From Branchiostoma floridae (taxonomy: Eukaryota; Chordata; Leptocardii; Amphioxiformes; Branchiostomatidae), in NCBI RefSeq assembly GCF_000003815.2, contig NC_049989.1:4005174-4069173 (forward strand): a stretch of 64,000 nucleotides of DNA. Reading direction: 5' to 3'. The notes beneath the pieces are model-generated. The model worked only from the letters and a program-made list of their open reading frames with translations. It was not told the DNA's origin and searched no databases. Shown piece by piece: positions 1 through 64,000 of the stretch. Positions within the stretch are counted from its first letter, which is position 1. The number at the start of each line of letters is the position of its first letter. The translations under genes and the position numbers were made by a program.

Positions 1-488
1 TTCTGTGCTTTCTTGTTTTTATTAGGCCTATCTCTGGCTGCGATGTGAACCTTATGTGCAGATTTTAGGTGACTCTGGAAGGAGAACATAATGTTAAAAA
101 CATTTTGAGTAATGTTGAAAATTAGCAGGTCAAACAAAATCAGCTACAGTTAAGTTTGCCTAGCACATTATAAACAGGGACCTACTAGTACTGGAAACTA
201 TACAATCACGATTATGAAGGATCTTGAACAGTAATTGAATAATCAAAAAGCAATCTTGAAATGTTTACTGTGATTTTATTTTCACAATATTTGTGGTGTC
301 CTCTTACCGCAAAATCATGACACCATGAATACATGCTTTGTAATTCTACTATACTACAAAATAAAATACAATACTATACTACAAAAATCTCCTTACCATG
401 AAATAAAACCAACACAAAAGTATGTCTAGTCCAATGTCAACAATGACAGTTAAAGATTCTTTTACAGTGATATGAAACAGAGTAATAC
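1..488. other. Intron of the zinc-finger gene
   Basis: AT-rich sequence with no coding signature or repeat that I recognise. Confidence 0.5.
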
Positions 489-620
489 CTTTAGCTTATA
501 CCAGTTGTTGAATATCTCCTGAGCCTGTGTACAGTCTGGGACGTAGCACCTGAAGTCTGGAGAGTTCTCTATGTGACACTGCTCGTGGATATGGAGCTCC
601 TCCTCTTTGAAGAAGCAGAC
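489..620 (-). CDS. Zinc-finger gene exon 7 (end of finger 10, start of 11)
   Basis: Provides HIHEQCH, completing finger 10, and FRCYVPDC, the start of another finger whose histidines must be in an exon left of the window. The donor AAG|gtatta is phase 0, so the gene continues beyond position 1. Confidence 0.78.
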
Positions 621-3600
621 CTGGACAAAAAAAAATTCAAATTCATCATTTTATAATGTTGTGGCCAGGATAACCTTCCTCTTAGGTATATAGTAAGTTT
701 TCTTTGAACAACAGTCATGACTATATCAGAGGGGATGTAAGCCTGAAAAGTTGTGCACAGTATAAAATAAGGGGAACATACAACATGTGCTGGATCTATT
801 TCAAAATGCAAGATATATAATAAGCTAGGAAAATGTAACAACAAAAGTAACAGCAATGACAGCATACTTTTCCCATGATGCAACTGCCTCAACTTAAAAT
901 AATCCTTATCAAAAGGAAAGAATATCCTTGGCTTTCTCGGAGACACTGTTGTGCGCACTAATATTGCAAAAAAAATATCAAAAGTAGTAACATAAACAAC
1001 AGCTGTCTACCACTCAAAAATCATAGCTGCAGCATGTCCAGAACTCAAGATATCAAACCCGGAAATCACGCTGCAGTACTGTAACAGGCCACTAGGGGGC
1101 CCAAAATTTAATCGTTTCTAGGTCTCTTCAAGACCTACCAACAGACCGAATATCAATACAATTCATGTAAGCGTTCTTGAGTTATATATATATATATATC
1201 TTGGTCTTCTACAAACACACAAACATACAAACACACAAACATACAAACGCTACCCAAAACATAACCTTCTTAGCGAAGGTAATAAGGCAATGGCATCTGT
1301 ACAAGCATCAGACTTTTTCTAACCTTCTTACAGAACTGGCTCTCACATTTGTACTTCCTCTTTCTTCTCTGGACGTCTCGTCGCGCTATCTTCTGTTTCT
1401 GTGCCAAGGTCATGGTGGACTTTATTGTCATGTGCTGCTTGTTGAAGTGATCGTCCAGCTGTCCCATCGAAGGGAACCTCCGGTTACATCCCTCGCACGT
1501 TATGTACAGGAGGTCCGTATGTTTGGCCATGTGGTCCTGCATCGCTTCCCAATCTGTTGGTCCTGTCTAAAGACATTTCAATGGTAGGGAAAAGAACAGT
1601 TTAAGGTTTCAATCAAATCCAGCATGCCATTAGTAAAATTTCCTAGCCTACATAATATCCAATTCAGACAGCTCAAAATATTTTTTTCTGTGTACCTACA
1701 CTGGTGCAGGTAGACACCAGAAATATCTGCACATCTCCAATCAGGGCTCGAAATACCACCTGCATATGCAGGTTAGTTCAGGTAAAATTGGAGCTGTGCA
1801 GGTATTTCTGGTGTCTACCTGCACCTGACCTGCACTGGTTCATGTACTGGGTTTTATACAATCATTAAATATCATATCAGTATATGATTGTTATTTGCTG
1901 CATTGACTGTTACCTCCTGTAAAGTATGGAAGAAAAAATAGCAATGGTTCATGAACATGATTCGTACTTCCTAAATTCAGAGTGGCGCAGGTAAAATTTG
2001 TCTGGTGCAGGTAATTTTCAATGTTATCTGCAACAGTGCAGGTATGCAGAAAAAAGTATTTCGAGCCCTGCCAATTCTACCTGCACTAACTTGCATATGC
2101 AGGTGTTATTCCGAGCCCTGCGATTACTACTGAGCCTGCCTTGATATTTTTTCTGGATAGGTCTAGTGGTAATAAGATGGTACCCAGGCTCAGCATGCCA
2201 CTATATAAATGGAGTTTTTTTATAAAGTCTCAAAGTTCTTCTTTGTTTGTAAAAGTCATGCAAAGATTAGATGAGATCAATAGCAGCAAAGATCAGATGA
2301 GATTTTTTTCCAAGCAAAAGTGGGAAGGTTTGAGAACAGTGTACATTTGTGCTACATGACTGTAAGATGGCTACAAGGTTATATATTTGGAATGGATTCA
2401 TAGTTATACAAAATCCTGGCTACTGTAAATCTTATTAAAATGTTAGCTATGTTTTTTTAATGGTCTGTTGTAACACCTCCCACTGAATAATTACAACACC
2501 ACAAAATGTATTTTTCTGGTACAGCACTGTTTAAAAAACAAATAAACACTACACAATCTTCCTCTACACTCCTACCACAACAAGAAATCACCGCAACAAT
2601 AAATACTTAAATCTTAAGATTTTTTAAATTGAATTTAAGACAACTTACCTGGCAGAAGGGACACTGGAAAACCGTGCTGTCCCCTTCAGCAATGTGGCAG
2701 CGTTTGTGAAGCTTCAGTTGCTCCTCCGTCCTGTACTTGACCTTACAGCCTTCCCATACGCAGGTGAACCAAGATAGCTGCTGTCTGGCGACTCGGCGAC
2801 TCCTGCTCTGTCCGTTTTCTTGGTTTCCATTGGTTACCTCTCTTTCTTCCTTGGAAACGGACAAAGGTTTGGCGACGGGTTCGTCATCCGTTCCACTGTT
2901 CTCCTTTTCAGCTCCTTTGACCTTTAACAATTCCTTGTGACACTGAAGGAAGTGTGCCTTCATAGAGGGCCAGATGGTAGCCACTTGCTCACAAATGTAG
3001 CACAGGAAGTGAGGCTTTTTATCGACATGGCATTTCTTATGGATGTCCAGTTCCTCCTGGCTGAAGAGGTAAGACTTGCAGTCCTTTCTGGGGCAGCCAA
3101 ATTTCTGTTGCAGAAGATGACATTTCCATACATATACCTGCTTGTAGTGCAGAGGCCAATCAGGTTTATTGATGCCATGCTCAGCTGTGGAAGAAAACAA
3201 GAACAAATACTGCATCATTAAAGTGAATTAGTGTTGATTAACTTGATACATACATGTTGTTACAGACAATAGCCATAAAACATGTTAAAACTGATACCTT
3301 TAAAACTAGAAGCAAGATTTCTACACTACAACTTCTTTAGTAGTGAGGGGACTCCATCAAAAATGGAGAATAGTTTTTTTGTGTGTGTGTGTGGGGGGGG
3401 GGCATCAGTATGCATGTGTGTTTGTGTTTCCAGATATTTGTGGTCAGCATAACTCAAGAACCTCGGGATGGATTGTAATGATATTTGGTATATGGGTAGG
3501 TGTTGGGAAGACGAAGGCCGAGGTCAATTTTGTGCCCTCTGGTATGTGACCTTGGTACTGCAGCAAAAATCCCCATTTTGTATCTTTTACCTGGATGTGC

Positions 3601-5587
3601 CATGGTCTTCATTATTTGTTGTAGAAACAAACAGATAGACTCCTTCTCATACATTCTACATATGATTCTCCAAATCCAGTGTTAAATCAAAAGCCAAGCA
3701 ATCAAGGTAGTCTATGTTTGGACACATCCTCAGGATGCCACAAGACAAACCTGCACAAAAAGGCCTTGAATTCGCCATACTAGGTCAACAGATTCAAAGC
3801 ATGCAAGGCCCTTCCTGCAACAGCAAAGAAACTCCAGGAGCTAAGGAAGCTTGCAGGATGCAAAGCACAGTGGAAAAAGATGAAGAAAGACTGAATGCAG
3901 CTTTCCAAAGACTATAGATGCAGAATGCAGTGACTGATGATGATGATGAGTGTTAAATCATAGGAGACTCCAAGCCATACCAGCCAGGTGTGAGTCCAGG
4001 TCCTCAGTCCTAGAGAAGCCACATTTGCAGACCACGCAGAACAGTTGGAACAAACGGGTGTGGGAGCCCTGGTGTATCATCATGTCTTCCCAGGTGCTTT
4101 TCTCCACCTGCGGAACAGTAGGCACATTGTAGTAATCGTCCTAAGGTTCTGTTCTCAGTCACGTTGGTTAGTTTGGCTCGTAAACACCATGAAGAAGATA
4201 ATGGTAACAGTCTGCTGTTTTAAAGAAGAAATTCATTGACATAACAAAGGTACAGGAACTTTCCTAAGCTCTTCTACAACTATGTATCATACACAAAGGC
4301 AGACACAATGTACAATGATTCTACCATGGCCTTAATGAACTGCATGCAGTTATGGTTTGCACTACAGTTTCCAATATCTTTCCAAAGATTTTCTGACACA
4401 AAACATCATTGTGTGCTCATTATAAAATAGTAATTTACAATTAAATGCAAGTCACATCCAGTGTAATTGGATATTTAGGGCTTCAGAATTTCGGTTTCTA
4501 ATCATGTTTTTTAAAATATTTTTTCTATTACAGGCAGTACTTGTACATAGCCCTGCTTGGAACAGCTACCACAGGTGCGACAGGTGATCTTACCTGGCAG
4601 GTGGGGCACCTGAAAGACGCCTCTGATGCCCCTCCCTCCTGCTCGTGGCACTGCTCATGTAGGTCCTTCTGCTCCTGGGTGGGAAACCGCAACCTGCACC
4701 CGGCCGTGCTGCACCTGTAGTTCTGACAGGACCGAAAACGGGAAAGTTTATGGGAAAGTAAAATTTATTACGTCTCAATAAGTTCATGGATTTTCAATTA
4801 AAAACAAAAATCTGTTACATCCGGCAATGGTCAGGTTGCCCCACTTCCAAGTTATTACTTTCTTCAAATCAGCTAATTATATCTATTATCTTTTCTTCTA
4901 GTTACATGTGTGCAAGTGGGTATGTCAAGCACTGTGAAATACTTCAGAAGTGACATATCCTTGAGTGTGTAGAAGAAGCATACTTTCTTTTTCTTCTGTA
5001 TTTCTAAAGAGACGTCATCGGCACTTTCCTGGACTTCAGAGGATGAATCATCATCATCACTAGCTGCAACATCTGAAAAAAAGTCAGAAGTGCATAAACT
5101 AAACTAAAACATTTTAAACTAAGAAAAAATACAACGGAATTGTTTCAACTATGACTGAACTTAAACACTGTGCAAAACTCCTTTCCACTTCTACTATGTC
5201 CCCGTTGAAATGACTTTCCAGTACTGTAGTGCTGCCAAATAATCAGATTTCCCTACCCTGTGGAATATAGTCCTCATCACAAGGATCATCAGATGGCTCA
5301 GAATCATCATCAGAATCCTTTCCTGTCTGGCATCTTTTCTCTGGCGTCTTTGGCTGCCACCCCCCAGCATAGGAATGGTCCAGGCCTTGCAGTTGGGAGA
5401 AGTGTGTAGACTTCAGGTGTTCTGTCACCGCCTCGGTGGTGTCGCCAAGAAACTGGCACACCTTGCACCTGTAGACGGTCTCTATGTAGCCGCTGAAGTC
5501 TGGTGCTTCCAGTGGAGTGTGGACACGGAAGGGCTGCCTCGACTTTGAGCTGCCCACGTGCACATTGACAGCATTGTGGTCCACCAT
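489..5587 (-). CDS. C2H2 zinc-finger protein gene, 5' part (7 exons, 3' end outside window)
   Basis: Exons on the minus strand are 5257-5587, 4984-5072, 4594-4722, 3981-4107, 2649-3184, 1324-1566 and 489-620; all join in frame (1,587 nt, 529 codons). The start ATG at 5587 is preceded in frame by a stop, which supports it. The product has about eleven C2H2 fingers, the last incomplete, mostly alternating between a C-x4-C type and a C-x2-C type; an acidic Asp/Ser-rich linker lies near residues 95-125. Several fingers are interrupted by introns. Zinc fingers of this type usually bind nucleic acid in the nucleus, so a transcription or chromatin factor is inferred. I do not recognise the orthologue. 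It continues past the left edge. Confidence 0.85.
1015..1290 (+). repeat. Dispersed repeat family (copy 1)
   Basis: Shares blocks with 13840-14312: CTGCAGTAC(T/C)GTAAC, a short (AC)n tract, and a terminal CTTCTTRGCGAAGGTAATAA motif that contains a small palindrome. It lies in an intron and just touches the exon 6 side. Class not identified. Confidence 0.5.
1324..1566 (-). CDS. Zinc-finger gene exon 6 (end of finger 8, finger 9, start of 10)
   Basis: Begins with the histidine half of finger 8 (HMAKH), then a full finger ITCEGC ... HFNKQH. A basic linker (RRDVQRRKRK) follows, then the cysteine pair of finger 10 (CESQFC). Acceptor and donor (AAG|gttaga) are phase 0. Confidence 0.82.
1742..2120. 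mobile_element. MITE-like element with CAGGGCTCG termini
   Basis: The left end CAGGGCTCGAAATA (from 1742) is matched by the inverted TATTTCGAGCCCTG ending at 2070, and by a second degenerate end CCGAGCCCTG ending at 2120. Subterminal CACCTGCATATGCAGGT palindromes are repeated. The CAGGG termini suggest a hAT-type non-autonomous element. No clean target-site duplication was found. Confidence 0.6.
2649..3184 (-). CDS. Zinc-finger gene exon 5 (fingers 5-7 and half of 8)
   Basis: This 536-nt exon completes finger 4 and holds three full fingers: C-x4-C (GCPRKDC), C-x2-C (FLCYIC) and C-x4-C (FTCVWEGC). It ends on FQCPFCQ, the cysteine pair of an eighth finger. A charged, Glu/Lys-rich linker containing an Arg cluster (RSRR) separates fingers 6 and 7. 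Confidence 0.85.
3335..3610 (-). repeat. Dispersed repeat family (copy 2, opposite orientation)
   Basis: Contains a (TG)n tract, then the motif around AACTCAAGAACC, a (T/G)ATTTGGTATATGGGTAGG-like block and GGTACTGCAGC. These match the reverse complement of 13840-14312. Confidence 0.45.
3707..3955 (+). pseudogene. LINE reverse-transcriptase C-terminal remnant
   Basis: The translation FGHILRMPQDKPAQKGLE resembles the C-terminal tail of non-LTR retrotransposon polyproteins (GHxxRMP...P motif). A (GAT)n-type 3' tail follows near 3940. It lies in an intron of the zinc-finger gene and is only a fragment. Confidence 0.6.
3981..4107 (-). CDS. Zinc-finger gene exon 4 (end of finger 3, start of finger 4)
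   Basis: Supplies the H-x3-H pair (HQGSH) completing the finger begun in exon 3. It then carries FCVVC and the first histidine of finger 4, which is finished in exon 5. The donor GCTG|gtatgg is phase 1. Confidence 0.78.
4594..4722 (-). CDS. Zinc-finger gene exon 3 (finger 2, start of finger 3)
   Basis: Encodes a C-x4-C...H-x3-H finger (YRCSTAGC ... HEQCH). It ends just after the CPTC cysteine pair of the next finger, whose histidines are in exon 4. Both splice sites are canonical and phase 0. Confidence 0.8.
4984..5072 (-). CDS. Zinc-finger gene exon 2 (acidic linker)
   Basis: This 89-nt exon encodes an Asp/Ser-rich acidic stretch ending in a lysine run (QKKKK), a possible nuclear-localisation element. 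The acceptor is tttcag|ATGTTG and the donor AAA|gtatgc. It joins both neighbours in frame but has no finger, so it rests on splice logic alone. Confidence 0.65.
5257..5587 (-). CDS. Zinc-finger gene exon 1 (start codon, finger 1)
   Basis: Begins with ATG at 5587, preceded in frame by TAA. Contains one C-x2-C...H-x4-H finger (YRCKVC ... HLKSTH) and an acidic tail rich in Asp, Ser and Pro. The donor is CAGG|gtaggg, phase 1. Confidence 0.82.
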
Positions 5588-5736
5588 TCTTTATACTGGA
5601 TCACAGACAAATAATATCAACAACAGCGAATATGTGTACTGATGTGATGGTAACGTTAGTAATAGCTTCCAAATGATTTTGTATTTGTGTTATAACATTA
5701 ACATAGTATGTTGTGCCAGCTTATGTCTGTGTTTGT

Positions 5737-5741
5737 TTGTG

Positions 5742-5789
<48 letters not shown>

Positions 5790-5812
5790 ACAGTGTGTGT
5801 GTGTGTGCGTAA
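5737..5812. repeat. (TG)n microsatellite
   Basis: Nearly uninterrupted TG dinucleotides upstream of the zinc-finger start. A Cys/Val ORF across it is an artefact of the repeat. Confidence 0.9.
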
Positions 5813-5885
5813 GTGCATGTGTGTGTACTACTTACTACTAGTAAGTGTGTGTCAAACTGATGCTAGCTTTATCCCTTCGCTGTGG

Positions 5886-7098
5886 CTATTGACACACTCA
5901 GTGTGCCAATAGCCAAACAGGCTATTGACACACCGAGATGCCAAACAGCCTATCAGAGCTTGTAACATGACTTTCCCGACATTATTTCATACAAGCAACA
6001 GTTGATTAGACATTGTTCGGAAGATTAGACATCGGAATCTTTGAATCTTTGAATGAACGGACGTATTCAAGTTATGCCCTACATTTGGATACCTGTAAAT
6101 ACAGGGCTCCACTGTCAATGTTTCCGTACTGTAGTGGTGAGAGCGTTGGCCCGCGAGACCTAACTACCAGTTACCGACCCCGGTTCGAGTCCCTGCTGGA
6201 ATTTTTTTTTCAATTATCCTTTTTTTTTACCTTTATTAAAAAAAAAATCAAAATCCATTTGATGTCAGAATATTTTCGTCTTGCGACCAGAATCATCAAG
6301 ACCCACTTTTAGGAATTTTTTGGTCTGCATTTTCAAGAGTGCATACTTAGGTACGTTTATTTTTTCTCAGCTGCAGATCGGCAGATGCAGAATCCACCCG
6401 CTACGTTCTTATTTTGGACGGTACACTTATTTTTTCTTAAAATTGGACAAGGGACCCCTGAAATGATAAAATATGGGTTTTCTAACCATATTTCTGCGGT
6501 ATTTTTGCTCAACATTCACGTTTTTTTTCGGTGGAAGCGGCGCGGATTTCCCGCCGCTAGGTCATCAAACATCCCAGCGGTTACGCGGTAACATATCGCT
6601 CGATCTCGCTATGACGCTACAAAGTTCTTTCACATTAAAAATAATGGAAGTAAAACAACAACTATAACTTCGCTTCAATTGTGATTAAGTTTTGAGGCCG
6701 CAAATTCTCCCAAACGGCAGAAATTCGTCGGTAAACACAGCTCAAAACGTGTTCCAAAATCGAGCCAACATGATGACATGCGGTGTTTGCATATAGTTAG
6801 CTCATTTGCATACTTGTGACTTGCTACATGCGGCCTTTCCGTAAACGCGTGAAAAAGATCGTATTTTTGGTTGATAATGGACACAGAATGCCATTTGTAT
6901 TTTCAGAGTGTTGACTGTCAAATATAATTGTGAGATTTTCTCAGTTTAGTGGTTTCTAGTGTCAAAATTTTAAAAAATAGTGCACTGAGTGTGTCAATAG
7001 CCTGACAGGCTATTGGCACGCTAAGTGTGTCAATAGCCTGTTTAGGCTATTGACACACTGAGTGTGTCAATAGCCTGTGTAGGCTATTGACACACTGG
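5886..7098. mobile_element. Foldback element with CTATTGACACACT-rich ends
   Basis: Both ends are built from iterated, self-complementary units (CTATTGACACACTCAGTGTG and variants): about 5886-5946 on the left and 6979-7098 on the right, inverted relative to each other. The roughly 1-kb interior holds a tRNA-like segment but no transposase. Typical of a foldback or MITE-type non-autonomous DNA element; TSD not resolved. Confidence 0.6.
6127..6203 (+). ncRNA. tRNA-like (pol III promoter) segment, probable SINE head
   Basis: A perfect B box GGTTCGAGTCC lies about 50 nt after an A-box-like TAGTGGTGAGAGCG, and a long T run follows. This is the layout of a tRNA-derived pol III unit. I could not fold a full cloverleaf by eye, so a SINE head or tRNA pseudogene is more likely than a working tRNA. 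Confidence 0.5.
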
Positions 7099-7239
7099 GG
7101 GCATTTTTGAAATGTTGTAATATTTTCTGTTAACTGTTATTTTGTATAATGCGTACAGTTTCTACGCGTGCTCGTTCCTACAGTATCCCATCGCTCTATT
7201 TTCCAACCTGTCTATTTTAAACTTCTGTTCGCGTATTAA

Positions 7240-7497
7240 ACCGCGTGGCGCGTTGGTCACCCGATCCCTTGATCTCGGAAGTTAAGCAACGCGACGGTCC
7301 GGACAGTGCTTGGATGGGGGACCAACCAAGGACGTCCGGATTGCTGTAGCCTCACGAAGTTTCCACGAAATCGTCTTCCGGGAGGGACGTAAAACGGGGG
7401 TCCCGTGCTCGAGGAGGTGCCTCGACCACGTTAAACAGCCTCATTACTCATACTGGGTACCTACTGGCTGGCAAAATACACCAGATGATTATTATTA
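7240..7497 (+). mobile_element. 5S-rRNA-derived SINE (SINE3-like)
   Basis: The first ~110 nt follow 5S rRNA: CCCGATC...CTCGGAAGTTAAGCA, TGCTTGGATGGGGGACC and the terminal GCTGTAGCC, which together form the 5S internal control region. A ~140-nt unrelated body and a short ATTATTA tail follow. This is the structure of 5S-derived SINEs and not of a 5S gene. Confidence 0.75.
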
Positions 7498-8065
7498 AAC
7501 TAACAGCTGAGCATAGCAAAATGGCGGAGTAGGACAGAAAACACGAGGTGATCGATTCCACCGCTACACAGGATTCACATTGGAATATTCCTTATGAAAA
7601 AACTAAATTCATGGTCCTCAAGGGATCCCAGACCATCTGTTGATCAAATTTGAAATAAGAATGCCTGATAACTTACCTTATTTTGTGAATTCATTGAGCG
7701 ATGATGCAGATATCAACATTTTGCCGCATTTTGCGGTTTGGTAGCGTGAGACCACTATTCAAACCAGGGGGGTGTTTAAATTCCCTTCTTCTTTCTTCTA
7801 TCTTTCTTATTAGCTCTTTTTTATTATGTTCCTTACAAAATAGAATCAAAATGAAATAAATGGTATTTATTTGATTGATTCTCCCGAGCCATGTTTTTTA
7901 TTAGACTTGGATAACGCACGTTTTCTTAACATACCTTTCACCGTTTTGCTCAATGGACTGGTCCAAAGCTGACATCTGCATGTCTGTAACTTTATATAGT
8001 GTAGTGGCGACATCTAGCGAGATGTAATTGAAGTGTCAGTTATATACCAAAATGCCGAATGTTTG

Positions 8066-8137
8066 GGGTTAGGTTAGGGTACGGGTACGGGTACGGGTAC
8101 GGGTACGGGTACGGGTACGGGTACGGGTTAGGGTCGG
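8066..8137. repeat. Telomere-like hexamer array
   Basis: About nine GGGTAC hexamers in tandem, bounded on both sides by GGGTTAGG / GGTTAGGG, which match the animal telomere unit TTAGGG. Confidence 0.8.
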
Positions 8138-8169
8138 ACAATTGGGTACAGACCAAATATGTCAGTTAA

Positions 8170-8694
8170 AGGGGCATTCCACTCCAGAAGGGAGTCTTGT
8201 TTTCCAATAGATAGTGTGTCAATGAATACATAATTAGCCGAAATTTGTGGAATTCATCTTGGGATGAATAACGCGATGTGTGTTTTGTAAAACAATAATG
8301 ACACTCACTTAACCCATGCAGAACCTTCCCATGCATTCCCTTTACGCATAGACGCTTTGTTTATCGTACATATTTTCGGTATAAATGAGGTACGCTAAGC
8401 ACACCGAGAGGGCAGATTGCCCATAAGATAGCAAAGAATACAAGAACAAGACGAGATTTCTTAGCGAACATGAAATTAGTTTTGTAACCTTACCTAAAAG
8501 TTTTGCATTGTATTCAGCCATAGGATTAATTCAATTAGAGGGTACTTGGGTAGTTTAGTAGAAGACTGAATGCTTTTGAGGCACGTGGAGCAACTGGGTA
8601 ATTTATCGTATAATGTGAAGTAGTATGCAGGTATTACTTCCTAAGATTAATATCTATCGGAAAATAACACTCCCATGTGGAGTGGAATGCCCCT
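8170..8694. mobile_element. TTAA-flanked MITE (525 bp)
   Basis: Ends AGGGGCATTCCACTCC and its inverted complement are directly flanked by TTAA (8166-8169 and 8695-8698). The inverted repeats extend roughly 43 bp with mismatches. There is no ORF inside. TTAA target sites fit the piggyBac or Kolobok superfamilies. Confidence 0.75.
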
Positions 8695-8699
8695 TTAAT

Positions 8700-11600
8700 G
8701 TATAACGTTAAAGATACATTTGTAGTATTTGCCGACTGGTAAACAGGTATTTGGCATGGGGAACTGACGTTTGTTAAGCTGCTAAGTAACGTTATAAGAA
8801 GGCTTAGTCACTGCTGGTAAATTTAGGCCACAAACGTTTGCAAGTTTTATAAAAAAAAACAGCCAGTGTATGTGTTTGTGTGTGTGTACTGAATTGATTT
8901 GAAGACATGATAGGGTAGGAAATGTATTAGGAAGGATGTCTGGTGGCAGTTACCAGCACAGTAGACTGCTGCCTCTTCTTGGAATGAACACAGATTGGTA
9001 CAGATCTGCTCAGATGGGAGGGTGTGTATGGGGCTGGAGTGGAGTTTGGAAGGACTTGATGAATGGAGGGTAGTATTTTGTTTGTCGAAGTGTCATTTAG
9101 GTAGTTGAATAGTCTTGAACATTCTGTGTGATTTTAACCTTAATCCTGGTCAACCCCTACCACCACACCCTGACTTTAACCCTTACTGAATCCTAACCCA
9201 ACCCAACTGGTAGTTGCATATGCTATACAAAATTTACCACAATCATTTTGAATGTTAGACAACTGCCTGTGAAATACATTAGATGGCCAAAGCAATATTT
9301 GTCAAATAATCCAATCGGAGGGTGGCATTGTTCTCACTTGCGAAGCAAGACGGTGGCGACGTTGATGGAGCTCAGATGTTGCTGACACTACTACAAAGGA
9401 GGTTTCAATCAATAGAGTACAATAAGGATAATCAGTATAAAGTAGAGAAGATTTCTTTGACCAGGTAGGAGTCCTTTGCCCCAGAAACCTTGCTGATACT
9501 AAGTGAAATAATTCTGTTGTACTCCGAGAGTACCCTGGAAGGGCTTGCAATGCTTGCTGGCATGACGATTTGTGCTAGAGCGACTGACATTAGGGCTTGG
9601 TAGGAAGGGCCGGCTCTCATAGCACACTTATGGAGACCTTAGCTGACACTAATTTTTTTGCTCTGGGGAAAATACTGCCAAGGCGCTTGTTTTTCCAGAG
9701 CCACGATCTAGCTGCTCTCGATTTATAATCTTAAGCATTCGTTTCATATAATATCTTCACTCGTTCTCATTGAAATGTAAAAAAAAAATCAGTTTTTGTT
9801 CGAAAAATAAATCCTTCGAAATGATTAACATTGTTGACGATCATTATCATTTAGAAGTGGATGTTCCTAGGGACATTCAAAAAGTGGGCAGCATTTTTAC
9901 ACTAGGTCAAATAGAAAGCTTTGAAATCATTGAACAATCGGGTAACACTTGGTACAGTCATTTGCGATGTTACAGTCAAGTAGTAGTAGTTTCTTTAGAA
10001 AGCCAGAAAAACTGTAAAGCGTCACAAAAACAGCCACTTCTAGTCTTATACGTTGATAACATAACCGTGGCAACCATCGTACTCGTGGTGGTAACGTTTG
10101 TTACCGAATTTGGCGACAGGCATACTTAAGCACAAGATCAGTGACGGGAGCAATCTGGGGTGATCGGTCAGAGGGCCTGGGTAGCTAGTTTCATCCGCCG
10201 AACATTTGTTCTTGGAACTGAATTGTTACATTTTGGGCTACCATTTGAGTTCTTCGTGTCTTCTCGGGCGGCACCCATTTTTTAAGGGGTGAAATTCCAC
10301 CCGCCGTGGCTATGATGATCTTGCAAGCCATGAACCAATGTGAATTTTGTGGTGCATTTTTGTAAAACATTACAGGGTTTGTGGAAAAACGAAGGAAGCA
10401 GTGATTTTGCCTAAAATTTGCTCCATATCAAGTCACAAAGGCAAGCGACACCTTTTTTTACATTGCAATGAGAACAAGCCCTTGCTATTTTGGACTCCTA
10501 ACACTTTATATTGCGTTGTTGTTTTTTTTTTCTCACATCAGTAGCCATATCTCTCACCACATCATAATCAGAGGACCAAAATGCAAGGTTGGTGACGACA
10601 ACTGCAAGTTTATTTTAAGTTCTACGCCAGATAAATCTATATCAGCTACATAAATCTTATTCAAAATTATACATTTTGTATTTAGCAAGCATAAAGGTCA
10701 AAGACATAACGAACATGTCTTCAATGGTATATTTCCCACAAAGCTCAAAATACTGTGTAATGAATTGGATGATAGCCTTTGTAGACCTATCACTTATAAG
10801 TGTTAACTTATATGTTTTATGACTTATCTAAAACCCAATGAAAATCATATAGTATTATATCTTTAGAGAAATGATTCATGCTTATATCTCAGATGTCAGA
10901 TGTTCATTTTTTTACCACATTCTAATGTTTCCAATGTTATCAACAATTGTCATCATAAATTCTTCGTCAAATGAGTTTCGTTGAGGGGAAACATTGAAAA
11001 TCGTCAATCTCACGATAAACCACAAACGTGTTTGACATAAAACATGCGCCAAAATCTTAAGAATATTGATATCTTGAGTAAACATAATCCTTATCAGGCA
11101 TAAACTACCAGCATCTTAATCATTTTAGTAGCCATGATAGTGAGCTTTGAATTTCCTTTTCTCCATGGAAATGGCATAATGAAATATCAAAGTTAACGTA
11201 TTTTCCGTGCTTGTGACAGTTGGTTAGCTATCATATAACGTTACATGTATTCAAGAAAGGTAACATAAATGTTGTGAGAATATTTGACACTGTTACAATG
11301 GTTAAAACGCAGGTAGGCCTGAGAGCTACAAATGGGCAACACAGTGACGTAGTGTTAAGTCGGACAAATGTCGTCATAGAGTAACCGTGTCGCCGACTAG
11401 CATACAAGAATTAGTCAATTAACCTTGTTAAGTTTAAGACAGCACTAAATTGACATAAAATACAATGCTGGGTACTGAATCCAAAAGGTGTTTTCGCAAT
11501 TATTTTCAATTGTTTCTGAATGGTTTGAAATTCATATAGGCAGACAAAAACTGTCTCACTTACAAGTATGTTGTACCAGACGTAATGCTTCGTTAAATTC

Positions 11601-13077
11601 CATTTTGTCAACATGCATGACCAACAAGAAGTTGAATTTATTTGCCAGCATTGCATTGCAGTTGTCGTTGGGCATTACCGGAGTTATAACAATCACGTTC
11701 ATTTCTTGCTTCTATGTTTTCAATGTTCCCTTATCTAGATTAATATAGATTTGTTCTGTTATCATCATCATCATCTCTGACATTATTTATCTCTGAATGC
11801 CAGCCTAAAATCATCCCTTTTGGCTTTGCTAATCACTTGTTTCGAACCTTTGTATCTCAAGTCATAATGTCTATTATTTGGTTTAAACCTATGAAGAGAT
11901 TTAAGTTAGACTGTCTTAATGGTTCATGTCAGTACTCGTAGCTCCTCTGACATATATTCTAGCATGAAGAAACCAATGAACGAGAATCCATGTCGATGTT
12001 TCCACTCCATAGTTCAGTTTAAGGCAGCTTCCGGGGCCATCTTATGGAAGTTATCCATCTGGAGTAACAGGAAGGAGAGATAGAATCACACAAGAGTTTC
12101 TTTTTCTGTGAAGTGACTGGCAAACATGACATTGGATCTAACATATATCTTACTTGCTATATAGAGAATTGCATCAGTAGAAAACTGACGGAAAACTAAA
12201 CAAGAGAGCATGAAAGCCGATATTGCTGTCGAGACACCACAATTTGACCACAACACATTTGCGGCGATACACATGAGGTCTCTAATTTTCGCCGAGCCCT
12301 TAAGTCGTCGAATAAGCCGATTTTTGTGTAAGACCAGCTCAACACCCGGCCTTTTTTTGCGAGATGACCGAGTGGGTTCCACACAGACCCCAAAATGTGT
12401 TGTTCAATAACATTTTATTTCCAAATTTTAACGATGATCTTTGTATATACATAACCTCAGCAATGTAAGAATAGAATATTTTGATGTGTTGAGATGCAAG
12501 TAATTCCAACTCGTTATCATAATCTATGCAAAAGATCAGAAGGACCACGTTTTGCACTAAGCCTATTCAAACCGCGGATTGGTTTTTGAGGCCTGTATCA
12601 AGTTTCATGTGACATAACTCTTCAACGGCTTCCTCTGTAGCCACCAATTGTTTGTGTTCCCATGACAATGGAATTGAAATGGATAATTCAGATGTTATAT
12701 TTCCCTTTTCCAGCTTAAAAGGTTTGCCAAAGAATCCTCAAGAAGATCGTTAACATGTTGAACTTACTATATTGCCTGTGCATTTGAATATAGAGTTTGG
12801 CTGGTCTACAATTAGTATTTTTTCTTGCAGGGTTGAAGGACTAGTTGCAGACCTCAGTCATAGCTGACAAGCTATTCTACTTTTGACACTGACAACTACT
12901 ACCTCGCTCTATGTCTGGCAGACCTGGCTAGCTGGGTTGGATCCTGGTAAAAACCAGATGAAAGATGTTAAAGAAACAGTAGGGGAAGCTTACTCTTCAA
13001 GCAGAGGTTGACGGGAAAAGCGTGTCCTTCTCCTTATATGCCGTCTTTTTCTGTCAATTAGCTAACAGGGGCGCTAT
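8700..13077. other. Intergenic region without recognisable genes
   Basis: Only short open frames without family signatures. Positions 9750-9830 share a block (CTCGTTCTCATT... TTGTTCGAAAAATAAAT) with the reverse complement of 50255-50340, so a dispersed repeat is present. The 3' end of gene A may extend into this region. Confidence 0.4.
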
Positions 13078-13409
13078 CTAGTAGCAATATTTTAACTTAC
13101 TATTGCAGATAACACTAGCATCCTCATCATGGCCGCAGTTATGGCTGCCCCATCCATTGTGGTTGCAGTACTCCAGACGTTCCGCATTTGCACCACAGTC
13201 CACGTTGTCCATAAAGATTGGGCCATTCCCCTGTCCGAATGCTGCACGCCATGGCGCCTCGCGGGCGCTACCGTAGCCGAGCTGACGGCACACCACATGA
13301 GCGTCGGGCAGGTCCCAGGCATCGTCACAAACCGTCCCCCATTGGCCGTCGTGGTAAACTTCTACCCTTCCCTCGTGGTCACCAGATCCACCGACCAGAC
13401 GAACTGATG
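13078..13409 (-). CDS. Gene A exon: SRCR domain 2 (last recognised exon)
   Basis: [37 protein letters not shown] and HNGWGSHNC with six cysteines. The frame runs to a TAG at 13078-13080. A good donor (AATA|gtaagt, exon end 13101) in the usual phase 1 suggests the transcript may instead splice to further exons that I could not find. Confidence 0.85.
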
Positions 13410-14085
13410 CTGTATGTATGTTTGTCATTAATTATACAAGTAAGACTCTCATTTGCATAAATCATATTAGTTGATCATCTCCTTCACAAAAATAACAGAC
13501 GTACACAACCTATATCCCAGTACTGGGAAGCCGATTTCGTCTAGCCCTTACAAGCTTTCCGGTTTATATTACTTTCCCGGCATATATTCCTTTCCCGGCA
13601 TATTCCCGGTTAAAAATCGCGAATCGACACCCCCCTTCCCCAACCCCCGAAAAAAAATCGCCAAGCTTCCCAGAGAGGCCGGTGAAGGAGGCTAGGTAAA
13701 CACTGAGTGCCCGAGAAAAGAGGTTAATTTCTTGAATTATACATTCTCCTCATTAATCGTGTAAACTAAGCCGAGATTTTTATGCAATACATTTCAGGAT
13801 TTCCATCATCACCTAATTTCCAAAGTCGCTCACTGCAGTTCAAAACAAGCCGCCAGGTGGCCCAAACTTACACGACTTACTCCCTGCCCAAAGACGTACG
13901 CACTACTCAAAAGTCATGAACCTGGCACTTGAGGAAAATTTTACCTCCATTTTTTTAAACCTCCGCTGCAGTACCGTAACTCACCGCTAGGAAGCCCATT
14001 ATCGAACTTCACCTTCCTTTCCCCAACCCCTACATAACTACCAAAAATCATACAAATGATCACAACATCGCGAGTTATCTTGTCC

Positions 14086-14120
<35 letters not shown>

Positions 14121-17100
14121 GCTGTAGTGCCGACGGAAAGTGACAGGTTTATTTTCGAATAGGGCTTTCATTTCTGCAACCGCTACTCAAATACCAAATA
14201 TCATGAAAGTCCATCAACAGGTACTATAATTATATGCTGTTGACCTACATATAGAGACACAACATCATGTCATAACCAAAAATATAAACTTCTTGGCGAA
14301 GGTAATAAGAATTACAACTATAACTTTACCTATAACGGCAACTGTACGTATAAAACTTACGTTCGCAGGAAACTCCGGCATCTTCTGAATGATCACAGTT
14401 ATTAGTCCCCCAGCCATTGTGGCTGCAGCCTTGGAGAGCTGACTCTAAAGATAATCCGGAACATCCTACATCATCCAGCCAGATCTGTCCGGACCCCTGA
14501 CCGAAGTGGGCCTGCGTTTGGGGTGTACCAGATCGGTATCCCAGCTGACGGCACAGCACCGTGGCATCGAAAATATCCCACCCATCGTCACAAACTGTTC
14601 CCCATTGGCCATTGTGGTTGATCTCTACTCTACCTTCGTAGTTCCGAGCTCCATTAACCAGGCGGATATGTTCTGACAAAACACACATAGGAACATAATA
14701 CTTGTGGTCTTGAATGTATATTTTCACCTTGAAAATAATTTTGGTAAGCCCCAAAACTTAGTCTTCGTCTTGACCGTATATAGCTCAAATCCTGTTGGAA
14801 TATATGACATTGTTAAGCCTCATATATTACCCTCTGCGATTGTATCATGCCTGCTGCTCCAACCTAGTCTAACTACGCACAAGCACTAAGTAAATAACAT
14901 GTCTACCATGTTCGTACGTCTTGTACAGTAGCTATGTTACAAACGGTTGGATGGGGAAAGATAAGAACATTGTACCTGTAGCGCCAATCATGTAGACGTC
15001 GTTTGCATGTGGTCCACCTTTTCCGTTCCCGAAGCAGTGGTTCGAGGCCCCGTACATCCTGTACCTGTCCGCATCGGACGACCCTGCACACCACCCGTCG
15101 TTTTGCAGGGCAAACACCGTGAAGCCACGAGACTTGGCGACCTGGTAACACTTTTCCACGGCATTTTGGCGGGCTAAGTAGGCCCCGTCCAGGCGAGGAT
15201 CTGACCCCTCGAGAGTTGGAATGGCGCGCTGTGTAGAGTCTGTCCAGCATCCCAGGTGTGAGTATCGCGCTGGGTGTGGGGGAAATATGTACATACAGAG
15301 TTGTGCTGTCGTCCCAAACGTTACAGGGGGCAGTTTGGGAAAATGTTTACTGTAACGATGTCAACCAAATGGTATTGGTCGTCGCAAAAAGTATTGTCTT
15401 TCAGACACGATGGACAGTTTCTATACGACATACAAATACAAAAGTCAACTTTCGTAGCACCTGTTCTTGGTACATGTTACAGGTTTAAGTTTGTTACCGG
15501 TATGTTATGACCGACGCATATACCTTGCTGGCCAATGCTGAATAAATATTCATTCCATCAGATAAACCTCGTCCAAAACGGATGGTGGGAGACAAGGCAT
15601 CAAAATATGTTGGGGAAGACGAACATTACCAAGCGCCAAGATTACGGTAAATCTTCAGCTACTCTCCTCCAGGCCAGTCTCCGTTGCAGTCTTCGAACGG
15701 GCTGTTTTTTATGATCAGCGATGCTCAACGTTGGCTTTGTTCTCTTGTGCCGGGAAAGGGAGTTTACCCAGGAAGGGAGTTTGCTGTGGGAGTTTCCCAG
15801 TAGGAAGCCGATTTCGCCTAGCCCGTACAAGCTTTCCGGTGTATATTCCTTTCCCGGCATATTTCCTTTCCCGGCATATTCCCGGTTAAAAATTGCGAAT
15901 CAACCTACCNNNNNNNNNNNNNNNNNNNNNNNNNNNNNNNNNNNNNNNNNNNNNNNNNNNNNNNNNNNNNNNNNNNNNNNNNNNNNNNNNNNNNNNNNNN
16001 NNNNNNNNNCCAGCCCCCCCCCCCAAAAAAAATTGCCAAGCTTCCCAGAGAGGCCGGTGAAGGAGGCTAATTTTGGCGTGAAAGGGAGTCCCGTACGCCC
16101 CCCCCCCCCCATAAAAACCAGCCCCGTTCCAAGACTGCAACGGAGGCTGCAGCAGAACGAATCATTTGAGAAAGAATTCGAAGTTTCAATCTAACCTGGC
16201 ACTCCAACGGGAACGCAGTTGTAGCCTATCTCTAGGTACTTAGTGACCCCGCCACACGGGTCTCCGAAGACATCGTTGTTCGCGACCACTTCGCAGGCAG
16301 CCAGGCCGTCACATTTGTTCCTCACCAGGAAAGAAGACACGGCAGACATACATGCGCCTGCGGAGTTTATCAACACGTGATTATTTGTTCTTTAAGCATA
16401 TTATGAAATAATGAATGAATGAACTTAATTGCACGACATCTGTACATGGTACAATGTAAGGCACCAGTAATAATTCAATTTATTCAATGACACTCGTCGA
16501 AGGTCTGTAAGTATTAGTACCACACTGTCTCTACTGATTATGAAAGCAAACAGGATGTTAAGCATATAAACATTAATTATCGTTTGTGTACCTGTTCTAT
16601 TATGGGCCCTATGAAACTTGTCCATGTTGGATCATGGAATACCCGAAATGAAAAAGTTCGTTGTTCCTTATGTATTGCATAAAAACAGGTAAATCATGCA
16701 CTCCTTCTTCTAACAAATGTTTACGTAAGGGAAGGCTTTTGCGCCATTCCAGATGCTACTGTGCACCCCCCCCCCCTCCCATGATAACAAATCTTAGCTT
16801 ACCTTGCACAGTTGACGGCGATGAACCATCTGGAACTAACATGTGGAAGAACCATTGTAGTACAAGTTAAACTCCAATGCATGTAAGACACTTGTAAATA
16901 ATAGCGCCAGGTGTTTCTGACACATATGTGTATCATCTGCCGGAGATACATTTTAAGCCAAAAAAGATAGCTAGCTACTTTCCGGCGTCTGACAATATCA
17001 TTATGACACAAACAATCCACTCAGGCGACTTCTTACACAGCCAGTATTGCATCAACCTGGTGGAGAACTAAACTGCTATGATTTAGCCATTACTGTGCAT

Positions 17101-20100
17101 GTATTGATACAGTATCTGTAGATGCATTATTTTGTATACCTTGTTCAATGCTGTAGGCCATATGCCTGAAATAAACAATATTGTATAAAACAAATCTATA
17201 AATGTACAAATTCTGACTCCAACAACTTCTTGTATTAAGTGGGACAAGACGAGATTTTTAGACATTGTCGAGTGTTCAAATATTTGTCAAATCTTTCAAT
17301 AGTCTTTCTATGATCCCGAGTCATTGGTAACGGGTTTCCAAAAGGTTTTTGTCCTGCAGAAATAGGGCATTGGAGGCATCTGTACCGAAAGGAACCTGAT
17401 AGTTTCAACTATCATGTAAAGCGATGCATTTCAACTCAGTTCATCCTTGTAGTACTAGTGTCACAAGTGCAGGGACGTTATACATACCTAGTTCACCGTT
17501 GGTACACCCGGCGTTTCTGATTTTCCCGTACATAGCTGTCAGGACCCGGATAACCTTTCCACCATCACAGCTAAGTCGGGCCGTCGAGTGTTCACAGTAG
17601 TTTATAGCATGGTACTCTGAAAACGGGAGACAAAAAGGTACATTTTCCCTGAATCAGGAGTTCTTCTTCTAGTTCTTCTGAATGGCACAGAAAGCTTAGC
17701 TTAATATGGCATTGGGTACATCGATCATAATTTTTAATCAATGAAGAAGGTACATTTTCTCCGTGGATCTGGAGTTCAAAGTTCTTATAAATGACATAGA
17801 AAGCTTAGCTGAAGATGGCATGGGTAATCATGATCTTTATCAATAAAGAAGGTACATTTTTCCCTGGATCAGGAGTTCTCCTTCCAGTTCCTATGAATGA
17901 CATGGCAACGCTTATAGCTGAAGATGGCATGGGTAAATTGATTATCCTTTTGATGTGTACTTAACAAACAAGTCCACTTATCTTAGATACATAACGTTCA
18001 TGCAACACAACCTTGTAGGAATACGTCATCCCCGGGCGACCGAAAGATGAGGAGTTACCGAAAAATCAGCAGGATGAATTTCTCCCCCAGAATAGATTTT
18101 CCGAGCATTAACCAGTCTGTTGAAGCTATTAACACAGTAATCACATCTACCTATCTTGTCGTAGAACACATTGTTCGGATTGGCAGTCGTCGGAGAATTG
18201 CAGGTCCCGGACTTGATAAAGCAATGATTGCCGGAGCTCAAGAAGGCCTTGCATCCCTCAGTTCTTGTGCACATGTCGGCACAGCCTTGCAGACCTGCCG
18301 ATCCCGACCAGATGTCGTTCCCAGGGCAGTCTCCTTGGCGAACGGTGTATCCATCGACCTCTTGTAGCCGGACTTGAGGGTCAAATAAAAGCGAGTCAAA
18401 CCTACGATTAGTACAGAGAGCTGTATGACGACTCATGTTTAGCTCAAAAACAAATCCGACATATACCTGTTTATACAATTCTTGAGGGTTCAAACAAGTC
18501 CATATAAAATGACTACAAGGATTAATTTTCTACCACGTACACAAAAGTCGAGTGGTCAGAGACGAAATCAAACATATACTGGAATCCGACTGCAGCATGT
18601 AACGTTAAATATGATGTAAAGCTGAAGACCTATAACTAACAGATACATGTCTTGTCTTTCTATATCTACAAAAACGTCCACAGTGACGTTTTTGACACCC
18701 ATGATTTAAAGGACAGCATCAGAAAATTTTCAATTCATTATTTTCCAGTAGTTTACTCATTAAAAAGTTGATGTACGTCAATTTTTACATTGATCCGCCT
18801 AATATGACCCTGTAGACACGTTTGAACTTCGCGCTCTCCTCCTTTCCCCGCCGCGCTGGCCGATGACGTAATGGCCGCGTTCCGAGAGTCTGACGTCACA
18901 GATCCAAAACTTCTAGCCAGCCATTTTGCTCCGTGAACCTCGGTCCTCTCAGCGGTAAATAATCACTCCGCCATTCTGGAGTTCAGTCCGTAGTTGTTGA
19001 CAATTACTTTCGTGGACCTGTAAGTCGCATTGTGACCTGTCTACGAAGCTATAGTCCCCGGGAGACTAAACATGAATGAGCTTGCCTGCGAGTAAACCGC
19101 GCGGCGACGGGACGAAATCAAAACAATGGCGGTGGGGAAGGTTCACGCACCGTGCCATTCTGGACTGTTACAAGAGCGAGTTTGGGTCAATCCTTACCTT
19201 CTCCTTTCCAGACAGCACAGCGATAATTACACGTAAGCTTCCACGAATTTTGGTTGAATTCACAGTTGTCCAACTGGCAGTGACATTAAAAAAAAAAAAG
19301 AAACATTTTCCTCTGACAACATCGGACGATCCCCTTTTCGCGCCGAAACATACATACAAAACAGGCCGGCATTGTGAATGGCGCGAAATGTCGGCTTCGT
19401 TTCAGAGTCCGTGATTTATTTTGATGGAACACCCAACAATCTCCGCCAAAGCTACATGATTGAAAAACCGGACAGTGCAGATAATTTACCTGAGAAACAG
19501 AAAATAAAGTGAGAGGCGAGGCGTAACTCGCTCGAATCTGTACAAGTTGCAGTGCTATCTGTTTCGGCGCGATAAGGGGATCGTTCGATATGTAGTGATC
19601 AAGGGTGTGTTGTCAGAGAAAAATGTTTCTTTTTTTTTAATGTCACTGCCAGTTGGACAACTGTGAGTTCAACCAAAATTCGTGGAAGCTTACGTGTAAT
19701 CATCGCTGTGCTGTCTGGAAAGGAGAAGGTAAGGATTGACCCAAACTCGCTCTTGTAACAGTCCAGAATGGCACGGTGCGTGAACCTTCCCCACCGCCAT
19801 TGTTTTGATTTCGTCCCGTCGCCGCGCGGTTTACTCGCAGGCAAGCTCATTCATGTTTAGTCTCCCGGGGACTATAGCTTCGTAGACAGGTCACAATGCG
19901 ACTTACAGGTCCACGAAAGTAATTGTCAACAACTACGGACTGAACTCCAGAATGGCGGAGTGATTATTTACCGCTGAGAGGACCGAGGTTCACGGAGCAA
20001 AATGGCTGGCTAGAAGTTTTGGATCTGTGACGTCAGACTCTCAGAACGCGGCCATTACGTCATCGGCCAGCGCGGCGGGGAAAGGAGGAGAGCGCGAAGT

Positions 20101-23100
20101 TCAAACGTGTCTACAGGGTCATATTAGGCGGATCAATGTAAAAATTGACGTACATCAACTTTTTAATGAGTAAACTACTGGAAAATAATGAATTGAAAAT
20201 TTTCTGATGCTGTCCTTTAAGGTTAACCGGTACCATCTGCATTAAAGCGCCTTTGTTTAGATCTACAGTTTTAGACTTTCAACAATGCTAAAGATTGTTC
20301 AAATGAAAAGCCAAGATGTACTTACATGTTTCACAGTTCGTGCCCTCATACGGTCCTGCGCAGTTGCAATCGTAACGGTTATTCCCATCCACACAGTTTC
20401 CGCCGTTCTGACAGGGGTTCGACTGGCATTCGTTGGTTGCTTTATGTCAATGAAGATGATACATGTATATGGTTGATGGTTAACCTGTCGGCACGTATTC
20501 TTATACAAATGATAAACATGTCAGACTATTTCTGCACAGATCAAGTTTCGAAGTTTGTTCTTACCCGAGCAGCCCGTTGCGCCCGCGGCGCTAGTGGTTC
20601 CAGTCGGACAGGTCTGACAGCCGGTAGAACCGGTGGAACTACTGTACTGTCCGGCAGGGCAGCTTTGACAGCTTGTAGATCCGTAGCTGGAGCTATACTG
20701 TCCAGCCGGGCAGGCCTGGCAGCTCGTGGACCCCTGACTGGAACTGTAGTACCCAGCTGAGCACGACACACAGCCGGTGGCGCCAGTGCTGGAGCTGTAC
20801 TGTCCTGCTGGACACAGCAGACAACTGGTGGAACCAGTGTTGGAGCTGTACCGTCCTGCTGGACAGTCTTGGCAGCTGGTAGATCCCTGACTGGAGCTGT
20901 ACTGTCCAGCTGGACATGGCAGACAGCTTCCGGAGCTTTGGATGGAGTTGTACTGTCCCGCTGGGCAGTTCTGACAGCTGGTGGAACCAGAGGTGCTGTA
21001 TTGACCTGCTGGGCAGTCCGCGCAGCTGGTGGAACCAGTGTTGGGGTTGTACTGTCCCGCTGGACAAACTGGGCAGGTGCTGGATCCACTCGTGGCGGTA
21101 AACCGACCTGCTGGACACGGCTCACAAGGAGTGCCTTTGAAACAAATAAGTCAACGTTCAGGGCACAGCAACAAAGAGGTACAATGCACAGAATGCTGTT
21201 AGAAAGTAAAACAGACTGTAAGATTTTAGTTTGTTATAATGAAGGCTAGTATGAAACGGCACAGTCATGGAACTTCGACTAACTGAATCAGAGGGTGATG
21301 AAGAATAACAAGCCTAAAGCTATTTTTTGCATTGGAAATTTAAAAAAAAGACACCACATTATATGGGAACCAATGCGCCTTTTAACACTAAAAATCCCTT
21401 GACAGAGCCTGGAGTTGGCCAGTCCAAAATGTGGTTAAGTCCAATTTTCTGTGGCTGATCCAAACAGGCAAACTAGAAAGGCAACATTTTCGGGAAAATG
21501 CTGCATGTCTTCCCCGTGGCCTTTTGTCAAGCTACTCACACACAATAACATACCATTCGGTGCGCCCTATAGTAGTACTGTATACCTTAAGCCGAAATTC
21601 TGGTTCAGGTCCGAACCCGAGTCCAGAGATTCAGGTTCAGGTGCTAGGGGCAAACAAGCCATGTACCAGACGATTTTAAATACTATTTATGACTTCATTT
21701 CCAATTCTGAGTTTTGATTGGCTACAGGTGAAAGACGGCTACAGAAACAGAAAGTCTTCCTTCGGGGAAGACTTAAAAATTAGGAATTGATGACCAAGTG
21801 CAAAGATAACTGTTGATTTAAGTCAAAGTTCAATGTTCTGTAATAACCTTCAGAGGCACTGAACTGTCCAGCGGCACAGTCTGTACAGGCCGTCCTGTCT
21901 GCGTTACTGTAGGTCCCTGCCGGGCAGATCTCCTCCACCTCGTCCCCATTCACGCACTGGTGGCCGGGACGACACGGTTCGCAGGAAAACACAGTGCTTG
22001 TTGATCCTGAATCAGCTCCTTTTTCAAATATGCAAAAGAATAGTTATACATTGCATTTGTGACTACAGTATAGACATGTTTTCTTCGTGTCAAATCATAT
22101 TGATATACAGACAAAAGGTATGTAGTTTTCTTTCACACCCGATTCTTTCTCCATGTAAAGCAAAGGTAAATGTAGCTCTTGTGAAGTGCGATGTTATCCT
22201 GGGGAACTTGATTCAAGCCATTCCGATCGTTTGGGTATGAGTAGCGCAAAGTGTCAGTGCCAGAGCTCTCGGTTCGAAGGCTCCGAAGGCTCCAGCCAGC
22301 TTAGTCAGCAAAGGTTATTGGCTGATTGCTTTATATAACATGAAAAGGTCATGGAGATGTAGTAGTAGATACAGATGAAAGGAGATCATAAGACAGATGT
22401 AAGGTTACATAATCAGCCCTTACCACAGACTGGAACGTCACACCGCTGCCATCTCGTGCTGGGATCTGTCGTGTAGCACCAGAGTTCGTGATGGTTGCCT
22501 TTCCGACAGTAGTTCTCCTCCAGCCCTAATGTCGGATGATCTTCAGGTCTGAAACTGTGGCTGTGAGGTGTCTGACTGTCCCAGCGCTGACACGTCTTGC
22601 CAGATTCGGTCACAGAGACTGTTCCTCGGTAGGATGCTCCATCTCCCACCTGGCAATCTCCAGCTGGTTGATGGAATTCAAAAAGACAGTTATCAATGCA
22701 AGCCGTCTTGATTTTCTAGCAGGGTATAACCTTGACTAACTTTGGCGACTAAAGACCACAGTGGTCGTTGAAAATTTGATCGTTTGTCATGATAATTTCG
22801 TGTTGGAAGAAAATTTAGCATTGTACACAGCTTCCATGATGAATTACCGTACCATTTTGCTATCAATTGTGCATTTGACAGTCCTTTTTCAGTCCAACAA
22901 GAAAACAACAGTTTTGTACCTTTACACCATACCAGTACCCACCCTTACTTACGACTGATCGGGGCGGTGTAACTGTCTAAGTTAAATTCTTCCCGGCACC
23001 ACACGTATGGTGGTACTTATGGCGTCGCCCATCACCGAGACGATTAAAAAAGTTAAACGTTAAAGTTTGCCCATACATCCACACATTTGTGCAAGTCACT

Positions 23101-26100
23101 ACAGCAGGGGGCTGGTCCGCTCATAGTGATGTATGTTTAACTTCTATACTCTTCCTCATTAGTGCCGAGTGCTAAGCAGAGAAAGCAGTATGTACCATTT
23201 TTAGTCTTTGGTATGACTCGGCCGGGGATCGAACTCACGACCCACTCGGCCATTGCACCGAGACGATTGATGATATCAAATTGTTGAACAAGTTTTTTCG
23301 GACGACAGGTAATGACAGGACATGTAAACTTTGGTATCGGTTCCGCAGTTTTTGTGCTGGGTGGATAATCAAAGCCGCACACATTGTATACCGTAGTATC
23401 AAACATATAACGGGCAATCATCTTCCTTCGCACGGTCCCCAACGGCTATCTAACTGCCTATTGGGGCCCTGCTATCTGGTGGCCCACTAGCAGTTACTGT
23501 GATTGTCGCCACAAACCAGCTGTCAGCCAATTAGAGAATAGGCCTTTCTTGGGCTTTCTGTTTACGAAAGCCATCTCGCAAAGGCCGCCGGGAATTCTAT
23601 CAGTCAATCATGTTACTTCTTACATAGCTCCATCCTTCTACGCCCGATCCCCAACGGCTGACTGCCCATGTAAGGGTAAGCTCATAAACATTTATAAGCA
23701 TGGCGGTCAGTAACTGATCTGAGTGCACCAGACAACAGAGGTGACCACGAGGAGTTTCGACACGACTGTCAGTAACTGATCTGAGTGCACCAGACAACAG
23801 AGGTGACCACGAGGAGTTTCGACACGACTGTGGTCCCTCTGCGTAGGCTTCCCATCCCTTCCACCTTCACCCCAAGAGAATCTACCAACCAGAATTCGAA
23901 GGGACCGCCTTCTGCCCTGGTTCACACCCTGACCCCAAGAGAATCTACCAACCAGAATTCGAAGGGACCGCCTTCTGCCCTGGTTCACACCCTGAAGTGC
24001 AGGATCCGTCAGAGTTTGTAAAGGTACATTCGGTACAATCGAGAGGTTCAGGCCCGGAACAGACGCTTCTTCCATCACCACTGACATCGGCACAGAGGCT
24101 GCTACATCCTGACGCAAAGAGATAAAGTCATAAGCCATGTAATAATTTCACGTGACGCTAAGCCGCCCCCCCCCCCACTAGACGGCGATCGCGCTGCGCT
24201 CTGACTGCGACCTACATAGGATATGTGTAACCTTCACTTTCATTCTAGGTATATCATACAAGATGTAAAACTGTGACCGAGAAGACAGCAAAACGCACAA
24301 AGTGTAGAAAGATTTTTTTTTCTTTTCTATACCATTCGTTAAGCAATCTGTCAAATTTAAGGTCGCAGAAAGAGCGCGGCGAGAGCATCGTCCTTGTAGA
24401 AAGGGTGTATAATTACCATAGACAAGTAGGCACGAATCACTAACGGACACAGAACGTCAGATATTTAGATTCTTATTTATGGGAACTACTGTATAAAAAT
24501 AGCTATCAAAAGTCGCTTAGCTGAAGTTCAGTCAATTAAAAACTAACATTGACAGGGTAGTCCGACCTCCAGAGTGTCCACATAGCGCGTAGTAGAAGAT
24601 TCCTTATGCCCCTGTCACATATAGGTGGTCACATTGCGCGAAAATCGATCTGACGACGAGTCTGCGGCAATCGCCCAAGCCTCGCTTATGATAATAACTT
24701 TATTGCACAACAATTGTACAAGGTACAAAGTATGACTTATATGTGACTGACGGTTTTCAGTTGAAATTTACGCGCAACCCTCAAATATTGCTGACCTTTG
24801 AACCTTGTCCTAGCAAGGTTCCGAACATTCCAAAACATGCCTAAAAGTCTGTTTTTCCAACACGATAAAAAGCCAACAGCCTTATCTGTAACATCAAGCT
24901 CCAAAATATAAACACAAGTCACTTTTGTCCTAACGCATATATCATGGGTGTGGCTGATCCAGACGTCGGCAAAAATAATAGGGTTTGGTAACTGATCATA
25001 AAAGCTTAAGCGGAGCGTCGATTGGTTCAGCTGCTTTAGGCTTCAAATGTAATGAGGGTAGAAATACGTACTCCTGCACACATTGTTGTCGTCATAGTGG
25101 GTAAGAGGACACTCATCCAAACACTCCACTCTGCCATGGCTGGGAGCACCCTCCATCATTTTCATGCCTACATGTGACAAATAGAAAACAATATAAAAAA
25201 ACTTGTACCAAATAGCTGTCGGACGTAATTTTTCTGCTATCTGTTTAGGGTAGGGGTACTCATTTGTAATATTCATAATGGAGACAATAAGAAATGTAAA
25301 CGAAAAAAAAACAGTCAGATAGTAGTCCAGAAATAATTTGGGTAAATTGAAAAGATGTTTCTAGCAACATGAACAGAATCGTCAAAGACAAAGGCAGCTT
25401 CGTAACTTCGACGAATGTCATGTGAAGCAATACTTATGGCATTGTTTGAGGTATCAGCGCACGGTGCAGCCAAATATTCATATATCTACGTAATCTGTTT
25501 AGACAACAGGAACCTACATTCGCAGAGTGAGGTGCCAGGCGTGAGGACCATGGCAGGAGGACAGGCAGCGGCACACTCAAAGTCACCGTCCGAGCCGTCG
25601 ATGTACGGGTACGGCACCTTCACGTTCATGCAGGCGATGCAGTCCCGCGGGGTGTCCGAGCCAGTGGTTCTACAGCCTAGACATAAAATATTTGTGTTAA
25701 AGTAACTGTATCTATGAAAACACCTACTGAGCAATCACCGTGACTAAGGAAGCTTTGGCGGAGAAAAGTACGTACAACTGTCGAGTTGCACGGAACGTCT
25801 GGACTCAAGCGATATTGAAACACAAGCTTCAGAGCCAATTGGGTTACATATTCATTGTCGGATGGACCAACACAGCAAGTCTAAACAAGAGTTCGGAGAC
25901 CTCATGCCGCCTTGAAATACCTATAGTTCTGCAAAGTTCTTGCTTCATTCTGTCTCATTAATCATGAAGAAGTGTAACTATAGAAGCATTATCTTTACCG
26001 CTTTCTGTTCCTTAATTATATACAAATATACTGCATGTATGGAAGTCCTATCCTTTGGCAGAATTTCATCTAAAATGATCTCCGAGCTTTCTCCAGTGCC

Positions 26101-29100
26101 AATGGACATACGCCAGCGGAAATATTTGGACTTGGACCAATTTCATTTCCTGTCGACTTTCTTGTACTTTGAACCAGTAAGATAGTACTTTTACTGTCAG
26201 TGTCCCCGTGAAGTACTTAGCGTTCAAAACAAACGTTCGGCCACAACAGGAATAAAACCAAGCAATTGCTTAGCATATACTCAGCATGACATCTCTGCAA
26301 ACATTTAAATACCTACTTACCATCACACTCCTCGTGACACGCTTGCAAACATCTTGCGCCTCGTTTCGTTGTTCCTTCACGGCAAACGACGAAGTCTTCG
26401 GCGGGCTGATCCACTTGAGACACCCTCATAACTTTCACCGGATGAGCGCCGCTTCCGAACGCGAAATACTGCAGGCCCAGGACTTTGTCGAATTGGTAGT
26501 CCAACCAAACGTGTGCCCGTTCCTGTAGAACGCGAAGTTATCAAACTATAATGTATCAGACAGATTAACAGTGAGCAAGCAGACTTCGTCCTTTCGCTCC
26601 ATGTGGTATGATGATATGACAGTATTCAAGCAAGAAGACTTGAAGAGGAAATATTCAACATTGGTAGCTATTGCAGTATACGTACATTCCATATGTTCAT
26701 ATCTTTCTTTAAGACATTTTACTTTTTTCTTGAGCACAGAACTGCAAAATGACACTGCCTGCTGCGCGCTTCCTGTTTGTGGCTGAAAAGCTGTCAAAAA
26801 TTGCATATCTACCTCGTTATCCGGTGTCTTGCCGTATTGTATGAGGGTTGTTCCCGCCTCCAAGTTCTCTGTGACGCAGACGAAGTACGACTGGTAAAGG
26901 TGGGCAGCTCCTAGGCCTTTCGCACCCTGCTCCGGTTGTGTGACAACCAACCGCATGGCCTGAACAAATTAAGAAGATCTGCTGGAGTAGATGTCGAACA
27001 CCTCTAGTACGTCAAAGTGTATTTCCTTTCTGATAGATGATACTGGTTATAACCTCAATTATACTGAAAATTTGCAGAAGTAATTCAGAAATCAATCTAC
27101 AATTTATTTTTAGATTTAGCTTTACAATTGCCTCGTTGTCTTGGTGATGAATAAAATGCCTGCCTGAATGAAATACCTTGTACAAAATCACGCCGTCCGG
27201 AGAGATCTCTATGGTCATCCAGGTTTCATGATCGCGGGGAATGCCGGCGAACACCACGAAGATGTCTCCCTCTGACGCCGCCGTGAAGTGGATGCACTTG
27301 CCGCCGTCGGTCGGGTTAACACGGTGGGCGTTGGACCACCGCATGTTACACGGCATGTCTCCCCTATTCAAACTAAAAGAAAATGAAGAAATATATACTG
27401 TAGCTGTAAGGTCTTAGGAATGATGTATAATCCCACTGACAAGAAAAAAAAATAGTAGACTGTCCCCATCAGTCTCTCAGCAGACACGTATCTCAACTGA
27501 AGACCCGTCATTTTCGAGCTTAATCCATTCCTCGTGCGACTACATGCCAAAATTATCTATTCCTATACAGCTACTGCTCTCATTACAACTTTCCGACAAA
27601 GACAGCCAAATCGTACATTTTTTAAAAATTTGGAAATAGCCAATAAAAGTGAAAATCATAAGGCTTGTAAAGAATATTGAAATGCCTTTGGTGATGGCCG
27701 ATCTGCTCCACCAGTGAGCTGTACTCGGCTCTGCCCACATCCATGTCGATGATCCAGTCAGGCAGGCCGCTGATAAGCTGCGAGGATGCCTCGAAGTCTT
27801 CTTGTGTCACGGTGAACAGCCCTGTTTCCTCGTCATACGTCATCACTAATCCTCCTACGCTTACCTGAGAAAAATGCGTGTCAGACAAGAAATTGGCTGA
27901 TACGCACTGCTGTTGATATCCCACAAAGGAACTGCTATAGGCGGATCTACCCCCTCCTGTCCTCTGAGCACGAGGTTTGCTGGACATGTCTTGAGAAGGA
28001 AAGGAGAAATCATCAGCAGTTTTACGGATTACTACGGGCGTCACAATATTTCCACGCAGGAGTCGACAAGATGCTGATGCTGATTGTAGAAAGGACTACA
28101 GCGTATATACTACAAGATAGCATTTAGACGAGTACAGGCGACCTTGCATCAAACAAGATAAACGACAGGTGGATTTTCAAAATTTAGCATCCTTTCATTT
28201 AGAATGTCTATCACTGGTACCCGAAGGGTAGCAACATAAACAAACTACCCGAACTCATGGAGATGACCCCGGCCCAAGGAAAAGTCGTCGAAACCGAATC
28301 CCAGGGACACCTTCGATGTCTTCAAGCTGACACATATAATTCAGGATCACCTGGCAAGAAACAACGATAAACACCTTACCTTATGCGTTGCGGTGTCGCC
28401 ACTGTTGCCGTTCCTGTATCCGTTATAGATGTGTGGATGGAATCTGTCCGTAACAGTCATCCATCTGCCGTTCAGGAACATCAAGTGGAGGGACTTCTTG
28501 GCCTGAAGGAACCTCGGGATGTTGTAAGGCATGTCGATATGGACGATGAATTCTTCTCCGTTGATCATCTCTTCCCAAGTGGGGAATCCGCTGTTAGGTT
28601 CATCAGAGAAGGCCAAATCAGCTGTCTCACATCCGGGCTCTCCGGCCGGGATGGAGAAGTCAGAACTGACTAATGGACCCTTCAGACAAGAAACAAACAT
28701 GATTGAGTGGTCCTTCTGTTTCTGCACTGCACATTCTTCTCTCATTTATGTTGTAGCTTGAACACTTTAAACCTTTTTAAAACCAATCAGAAATGAAAGA
28801 TGGGGTCTTACCTCCTCCAGGTACACAGCGATTGCACGCTCAAGGGCCAGCATCCGGTTGGTCACGCTCTCGACGAAATCCTCCCTTGCGTTGAAGTTAC
28901 AGTAGCGGATGGACGCCATCTCCCGTGTGGTGTTGGCCACAACCGTGTCTTCCACGTAGTACTTCCGGCCCTTTGCGTCCACTTGCAGCTCCTTACTGCA
29001 TGAAAAGCCAGTCAGACGTTTGTGATTCTTAAACTTTTTAATGACAGAAAGAACCTTAAAGTAAATGCAAGCAAATGCAGAAAAACATTGCAAAGATAAC

Positions 29101-32100
29101 AAAAATATGATGTATTGGTCAGGAGCAGATAATTGCAAAATTGCCTTACAAATATCTACATCAACGTACCTTCCGAAGCAGCCGTAGTCCAGAACCCCAT
29201 GGGGGAAGAGTAGGTCGAAGTTCATGTCGAAGAGGTCTGTGATCAGCGCCATGGTGAACTCAAAGGGCTTCGGGTACTCGTCAATGGAGTCCAGCCACTC
29301 CTTGAGCTCGGATCCGAATGCAGTCGTGTAGAACTCGGTGATGGCAGCTGCGATCCGCTGGTCCCCTCCCTGCACGGCCATCATCTCGTTGCTATATTCC
29401 GTGCGGGAACTGTACGGATGAACAAGACCAATTGTTCTACACTACTGTAGGTGGACATAAGCTATGGTAACAGTTTGAGATACATGTACAAATAAGCGTT
29501 CCGGATGAATATTACAGAGCCAAACAACATTTACAAGAAAGAAAACTAGCCTTGCTTCTTGTTCACCGAGAGACTGGTCTGATGAGGTTCCCTCAGTTGC
29601 ACTGCCAGCAGACCTTCCATTGTCTGTCTTAAAGTCCTGATCGTGCCAAAAGCTGCTGGATTTGATCTGGGTTTGGACCGATGAGTAGACGCTAAAGAGC
29701 TGTTTGAAGTCAGTCTGGGCTGCCTGGGCGAACTGTACTTTGTTGTCCTGCGCAGTAGCTGTCTTGGTCTTGATGATCTTCAGCTGGCCACCAAATTTAG
29801 CGGATGTAATGTAGTGCGTACCATAGCGATTGATGAAGGTTTCTGAACGGGAGGAATGACATGGAAACAGTTGACTTGGTTAGAACAAAATAGTCATGCA
29901 AAGGAGATGATAAACCCCGACAAATTTTTGTGTTCCAGTCCTGTGGAGAAAACATTACAGAGCATCAAACAGAGCAATGCGCAAAGCAGAATTTGTCCAT
30001 ATGACCGACACCCGATACATACAGGATTCATGTTACTAAGCATGGAATCCTGGTATAGGATTCATGCTAGGTAGCAGTGTAAAGGAATCCTTTAGTCCTT
30101 CAAAGGATTCCTTTGACATGTTCCTAGCATGAATCCGAATCTTACGGGATTCACGAACAGACTGACGGGAAGGTTTCAAGCTCCTGATAGGCATGCTGGG
30201 AAGCTGCCCAAAGCGAGGCCCGCGGTTCGGTCAAAATTCGTCTGCAGGCGATCGTCTGCGTTTGTTCTGGTTTAACTTTTTCACATCGAACTTTAATACG
30301 GATTGATTTTGACTGGCTATCTGGCTCTGGAATTGTCTGAAGGTATGCAATGTTATGTTTTGGCAAATACAAGTACTTCTGCATACCGTTACGTGCAAAT
30401 TATTGTGAGATGTGTCTCCTACATGGGGAGGGGGGCAACCTTCGTATTTACATGGTAACGGTCCTGTTAGATATTTTTGTATCTTTGTTTCGAATACAAC
30501 TAATTTTTGGTCCTGGAATTCGTCAAAGTTAAGGCAATTATTCTTAACAAAGGCCGATGTGCCACATGTATATGTCAATGCCTGTGAACTGTTGCTTTTG
30601 AAGTCTCCACTGAAAAAAGCACGTATTTCCTTCTCTTGTGCCCTTTCATTTTCAAATACTGTTTTGCTGGTATCCTCATTTGCTTTTTTTCGTATACTTT
30701 CCCAAATTTTAGCATGCCATTAAGGTCAAATTAAAGAGTAAGTTCACCAACGTATCGACTGGCAAAAAGTTGACGAGTTTACTACACCTAGCAATGGCAC
30801 ATTAGAGCCTACGGATGAGTCAACTTATGACAACCCTCTGGTTCATCCTCCACCTTCGCTGCTACCACCAGAGAACAGTTCTCATGACCAAACACGTTCC
30901 CACAGAACATATGCTGCGCACAAACAACTCAAAGTGACTGGGTGGAGGGACATTCACGACAAACTTCTCGCAACTAGTACAGAGCTGTCTGCAGTGCTCC
31001 AACATCCTTCTTCTGCATGATTTGTAAGCAGGAACAGCCCATGGACATCTATAGGTGCCGAGACATTCTGTTTGAGCTGCTTGGAGCTCCACCATGAGAA
31101 TTCGCTCCACCTCCCAGAAGTATGGACGGTATGTTAGGTTGAGTTTTCTCATACATGCAATTATTGATCATAAAATTTGTCACAGGTCATTGGCTTCTAG
31201 GGTTTGTGCTAGTGGTGCGTACCTAAACTCATATTCAAGTTCAGGTCCAGCAGTTCAGGTTCAGGTCCAGACTTTAAGTCCGGAGTCCTGAACCCATCAT
31301 TGCATATTATGTGCGCTAGAAATTTTTTCTTCTTTGAGGGGGAGGGGGATAGTGCACATAAACTTGCATGTTACCATGAATTGAAATGCAATGTGAATAA
31401 TGCATGCAAATTATATACAGCCAGTGTAAACACAAAATGTTTTTTGTCTTTTCCCAGCGCAAATTTCACTGTCTATTGAAGGCTTTAGATGGTTTAGAAC
31501 AAAAAAGGGAATATAACTAACAGATAGCTTTTTGCAAGTCCGGACTTGGCTGACATTTAGGTTTTTTTTGGACTTGGGTCCAGGTCCGGGTTTTAGGTAC
31601 GCACCACTAGTTTGTGCTGCTAATGTACATGCAAATATTGCTTCATTGTCAAGACTGCTGCCCATTTCTGTGTCATCAGGGACTCCTGCAGCACTGTAAT
31701 TAAGTGCTGGAATAGTAGAGTAACTACTTCTACAATTACTACAGTACTGTACTACAATACTTTATCCTCCTACATATACAGTCAAACCTGTATTAGCGGC
31801 CACCTTTGCATACCGGCCACCTGCCCATAGTGGCCACTTTTTGCCGGTCCCTTGGATTCGTAATGATTAAGAATTAGGCTTAGCGGCCACCTGTCCAACG
31901 CGGCCACGGCCACACGATTTCCGGTCCCGCAGGTACAAAAACACTGCCGATTACGGCCACGCGGACCACTGATCTATGTTTTGACACGCGTTCGGCCATA
32001 TACAGCGGCTGTATCGTCAGCCTACGCCGGATTTAAAACCTCTTTGATTTATTTTCAAAACAAAACTTCGTAAACTGGCGCTACCCATACCCGCTGACAA

Positions 32101-35100
32101 ACGAGGACATATAATGTCAATAGATGACACCGATATTACGGAGGTAAATTGTGTTAAAGTTACGTTCTAATACACTATCGCTTAGATTAATTTACATCTC
32201 AAAAACTTTCTTAATAAATTGTTACAAAGAAAAAATGATATGAACTTCAGACTATGGTTGATTTTATTCTTACATTCATTAAGAGATAAGTCTAAAATGA
32301 CGAGACTTTTCTTGTGAGTACCACATTAGCATAATGGGCGAATCTGACGTGTGAACGCGAGCGGGAACACACGGATGGCGAAGACGAAAGATCAAATAAA
32401 TATGACGATACCGGTCTCTTCAGACAATATCAACTGTAGAACATTTAAAACTTTTTATAACTTTTGTTTTCTTAATACATGTAGTGTAAAAATCATTGCA
32501 GTACATGTACAGTACTGTATTATGTGAATAAAGATCAGTGGGTACTAAAACCATGTGTAACTGATTGCTTGTGGTCAATTAATTAGCATATTCTCTATAG
32601 TGGCCACCTCTCTATAGTGGCCAATTTTGACCAGTCCCTTGAGTGGCTGCTATAGACAGGTTTGACTGTACGCAGTGTCTCCAATGGCGCTAGTAAACCG
32701 CCAGTGATAGTAGGAGGAGATTTAATAGTACTATTAGGTACTACTGCCACTTCTCATAACTTGATAGGGCTGCATACTGGTACTGTAGGTAAAAATTGAT
32801 TTTGTGACACAAGCATGAAAATGTGTAAATCCTACCACAAAGATGAAAATTTGGCACTGGAAAAAAGGCAATTTCAGAGCCAACTTTGAACTTGAAGTGA
32901 CACCAAATCAAATGTGACCAAAGTGATACCCAGGGACAGTGTATCTAACATGCAACAGATCTTTCAAGCGGGAGGGAGGTTTTGTTCAGGTTCCGAACAG
33001 GTCTAGAGCTGGACCGGTCCTAAATTATTATTCCTGTACCTGATGTTATGGTAAAGGTATGCAGCCCTTCTCATGACTGTATATCACATTCTCCCTCACA
33101 CCAATTCTTTCATTGAGGTCTTGAGAATCCTTGGTTGATATGGGCAAAGAGGATTTTAATTACCCAAAGGAAATTCTAATGTAAATTGATATTGAATTTT
33201 TCTGTGCTGTCCCCAAGATGTCATCATAGTTTCATTCCTTTTTTCTATCTTTTCAGAATACAAGTACGTTTCCAACCCACATGGATCCTAAAGCCTGTCT
33301 GTGGTGCTGTGACGACTATAGATGTACAACTGGATCATCACCCAGAGCCCTTAAAGTGTATGATGATGCAGGTGTGTAATGATCTCTTCACTGTCACTGA
33401 CAGTGACAAAAGATATTGCTCATGGATGCTATCTAAACAGGTCTGACCATTTCCAAAATCATATCCAGTAACTTCATTTGGCATATCATATTTCCTTCAA
33501 ACTTCATTGACATGTGTTATCAGTGTTGTCTGTTCATCTCTGTATCCTGCTTGTAAGTTGTATTTCTTCATTCATTTGTGAAGAAAATGAAATTGGAGAA
33601 AACAAAATTAAGATAAGATGCTGGGGTAGGCAGAAGCAGTCAGCCAGTTTTCACACTGTGCTTCCAAATGGTTCTGTCCAGCAGGTTCACATTGGTTGTC
33701 TTTTGTTAGATGGTATGGTGGTGGTATAAAGAAGTTCATACATGTAAATGAAATGTACCTCGAGTATAATAGAGACATTATGTCAATTATGGTATTGAAA
33801 ATAACACTTCTGGTATACTAGTAGCCACCATGATTCAAAGCGAAGTGTTAATTGATAAATCTTTCCTTATTTTTTTGTTATTGATGAAGTGATATTTCTA
33901 TTATTTGGCAGGACGACCACATGTTGTGGCTGTGCTCTTCTATCACTGTGAACCGGAACCATTCACTCATCTCTGACTTGGACTGTGGCCAGCAAGAACA
34001 GACAGACCTGAAACAGCATTTTCCGTATCTCTTCTAGAATGTCTGGTTTCTTTCAGCCTAGCATGCCATGTCTCTGTGGACGGTTTCTGCACCGCACTGC
34101 GATGGAGGAACAACCTTTCTCTTCATGAGGTAGGATACTGAGAATCTTAAAGAAAGGACTTTTGTTGACTCCAGAACATTAATGATAAAAAAAGAAAGAG
34201 ATAGATGTAATTTGTATGAACTCAGGAATCTGAAAATCGCTTTACATCAAAATCAAAACAGTGCAGTCCAATAAGAGAAAAGTACCTTTACAATGTCATG
34301 TGTAAAAAGTACTAGAAGAGCAAGAGGATAGGACACAAAGCATTTAGGGACAGAAAAAATCATATACAGTACTTCTAGAAATGGAGACAGATCTTGATAT
34401 AGTATTCATTTTGTCATTAGCTTTATTTTGCTGGAGTCACCATGAAATTTGTAACTGATCATAGAAAGTAACATCTGTTGCTGGAGTTTAAGTTGTGCTG
34501 ATTTATTAATAAATTAGGTTTTTTCAACTTCCCAAGTCATCCATGCTTACTTACGATACTCACCCCCCAAAAATATTTTTGTGTTTATGTTTAGGAAGGT
34601 TAGACATCAAGGTATACAATATTCAAATACAATTCAATCTCCACAACTGGATGGTAAATCTCCATTTTTATCTAGTTGTATAAGCAGTAACCAGCTAGAT
34701 TGGATTACATTTGAATTTGTGTGTTTCATTTGTATGTTCTCAGCAAACAGCACTCTTGATACTAGTATTCAGAGATTTCTTCAATATGTCTCCGAAAATG
34801 GCATATGTAAAACATTCACTTGGCAGCCTGACAGGGTGGTGGAAATTGGACTGCCATTCATTCCCAGGATGAAATGTTTCTCTTGGACAGAGGAACAATA
34901 TGGCCAATCAAGTTGTTGACTTTTTTTTAAGCTCCTACAGCAGGGTACCAGACTACCCTAGGAGAACAATGGAAATTTCACAGCTTGTCACACATTTATC
35001 TGCCATGCCAGACAGCTTGGGTTGTGGTAATATAGCAGCTTGGGTTGTGTTGATTAACAATAAGCAGATTTTCAAACACTGGAGTATTTGAAGAGAAAAA

Positions 35101-38100
35101 TGGTTGCTTTTCAAATTCAACATGTATATACTGTACACACGCAATCATAGGTTCCTGAGGGATATAAGCTCAAAAAACCTCTGTAATTTAGGTCCAACAG
35201 ACCTAAAGGCATTTCTATACAATCAGGATGACCTAGTGGTCAAAAGTGAGTATCCTTGATCTGAGCTACATGATGGCTTTGTACAGAACACATTATGTGC
35301 AACAGCATCCACCCTTCCCTACTGTTAAAAGACTTAATCTTATACATGTACAATGTGTTAATGGTTGTCTAAAATGGTAATGGAGTGTTTAATACTGTAA
35401 CATCATTTATGAGAAAATGTACTTACATTAAGTTGTAAAAATCAGCAATGATAGGGACCACTAGTGCCAATAGCAATATATGAACACATTTTTAGTCACT
35501 TTAGCCAAGAGGTTGAATCGATCAGCAGGAAAACACTTCATGCATTTCTTCCATTAGGTTGTATTATTACATTTCTATCTAAAAATGTATGACAGCATTT
35601 TGTAGTTGTAGTGTATACGGACTGCATAATTGATTTAGGCACACCACAGCACTATATAATCTCCTTGCTCACTGTACGAATATTTATGAATATTTAAAAT
35701 ACAAATTTTGAACTAGGGATTCAAGGTGCACCACTACCACATCTTCTCTGATAGTGGTACAGTTTTGTGTACAGATACGTAGGGTCTGTTGTTCCAGGTA
35801 AGTATCAGCATGTTATATTGGAAATGCCAACTTTTCCTAATCAGAGCAAGACCAGAACCCAGTTGAGAAGTAGGAAAATAAAATGTAATAACAAGGAGGT
35901 TATATAAAACCTCCTAGGTAATAAAAATTGCAGTGGTCAATATGGATTAAACCGTGATTTTCTCTCTCAACAGCTCACGGTACAGCTCCTGTTAGGAGTT
36001 TCAGAAGGTCTGCAACAGGCTGCCCAGGAGAGGGATGGAGTCACTTTTAATAGACAGTCCTGTGGGGAGGTAGGAAGGGGAAAAGCAGCAGGAAGGACAA
36101 AGGAGGCTATATAGAGATACCTCATTGGAAGGACAAAGGAAAAGGGAAGAAAAAGGGAAAGAAGATGGTGCCCCAAAATCAGTTTGATTCAGAAGATGAC
36201 ATCCCTCTTACCAATTGCTCTTACTGAACTGATGTCCTAGGAAAAATGAGATGGCTGTACTAGTATGCATGAGAGGCAGTTGAGAGGGCTATATTAGCCT
36301 ATATGCGCATCTACTACCTACAACATAACACCTCATTTTGATTTCTTACAATATTAGTACTATCCTGGCTAGTCAAAACACAATGTCTAGGTGATGAGCT
36401 AAGTTAAAGTTAAAGTTAAAGTATCTGAGTGTTGAATAAAATGTAAAATATATTAGCAAACAGCAAAATATGATGATTTAGAAATAGATAAACAGACATG
36501 TCATATTCTGAGAAAAGCAATGGTGTTTATTTTGTTCAATGTGTTTGCAACATGAATTTCGATGCCGTCATTACATGCGACTTATTCATTTACACTTAGA
36601 TTCCTGTACCTCAATGACAATCTGCGCATTGATATAATACTTTCCAGTGACAATAACCTGTTACATCTGGAAACAATGTTATAAAATGAAGGACATATGC
36701 CTATAATATTTGTTGCATTAACAGTTAGTATTTCACAGTCACACAATACATAGCATACTAGTACTACTATATTGATATTCTTATTATAAACAATGGCATG
36801 GCTATGAATATGAAAATAAAGAGTAATATGAAGGATTTCATATGTATAAAGTTTCACTTGTCCATAGTTGTCTACTAGGTTGCCTTTACATTATCTCTCA
36901 AATTCTACAATGATGTGCAGGTAAGCTGTTGTAAACTTGTCTGCCTGGATGTGAACATCTTTTGTTCATCACTCAGTCAATCAGTGATGACAGGTTGGGT
37001 GAATCCTGGCACCTGTGAATACAAGGAAATAGTAGACAGATTTCATGGAAGAGTTATTGATCACATCCACAAAATCAGATTGCATGCCATGTCTTAATTG
37101 AACAGATTAAATAGCTTTGTAAGTATTGAATTACAACTTTTCCAACAGCAACCAGCAGGAACTTCACCTTATGCATTATGAAAAGCAGATGTGGTTACCA
37201 TACTATGCCATGGCTACTTGTTAAGTATCAGTAATGCTCTTCCCTACCTATCCTGGAAAAACTGTATTGTAATTAGTGTCACTAGAGTTTTGGCCAGCCT
37301 GAAAAATTGTAAGAAAAAAAAAGATAATCCCTACCTACCGACCCTAATTTTTTTCAGGAATGAAACAGGAAACACAACATTTTTTCCTAGGCCTTGGTAC
37401 AAATCACAAACTGCAGTGCCAGAATGGTATAAGTACACAAGTTTGATAGATCTCTAACCATAGTATTTATATCAACGTAATGATGTTGTAATAATATAGT
37501 TGGACTTGTTTTGGGCTTGAAGGGTTGGGTCTCTTGCATTCCCTTGTTGCAAATACTTGTTGCATATACTTGAGTCTCAACATATCTTACATTGTATTCA
37601 CCTGTCCTCAAGCAACCTATATCACCACATATGAAGTCCAATATACCATTGACCACAAAAGAATTATGACGTGTCTGTATCAATTATGCAAATAAGGCAT
37701 TGATTAGAAAAATGCACATCCTGTTATTTGCATCTGGCCTATAGGTACCTTCACCTCCAATATATTTTTTTTTAGTATTTAGGAACTGGTGGGTTTACCT
37801 GTGTGTTTCTGAAGACTGGTACTTTACCAGTGTTTTTGTTGCATTTAGGTATGTTAACTTGCACATAGATATATATATTGAGAAACTTAAGTATTCACTT
37901 GCGTTTTTATCCAATGGTGATAGAATAGTGCAGTGACACCCAGGAACCGGAGCTAAAACGGATCAGCGCAGAGTCAACGGGAAATGTCAACTCCAGTCAG
38001 GCTTACAGGCCATTTGTCTTTTTAAGTATCCAGTATTTGAGCATAGTATACTGTGAGCGCTACTTACTATATAATAGAGGCCGTGTACTAGTACAAGTAA

Positions 38101-41100
38101 TTGCGCACCCCATTTGCCTGCTTATTTCGTGCAATTATCCGGGTTGTGCAACAATGCAAAGTTAAGCACCGGTTTGGGATGCGACTAACAATATGGCCGT
38201 CTGATTTGGGTAAACAAAGGTTGCATAGTTGAGTATTTTGTGCAAATATCTGGGTTGCGCAACAATGCACCGGTTTGACAGTTGGAATTTCCGTGTAATT
38301 AACAGAATTGTGCAGTAATCCGCTATGCAATGGACCAATCCTGAAGCCCCCCCCCCCCTCCTGTTCGATCGATCATGTTTTAATTTCAAACACCTCTATC
38401 AAAAACAGCGCTTGACAGACAGAACTGGCCATCGCTTGATCAGGATCAGTCCATTACATGGCTTTAATTTAAACCACTGTATATAATATACAAGCAAAAT
38501 ATGCCCTCCAAGAGTCACCACAGCTAAATCAGTGCATATCATAATGTGTACTCTGGAGCCCATGGCTGCTGTGGTATGATGGAATGGAATTATAATATAT
38601 ATATAATGTTATTTATTAGTTATCCTCTCTACTTTGTTGTTCTGGGAAATGGCTTGTAGCTATAGGATACTAAATGGGATACTAAATGCCAAATCTTGGG
38701 GGCCTTAAAGTTGGTGCCCTGCCGAGGAAGTACCCCGCCTGCTTTGTAGCTAGTCTTGACCTGGTCTACATTTTCCGGAAACCCTTGACATGAAACGTTT
38801 TCGATTTCCACGAGGAGTAAAGAACGACTTTGACAGACACAGGGGCTCACAGACCTAATGATTAAATCTCAGCCATACTTAGTTCATCGAATACCACATA
38901 ACAACTTACAGTTCAGCAAATGTTCTCTTCAAAATAACTCCATATTAAAAGTATCGGAAGGTATTGAAACGTTACGTTCGATCGCCTGAACCAAAAATTA
39001 GGGACCGTACGGCATTTAGCGAGGGGGGAGAGCCGGTCGCCAGGGGGGGGAGGGCCAAGCAAAAAAATATTTTGCCAGGGGGAGGGCCTAGCAAAAAAAA
39101 AATTGACTTGGGGGGAGGGCCAAGCAAAAAAAAAAAATAGCTTGGTCTGCCAGCAAAATATGTCCCTTAAAATCCAAGAAACGGCATTTCAGAGGGTCAA
39201 GATTTCAAAATTTTTCTGGACCTCTGCAAGGGATAGCCCAAGGTTGGCGCTCGGGACACAGTGAAAATGCGAAAGGGAGGGGGCGGGGCTTATGCATGAC
39301 GCCCTCGAAAACCTTTTTCACTTACAGAGAAATGTTATCAAACTCTAGATTAGTCTGCCAGCAAAATTTACCCGTCTTATTGCCATTAAAATGTAAGAAA
39401 TGGTGTTTCAGAGCTCAAGAGTAAATATCCCTGGATCCCATTTGACGTGACCGGCCTCGCGCCTTTGATGACCGACATCGTGATAATGTGTTTGGGGGAT
39501 TTAATTTTGTATTTCTAAATTGAAATGCCATTAAAGCTAAAGCTTTGTTTGTCAGCAAAATATTTCCCTCAAACTGAATTTGATTTGTGGGATTTGTGGC
39601 GTCAAACCCCGGGATGAGACCCCTTCATCTAGCTTACTTGATAAACTTGGTATTCTGGACATCATCTCAGTGCTGCAGGCCCGCCGCCTTAGGTGGTTTG
39701 GGCACGTTGAAAGATCTAGTGACTGCATCAATAAGATCACCAAACTGAAAGTATCTGGCAACAGAGGTCGTGGTAGACCTAGGAAAACCTGGAGGGACTG
39801 TGTCAGCAGGGACTTGAAGGAGTGCGGTCTGACAGGGGTCGACCCACTGGACAGAGCCAAATGGAAGCGGAGTGTGAAGACTGGCCGACTGCTGCCTACC
39901 CCTGCGTCAGGGAACCCAGCAGCAGTATAATCAAACAATGGATAGTGAGTGTGAGTGAGTGAAGGAAATAGCTTTTAAGAGGGTCAAGATTTCAAAATTT
40001 CACCGGACCTACCTTGCGATTCTTCGTGTCTTTGGCGCCAGACATGGTGTTCGGAACGTCGTGTCAAAACTTGAAACCCTCGTATTTTTTTTCATAGAAA
40101 TATAACCAGCAATCTAACCAGCAATTTATCCAGTCATTTAACCAGCAAATCTTCCCATAAAAAAAGCAATGCAGGAAATCGTGGCAAAAAAGCGTGGCAT
40201 TTCTAAAAGATCTCCTGCAAGTCTGCGTTCTCACGCCCGCCGGCGGCTAGAGAGAGGCGACCGGTCTACCCCGCCGTGGGAAAATCAGCGTCACGCATCG
40301 GCGCCCTCCCCACTACAGTTTTGGTTAGTCGAATCATGCTGTCGTTTTGGTTTTCATTTTTTCCCCGATTTACCGTAACTTATTACCACCACAGAACCAA
40401 GAAAAAGTCCAAAATATATGTAAATTGAAAATAGTTTCCGTCAAGCCGCTCAGGCCAGCGAGCTTGCCATACGTAAATTTAGGGGGAGGGGCGCGCGCCG
40501 CTTCGTGGCGCAAATCTACTAGAAATCCAGATACAAATGCTTTTTAAGTGTTGTTTTAATATCAAAATAATGAAATGGCTTCTATAAAGCAAATATTTAT
40601 GCCTCTATGAAGCATATATTTATCCCTCTATTAAGCAGATATTTCGAGCCATTCTGTTTTCCTTTTTTTACTAGGGGTGAGAGTGATTCTGCTTCTCAAT
40701 GAAAATCATGAAAAAGTATGACGCAAAGCACATTTCCAAATGGGAGCGCAGTGTTTTATTGGCGTCTTGAATATTTTTTGAAAGTTCATAGGAGGGGGGA
40801 GGGCCAAGCAAAAATATTTTTACTTGGGGGGAGGGCCTAGCAAAAAAATTTTTACTTGGGGGGAGGGCCTAGCAAAAAATTTTTGACCCGACCCTCTGGC
40901 GACCGGCCCTCCCCCCTCACTAAACGCCGTACGGTCCCTTAGCAGGGATTTGATTCCCGTTCTTACCTGTAATGGACGTTCCAGGTCCTCATGCAATGAT
41001 GAGAACTAAGTTGTAACTGCCAACAAAAACTTGTTCCGGAAGTTTCCATCGATGACCTTATAATATTTCACTTTCGATCCTCTTGACGGCGACGCCCCAT

Positions 41101-44100
41101 GCAAATAGGGCGCCGCCATTTTGTGGGATTGATGTGAAACCTTCCCGTCAGTCTGTTCGTGAATCCCGTAAGATTCGGATTCATGCTGGGAACATGTCAA
41201 AGGAATCCTTTGAAGGACTAAAGGATTCCTTTACACTGCTACCTAGCATGAATCCTATACCAGGATTCCATGTTTAGTAACATGAATCCTGTATGTATCG
41301 GGTGTGACCGACAGGTCAGTCAGCTGAATATTAGTATTCAGCCATCAAAGTTGCCCTGATCTGTTGATGTTGAGCAGCTAGAGACGACTTACAGAAGGAT
41401 ATAGAGAAATACAGAATTTTATTTGTGGTGGTACTGCCCCCATTGCTCAGTACATGAGTAGTGAAGCCCTGTTTTGATTTGTTTTGAGGCTTGTACCGCT
41501 TTGGATGCCATTGTACGTGTCGATTCGTTTGGGCACAGGACACACAAAAAGGCACTGTTGTAAAACTGAGTGACAATGAAACTGAAATGTGTTGATTGCA
41601 CAGTGTCTCCTGTTAATAAGACCCTCTAGTTCCTAACTTACAGATCTATAGATACCTAAAACATCTGCTAATGCGTACAACATTTTCAAACAAGAGATAC
41701 GAAGAAGAAGTGGCAGCATTAACACTACACTCGTAAAACAGAAATATGCACACCTAACAAAGGAACGCTTCATAAAATATCTAATGGCATCAGCTAACTA
41801 CGATGTAATGGAAACACTCGTCCACACGTGTCCAGAAGAGAGAAGAAGCATATAGAATATAGATATAAGTAATACATTGCCTAGTTTTTCTGTCATTCTG
41901 TTTGTATACAACTTACTTCATTTCGTCCCAATATGGGACATGAATATGCAATAGACGTCATTGTAATTGCCATTGTCAGTATTTTAAGGAGGCTAGCAGA
42001 CTGGTACTTACGGAACTTCATGTCAGCGCCAATGGCAAAGTACGTTGTAGGCAATGCAAGAAAGTCACGCAGGAAGGCCAAGTTCAAGTCTTCCGGTGTG
42101 ACAAAGTCCAGGAAGATTTCATACCTGGTAATGGATGAGGGAAACAAGATAAACAATGTCTGTGTCCTTTTAATCTTTATATACGGTGGCAATATGGTTA
42201 CCAGTATTCATATATGCATATACAATGCTGTAATCTACTATCTTTTGGTAAAGTGCAAACTCGCCTAAAAACGTTGAGTTCCAGCGTTGCTAGGAAAGTT
42301 CTAGCAGATCTCTCACTCAGCTGGGCGGAAGCAGCAGAGCCGGCAGCAGCGAAAGACGTCTCACTATCGGTTCCAACCTGGGTGCTGCCACCTCCACCTC
42401 CTGACGCTACTAGTCCAAAGATGGCGCTTACGGCTAGATGACCTTGCACCTTGTGCATCTCCTGTTGAAACATGGCCGTAGCTGACGTCACGGCAGACTT
42501 GTCCTCCAGGTAAGACCGGTACTCCTCTATGGAGCCGAAGCTGTAGGTCTCCACGTCGGTGTCGTATATTCCTTGCACGGTCATGGTGTCAGGCACGTGA
42601 AACTCCTTATATCTAGGATAAGACATGTACATCTGCTTTGAGATGCATTAGTAAGTGAGGAAATACTTGCACAGATCATCTCGGTTTAATTCACAAACAA
42701 TTAAGAGATTGACTAAAAGTGAAACAGAAACTACGGTCTCCTTTAAAATATGACCCACTAGCCATACTACAAATAAATGATCTTAGACTCGTCATTCCTG
42801 TCTGATCCTTGCAAAAAGATTGAAATATCAATATTCATTAATATATAAGTACATTTTGTGTATCAGTAACATTTAATGGTATCACGTGGTCTTCTCTCCA
42901 CGTTCACGTTTGTAGGAGGGGAATCAGTCATGCTATCAAGAAGGGAAACACCTACCCCTGTAGACCATTGCAGGATCGCTGAATGAGGCTCTTCTTCCTG
43001 GAGTCGGTCGAATATTCGCCTCGGCCGTCAAACCCAACACCCAGGAAAGTCGCTCCGTCAATGATATTCTGTGTGCAAAGTGATAAACGACGCATGTTTC
43101 GTACGCATATATGAGTTCCTATAACAAGTATGCCTGCCTTCAATTAAGGAATGCAGCTTCTCTTTTACTCAAACAAAAACCTAACTGTATGTCTTAATTG
43201 GGTTGACCTTAGGCTATGACACCACAGCACTTTTTATGAAACACACTTACAGCACATGCTTCTATCGGCACGAAAGCCTCAAAACACGGGTCTCCTTCCT
43301 GATAATTGTTCCCAAAGCAGCCGTTCATTAGGACAGATCCAACACCGTTGGGGTAGGACACCAGCGAACCATCCGCACTTCCTTCGTCTTCATCGTCGCT
43401 ATGAAATCACAGTTGGATATTATCACATACATTAGTACAGTGTAATTGACTTCGATGTGTTTCCGTTTCATCAATGGGCTGGGTATGGTCATTTGGTATA
43501 GCATGAGCTGTCAGTTTATGTATATCTTCCTCGCACATTTTGGTGTATAGGGCTGTACCCATCGTCCGTTCGTATAGCCTTTGGGTCACACAATTGTACA
43601 CCACTACAGCGGGCTAGTACATTGATAGTGGCTATGCTATAGGTTCACCTGAAATACAATTCAGAAATTTTGCATTCAATTCAAATTTTTCATGTGGCAT
43701 CTGGAGATCACATTAGTTCAAGAGACTTACCTCGGAAAAGGGGATAAAGTGCTAAAAGGATCGCCATACAGCATAAACATTAGGATCTAATTCTTTCAAT
43801 ATTAAGAACTTGTCTTTAAAACGTATAGTTTTCTCGCAGTAGGTATAGCAATATAATGGTAAAAATTATCATAATAGAGTTTTAAGAAATGCTGCTAACC
43901 TATCATCAGCATGCTCGAACTCCACGACGATTTGCTCGTCAGCTGGGGAGAAGGAGTCTCCTGTGTTAGAGCCTCTGCCGTGGATCACCCTGAGTCTGGC
44001 CTGAAGAGTGTTGATAACAAGAATATTATCGGATTTTGGATAATTCTTCTTCACCAGTGAGCATCGAGACATGGTTATCACGTCATATAAAGCTAATGGC

Positions 44101-47100
44101 CATGTTTTAGACGTACACTTAGACGGCGAAACCGAATTATATGTATGTCGAATTGCGGCATAGACAACATGAGTGTGAGGAACTAACCTCCTCAACAGTT
44201 GAACCCACGCCGGCAAGGAGATCTCCTCCCCGGGCGATCACTTTGTCAAACTCCTCGTCTGCCTTGTCGAACTGGCCGGAGAAGTACTCCTCTAGACTCG
44301 ACACTACCTTTTCCTGGTGGTTCTCAACTACTGCCTCCGCGATCCTGTCTCCGAGCGCGTCCACGACTTTCCCGCCGACATCCTGAGCGGCGTCAGCCAC
44401 GAAGGCCGCCACAGCGGGAGGAACTCCCCTCTTCACGCGGTGGTTCTCAGGTTGGTCTTTGGGTACGGCTCTGCTGGGCACTAAACAGGGTGTAATATTC
44501 TACATCAATGAAGTTACAGTGTTCAGTTAGCCTTAGACTACGCACGAAACTTTTCCCCATAACTGAGTTTGTAGACTTGTAGACGGCAGGTGGCAGGGGT
44601 TAAGAGACACGGAATAGGAAGCCGCTCTGTTTAGTTGATAATTGTGTGTTTTCTCCATGTTTCTAACGTTTTTTCCCTAATCTACAGCAGCTTGTACGAA
44701 TGAATCATGTGCAGACCAAGGCGAAATAAAGCATACCAACAAGTTAAACGTAAGATTTCTACAGCGCAACCTATCAGCCCTAGGTTAAACCAACCACACA
44801 GCTGGAGAATCCCAACCTGAGCTACCTGGTGTTCACAAGGCCCATACCGGTCTTCATGATGCCTTCCTCGTCTCCAAGCCATTAATGGCAACACATTTCC
44901 TCATACACCAACGAGCATCATGCAAAAACGGAAACAGGACAAGACAACAGAGCGCCAGGTATATACGGCCAATTATGGTATTCGATCCTTCGCCTTGTGA
45001 CAATCAGGACCAAAGAAATTACAACCAAACGGGGGATTCAAGTGACATCATCTGTGTCAACCAAACCAATTTAGCCCTCACATAGATCTAGACAACGTTG
45101 TAATGGCTCGCCAACTTCACCATGAACGTGTACGTCTACTCCTATACAGACACTTATAACCATAAATCAGTGCTTGAGTTAATGATAACGGCAGGGTGAT
45201 TAGACGAAGAGAAAGACAAATTGCCAGTATGGACCGAGCATTGCTGATGAAAACGCGGAAATTACAATTATGGGAGATCTGAACCTTAACTGACTGGCTC
45301 CAGACAACTCTGGGCAAATGGGAAAGTTCAGGTATGCTTTGTTACGGGCTTCAAGTTCAAGACAGACAAATTTCAATTATTTCACATAGTGCGTAAAAGG
45401 GTTGCTAAGTAACAGCCCAAGTTTCAACTATTTCTGACCAAGAATAGTCTCTCGGGAATAGTTTGGATAACAGGTGTTAGAGAGCTGTCCTCAATGCTGT
45501 GACAGTGGTCTGAGTCTATATGGACAGGTCCCCTGTCATTTGCCAAAAAGTGACAATCACAGGAGTTGAAAACTGCTCACCTTGACACAAGGGGACTACT
45601 CTACCACCATTAAGGCTCCTGAATCTGTACTAAAATGCTGTTAGTTTAGACCTGTAAGCATTTGATTAGAGTACATATTGCAATATAGCCAAAGGATACA
45701 AAAACTGACAAAAAGGACCAAAAAGTATAAAAATGGAAGAATTTCTCAATAAATGTAAGTCAAGGAAGTCAATTGAAGCCTGCCCCATGGTCACATTACC
45801 AATTTCAGGGGAAATCTAAGCCCCAATGGCTAACCTACCCCCCCCCCCCCCACCCCTTAGTGCACAGTATGCACTGTCAGTGAATGCTTGAAACTGTAGC
45901 CTAGAAGCTTTTTTAGATACAAATTTAGGTGCCTAAATTGAGGAACAGTAGCCTCTTTCTGTCTGGGTGAGCAGATTGTACCATTTCTTCCTTCTAAGTG
46001 CCACTTTTTGCAAAGCAATATGGAGCCAAACCATAGCCTTAGAACTCCACCAGTGCCCTCGTAACACCTGAGTTAACTGCTCCCAGGGGACCATTCCTGG
46101 GAGGACGGTCTCCGGGAAGTCTTTGAAACTTGTAAAGACCCTGCCTCGCATCACTCGAAGTGACCGACACTCGTCTACCTTGAAACCCATGTGAAAATGC
46201 TGTGAGGGCACACACCACTTTAATATGCCTGCCAGGCACCTAATGCAGGCATAAGATGTAAGAAAAAGGCTGTCAAAAGTCACCTACCTAAGGTTTAGTT
46301 GGTGAAAAACTCACATTGGCAGGGAAGTCTGACTTCTAAAGAGTGCATATGGCGATTTTGAAAACATTTGGTTCGGCGCAACGCGCCCCCACAAACAGAA
46401 TAAGAAACTCTGGTGACCTTTGACCTCCCTGATAACACCCAAACTATACTTACTCTAGACTGTCTACAACACTGAAAACATGGTAGAAAGCCCATTTTTG
46501 TCCCAAAATAAAATAGCCAGAACCCCTACCTATAATTGTCAGCTCCAAAATGCCAACATTTCCCAACAGAAAGGCTTCTTACACTTACTTTTGCAAGCAT
46601 GTCTGTAATGGTGACCTTTCACCTTTATCAGCTGGAGAACGTCACAACAACAGCAACCACGCTGCACGAAAAATGGGATTTACCAGTACAGTAACGATAA
46701 ATGCCGGGTACGTACTCGTACACCTACACCTTGACTAATCTGACACAATCTAGGATGAACAAGGATGGGTAAGGATGAACAAGGATGGGTAAGGATAAAC
46801 AAGGCTTAACAAGGATGGGTAAGGATAAACAAGGATGGGTCAGGGTGAACAAGGATGGGTCAGGATGAACAAGGATGGGTCAGGATGAGCCAGGATGAGC
46901 GAGGATGAACAAGGATGGGTCAGGATGAACAAGGATGGGTAAGGATAAACAAGGCTGAACAAGGATGGGTAAGGATAAACAAGGATGGCTCAGGATGAGC
47001 GAGGATGAACAAGAATGGGTAAGGATAAACAAGGATGGGTAAGGATGAACAAGGATGGGTCAGGATGAACAAGGATGGGTCAGGATGAGCCAGGATGAGC

Positions 47101-50100
47101 GAGGATGAACAAGGATGGGTAAGGATGAACAAGGATGGGTAAGGATAAACAAGGATGGGTAAGGATGAGCGAGGATGAACAAGGATGGGTAAGGATGAAC
47201 AAGGATGGGTAAGGATAAACGAGGATGGGTAAGGATGAGCCAGGATGAGCGAGGATGAACAAGGATGGGTGAGGATGAACAAGGATGGGTAAGGATAAAC
47301 AAGGATGGGTAAGGATGAGCCAGGATGAGCGAGGATGAACAAGGATGGGTGAGGATGAACAAGGATGGGTCAGGATGAACAAGGATGGGTCAGGATGAAC
47401 AAGGATGGGTAAGGATAAACAAGGCTTAACAAGGATGGGTAAGGATGAACAAGGATGGCTCAGGATGAGCGAGGATGAACAAGGATGGGTGAGGATGAAC
47501 AAGGATGGGTGAGGATGAACAAGGATGGGTAAGGATAAACAAGGATGGGTAAGGATGAGCCAGGATGAGCGAGGATGAACAAGGATGGGTGAGGATGAAC
47601 AAGGATGGGTAAGGATGAACAAGGATGGGTAAGGATGAACAAGGATGGGTGAGGATGAACAAGGATGGGTGAGGATGAACAAGGATGGGTGAGGATGAAC
47701 AAGGATGGGTGAGGATGAACAAGGCTCAACACGGATGCACAAGGATGGGCAAGGATGAACAAGAATGGGTAAGGCTGAACACGGATGCACAAGGGAGGAT
47801 AAGGAACAAGGTTGAACAAGAATGAACAAGGTTGAACAGGAATAGGTAAGGATAGGTAATGATGAACAATAATGGGTAAGGCTGAACACGGATGCACAAA
47901 GGAGGGTTAGGAACAAGGTTGAACAAGAATGAACAAGGTTGAACAGGAATAGGTAAGGATGAACAAGAATAGATGAGGATGAACAAGGATGGGTAAGAAT
48001 GAACAAGGATGGATAAGGATGAACAAGGATGGGTAAGAATGGGCGAGGATAAACAAGGATGGGTAAGAATGGTATAGGATTAACAAGGATGGGTAAGGAT
48101 GAACAAGGATGGGTAAGAATGAACAAAGCTGAACAAAGACGAGTGGATGGGTAAGAATGGACAAGGATGAACAAGGATGAAGTAGGTTGAGGTTAGGCAA
48201 GGATGGTGTAGGATGAATAGGCATTGGCTAGTTTGAACTAGGATTAAGAAGGATAGACATGGATGAGGCAAGAATGGACAAGGATTGCCTAGGATGGGTA
48301 AGGATGGAGCAAAGATGGACAGTAGGATGAAGAAGGATGGGCAAGGAGGCGCAAGGATGAACAAGGACAAGAATGGGCTAGGACTGGCAAGGATGAGCAA
48401 CAGAGAAATTACAGTAACATGAAATGTATGCATACGTGACACAATGCACATTCCTATTTGTATATATGGGACACTAGCTTATTTGCATACTTGTGTTCTA
48501 TTACGTCTGTATGTGTACTTCTCTCTCTCATATTTCATAGCATTAGAGGATCTAGGAATAGAAGCCAGGTTAACAAAGGGGACATTGACAAACTCCAAAT
48601 GTTGCAATATAGGGCGGGCAGGGTAGTATTAGGGTGCGACCACACTCCCAGGGAAACTGTTCTGAACCCACCAAGCAAGGCACTCTACGGTTTGTCTCCT
48701 CCACACTTATCACTACATTTGCTGATACATATTCTCACCACACCCGGCACAGTCCAGGGGGGGGGGGGGGTACATTGAAGTATGACACTAGAAGAAGAGG
48801 TCTCTCTGATTTTCGGACGCAGCCTTGTGAAGATCGTTGCCTCCGCACTTAAGAGCAGTAACGTTATCATCCAGTCTCAACTTTCAAAACCAACTACACA
48901 ACAGAATACCACATGGTTTTAGACGTAATCTGTTGTGTCTTTTTTCCTGCTCATATTGGTATGCAAATCCATCCCTTTCCATTTCATTTTAATTATGATC
49001 TCTATTTATATTCAAATTAACGTTGTACAATTGATTTGCCGTTAGCTAAATTGCTCTAATATTTGTTGATTCTTGCTGTATTAACATTTATTTATTTGAT
49101 ATTGTTAACGTTATTGATTACTGTTACAGTATGTTGTATGTATGGGTCCCCCCGATCTTTGCAAAACGACAACCCTGGTTAAATAAAAAAAAGCAAACAT
49201 AACGCTATAACAAATACAATACCCTATCACGGCCAGGTTTTGAATGTTTCCATACAGTTGGTCATCCCTAGTATCCCATGCATGAATGCAAAATTGTATC
49301 TATTCATTTTACCGTCATTTTAGAAAACAAGTGTTATACAAAGTCGCAGAATTACCAGCGTTGTGCGTTATACAGCTTGTGAAATAAATCATCTCCAAGG
49401 AAGACCCAAACAACCCTCTATGGTACATGGACAGGCATGAATAACAAACTGTGCAAAGTCTATACTTTAAAAGCTTTTAAACTTTACGGTCGTAGCCCAT
49501 AATAACTTGCACAGTACTCACCGGCCGCACCCCCTGAGAAGAAGGCCATGACGCCGCAGATACAGAAAAAAAGTCCCCTCCACATGTCGAGACTCCGATG
49601 TTCTGCTTCTTTTCACCAGGCAAGTAGAAGCTACGAAAGTTACGGGGAGGAATTAGTTAGGTTTTCAAGTACATTGTGTTAATCATTGTACATTGTAAGC
49701 TTTACATGGTTAGTGCTATAAGAATTTCATAGCCATTATTGTTAGTGCTAATAAATTGTTTGGGGTTGGGGAATAAATATCAGAAAAGAATTAGAATACG
49801 TTTCTCAATTTGTGCGTTTCTGTGACATGATATCAAGCTGATAAATTTTATTTGGTACAGATACCTCTTCTTCTAAGACCTACACTTTCATTTAGATATG
49901 TCAAGAAATTTCTGGAGGAAAGATATTGTACATGTACATGTTAAAATTCTGTTCACGAGAATTCACGAGAACAATATAACGAAGCGTTAAAAGATGTATA
50001 TATGGATAGATGCAAATCTTGGGATCCACTTTTTCATCGAGACGAGCAAAACAACTGGCAATTCAGCAGGAGTGTAGATTGTGAACAATGTGGCACTACA

Positions 50101-50914
50101 CCCTCGAGACACAGCATTGTCGAGGTGGTTCCCCAATATGGGTGTATATAGGCTCGTTCTCTTTGGAATGTAAAAAAAACGCTGTCGCCTGAAAGTAATA
50201 AGTTGTCATTTTTTGTCTATGATTAAAAGAGGACTTTTTCCTATAAACAGGTAGATTTCATTGAAAAATAAGCCGATTTATTTTTCGAACAAGAATTGTC
50301 ATTTTTCACATTTTAATGAGAACGAGTGATGCAGCCAGTGGGAGAATTCACTGAAATACACTTTCCGTACTTGAGTTGGACCATTCCAGCGTGCATAGAA
50401 AGCCACAAAGTTAATTGTGCTTCGGTATAGGTACGTGGAAACCAGTTTGTAAGCTTTAATTATGTCGGTATGGGTCCTATCTACATTTTGAACAGTGGCA
50501 TTAATATATACAGGAGAAGAAAAGAGAACTCACCTGTTGACGGAGTAGAACTATCGGCTGCTGTTGGATGTTGATTTCGAGGGTATCGGTCGACGGTCGG
50601 TTGTCTCTCAGGTGGGTGCCGGAGAAATCTGTCGGAGTTGTGTTGACCGGCGGGACCGGGCAGGACGATCGCTCGGAGAGACCAAGTAGATGTCCGGCAG
50701 GCGCCGACGAAAAATGATCCAGGGCGGCGTCGGTTCGTCTCATGTAGCTGGATGTGTCCTGTGGGCGTGGGCCTGCAACTTTGTGATTGGTTGAAAATGA
50801 CGTCAGCCATAACAAATATGATATCATACACCACGAGGCTCAACCGACGCGGATGTCTGACGTGGCTGAAAATACTGATCAATGAAGCTCCCAGAATGAT
50901 GCAAAAAGTCATGC
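13078..50914 (-). CDS. Gene A: secreted MACPF pore-forming protein with a multi-lectin/scavenger-receptor tail
   Basis: Twenty-eight coding exons (listed separately) join in frame from ATG 49585 to a stop at 13078, about 1,943 codons. Approximate residues: signal peptide 1-21, R-V-K-R 36-39, MACPF about 200-600 with signature near 399-412, beta-rich module 792-973, furin-like Cys-rich 974-1098, kringle 1099-1178, GCC2/GCC3 repeats 1179-1421, EGF 1422-1459, PAN-like 1460-1533, SUEL lectin 1534-1630, WSC-like 1631-1728, two SRCR 1729-1943. MACPF proteins oligomerise into membrane pores; the other modules bind glycans or proteins. A secreted innate-immune effector is inferred. No signal peptide or start lies between the halves, which argues for one gene, but transcript data are needed to exclude two. 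Paralogue B lies head-to-head. Confidence 0.75.
13525..13695 (+). repeat. Dispersed GC-rich repeat (copy 1)
   Basis: Shares GGGAAGCCGATTTCG, repeated CTTTCCCGGCATAT units and CTTCCCAGAGAGGCCGGTGA with 15795-16068. Both copies lie in introns of gene A, in the same orientation. Class not identified. Confidence 0.65.
13840..14312 (+). repeat. Dispersed repeat family (copy 3) with (AC)n
   Basis: Contains a CTGCAGTACCGTAACTC block, a (CA)n tract at 14089-14119 and the terminal CTTCTTGGCGAAGGTAATAA also seen at 1015-1290. Confidence 0.5.
14361..14672 (-). CDS. Gene A exon: SRCR domain 1
   Basis: RLVNG...[24 protein letters not shown] and the C-terminal HNGWGTNNC are the SRCR hallmarks; six cysteines. 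SRCR domains bind microbial and protein ligands. Phase 1-1. Confidence 0.92.
14976..15269 (-). CDS. Gene A exon: WSC-like Cys module
   Basis: Opens [19 protein letters not shown], with later [20 protein letters not shown] and DGWCAGS. This LGCW...RAIP...C...WCAG pattern resembles WSC-type or related Cys modules often next to SRCR domains in invertebrates. Carbohydrate binding is only inferred. Confidence 0.75.
15795..16068 (+). repeat. Dispersed GC-rich repeat (copy 2), interrupted by gap
   Basis: Second copy of the 13525-13695 repeat, split by the run of N. Confidence 0.6.
15910..16009. other. Assembly gap (100 N)
   Basis: Exactly 100 N inside the repeat copy, followed by poly-C; a conventional gap of unknown true size in a gene A intron. 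Confidence 0.98.
16196..16357 (-). CDS. Gene A exon: SUEL-type lectin, second half
   Basis: [20 protein letters not shown] and KYLEIGYNC are the diagnostic C-terminal motifs of SUEL lectins (ANNxxFGDPC, KYLxxxYxC). It completes the domain begun in the preceding exon. Confidence 0.88.
17488..17616 (-). CDS. Gene A exon: SUEL-type lectin, first half
   Basis: [20 protein letters not shown] and [11 protein letters not shown] match the N-terminal strands of the SUEL (sea-urchin egg lectin, galactose/rhamnose-binding) domain. The second half is in the next exon. Confidence 0.85.
18151..18372 (-). CDS. Gene A exon: PAN/apple-like module
   Basis: Contains [32 protein letters not shown] and [10 protein letters not shown], the alternating cysteine pattern of PAN/apple modules, which bind proteins or carbohydrates. 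Confidence 0.78.
18710..20216. mobile_element. Long-TIR foldback DNA element with TTAA target site
   Basis: Begins AGGACAGCATCAGAAAA and ends in its inverted complement, flanked directly by TTAA (18706-18709, 20217-20220). The arms are about 640 and 655 nt and highly similar, with a ~210-nt loop. No transposase. Non-autonomous; TTAA fits Kolobok or piggyBac. It sits in the intron between the EGF and PAN-like exons. Confidence 0.85.
20326..20439 (-). CDS. Gene A exon: EGF domain
   Basis: [20 protein letters not shown] with six cysteines and the closing [12 protein letters not shown]: a standard EGF module in a single phase 1-1 exon. Confidence 0.9.
20565..21134 (-). CDS. Gene A exon: GCC2/GCC3-type Cys repeats 2 (11 repeats)
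   Basis: This 570-nt exon encodes eleven ~17-residue repeats of the form [17 protein letters not shown]. At DNA level it is a minisatellite-like array of ~51-nt units, so copy number could vary. Likely an extended, disulfide-bonded stalk. Confidence 0.9.
21848..22006 (-). CDS. Gene A exon: GCC2/GCC3-type Cys repeats 1
   Basis: [24 protein letters not shown] and [14 protein letters not shown] follow the C-x2-C-x-G-x(Y/F) ephrin-receptor-like repeat pattern. Phase 1-1. Confidence 0.85.
22424..22663 (-). CDS. Gene A exon: kringle domain
   Basis: One exon with six cysteines and the kringle hallmarks [18 protein letters not shown] and [10 protein letters not shown]. Kringles bind lysine-rich or other protein ligands. 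Phase 1-1. Confidence 0.9.
22965..23270 (-). mobile_element. tRNA-derived SINE (minus strand)
   Basis: Reading the minus strand, an A box TGGCCGAGTGGG is followed only a few nt later by a B box GTTCGATCC and then GGCCGAGTCATACC. The body contains CTTAGCACTCGGCA. The A-B spacing is shorter than in a tRNA, so the head has lost its anticodon arm. Confidence 0.6.
23706..23995. repeat. Two local tandem duplications
   Basis: A ~62-bp unit (CAGTAACTGATCTGAGTGCA...) is present twice at about 23706-23830. A 63-bp unit (CCAAGAGAATCTACCAACC...) is present twice at 23870-23995, the second copy overlapping the end of a gene A exon. Confidence 0.85.
23989..24108 (-). CDS. Gene A exon: furin-like Cys-rich 3
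   Basis: [12 protein letters not shown] and [12 protein letters not shown] are close to the furin-like consensus (CxGPxxxDCxxC). The exon end is chosen for phase (GGGT|gtgaac); another donor lies 2 nt away. A 63-bp tandem duplication covers this donor. Confidence 0.68.
25072..25167 (-). CDS. Gene A exon: furin-like Cys-rich 2
   Basis: Short exon encoding [19 protein letters not shown], a cysteine loop typical of furin-like repeats. Acceptor atgtag|GCATG, donor AGGA|gtacgt, phase 1-1. Confidence 0.72.
25518..25676 (-). CDS. Gene A exon: furin-like Cys-rich 1
   Basis: [18 protein letters not shown] and [11 protein letters not shown] follow the spacing of furin-like/growth-factor-receptor cysteine modules. 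Of two possible donors, GAAT|gtaggt keeps both the phase and the final cysteine. Confidence 0.75.
26321..26522 (-). CDS. Gene A exon: beta-rich module end and first Cys-rich segment
   Basis: [20 protein letters not shown] resembles the closing strands of Methyltransf_FA-like domains. Cys-rich CREGTTK...[11 protein letters not shown] then opens a furin-like region. Donor GATG|gtaagt, phase 1. From here every exon boundary is phase 1. Confidence 0.8.
26813..26959 (-). CDS. Gene A exon: beta-rich module, part 2
   Basis: 49 codons, phase 0-0. Contains [20 protein letters not shown] and [10 protein letters not shown], the middle strands of the module. Donor GAG|gtagat. Confidence 0.78.
27177..27372 (-). 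CDS. Gene A exon: beta-rich module, part 1
   Basis: Encodes [20 protein letters not shown] and [16 protein letters not shown]. Together with the next two exons it resembles Methyltransf_FA (farnesoic-acid O-methyltransferase-like) beta domains, often found in secreted invertebrate proteins without enzymatic role. The assignment is tentative. Confidence 0.75.
27686..27864 (-). CDS. Gene A exon: post-MACPF segment 3
   Basis: Starts at acceptor ttctcag|GTAAGC and encodes [20 protein letters not shown] and a DMDVGRAEY segment. No GT donor occurs before an in-frame stop. A GC donor (CCAAAG|gcattt) gives exactly the phase needed by the next exon. Confidence 0.72.
28380..28679 (-). CDS. Gene A exon: post-MACPF segment 2
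   Basis: Exactly 100 codons, phase 0-0. Includes [20 protein letters not shown] and [16 protein letters not shown], which look like beta strands. Family not recognised. Confidence 0.8.
28812..28995 (-). CDS. Gene A exon: post-MACPF segment 1
   Basis: Encodes a charged region with [15 protein letters not shown] and a helix ending in AVYLEE. Canonical sites, phase 2 to 0. No family recognised; the gene B equivalent lies beyond the window. Confidence 0.8.
29170..29409 (-). CDS. Gene A exon: MACPF C-terminal part
   Basis: Encodes [29 protein letters not shown] and DYGCFG, shared with the last visible exon of gene B (240 nt in both). Helix-turn layout typical of the distal MACPF fold. Confidence 0.87.
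29551..29842 (-). CDS. Gene A exon: MACPF signature ([14 protein letters not shown])
   Basis: Contains the MACPF signature (Y/W)-G-T-H-(F/Y)-x6-G-G. After it comes a Gln/Ser-rich, polar stretch that probably forms the second membrane hairpin. The best donor by homology is a GC site (GCAAG|gctagt, 29550-29549); a GT four bases further would break the frame. Confidence 0.88.
30009..30178 (+). repeat. KDZ transposon left terminal inverted repeat
   Basis: Matches the reverse complement of 41135-41304 with few differences. Contains internal palindromic AAAGGAATCCTTT-type and GGATTCATGC motifs that may bind transposase. Confidence 0.85.
31210..31609. mobile_element. hAT-type MITE (400 bp) nested in KDZ element
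   Basis: Ends TAGTGGTGCGTACCTAAA and its inverted complement, flanked by an exact 8-bp duplication GTTTGTGC (31202-31209 and 31610-31617). Interior rich in CAGGTTCAGGTCC-like repeats, also seen at 21600-21640. Confidence 0.85.
31779..32668. mobile_element. Tc/mariner-pogo-like MITE (890 bp) nested in KDZ element
   Basis: Ends CAGTCAAACCTGT and ACAGGTTTGACTG, flanked by TA on each side. Subterminal GGCCAC repeats are inverted between the ends. No transposase ORF. TA target and CAGT termini fit pogo/Tigger-like elements. Confidence 0.82.
34130..39000. other. Interior of the KDZ transposon without clear genes
   Basis: Several short open stretches bordered by splice-like sites, for example about 35972-36067 (plus, [20 protein letters not shown]). 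They could be further decayed transposase or cargo exons, but no family is recognisable. Confidence 0.35.
39001..40938. mobile_element. PIF/Harbinger-like element nested in KDZ element
   Basis: Ends GGGACCGTACGGCATTTAG and the inverted TAAACGCCGTACGGTCCC, flanked by TTA on both sides. Subterminal repeats GGGGGAGGGCC(A/T)AGCAAAAA are inverted. TTA targets fit PIF/Harbinger. No transposase; a LINE fragment is inserted inside. Confidence 0.75.
39580..39930 (+). pseudogene. LINE reverse-transcriptase C-terminal fragment
   Basis: [19 protein letters not shown] and [16 protein letters not shown] are typical of the C-terminal tail of non-LTR retrotransposon reverse transcriptases. The frame ends in TAA at about 39930, followed by a GTGAGTGTGAGTGAGTGA tail. 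A 5'-truncated insertion. Confidence 0.75.
40939..42011. other. End of KDZ element and gene A intron flank
   Basis: Apart from the right terminal repeat, nothing recognised; 41305-42011 is ordinary intron. Confidence 0.4.
41135..41304 (-). repeat. KDZ transposon right terminal inverted repeat
   Basis: Inverted copy of 30009-30178, followed by the 7-bp direct repeat TGACCGA that also precedes the left end. Confidence 0.85.
42012..42124 (-). CDS. Gene A exon: MACPF segment [16 protein letters not shown]
   Basis: 113 nt; gene B's exon has the same length and a near-identical translation. Acceptor ttaccag|GTATG and donor TTCC|gtaagt. The downstream intron holds the 11.3-kb transposon. Confidence 0.87.
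42265..42612 (-). CDS. Gene A exon: MACPF core with putative membrane hairpin
   Basis: 348 nt, same length as in gene B. Carries [20 protein letters not shown] and a Ser/Ala/Gly-rich stretch near residues 300-335 that contains a five-glycine run (311-315), where gene B is hydrophobic and aromatic. By position this is probably the first transmembrane-hairpin region. The donor is GC (TTTTTAG|gcgagt), where gene B has GT. Confidence 0.85.
42956..43068 (-). CDS. Gene A exon: MACPF N-terminal strand segment
   Basis: Encodes [20 protein letters not shown] and onward. The translation is identical in gene B over all 37 complete codons, the strongest conservation in the pair. The LGVGFD pattern fits the first conserved strand of MACPF domains. 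Confidence 0.88.
43251..43398 (-). CDS. Gene A exon: [10 protein letters not shown] segment
   Basis: Acidic start (DDEDEG), then [16 protein letters not shown] and [10 protein letters not shown], which gene B nearly repeats. Likely the N-terminal edge of the MACPF fold; the paired Cys residues may form disulfides. Confidence 0.85.
43900..44000 (-). CDS. Gene A exon: start of globular region (HGRGSNTGD)
   Basis: 101 nt, with acceptor cttcag|GCCAGA and donor AG|gttagc (phase 2). The gene B exon has the same length and phase, and shares GRGSNTGD and EFEH. Function of this strand-like segment unknown. Confidence 0.85.
44188..44480 (-). CDS. Gene A exon: propeptide site and N-terminal helical region
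   Basis: Encodes a short basic segment ending R-V-K-R (furin consensus R-x-K-R). A long amphipathic, Ala/Val/Glu-rich region with the block [20 protein letters not shown], identical in gene B, follows. The family of this region is not recognised. Confidence 0.85.
44481..46740. other. Gene A intron, no recognised feature
   Basis: Holds a poly-C run near 45840-45852. No coding signature or clear repeat seen. Confidence 0.4.
46745..48405. repeat. Minisatellite of ~10/20-bp units in gene A intron
   Basis: About 1.65 kb of alternating AAGGATGGGT and AAGGATGAAC/AAGGATAAAC decamers, with higher-order blocks containing GAGCCAGGATGAGCGA, degenerating after about 47800. Because few stops arise, the minus strand gives a 364-codon Ser/Pro/Leu/His repeat ORF, which I consider non-coding. 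Confidence 0.9.
48540..49195 (+). pseudogene. 5'-truncated LINE (CR1/L2/jockey-like) 3' end
   Basis: [20 protein letters not shown] is the conserved C-terminal reverse-transcriptase motif (LQxxQNRAxRxxxG). Further frames give [10 protein letters not shown] and [18 protein letters not shown] long untranslated tail ends in AAATAAAAAAAAG near 49190. Frameshifted and dead. Confidence 0.7.
49196..49521. other. Gene A intron, no recognised feature
   Basis: Nothing supportable besides the splice donor next to the signal-peptide exon. Confidence 0.4.
49522..49585 (-). CDS. Gene A exon: signal peptide
   Basis: ATG at 49585 opens [20 protein letters not shown], a classic hydrophobic signal peptide ending in small residues. 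The donor G|gtgagt is phase 1. The 64-nt coding length matches the paralogous exon of gene B exactly. Confidence 0.85.
50255..50340 (-). repeat. Dispersed repeat fragment shared with 9750-9830
   Basis: The minus-strand motifs CACTCGTTCTCATT and TTGTTCGAAAAATAAAT recur on the plus strand at 9750-9830, with similar spacing. Confidence 0.5.
50599..50914 (-). promoter_or_regulatory. Gene A promoter / 5' UTR block
   Basis: A 316-nt block that recurs inverted, without gaps, at 55585-55900. It contains a perfect CRE TGACGTCA (50798-50805) and a CCAAT box (50786-50790). The 5' UTR appears to run on to a donor CAACAG|gtgagt at 50534/50533, so gene A has an intron in its leader. The transcription start cannot be fixed from sequence. 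Confidence 0.65.
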
Positions 50915-51438
50915 AACAGCTTTGCCACACGTTCTTCTTTTTTTTTTTTTACTAAATTCTGCTCTGAATTTCTTGCTTAATGATATTGCGGACAGATCGG
51001 TCTGCCTAATGTACCCGGATGTGGGCGGTGATAAGTAGACATAATGACGTCCAGAAAGATAAGTTACAGTTGCAGAAAGAATTGTAAGCATTCAAAATAT
51101 ATCTCATTACTACATAAGTCCGCTCACACAAGCAAAGAAAGAAGTTAGAGGGGGACAAAAAGCAAACACGGAGTGAAAAGGCGTTGCCATTGATTTCAAA
51201 ATTCTAGATAACAGCTATTGTCTCCGCAGTGATAAATTATAAGTTGATTCTCTAAGTATTACCACAGCACAATAGATATAGATTTTTCAGAATTAATTCT
51301 TGGGTATAACGGATATACCAACGGTCGCGTGCGTCACAAGATTGATTTCAGATGCCGCAAACAACAGACCATCCCGGTCTGTATACACTGAATCCGGCCA
51401 CACTGTCTCATAAACACTGTACACCGAAACATGGAAAT

Positions 51439-51678
51439 AAACGATGTAGTATTTTGATGTCCTTAGAGACAAAGTCTGTAATGACAAGTGACGGAATTAA
51501 CAAAATTTACCCAAACACAATGTGTTGGTTGTTCCTGTTGGTCTGTTTGTATGTAGTTACTAAGTATAACGATGTAGTATTTTGATGTCCTTAGAGACAA
51601 AATATGTAATGACAAGTGACGGAATTAACAAAATGTACCCAAACACAATGTGTTGGTTGTTCCTGTTGGTCTGTTTCT
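51439..51678 (+). repeat. Tandem duplication (~110 bp units)
   Basis: 51439-51549 and 51568-51678 are almost identical (AACGATGTAGTATTTTGATG ... CTGTTGGTCTGTTT), separated by ~18 nt. The first 20 nt recur at 53408 and partly at 54166, in the satellite. Confidence 0.85.
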
Positions 51679-51689
51679 ATCTTTGTATA

Positions 51690-51880
51690 TGTGAGATCGC
51701 CTGGCGCCATCGGCACGCGTTGGGCCCTGACCCAAGAGGACCTGGGTTCGAATCCTGCCATGTCACCGATCTTGCGGAAATAGAAGAAGAAGAAGAAGAA
51801 CTTTATTGCACGACAACTGTAGAGGATACAGTGTTTGGCAACTTGTACATACAATACATACAGAACAGTTTAACTTCATG
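51690..51880 (+). mobile_element. tRNA-derived SINE
   Basis: An A-box-like TGGCGCCATCGG is followed by a perfect B box GGTTCGAATCC, then a (GAA)n stretch and ACTTTATTGCACGACAACTG. The last motif recurs at about 16410 and 24695, so the tail belongs to a dispersed family. Confidence 0.65.
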
Positions 51881-52887
51881 AGTTACTAGTATCTAAAAAA
51901 CTAAGAGACTAATCTATTTTACACATGGTATATAATATTTACAATCAGGCTAGCATTATGTGCTGGTTCATGATAGTATAATATTGTCTCGTTTTTTAAA
52001 TGAGTTATATATAAATTGACCGACATAGGCAGATATATCAGCAGGACATGATAGTAACATATTAAACATAGTACATGATAAATATTGGTTGGCGTCCTAG
52101 ATAGTGTTTTAGTGTGTGTTTTAGTTCTAATAGTCTGAAACAGCACTTCTAATGGAAGTTGAACAGGCCATGACGAAGTGGAATCCATCTTAGATATTTT
52201 CATGACATGTTGGACACAGCCTCAAGTGAATGGTGTTATCTTGTTAAATAGATGAATGAAAGAATGAATGGCTTATTGACTTGTAAATTTTTGCAGCCCT
52301 TTCTAAGTTGAAATATATTCCCCTCACCTAATTTCAAAACACAACACAACAATGCAACTCAAACGTCAAGTATTTTCTAGTACATGTACTTCAAGATAGC
52401 ATAGCAATTTTACATATAACGTATGGGAGTATAGCAGTCTAGCACAGTCATTAATCTGTGATGAAAAAGGAACAAGAAATTGTTTGATAGGATCTGGAAG
52501 ACAAGAGCATAGGAAGGTTTACCAAAAAAGGCTTCTATTAACGGTTGTCGTGCGCCATAAACAAGGATCTTGAACCGAATGCCAGGAGATATTGACATGC
52601 AAAATAGTTAATCATTAATCCTCTTTGTTTTTTCTTATAATTTTCATTCCTTGTTCTTTTCCAGATACCAGTGTGGGTTTGCTCCATGAACTGAAAGATT
52701 TCAATTTTTTTGCAATTTCGGTTTAAGAGTAGAAATTCTCTCTTCTGTAATATAAAATCTGTTTGGCATCAATCGTGTCGTGGCGCGTGAGGACAAATGA
52801 TGTTTCATCAACAAAAGTGCGGGCGGAACAGACACCAGAAACGTGAAATAACGTGATATCATTATGACAACCATTATCACGTGTAGA
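51881..52887. other. Intergenic spacer between genes A and B
   Basis: AT-rich, no gene or repeat recognised. Confidence 0.4.
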
Positions 52888-53334
52888 GTAGTTAACACGG
52901 GTTTCGACTGAAAAACATTTTTGAACTACAATTATGTGATGAAGAGACAGCATTTTATTTTCAACATGCCAAGAAATAATTACAGTCTATGTAGCTCATG
53001 AACTGCATGTTTGTATGTGTACCACGCCAGTTGGTGCGCGTATCCTTGTCCTTAATCAAGGTCGTTGAATATTGGAATCCTGCATATAATTTTCGGTGTT
53101 CCATCCAGTTTGATTTCTAATTAAAAGATGACTTAGTCATTTCACTGCGTGAACATGTTGGTCTAGATCGAGGAACATAAACTTTGCACACCTTAAGTCT
53201 AAAGGCCTGCATCGTTCTCGTAGATTTGATAGCCAATCTTGTCAGGCGTGTCAACGTTCCACACTGGGCGCGGTTGTTTTAGTGTGCAGACTTACTACTC
53301 TATAAGCAGAGGTTGAGTCGCGGAGATATAGTAG
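52888..53334 (+). repeat. Direct repeat, left copy (~447 bp)
   Basis: Starts GTAGTTAACAC(G/A)GGTTTCG and ends GCGGAGATATAGTAG. Almost identical, in the same orientation, to 54861-55309. The two copies bracket the satellite array. Confidence 0.88.
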
Positions 53335-53409
53335 AAGTCGGAAAAATTAAAGAGTCTGTATAATTTTTGCCGACTGCTACTATATTGTACACCAAAACAT
53401 GGAAATAAA

Positions 53410-54770
53410 CGATGTAGTATTTTGATTAAATCACTAGTAAGAAGGAAATGATTGGGTCTACTAGTAAAAATGTGACAGTACCTCTCTATCACATGAATTC
53501 ACTAGCATGAGGGAAAAGATGTGTCTATTAGTGAAAATGTGATAGCACCCCTCTATCACATTAAATCACTAGTAAGAGGGAAAAGATTGTGTCTATTAGT
53601 GCAAATGTGACAGTACCCCTCTATCACATTAATTCACTAGCAAGAGGGAAAGATGTGTCTATTAGTAAAATGTGATAGCACCCCTCTAACACATTAATTC
53701 ACTAGCAAGAGGGAAAAGATTGTGTCTATTAGTAAAAAATGTGACAGTACCCCTCTATCACATGGATTCACTAGTAAGAGGGAAAAAGATCTGATTGTGT
53801 CTATTAGTAAAAATGTGATAGCACCCCACTATCACATTAATTCACTGGCAAGAGGGAAAAGATTGTGTCTATTAGTAAAAATGTGATAGCACCCCTCTAT
53901 CACATTAATTTACTAGCAAGAGAGAAAAGATTGTGTCTATTAGTAAAAAATGTGACATTAACCCTCTATCACATGAATTCACTAGTAAGAGGGAAAAGAT
54001 TATGTCTATTAGTAAAATGTGATAGCACCCCTCTATCACATTAATTCACTAGCAAGAGGGAAAGGTTATGTCTATTAGTAAAATGTGATAGCACCCCTCT
54101 AACACATTAATTCACTAGCAAGAGGGAAAAGATTGTGTCTATTAGTAAAAAATGTGACATTACCCGATGTAGTATTTTGATTAAATCACTAGTAAGAAGG
54201 AAATGATTGGGTCTATTAGTAAAAATGTGACAGTACCCCTCTATTACATTAATTCACTGGCAAGAGGGAAAAGATTGTGTCTATTAGTAAAAATGTGATA
54301 GAACCCCTCTATCACATGAATTCACTAGTAAGAGGGAAAAAGATCTGATTGTGTCTATTAGTAAAAATGTGATATCACCCCTCTATTACATTAATTCACT
54401 GGCAAGATGGAAAAGATTGGGTCTATTAGTGAAAATGTGATAGCACCCCTCTATCACATTAATTCACTAGTAAGATGGAAAAGATTGGGTCTATTAGTAA
54501 AAATGTGATATCACCCCTCTATTACATTAATTCACTGGCAAGAGGGAAAAGATTGGGTCTATTAGTGAAAATGTGATAGCACCCCTCTATCACATTAATT
54601 CACTAGTAAGATGGAAAAGATTGGGTCTATTAGTAAAAATGTGATATCACCCCTCTATCACATTAATTCACTAGCAAGAGGAAAAGATTGGGTCTATTAG
54701 TAAAAATGTGATAGCACCCCTCTATCACATGAATTAACTAGTAAGAGGGAAAATATTGTGTCTATTTTTT
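53410..54770 (+). repeat. Satellite array of ~68-bp hairpin units
   Basis: About twenty units of the form CACTAGTAAGAGGGAAAAGA-TTGTGTCTATTAGTAAAAATG-GATAGCACCCCTCTATCACA. Each unit has the inverted pair AATGTGATAG / CTATCACATT around a short loop. One internal GATGTAGTATTTTGATTAAA near 54166 repeats the sequence at the array's left edge, so the array has duplicated in blocks. Confidence 0.9.
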
Positions 54771-54860
54771 TTCTATAATAATTCTAGGTAGACACCATGT
54801 TGGCTACGACAGAGCCCTAGAACAGCTGGCACTTACTTCGCTGTACCTGAGACTTTGCAT

Positions 54861-55309
54861 AGTAGTTAACACAGGTTTCGACTGAAAAACATTTTTGAAC
54901 TACAATTATGTGATAAATAGACAGCATTTCATTTTCAACATGCCAAGAAATAAATACAGTCTATGTAGCTCATAAAACTGCATGTTTGTATGTGTACCAC
55001 GCCAGTTGGTGCGCGTATCCTTGTCCTTAATCAAGGTCGTTGAATATTGGAATCCTGCATATAATTTTCGGTGTTCCATCCAGTTTGATTTCTAATTAAA
55101 AGATGACTTAGTCATTTCAATGCGTGAAAATGTTGGTCTAGATCGAGGAACATAAACTTTGCACACCTTAAGTCTAAAAGCCTGCATCGTTCTCGTAGAT
55201 TTGATAGCCAATCTTGTCAGGCGTGTCAACGTTCCACACTGGGCGCGGTTGTTTTAGTGTGCAGACTTACTACTCTATAAGCAGAGGTTGAGTCGCGGAG
55301 ATATAGTAG
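54861..55309 (+). repeat. Direct repeat, right copy (~449 bp)
   Basis: Same sequence and orientation as 52888-53334 with few differences. Either an LTR-like pair or a segmental duplication around the satellite. Confidence 0.88.
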
Positions 55310-55584
55310 TGATAGTGAATAGAACAGATGCACACACATCGGCAGCGTAAGGGGGGGTGAGTGTGACGCCAACTTATAGCTATAGAAGCCTTAATGAAAA
55401 ATGAATAAACAGATAGATCGATGAATAGTATTGATTGACAATTGCACAGAATACAACGCATGGCAACAACTACTAAACAGTACTTCGTGACTACGTAATA
55501 AATAGAAGTACGTTATACAGGTGCCTAAGCCTTTTTAAGTGATTAGGAACACAAATTTCCGATTTGATATTAAGTATCTGGATT

Positions 55585-55900
55585 GCATGACTTTTTGCAT
55601 CATTCTGGGAGCTTCATTGATCAGCATTTTCAGCCACGTCAGACATCCGCGTTGGTTGAGCCTCGTGGTGTATGATATCATATTTGTTATGGCTGACGTC
55701 ATTTTTCACCAATCACAAAGCTTCAGGCCTTCGGCCACAGGACACATCCAGCTACATGAGACGAACCGACGACGCCCTGGATCATTTTTCGTCGGCGCCT
55801 GCCGGACATCTACTTTGTCTCTCCGAGCGATCGTCCTGCCCGGTCCCGCCGGTCAACACAACTCCGACAGATTTCTCCGGCATCCGTCTGAGAGACAACC
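55585..55900 (+). promoter_or_regulatory. Gene B promoter / 5' UTR block
   Basis: 316-nt inverted copy of 50599-50914, with a CRE TGACGTCA (55694-55701) and a CCAAT box (55709-55713) at the same places. Unlike gene A, the leader here continues directly into the signal-peptide exon without an intron. Confidence 0.7.
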
Positions 55901-55934
55901 TACCGTAGAAGAAGCAGCCTTACTTTGAGACAAC

Positions 55935-55998
55935 ATGTGGGAGAAACTTCTTTTCTGTTTCTGCGCCGTCATGGCCTGCATCGCGGGGAGTGCGGCAG
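55935..55998 (+). CDS. Gene B exon 1: signal peptide
   Basis: ATG at 55935 opens MWEKLLFCFCAVMACIAGSA, a hydrophobic signal peptide. The donor CAG|gtgagt is phase 1, as in gene A. Confidence 0.87.
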
Positions 55999-58900
55999 GT
56001 GAGTTTACGTACCAAACTTTATCTCTGACTTGTACGGCCAGGATGAGCACAAAATGATAGTATACTCCGCAATGTCTTAAGAGGGTAACTTTTAGTACCC
56101 AGTCCACACAACAGCATATAAACATATTGAAATCCACATGGAATCTATGCCGAAATTTTTGGCAAAGTAAAATTGCAAAGATAATTGATTACAGAGAAGC
56201 TAAATGCCTACCAAATATGCAGTTCCAATTTGAAGTAATTATCAGAGCAATTATGAGCCCGTAATTTTTTTAAAGCCGAGTTGGTTTTAAAACCTTGCAC
56301 ACACTTCCAACACTCCTGGCTGAATTTTGATAATTTTGATTGCGCAAACTACACAAAAATAATCGGGTAATGAGAATAGTGTTGTTTGAATGACTTTGAC
56401 TGCAATTTTTTTCCAATGGTATTAGTACATTCTACTATAGTTAGTAGGGCCAGAAATATCGAACTGCTTTGCATGTATTATTTCATAACCCCAATTCTTT
56501 TGGGTAAGGTTTATTGCATTGGTGTAATTTGATGACATGTGTTGCATGTGTATGACTATGCTCAAGCTATCTCAACCAATACTATGGCAATAGTCGTTTG
56601 AGGGTGCAAACGATGAAAATAAGATTTTCTACGACAGAGGGACTCCATCAAATTTAGAGACCAGCTAAACATCGATAACTCAAGTTAACTCCACATCCCC
56701 ACCATATTTTCATTTAGCGTCGCAGTTAACATCTTCAGCCACCGTAGTGAAAAGCGTAGAAAAAGTGTATGCTCTGCCATGTATGAGTGAGGAATGAGTG
56801 CAAAGACACACCTTAAATCTTTTTACCTCTAAACTTAAGTTCATGGTGAATAAACATGCGTTCCAGAATTCCAATTCTAGTAGTACAATTCCAAAAGACT
56901 GTGAACTTGTCTGTGCGTCTTGTTTTAAAACAATATGCGTTGGAGTGTACAGATAGTGGTAAACTCAAATGAGTTTTCATCAAAGGCTTCACAACGCCCC
57001 AAATATCAAAGGTATTAATAAGTTACGTCCATTGTCAGTTACTATAGACCATCCCACCATAGCAGGTTTAAGGATATTAAACTGTTTTTATACAAATACT
57101 TGTCTGTGTGTATCATTTCATGAACCTAATTCGTCTGGGTACAGCCTGTAGGTGTAAGGAGATTAAACCGATTTGATGAAACATGTTGTCTGTGTATTAT
57201 TATACTCTAGCTTTCTCGACCAATGGTCGTTTCCGGGTACAAATGAGGAAAACTGATCTCTTCTGCTGGACGAGTTTTAGAGACCCCACACATACACACC
57301 AATAATTAGGAATCGATAACTCACGTTTACTTAACATCCTCACCATGTCCTAGTTAAAATCCCCAACCACCGTAGCGAAATGGACAAGTATCTTGTTCTG
57401 TCATGTATTAATGGGGAATCATAACAGCTTGAGGACAAAGTGAAATCTTCTAAATATCTTTTACCACTGAACTGAAGTCAGCTGGTCCACGGTGAATAAA
57501 TCTAATTTGCTTTCAACAGACCGTGAATTTGCCTGTGTTTTATTTCCTTTAAAGGCAATATGTGTTTGAGGGTACAAATAATGGTAAAGTCAAGTGCGTT
57601 TTGCTGAAAGACACCACAACTCCTCAAAAATCAAAGGTAAGTTGTGTACATTAACAAAAAGAAAAGTCCCTTCCACCATGACAAGCAGGTCCAAGGATAT
57701 TAAACTGTTTTGAAACACATACTTGTCTGTGTGCATTATTTCATAAACCCAATCCTAATGGGTACCGTACAGTCTGTAGCTGTAAGGCGATTAAACCAAT
57801 TTGATGAAACATGTTGTCTGTGTATTATTATACTCTAGCTATCTCGACCAATGGTCGTTTCAAGGTGCAAATGATGCAAACTTAGCTCTTCATATCTGCT
57901 GGATGAGTTTTAAGACCCCATTGTTACATACACACCAATAGATAGGCATCGGCAACTCATGTTTACTCAGCATCATCACCATGTATCCTTAGTGTCATAG
58001 TTTGGGACAAAGTGAAATCGTCTAAATATCTTTTACCACTGAACTGACGTCAGCTGGTCCACGGTGAATAAATCTACTTTGCTTTCAGACCGTGAAAGGC
58101 AATATGCGTTTGAGGGTACAAATAATGGTAAACTCAAGTGAGTTTTGCTGAAAGGCACCTCAACTCCTTAAACATCAAAGGTATGTTGTGCACATTACCA
58201 ATAAGAATAGTCCCCGTCTCTGACCACTTTCACCCTAAATGTGTCCAGTACTCCCTCTTCTCTTTAGTCTACTGATCAAATAGTGGTGACCTCTGACCCC
58301 CACATGTCAATTATTGCCGACCCATCGGCAGTTGTATATTACCGGAAGAAGAAGAAGAGAAGTCCCTTCCACCATGGCTAGCAGGCCCAAGGATATTAAA
58401 CTGTTTTGAAACACATACTTGTCTGTGTGCATTATGTCATTAACCCAATCCTTCTGGGTACCGTACAGTTTGTAGGTGTAAGGCGATTAAAGTGATTTGA
58501 TAAAACATGTTGTCTGTGTATTATTATACTTATACTATCTAGATCACTGGTGCTGGATGACAAAAGAGAACAATTTGGCCGAATAGGGACAAATAAATCG
58601 CCATGGGAATTCAGTCAGTCTTTGTCTATCCGCCGGTCGGTCAACTCACTCCTAAGTCTTATAGCGACCCCTTTCTATCTCCAATGGATGTGCACTTGTT
58701 CTCATCTTTAACATGCGGCGGATCTTTCATCAAACTCCCCAGCATCTCTCCTGGGCCCTACATGTACATAAAATCAGGAGTAAAATGGCAAGCACAGTAG
58801 CATCATTAAGAAAATACAAAAACTTCTTTCACGGGTTGAATATCGTAAAAACTAAACTTTTCACCAGTTGTGATGACCCACTTTCTAAGCTTGGATGGCA

Positions 58901-61102
58901 AACTGTAAAAGAGAGAATGTTCACCAGTGCTATCTGTGCTTTCCATATTAAAGCTGCTTACAGTCAAACAACCACAAGTCATATATGACAGGGTCAGAAC
59001 CACCAACATCTCACACCACCACAACACAAGACTGTCACACAAAGGGTGTTTCATACTACCCAAACCCAGAACCAAACCTCTCACCAGGCCGTTCCTTTAC
59101 AGATGCACAAAGACATACAACTCACTACCAAGCAACTCCATATCAACAAACAGAATTCAAAAACAGACTGGAGTAAACAAAACAGCATCACTGAGTATGT
59201 GGTGGTAGTATGATAAAATAGTTTTTGTTGTACAGTGTATAACGTTACATATTAGTACATACTACACCAGTCCGTCTTTTCTTTAACATATGTACATATA
59301 TTCTTATTGTCTAATGTAGGGTGGTTAGAAAGAATGACCGCGGAATTGTCTATTATTTCTTAAAGATATGTTGTGGCCAGATACTAGATGGAGCCAAGCT
59401 AACGTGCGCGCGCGCGTGAGTGTGTGTTTTTATTGTTACTTTCGTGTCCTTATGATTGTTTGATGTTGGTGACGTCCTCACTACAGCACCTAGGATTGCC
59501 AAGGACCAAACGACAAACCATCATCGTTCCAAGAGAGCTGCTCAGGCAGCAATCGCCAAGTTTGCCGGAGAGGCTGCCATGGACATCGGCGGGAAGGTCG
59601 TGGACGCGCTGGGAGACAGGATCGCGGAGGCAGTGGTGGAGAACCACCAGGAGAAAGTGGTGTCAGGTCTGGAGGAGTACTTCTCCGGCCAGTTCGACCG
59701 GGCAGACGAGGAGTTTGACAAAGTGCTATCACGTGGCGGGGACCTCCTTTCCGGCGTGGGCTCAGATTTGAAAGAGGTTTGTACTTCGTGCTACATCGAG
59801 GATATCATATGTTGTATCAAATGACATCAACGGCAAGCAAAATCATGTCATACCTCGGCCGCGATAAAGTCCGATACGGGTGCTCCGGGTGCTCCGGCCC
59901 GGGTACCCGGGTGAACAAAGATCTTTATTGTACATTTTCGCCCAAACAAGCTAAGTACAGGTCACACAAAGACAAAACATGTATATAGACGTATCACAGC
60001 TCTAGAACAACACGGACGTTCGGCTTCTTCTCGCTTATTGGTAATGGTGAAAATGTAGGACTGTAAATATGAATCTGTCAGTGCTACTCATACGTATAAA
60101 GTGAGGGAATTGCTTTCTATATAACTAAATAGAGTATTTCTATCATTATCATGCATATTACAATATTCATCTTCTACCGTCTTTAAGTTACAAAATTGAC
60201 ACACTCTTTGTTGAGAGCACGCTTCTCGGGGGGTGGGGGTGAAAGTATCGACTGTTTGAAATTGATCCGGTTTCAGTCAGGAGCTGCATCACAGTACAAT
60301 CCCAGCACAATAAACCATAATATAACTCGATGTAATGAATTAATCTTTGATATGAATTCATGTTGAACATATTCTGCTGGTTAAGGTCCAGAATATCATT
60401 ACCCTTTTGGACACACTCAGTAAGTTATTGCAAAGGTAACATTTTTTGGACAAATTCAAAATCATTCAGTATTTTTGGATGTGGCTCAGCTATAAGACTG
60501 AAATTGCATTTGGTTGTTCTCATGATGTTCAGGCTAAACTGACCATGATTAACGGCAGAGGCTCGAACACCGGGGACACCTTCTCACCACCTGACCAGGA
60601 GATCCGCATGGAGTTTGAGCATGTTGATGACAGGTTAGTCGCTAGTCTAATAAGATGCTGTCTAGTCGCACTTGCTGTAGGTTGTAGGTGGCAGGTAAAG
60701 TCTCCCACTACTCTTCCATTCATTTTCTAAGGTCGGCTTGTACACATAGGTAAGTTATCCATAAATATATGATGAAGTTATCAGCTTTTATCGCTTTCTC
60801 GTAGCGACGAGGGCACCACTGACGGGATCACCCCGATTTCCTACCCGATGGGTCTGGGGTCTGTTCTCATGAACGGCTGCTTTGGCACCAACTATTCAAC
60901 CGGAGATCCCTGTTACGAGGCTTTCGTGCCGATAGAGGCTTGTGCTGTAAGTATGGACTGAACCAATTGGCAATGTCGATCGATATAACCATATCCATAT
61001 CTAAATGTTTCTATCGCTATCTATCTATCTATCTATGTATATATAGAGAGAGTGAGATACATGTAACTACTCACACACACACACAAACACACACACACAA
61101 AG

Positions 61103-61137
<35 letters not shown>

Positions 61138-63784
61138 AAGACACACACCCATGGCCATGCATTACCAGCCCAAGACTATCAAAAGTATTGATATACGGTA
61201 TATGTTACATTTAGTATACGAAACGTACATAGGTAATAAGTAGTGCTTTATTTGTACTCCGCTCACAGAATATCATTGACGGAGCAACTTTCCTGGGTGT
61301 TGGGTTTGACGGCCGAGGTGAATATTCAACCGACTCCAGGAAGAAGAGCCTCATTCAGCGATCCTGCAATGGTCTACAGGGGTAGGTTTGTTTTTCTTGA
61401 CGACAAAGGTACCCTTGTACGATTTCTCTCCAAGTAATATTGTTCAAATGTTATCGTCATTCTTGTGCAGAAACTCATCTGCTAAAGGGGCTCAAAATCT
61501 TTGACTCTTAAGTGCAAGTTTTACGAGTACAATTGACACAAGATTCTTGACACGTATCTTACGTTTGAAGACTTTCTTCTAAGTTGGATTGCTATTTCAT
61601 GGTGTCTTCTCCGTAGCTTCACTTATTTCATCCCCTTTTTAGCGCAGACAAGTGTAATTTCACGTCGCCAGCATGTTTCGTAACGCGGTGGTGCCTCACG
61701 CCACATTTCATTTTCAGTGTCCTTGACGTAAATGTTACTTCATCCTAGATACAAGGAGTTCCACGTTCCCGACACCATGACCGTACAAGGCATCTACAAC
61801 ACCGACGTGGAGACCTACAGCTTCACCTCCGTGGAGGAATACAGGCAGTATCTGGAGACCAAGTCTTCTGTGACGACTGCTACGGCCATGTTCCAACAAG
61901 AGATGAACAAGGTCCAAGGTCATCTAGCCAAAAGCGGCGTATTTGGGCTGTTTTATTCCGTAGGCGTGGGCTTCGGCGTCCAATGGGGAAGCGACTCTGA
62001 AGCATCTGCATTGTCAGCAAATTCCGCAGCTTCTGCCGATCTAAGTGAGGGCACCACCCAAACGTTCGTAGCCATGCTGGAGCTTAACGTTTACAGGTGG
62101 GTAGCTCTTTCCACTCTGCTGCCCGGGGATGTAACTGGCCCCTCCCCGTAGAGTTTGTGCTCCTCCTGCCATAAGACGAGGGAAGAAGTTACAGAAAGTA
62201 GTAACACCAATGGTAGGCCAAGATTCTGGTCAAGCCTATGATGCCGACCGGATGTTGGTTGGGCTGCTATAAGCAAGATCTAATCAGGCTAGTTCCTTCC
62301 AGCATACCGGGAATATTATAGGCAAGTATAATGGACAATACCCGTGTTTTAATGGCAGATTAACAATACACAGATTACCAGTACAACTTGTGTCTCCTAA
62401 TCAACAAATCACTTCCAACCAAACACAGATATATCAATGTCAAACGTGCTATCTAACTAGGTACGAGATCTTTTTGGACTTTGTCACACCGGAAGACTTG
62501 AACCTGGCTTTCCTGAGGGATTTCCTGGGACTACCTTCAACATACTTTGCCATTGGAGCAGACAGGGAGTTCCGTAAGTGCAGTATATCTTACCAAAAGG
62601 ACATATTCAAGCTGTACTGTGATGGCTCAAGGATTATTCTAACGTTGTTTCGAAATTTGGTGCCTCCGTTGTCCTTTTGAGGTGATAATTATGGTTTTTT
62701 ATTCAAATTTTAGCCACACAATGAGTGCACGCACTATCTTAGTCTTTTGACCTTAATTTATTAATGTATCCATAATTGAAGCTGTACAACTCTATAATAT
62801 CGATGAAATGGGGGCAAGGTAACATAAGCGACAAGGTAGGGAGATTGGAGAATAGACAAGGACAGCAGCTGCCAGAATAATACCTTATGTTGAGTTATGT
62901 CATGCCATTCCTCCCGTTCAGAAAACTTCCTCTTGCGCTGGGGAACACATTACATCACTTCCGCCAAGTTCGGCGGGCAGCTGAAGATCGTCAAGGTCAA
63001 AGAAGCCACCGAGGAAGACAATCAAAGTACTTTCGCTCAGGCTGCCCAGGCTGACTTCAAGCAGCTCTTCAGTACCTACACATCCGTCCAAACACAGATC
63101 AAGTCCAGCAGCTGGTGGCACGATCAGGACTTCAAGACTGACTCACAGCTTTCTTCTGGCTCGTCATCAGCAGATTCAGCTTCACAAGAGTCTCTAAGAG
63201 ACCAAGCAGCCAGGTGAGTTTCTACTCCTATTTCACCCCTTCGTGTCTTTGTTCTAGCCGGTCATTGTCTGAGAGTGTGTGCAATCACAGGAGTCTGTAT
63301 GATTTATTGATTGATTGAAAACATTCCTTTCACGTTGGTCCTGTTAAAAGCACACTACGTTGAAGCCTTTTGGAATAGCTGCTTCAGTTAAAATAATTTT
63401 GCCGGTGTAGTTCAGGTGGGAACAACTTTGTTGTATTTCTGCTGTATTTTCTGCCAATAATGTTAGCCTGGTCCTGTTCGTGGTCATGCGAAGCTTGTTC
63501 AATATCATCAGTGATCTTTGCTAACGGAACGTTGCATTTTACAGGGTAACGACGGACTACAGCAACGAGTTCATGATTGTGCAGGGAGGGAACCAGCAGA
63601 TCGCAGCCGCCATCACCGAGTTCTACACGACTGCATTCGGATCCGAGCTCAAAAGTTGGCTGGACTCCATCGAGGAGTTCCCGAAAGCCTTTGAGTTCAC
63701 CATGGCGCTGATCACGGACCTCTTCGACATGAACTTCGACCTACTCTTCCCCCATGGTCTTTTGGATTACGGCTGCTTCGGAAG
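55935..63784 (+). CDS. Gene B: secreted MACPF pore-forming protein (5' part, cut by window end)
   Basis: Nine coding exons: 55935-55998, 59487-59776, 60533-60633, 60805-60946, 61269-61381, 61749-62096, 62461-62573, 62922-63213 and 63545-63784, all in phase and all with GT-AG introns. The protein has a signal peptide, a furin-type R-S-K-R at residues 35-38 and a MACPF domain with the signature [14 protein letters not shown]. It is a close paralogue of gene A: seven of nine exon lengths are equal and the other two differ by 3 and 6 nt. A secreted, protease-processed pore-former is inferred. The rest, including any lectin tail, is outside the window. Confidence 0.87.
56450..58545 (+). repeat. 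Four decayed tandem copies (~600-700 bp) in gene B intron 1
   Basis: Related blocks start near 56450, 57050, 57670 and 58370. Each has GGATATTAAACTG- and ACTTGTCTGTGTG-like motifs, a GGGTACNGT(A/C)CAG-like motif, then ATGTTGTCTGTGTATTATTA. Divergence increases toward the first copy. Confidence 0.7.
58930..59215 (+). pseudogene. LINE C-terminal fragment in gene B intron 1
   Basis: RVRTTNISHHHNTRLSHKGC and RPFLYRCTKTYNSLPSNSI match the C-terminal end of non-LTR retrotransposon polyproteins (TR...FxYxxxxxxNSLP). Short and isolated. Confidence 0.6.
59487..59776 (+). CDS. Gene B exon 2: propeptide site and N-terminal helical region
   Basis: A short polar segment ends R-S-K-R, then comes [20 protein letters not shown] as in gene A. 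Acceptor ctacag|CACCT, donor GAG|gtttgt. 290 nt versus 293 in gene A. Confidence 0.87.
60533..60633 (+). CDS. Gene B exon 3
   Basis: 101 nt, acceptor gttcag|GCTAAA and donor ACAG|gttagt. Shares GRGSNTGD with gene A. Confidence 0.86.
60805..60946 (+). CDS. Gene B exon 4
   Basis: 142 nt (148 in gene A). Encodes [19 protein letters not shown] and [10 protein letters not shown]. Donor GCT|gtaagt. Confidence 0.86.
61070..61148. repeat. (AC)n microsatellite
   Basis: AC dinucleotides with AAAG interruptions in gene B intron 4, preceded by a short (CTAT)n tract. Confidence 0.9.
61269..61381 (+). CDS. Gene B exon 5: MACPF N-terminal strand segment
   Basis: Translation identical to the gene A exon over all 37 complete codons; same splice phases. 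Confidence 0.88.
61749..62096 (+). CDS. Gene B exon 6: MACPF core with putative membrane hairpin
   Basis: 348 nt. Where gene A has its glycine run, gene B has FGLFYSVGVGFGVQWGSD, more hydrophobic and aromatic. The donor is a normal GT (TACAG|gtgggt). Confidence 0.86.
62461..62573 (+). CDS. Gene B exon 7: MACPF segment
   Basis: [20 protein letters not shown], nearly identical to gene A; 113 nt in both. Confidence 0.87.
62922..63213 (+). CDS. Gene B exon 8: MACPF signature
   Basis: Contains [14 protein letters not shown] and a Gln/Ser-rich second hairpin region. Donor CAG|gtgagt, where gene A has a GC donor. Confidence 0.9.
63545..63784 (+). CDS. Gene B exon 9: MACPF C-terminal part (last in window)
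   Basis: [20 protein letters not shown] and [14 protein letters not shown] match gene A. Donor AAG|gtacgt, phase 2; the gene continues beyond 64000. Confidence 0.88.
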
Positions 63785-64000
63785 GTACGTTATGGGTAGA
63801 CTAGTATACGCATCAAACATTTGGTAAACATAAAATAAAGTATAGGCCTACAACAGTTTGGCAAATCTCTCATCGGAGTCTTCGAATGAAAAGATTCCCG
63901 CAAAATGACGAGGTATATCATCTGACCAAATATAACATGGCGTTTATCAGTATCCATGTAATAGGGCCTTCGCACAGAAACCGAATCAGTAGGAGTCCAG

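Follow-up and report, generated by a model that had tools for sequence, protein, structure and literature searches.

Does a single lancelet gene join a membrane-perforating MACPF head to a long array of lectin and scavenger-receptor modules, or have two neighbouring genes been read as one? The question arises at a Branchiostoma floridae locus in a window of 64,000 nucleotides (NC_049989.1, positions 4,005,174 to 4,069,173), the whole stretch of DNA analysed here, for which a sequence-only reading had proposed a head-to-head pair of MACPF genes, one of them (gene A) with about 1,943 codons in one frame across 28 exons. Our rebuilt model of gene A, running on the minus strand from 49585 to 13101, agrees with this, comprising 28 exons and 1,947 codons with no stop in the joined frame. 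The predicted order is signal peptide, RVKR, MACPF, beta-rich module, Cys-rich collar, kringle, Ephrin_rec_like/GCC2, EGF-like, PAN-like, SUEL, WSC-like and two SRCR modules (Table 1). Some exon and intron positions had to be corrected: the 12 kb intron is bounded by 42012 and 29842, and exon b2 is 27864–27686. Exon b2x of the first model (27989–27867) was rejected because gene B conserves the overlapping exon 27864–27686 in another frame. Gene-finder mini exons (for example, 46661–46623, 43751–43731, 19714–19694 and 16829–16803) were dropped, as they lack paralog support and the frame is intact without them; a homology-weighted gene-finder run over-extended exons and served as a guide only. 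Rfam gave no matches at gathering thresholds.

Table 1 Features of genes A and B in window coordinates. Domains were called on the joined protein and on single parts; cut-off denotes Pfam's curated threshold.
Feature	Position	Strand	Evidence
Exon 1 (sp), signal peptide (21 residues)	49522..49585	-	Signal-peptide-exon scan; homologous gene B exon at 55935 (59% amino acid, 82% DNA)
Exons n1 (44468-44188, RVKR convertase-like site), n1b (44000-43900)	43900..44468	-	Both matched by gene B DNA; n1 acceptor poor
Exons n2 (43398-43251), n3 (43068-42956), n4 (42612-42265), n5 (42124-42012)	42012..43398	-	N-terminal part reaching into MACPF; gene B match; n4 GC donor
Exons m1 (29842-29551), m2 (29409-29170), m3 (28995-28812)	28812..29842	-	MACPF core, YGTHY-x6-GG; gene B DNA match; m1 GC donor
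Exons b1 (28679-28380), b2 (27864-27686), b3 (27372-27177), b4 (26959-26813), b5 (26522-26321)	26321..28679	-	Beta-rich module; gene B DNA match; b2 GC donor
Exons f1 (25676-25518), f2 (25167-25072), f3 (24108-23953)	23953..25676	-	Cys-rich collar; in order in 12/12 fetched paralog loci
Kringle exon	22424..22663	-	Pfam Kringle 1.6e-23; 7.5e-23 in joined protein
Exons g1 (22018-21848), gcc (21134-20565), Ephrin_rec_like/GCC2 array	20565..22018	-	Ephrin_rec_like 1.8e-36, 6 stretches; 2.2e-26 in joined protein
EGF-like exon	20326..20439	-	hEGF 0.048, below cut-off (14.6 bits versus 29.3); homologous exon after GCC2 array in L057-L060
PAN-like exon	18151..18372	-	PAN_1 5.9e-4, just below cut-off (20.1 bits versus 21.4); 45-49% identical exons in L051, L053 tails
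SUEL lectin exons (17616-17488, 16357-16196)	16196..17616	-	SUEL_Lectin 1.3e-18; 9.4e-17 without doubtful mini exon
Assembly gap, 100 N	15910..16009		Inside gene A tail, between SUEL and WSC exons
WSC-like exon	14976..15269	-	WSC 5.9e-5, below cut-off (23.6 bits versus 27.8); 58-64% identical exons in L055, L056, L061 tails
SRCR exons (14672-14361, 13409-13101)	13101..14672	-	Pfam SRCR 2.6e-64, 2 copies; 5.7e-62 in joined protein
Gene B (paralog), exons sp, n1, n1b, n2-n5, m1, m2 in window; m3, b1-b5 beyond (L049)	55935..63784	+	Homology to gene A

Within the N-terminal 628 residues, MACPF is the sole Pfam match at E up to 1, with an E value of 3.2e-15 on m1–m3 and 2.6e-16 on the whole joined protein (60.9 bits, cut-off 21.5). 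The signature Y/W-G-T/S-H-F/Y-x6-GG, as given in PMC3667788, is intact over its 13 residues. The beta-rich module and the collar match no Pfam family at E up to 1, leaving the ‘furin-like’ module of the sequence-only reading without Pfam support. The beta-rich module, for which no credible PDB sequence match was found, is 57–65% identical in seven other aligned loci. Among PDB sequence matches, complement C6 (MACPF part, E = 0.064) was given little weight and P450 reductase (E = 0.27) none.

The module list proposed for gene A held for MACPF, kringle, GCC2, SUEL and both SRCR copies, all of which score above cut-off, whereas EGF, PAN and WSC fall below it. NCD3G (2.7e-10) and SRCR_2 (1e-8) also exceed their cut-offs in the joined protein, overlapping the Ephrin_rec_like and SRCR stretches, respectively. 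Each of the 13 exons running from f1 through sr2 is phase 1-1, a pattern that is only partly independent because the gene finder demands a continuous frame. Directly after the last SRCR exon, at 13100, comes a GTAAGT donor, and read-through instead meets a stop at 13080–13078; the gene end previously placed at 13078 coincides with that stop but is not secured, as the donor leaves the 3′ end open.

The head-to-head arrangement was borne out. Gene B is real and passes the window end, with core exons up to L049:5296, and its DNA matches 15 of the 15 gene A core exons and no gene A intron. Over 838 codons the two genes differ with a dN of 0.179 and a dS of 0.72 (dN/dS about 0.25), and the head is under purifying selection. 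This ratio, together with the absence of any stop or frameshift from the 1,947 codons, makes it improbable that, within a real family, gene A is a copy in decay or one assembled wrongly. The signs in favour of such a copy include its splice sites: 3 of the 27 introns have GC donors (exons n4, m1 and b2) at positions with GT in the examined paralogs, and the n1 acceptor scores poorly (−7.7), which may reflect either decay of this copy or an error in the model. To these are added the 12 kb intron and the N-gap in the tail, past which the last three exons (WSC-like and both SRCR) sit; assembly chimeras are also possible, as the nearly identical tails of L055 and L056 show.

Gene B also bears on whether gene A consists of two neighbouring genes wrongly joined, one a MACPF gene that stops close to the collar and the other a lectin/scavenger gene, since gene B presents a head and no tail: neither collar nor tail was seen in the 20 kb past the window end. 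Lancelet gene models do contain such joining errors, as shown for one Lectin_C/fn2 model in the parts covered of PMC4967905. Three observations nevertheless render two genes very unlikely. First, a scan for signal-peptide exons gave no second one between 26.3 and 13.1 kb that was convincing; of five candidates on the minus strand between 12 and 51 kb, the sole convincing one is that at 49585–49522. A poly(A) site plus a separate promoter with a signal-peptide exon between 22,400 and 27,000 had been named beforehand as the sign that would speak against a single gene, and the first-exon scan found none in that interval, where minus-strand poly(A)-like hexamers (1 versus 4.7 expected) were uninformative. 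Second, in paralogs spread over several contigs, tail modules come after the collar and on its strand. Third, modules are physically joined within single exons: in L059, one open exon of 284 codons holds collar exon f3 and the GCC2 array, which speaks against a gene-prediction artefact, and in L055, beta exon b5 and collar f1 share one open exon.

For gene A, read as one gene, the sequence-only reading had presented the combination as not known from any described MACPF protein. Searching the B. floridae genome with exon m2 gave 26 close matches, and at 24 of these loci (counted by hand) collar f1 lies downstream, on the same strand and in order. Where downstream DNA was fetched, tail domains exceed Pfam cut-offs in 10 of 12 loci, in nine different orders. 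Matches to gene A tail exons (tblastn) fall on the MACPF strand in 23 of 23 cases and are spread over 10 loci, with none at L052 or L054. The 150 matches listed for a kringle-plus-collar query, a set too small to establish absence, are nearly all kringles elsewhere, and among them none except gene A lies at an m2-matched MACPF locus. Head and collar are common to at least two dozen loci, and what differs between loci is the tail. One tail block is about 98% identical on two heads of long-ago divergence. From these comparisons, gene A probably belongs to a large lancelet MACPF family in which the head stays constant and the tail varies. The earlier idea of recognition and attack in one chain, together with its gene structure, finds support at the level of sequence, minus the furin-like module, but the combination is not peculiar to gene A.

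The gene A chain would be secreted and probably trimmed after RVKR; the MACPF head would be followed by the family-specific beta module, the Cys-rich collar and then lectin and scavenger-receptor modules, each phase 1 in and out. SUEL domains bind galactose or rhamnose and SRCR domains bind polyanions, and through its tail the protein would most likely dock on glycans, microbial or otherwise. The head would then enter the membrane and form an oligomeric pore there, like perforin and complement C6–C9, and copies would differ in their tails through the shuffling of phase-1 exons. We infer expression, cleavage, binding, pore formation and a defence role for this family from sequence. The head might instead no longer form pores, giving a MACPF protein that is secreted and serves in adhesion, matrix or development, comparable to astrotactins and Torso-like, or a pure recognition molecule. 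Long adhesive tails suit matrix roles too, and a MACPF domain is no proof of lysis, PcPV2 of the apple snail being described as agglutinating red cells without lysing them (PMC3667788). We consider this somewhat unlikely, given that the signature motif is intact in 12 of the 14 loci listed, gene A included (C9_10.81 and C2_26.27 depart), that genes A and B both have a convertase-like site, as in a zymogen, and that the expansion of the family and the variation of its tails resemble defence; MACPF is reported as enriched in the dispensable gene sets of two lancelets (PMC12373286, parts covered).

Several known systems can be compared with the architecture predicted for gene A. Perforin-1 has a C2 domain after MACPF, whereas the joined gene A protein has no C2 family match at E up to 0.1; nor does it contain the ApeC domain (PF16977) of ApeC/apextrin proteins at that threshold. 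Membrane-bound scavenger receptors combine SRCR with a transmembrane segment; gene A has two SRCR modules and an open 3′ end. C6–C9 and lancelet C6-like proteins resemble gene A as secreted MACPF proteins with flanking Cys-rich modules, C6 being the top, weak PDB match noted above. However, C6–C9 carry TSP1 and LDLa before MACPF, neither of which is found at E up to 1 in the N-terminal part of gene A, and gene A has a lectin/scavenger tail; C6-like proteins are given as TSP1-LDLa-MACPF-EGF-TSP1 in the parts covered of PMC11312191. PcPV2 (MACPF plus tachylectin) joins recognition to a MACPF head, as predicted for gene A, but is described as two disulfide-linked chains with one lectin (PMC3667788, parts covered) rather than a single predicted chain of many modules. 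Ci-MACPF1 of Ciona is likewise a chordate MACPF protein that is secreted and carries accessory modules but, in the account covered (PMC6109156), it has ten TSP1 repeats, MACPF and EGF, without the lectin or SRCR of gene A. In the literature searched (titles and abstract openings, among the matches listed), no MACPF protein with this module combination was found; a 2008 lancelet immune-repertoire paper outside that scope may mention the family.

The MACPF family bears on a published dispute over whether lancelet domain combinations are real, as argued by Huang et al. in 2014 (PMC4284660), or largely gene-prediction errors, as argued by Banyai and Patthy in 2016 (PMC4967905), each as far as the parts covered go. 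The former describes phase 1-1 domain exons spread between genes, and gene A exons f1 to sr2 are alike; MACPF is absent from its main text, and the parts covered contain no constant pore-forming head with variable tails. The single exons that join modules in L059 and L055 argue for real fusions. It is an evenly poised proposition, drawn from sequence comparison, that lancelets run two dozen or more one-chain pore-former genes whose tails, which recognise glycans and scavenger ligands, recombine as phase-1 exons are exchanged between chromosomes, partly very recently, so that a germline-encoded repertoire would couple recognition to membrane attack without the complement cascade. In complement, recognition and pore are separate proteins; if expressed, the lancelet genes would be a chordate case in which a single polypeptide both recognises and kills, with exon swapping as the source of its diversity.

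We modelled gene A, the minus-strand MACPF gene, with a purpose-built gene finder using codon bias and splice consensus, and corrected the model by homology to gene B, its head-to-head plus-strand paralogue, and to other paralogues (assembly of 513 Mb in 431 contigs; window, C11:4005174-4069173). The continuous 28-exon frame proposed in the sequence-only reading held up: the model has 1,947 codons, with the frame preserved across all junctions and no stops. All introns have AG acceptors, and donors are GT save for three GC donors, at exons n4, m1 and b2; in the paralogues examined, the n4 and m1 donors are GT, as are most of those at b2. These GC donors are either a normal minor class or a sign of early decay. 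Exon n1 has a poor acceptor in the model, and the final three exons sit beyond an N-gap. In the joined protein, MACPF, Kringle, Ephrin_rec_like (six stretches), SUEL_Lectin and two SRCR domains scored above the curated Pfam cut-offs, whereas the PAN, WSC and EGF modules of the same reading fell below them; similar exons recur in paralogue tails. The parts it had called 'furin-like' and 'beta-rich' are conserved in sequence but match no Pfam family, and a profile of the beta module found no credible relative in the PDB. Tandem repeats occupy the first intron and the collar-kringle intron, and downstream of gene A lie predicted exons with a repeated C-x2-C...H-x-H pattern, most likely a candidate C2H2 zinc-finger gene.

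The joining of head (signal peptide through exon b5) and tail (modules after the Cys-rich collar, f1-f3) might be an annotation error; as excerpted, Banyai and Patthy (PMC4967905) report that ESTs showed that a lancelet fusion can be one. Three results speak against such an error here. First, two paralogues make the joins from beta module to collar and from collar to tail without any assumed splice: at L055, b5 and f1 lie within one exon, and at L059, f3 and a GCC2 array share a single stop-free frame of 284 codons. Second, a signal-peptide scan, which found a 21-residue sequence at 49585 on the minus strand, returned two minus-strand candidates between 26.3 and 13.1 kb, against one on the plus strand as a control; both minus-strand candidates look spurious because the coding part ahead of the donor is not hydrophobic. 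Third, exons f1 to sr2, the last SRCR exon, are phase 1 in and out (13/13), a pattern that is supportive but not independent, because the gene finder itself requires an unbroken frame. Huang et al. 2014 (PMC4284660) treat phase 1-1 shuffling generally, in a main text that makes no mention of MACPF. The proposed link in gene A from GCC2 onward to PAN, SUEL, WSC and SRCR draws its support from strand, phase and the similar tails of paralogues.

Exon m2 of the MACPF core matched at least 54 places in the genome (hand count), at least 26 of them close (51-99% identity), genes A and B among these, and at least 28 distant (36-48%). The distant loci lie on C9 (15-17 Mb), C17, C18 and other contigs, and most also match the beta module. 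The collar exon f1 was matched at no fewer than 24 of the 26 close loci (hand count), always past the head and on its strand; among the matches listed, gene B and C2:6.89M had none. At least two further places, C3:34.03M and C14:20.22M, have a collar with no m2 match.

We then sampled 12 of the 23 other close collar-bearing loci (L051-L062), taking 10 kb from the collar onward, with N in some pieces. All 12 carry f1, f2 and f3. In ten (L053-L062), one or more tail domains pass the Pfam cut-off; nine different orders occur, and the order in gene A is yet another. All 23 matches to gene A tail exons in these paralogues, spread over ten loci, fell on the strand that carries MACPF, with no match at L052 or L054; in a control at E 1e-3, the same exons matched nothing elsewhere in the window or in the 20 kb past its end (L049-L050). 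L051 and L052, perhaps haplotypes, are near copies (96-98% identity across most of the first 4 kb). The L055 tail also holds a 42-codon Cys-rich exon, ahead of SRCR, that matched no Pfam family.

Features of the window and of the sampled paralogue tails
Feature	Position	Strand	Detail
Gene A	49585 to 13101	minus	
Gene B	start 55935	plus	runs on into L049
GC donor, n4	exon end 42265	minus	
GC donor, m1	exon end 29551	minus	
GC donor, b2	exon end 27686	minus	
n3, A / B	43068-42956 / 61269-61381	minus / plus	inverted pair
m2, A / B	29409-29170 / 63545-63784	minus / plus	inverted pair
Tandem unit, first intron of gene A	46752-48126		20 bp, ~70 copies
Tandem unit between A and B start exons	53425-54766		68 bp, ~20 copies
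Adjoining tandem duplications, collar-kringle intron	23706-23831; 23862-23995		62 and 63 bp; 100% and 97% alike
Candidate C2H2 gene	~150-5505	minus	
Cys-rich exon, L055	5233-5361	minus-strand orientation	
Tail block, L055	6171-9596	minus-strand orientation	
Tail block, L056	3057-10000	minus-strand orientation	
L051 tail			PAN (below cut-off), C-lectin-like fragment (0.03)
L052 tail			PAN-like (20.8 bits, below cut-off)
L053 tail			GCC2, SRCR, SRCR, PAN (below cut-off)
L054 tail			F5/8, then N run
L055 tail			short Cys-rich exon, SRCR, WSC (below cut-off)
L056 tail			C-type lectin, WSC (below cut-off)
L057 tail			F5/8, PAN (above cut-off if scanned alone), GCC2, EGF
L058 tail			GCC2, EGF, C-type lectin
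L059 tail			GCC2, EGF-like (below cut-off), CUB, F5/8
L060 tail			PAN (above cut-off if scanned alone), GCC2, EGF, WSC (below cut-off)
L061 tail			GCC2, C-type lectin, WSC (below cut-off)
L062 tail			GCC2, EGF (just below cut-off), C-type lectin; order as L058

Two pairs of loci bear on tail swapping. The collars of L053 and L054 are nearly identical (dS 0.20), and their tails differ within the 10-kb pieces. The collars of L055 (C2) and L056 (C6) have a dS of 2.6, near saturation, marking old heads; these loci have a common tail of 97-99% identity over 3,326 covered bases (WSC exon dS 0.05), and L056 carries an additional block with C-type lectin exons that is absent from L055. A recent exchange between chromosomes would explain this likeness, and a chimeric assembly would explain it too, because alleles can show such identity.

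Plain DNA comparison of the gene A and gene B loci gave 15 matches, one per core exon (sp, n1, n1b, n2-n5, m1-m3 and b1-b5), extending at most ~20 bases into any intron. In a tree of 22 loci, built from core exons that cover them unevenly, A groups with B (support 0.997). Over 838 codons, dN is 0.179 against a dS of 0.72, which indicates that the heads are under purifying selection. Synonymous differences are far fewer in n3 (2.9 observed, 12.8 expected) and m2 (11.3 observed, 25.9 expected) than in the other core exons (heterogeneity among exons, p 1.7e-8, with synonymous sites counted roughly), a pattern suggestive of gene conversion between the inverted copies of these two exons. The start exons of the pair are separated by a tandem array. 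Gene B looks tail-less within the 20 kb past the window, since L049-L050, of which the first 5.3 kb is still core, showed no collar or tail exon.

Judged by titles and abstract openings, none of the papers listed describes such head-tail MACPF proteins; those that mention MACPF, SUEL and SRCR together include two mollusc surveys. From partial texts, the nearest published systems are PcPV2 (PMC3667788), Ci-MACPF1 (PMC6109156) and a lancelet C6-like protein (PMC11312191).

The MACPF signature is intact in gene A and kept at 12 of the 14 loci listed. The predicted protein would be secreted via its signal peptide, and convertase-like sites (RVKR in gene A, RSKR in gene B) suggest trimming by a convertase. 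The tail would probably dock the protein, after which the head would insert. A pangenome study (PMC12373286) reports, in the available part, that dispensable genes of B. floridae, and likewise those of B. belcheri, are enriched for the MAC/perforin domain, in keeping with a defence family that changes rapidly.
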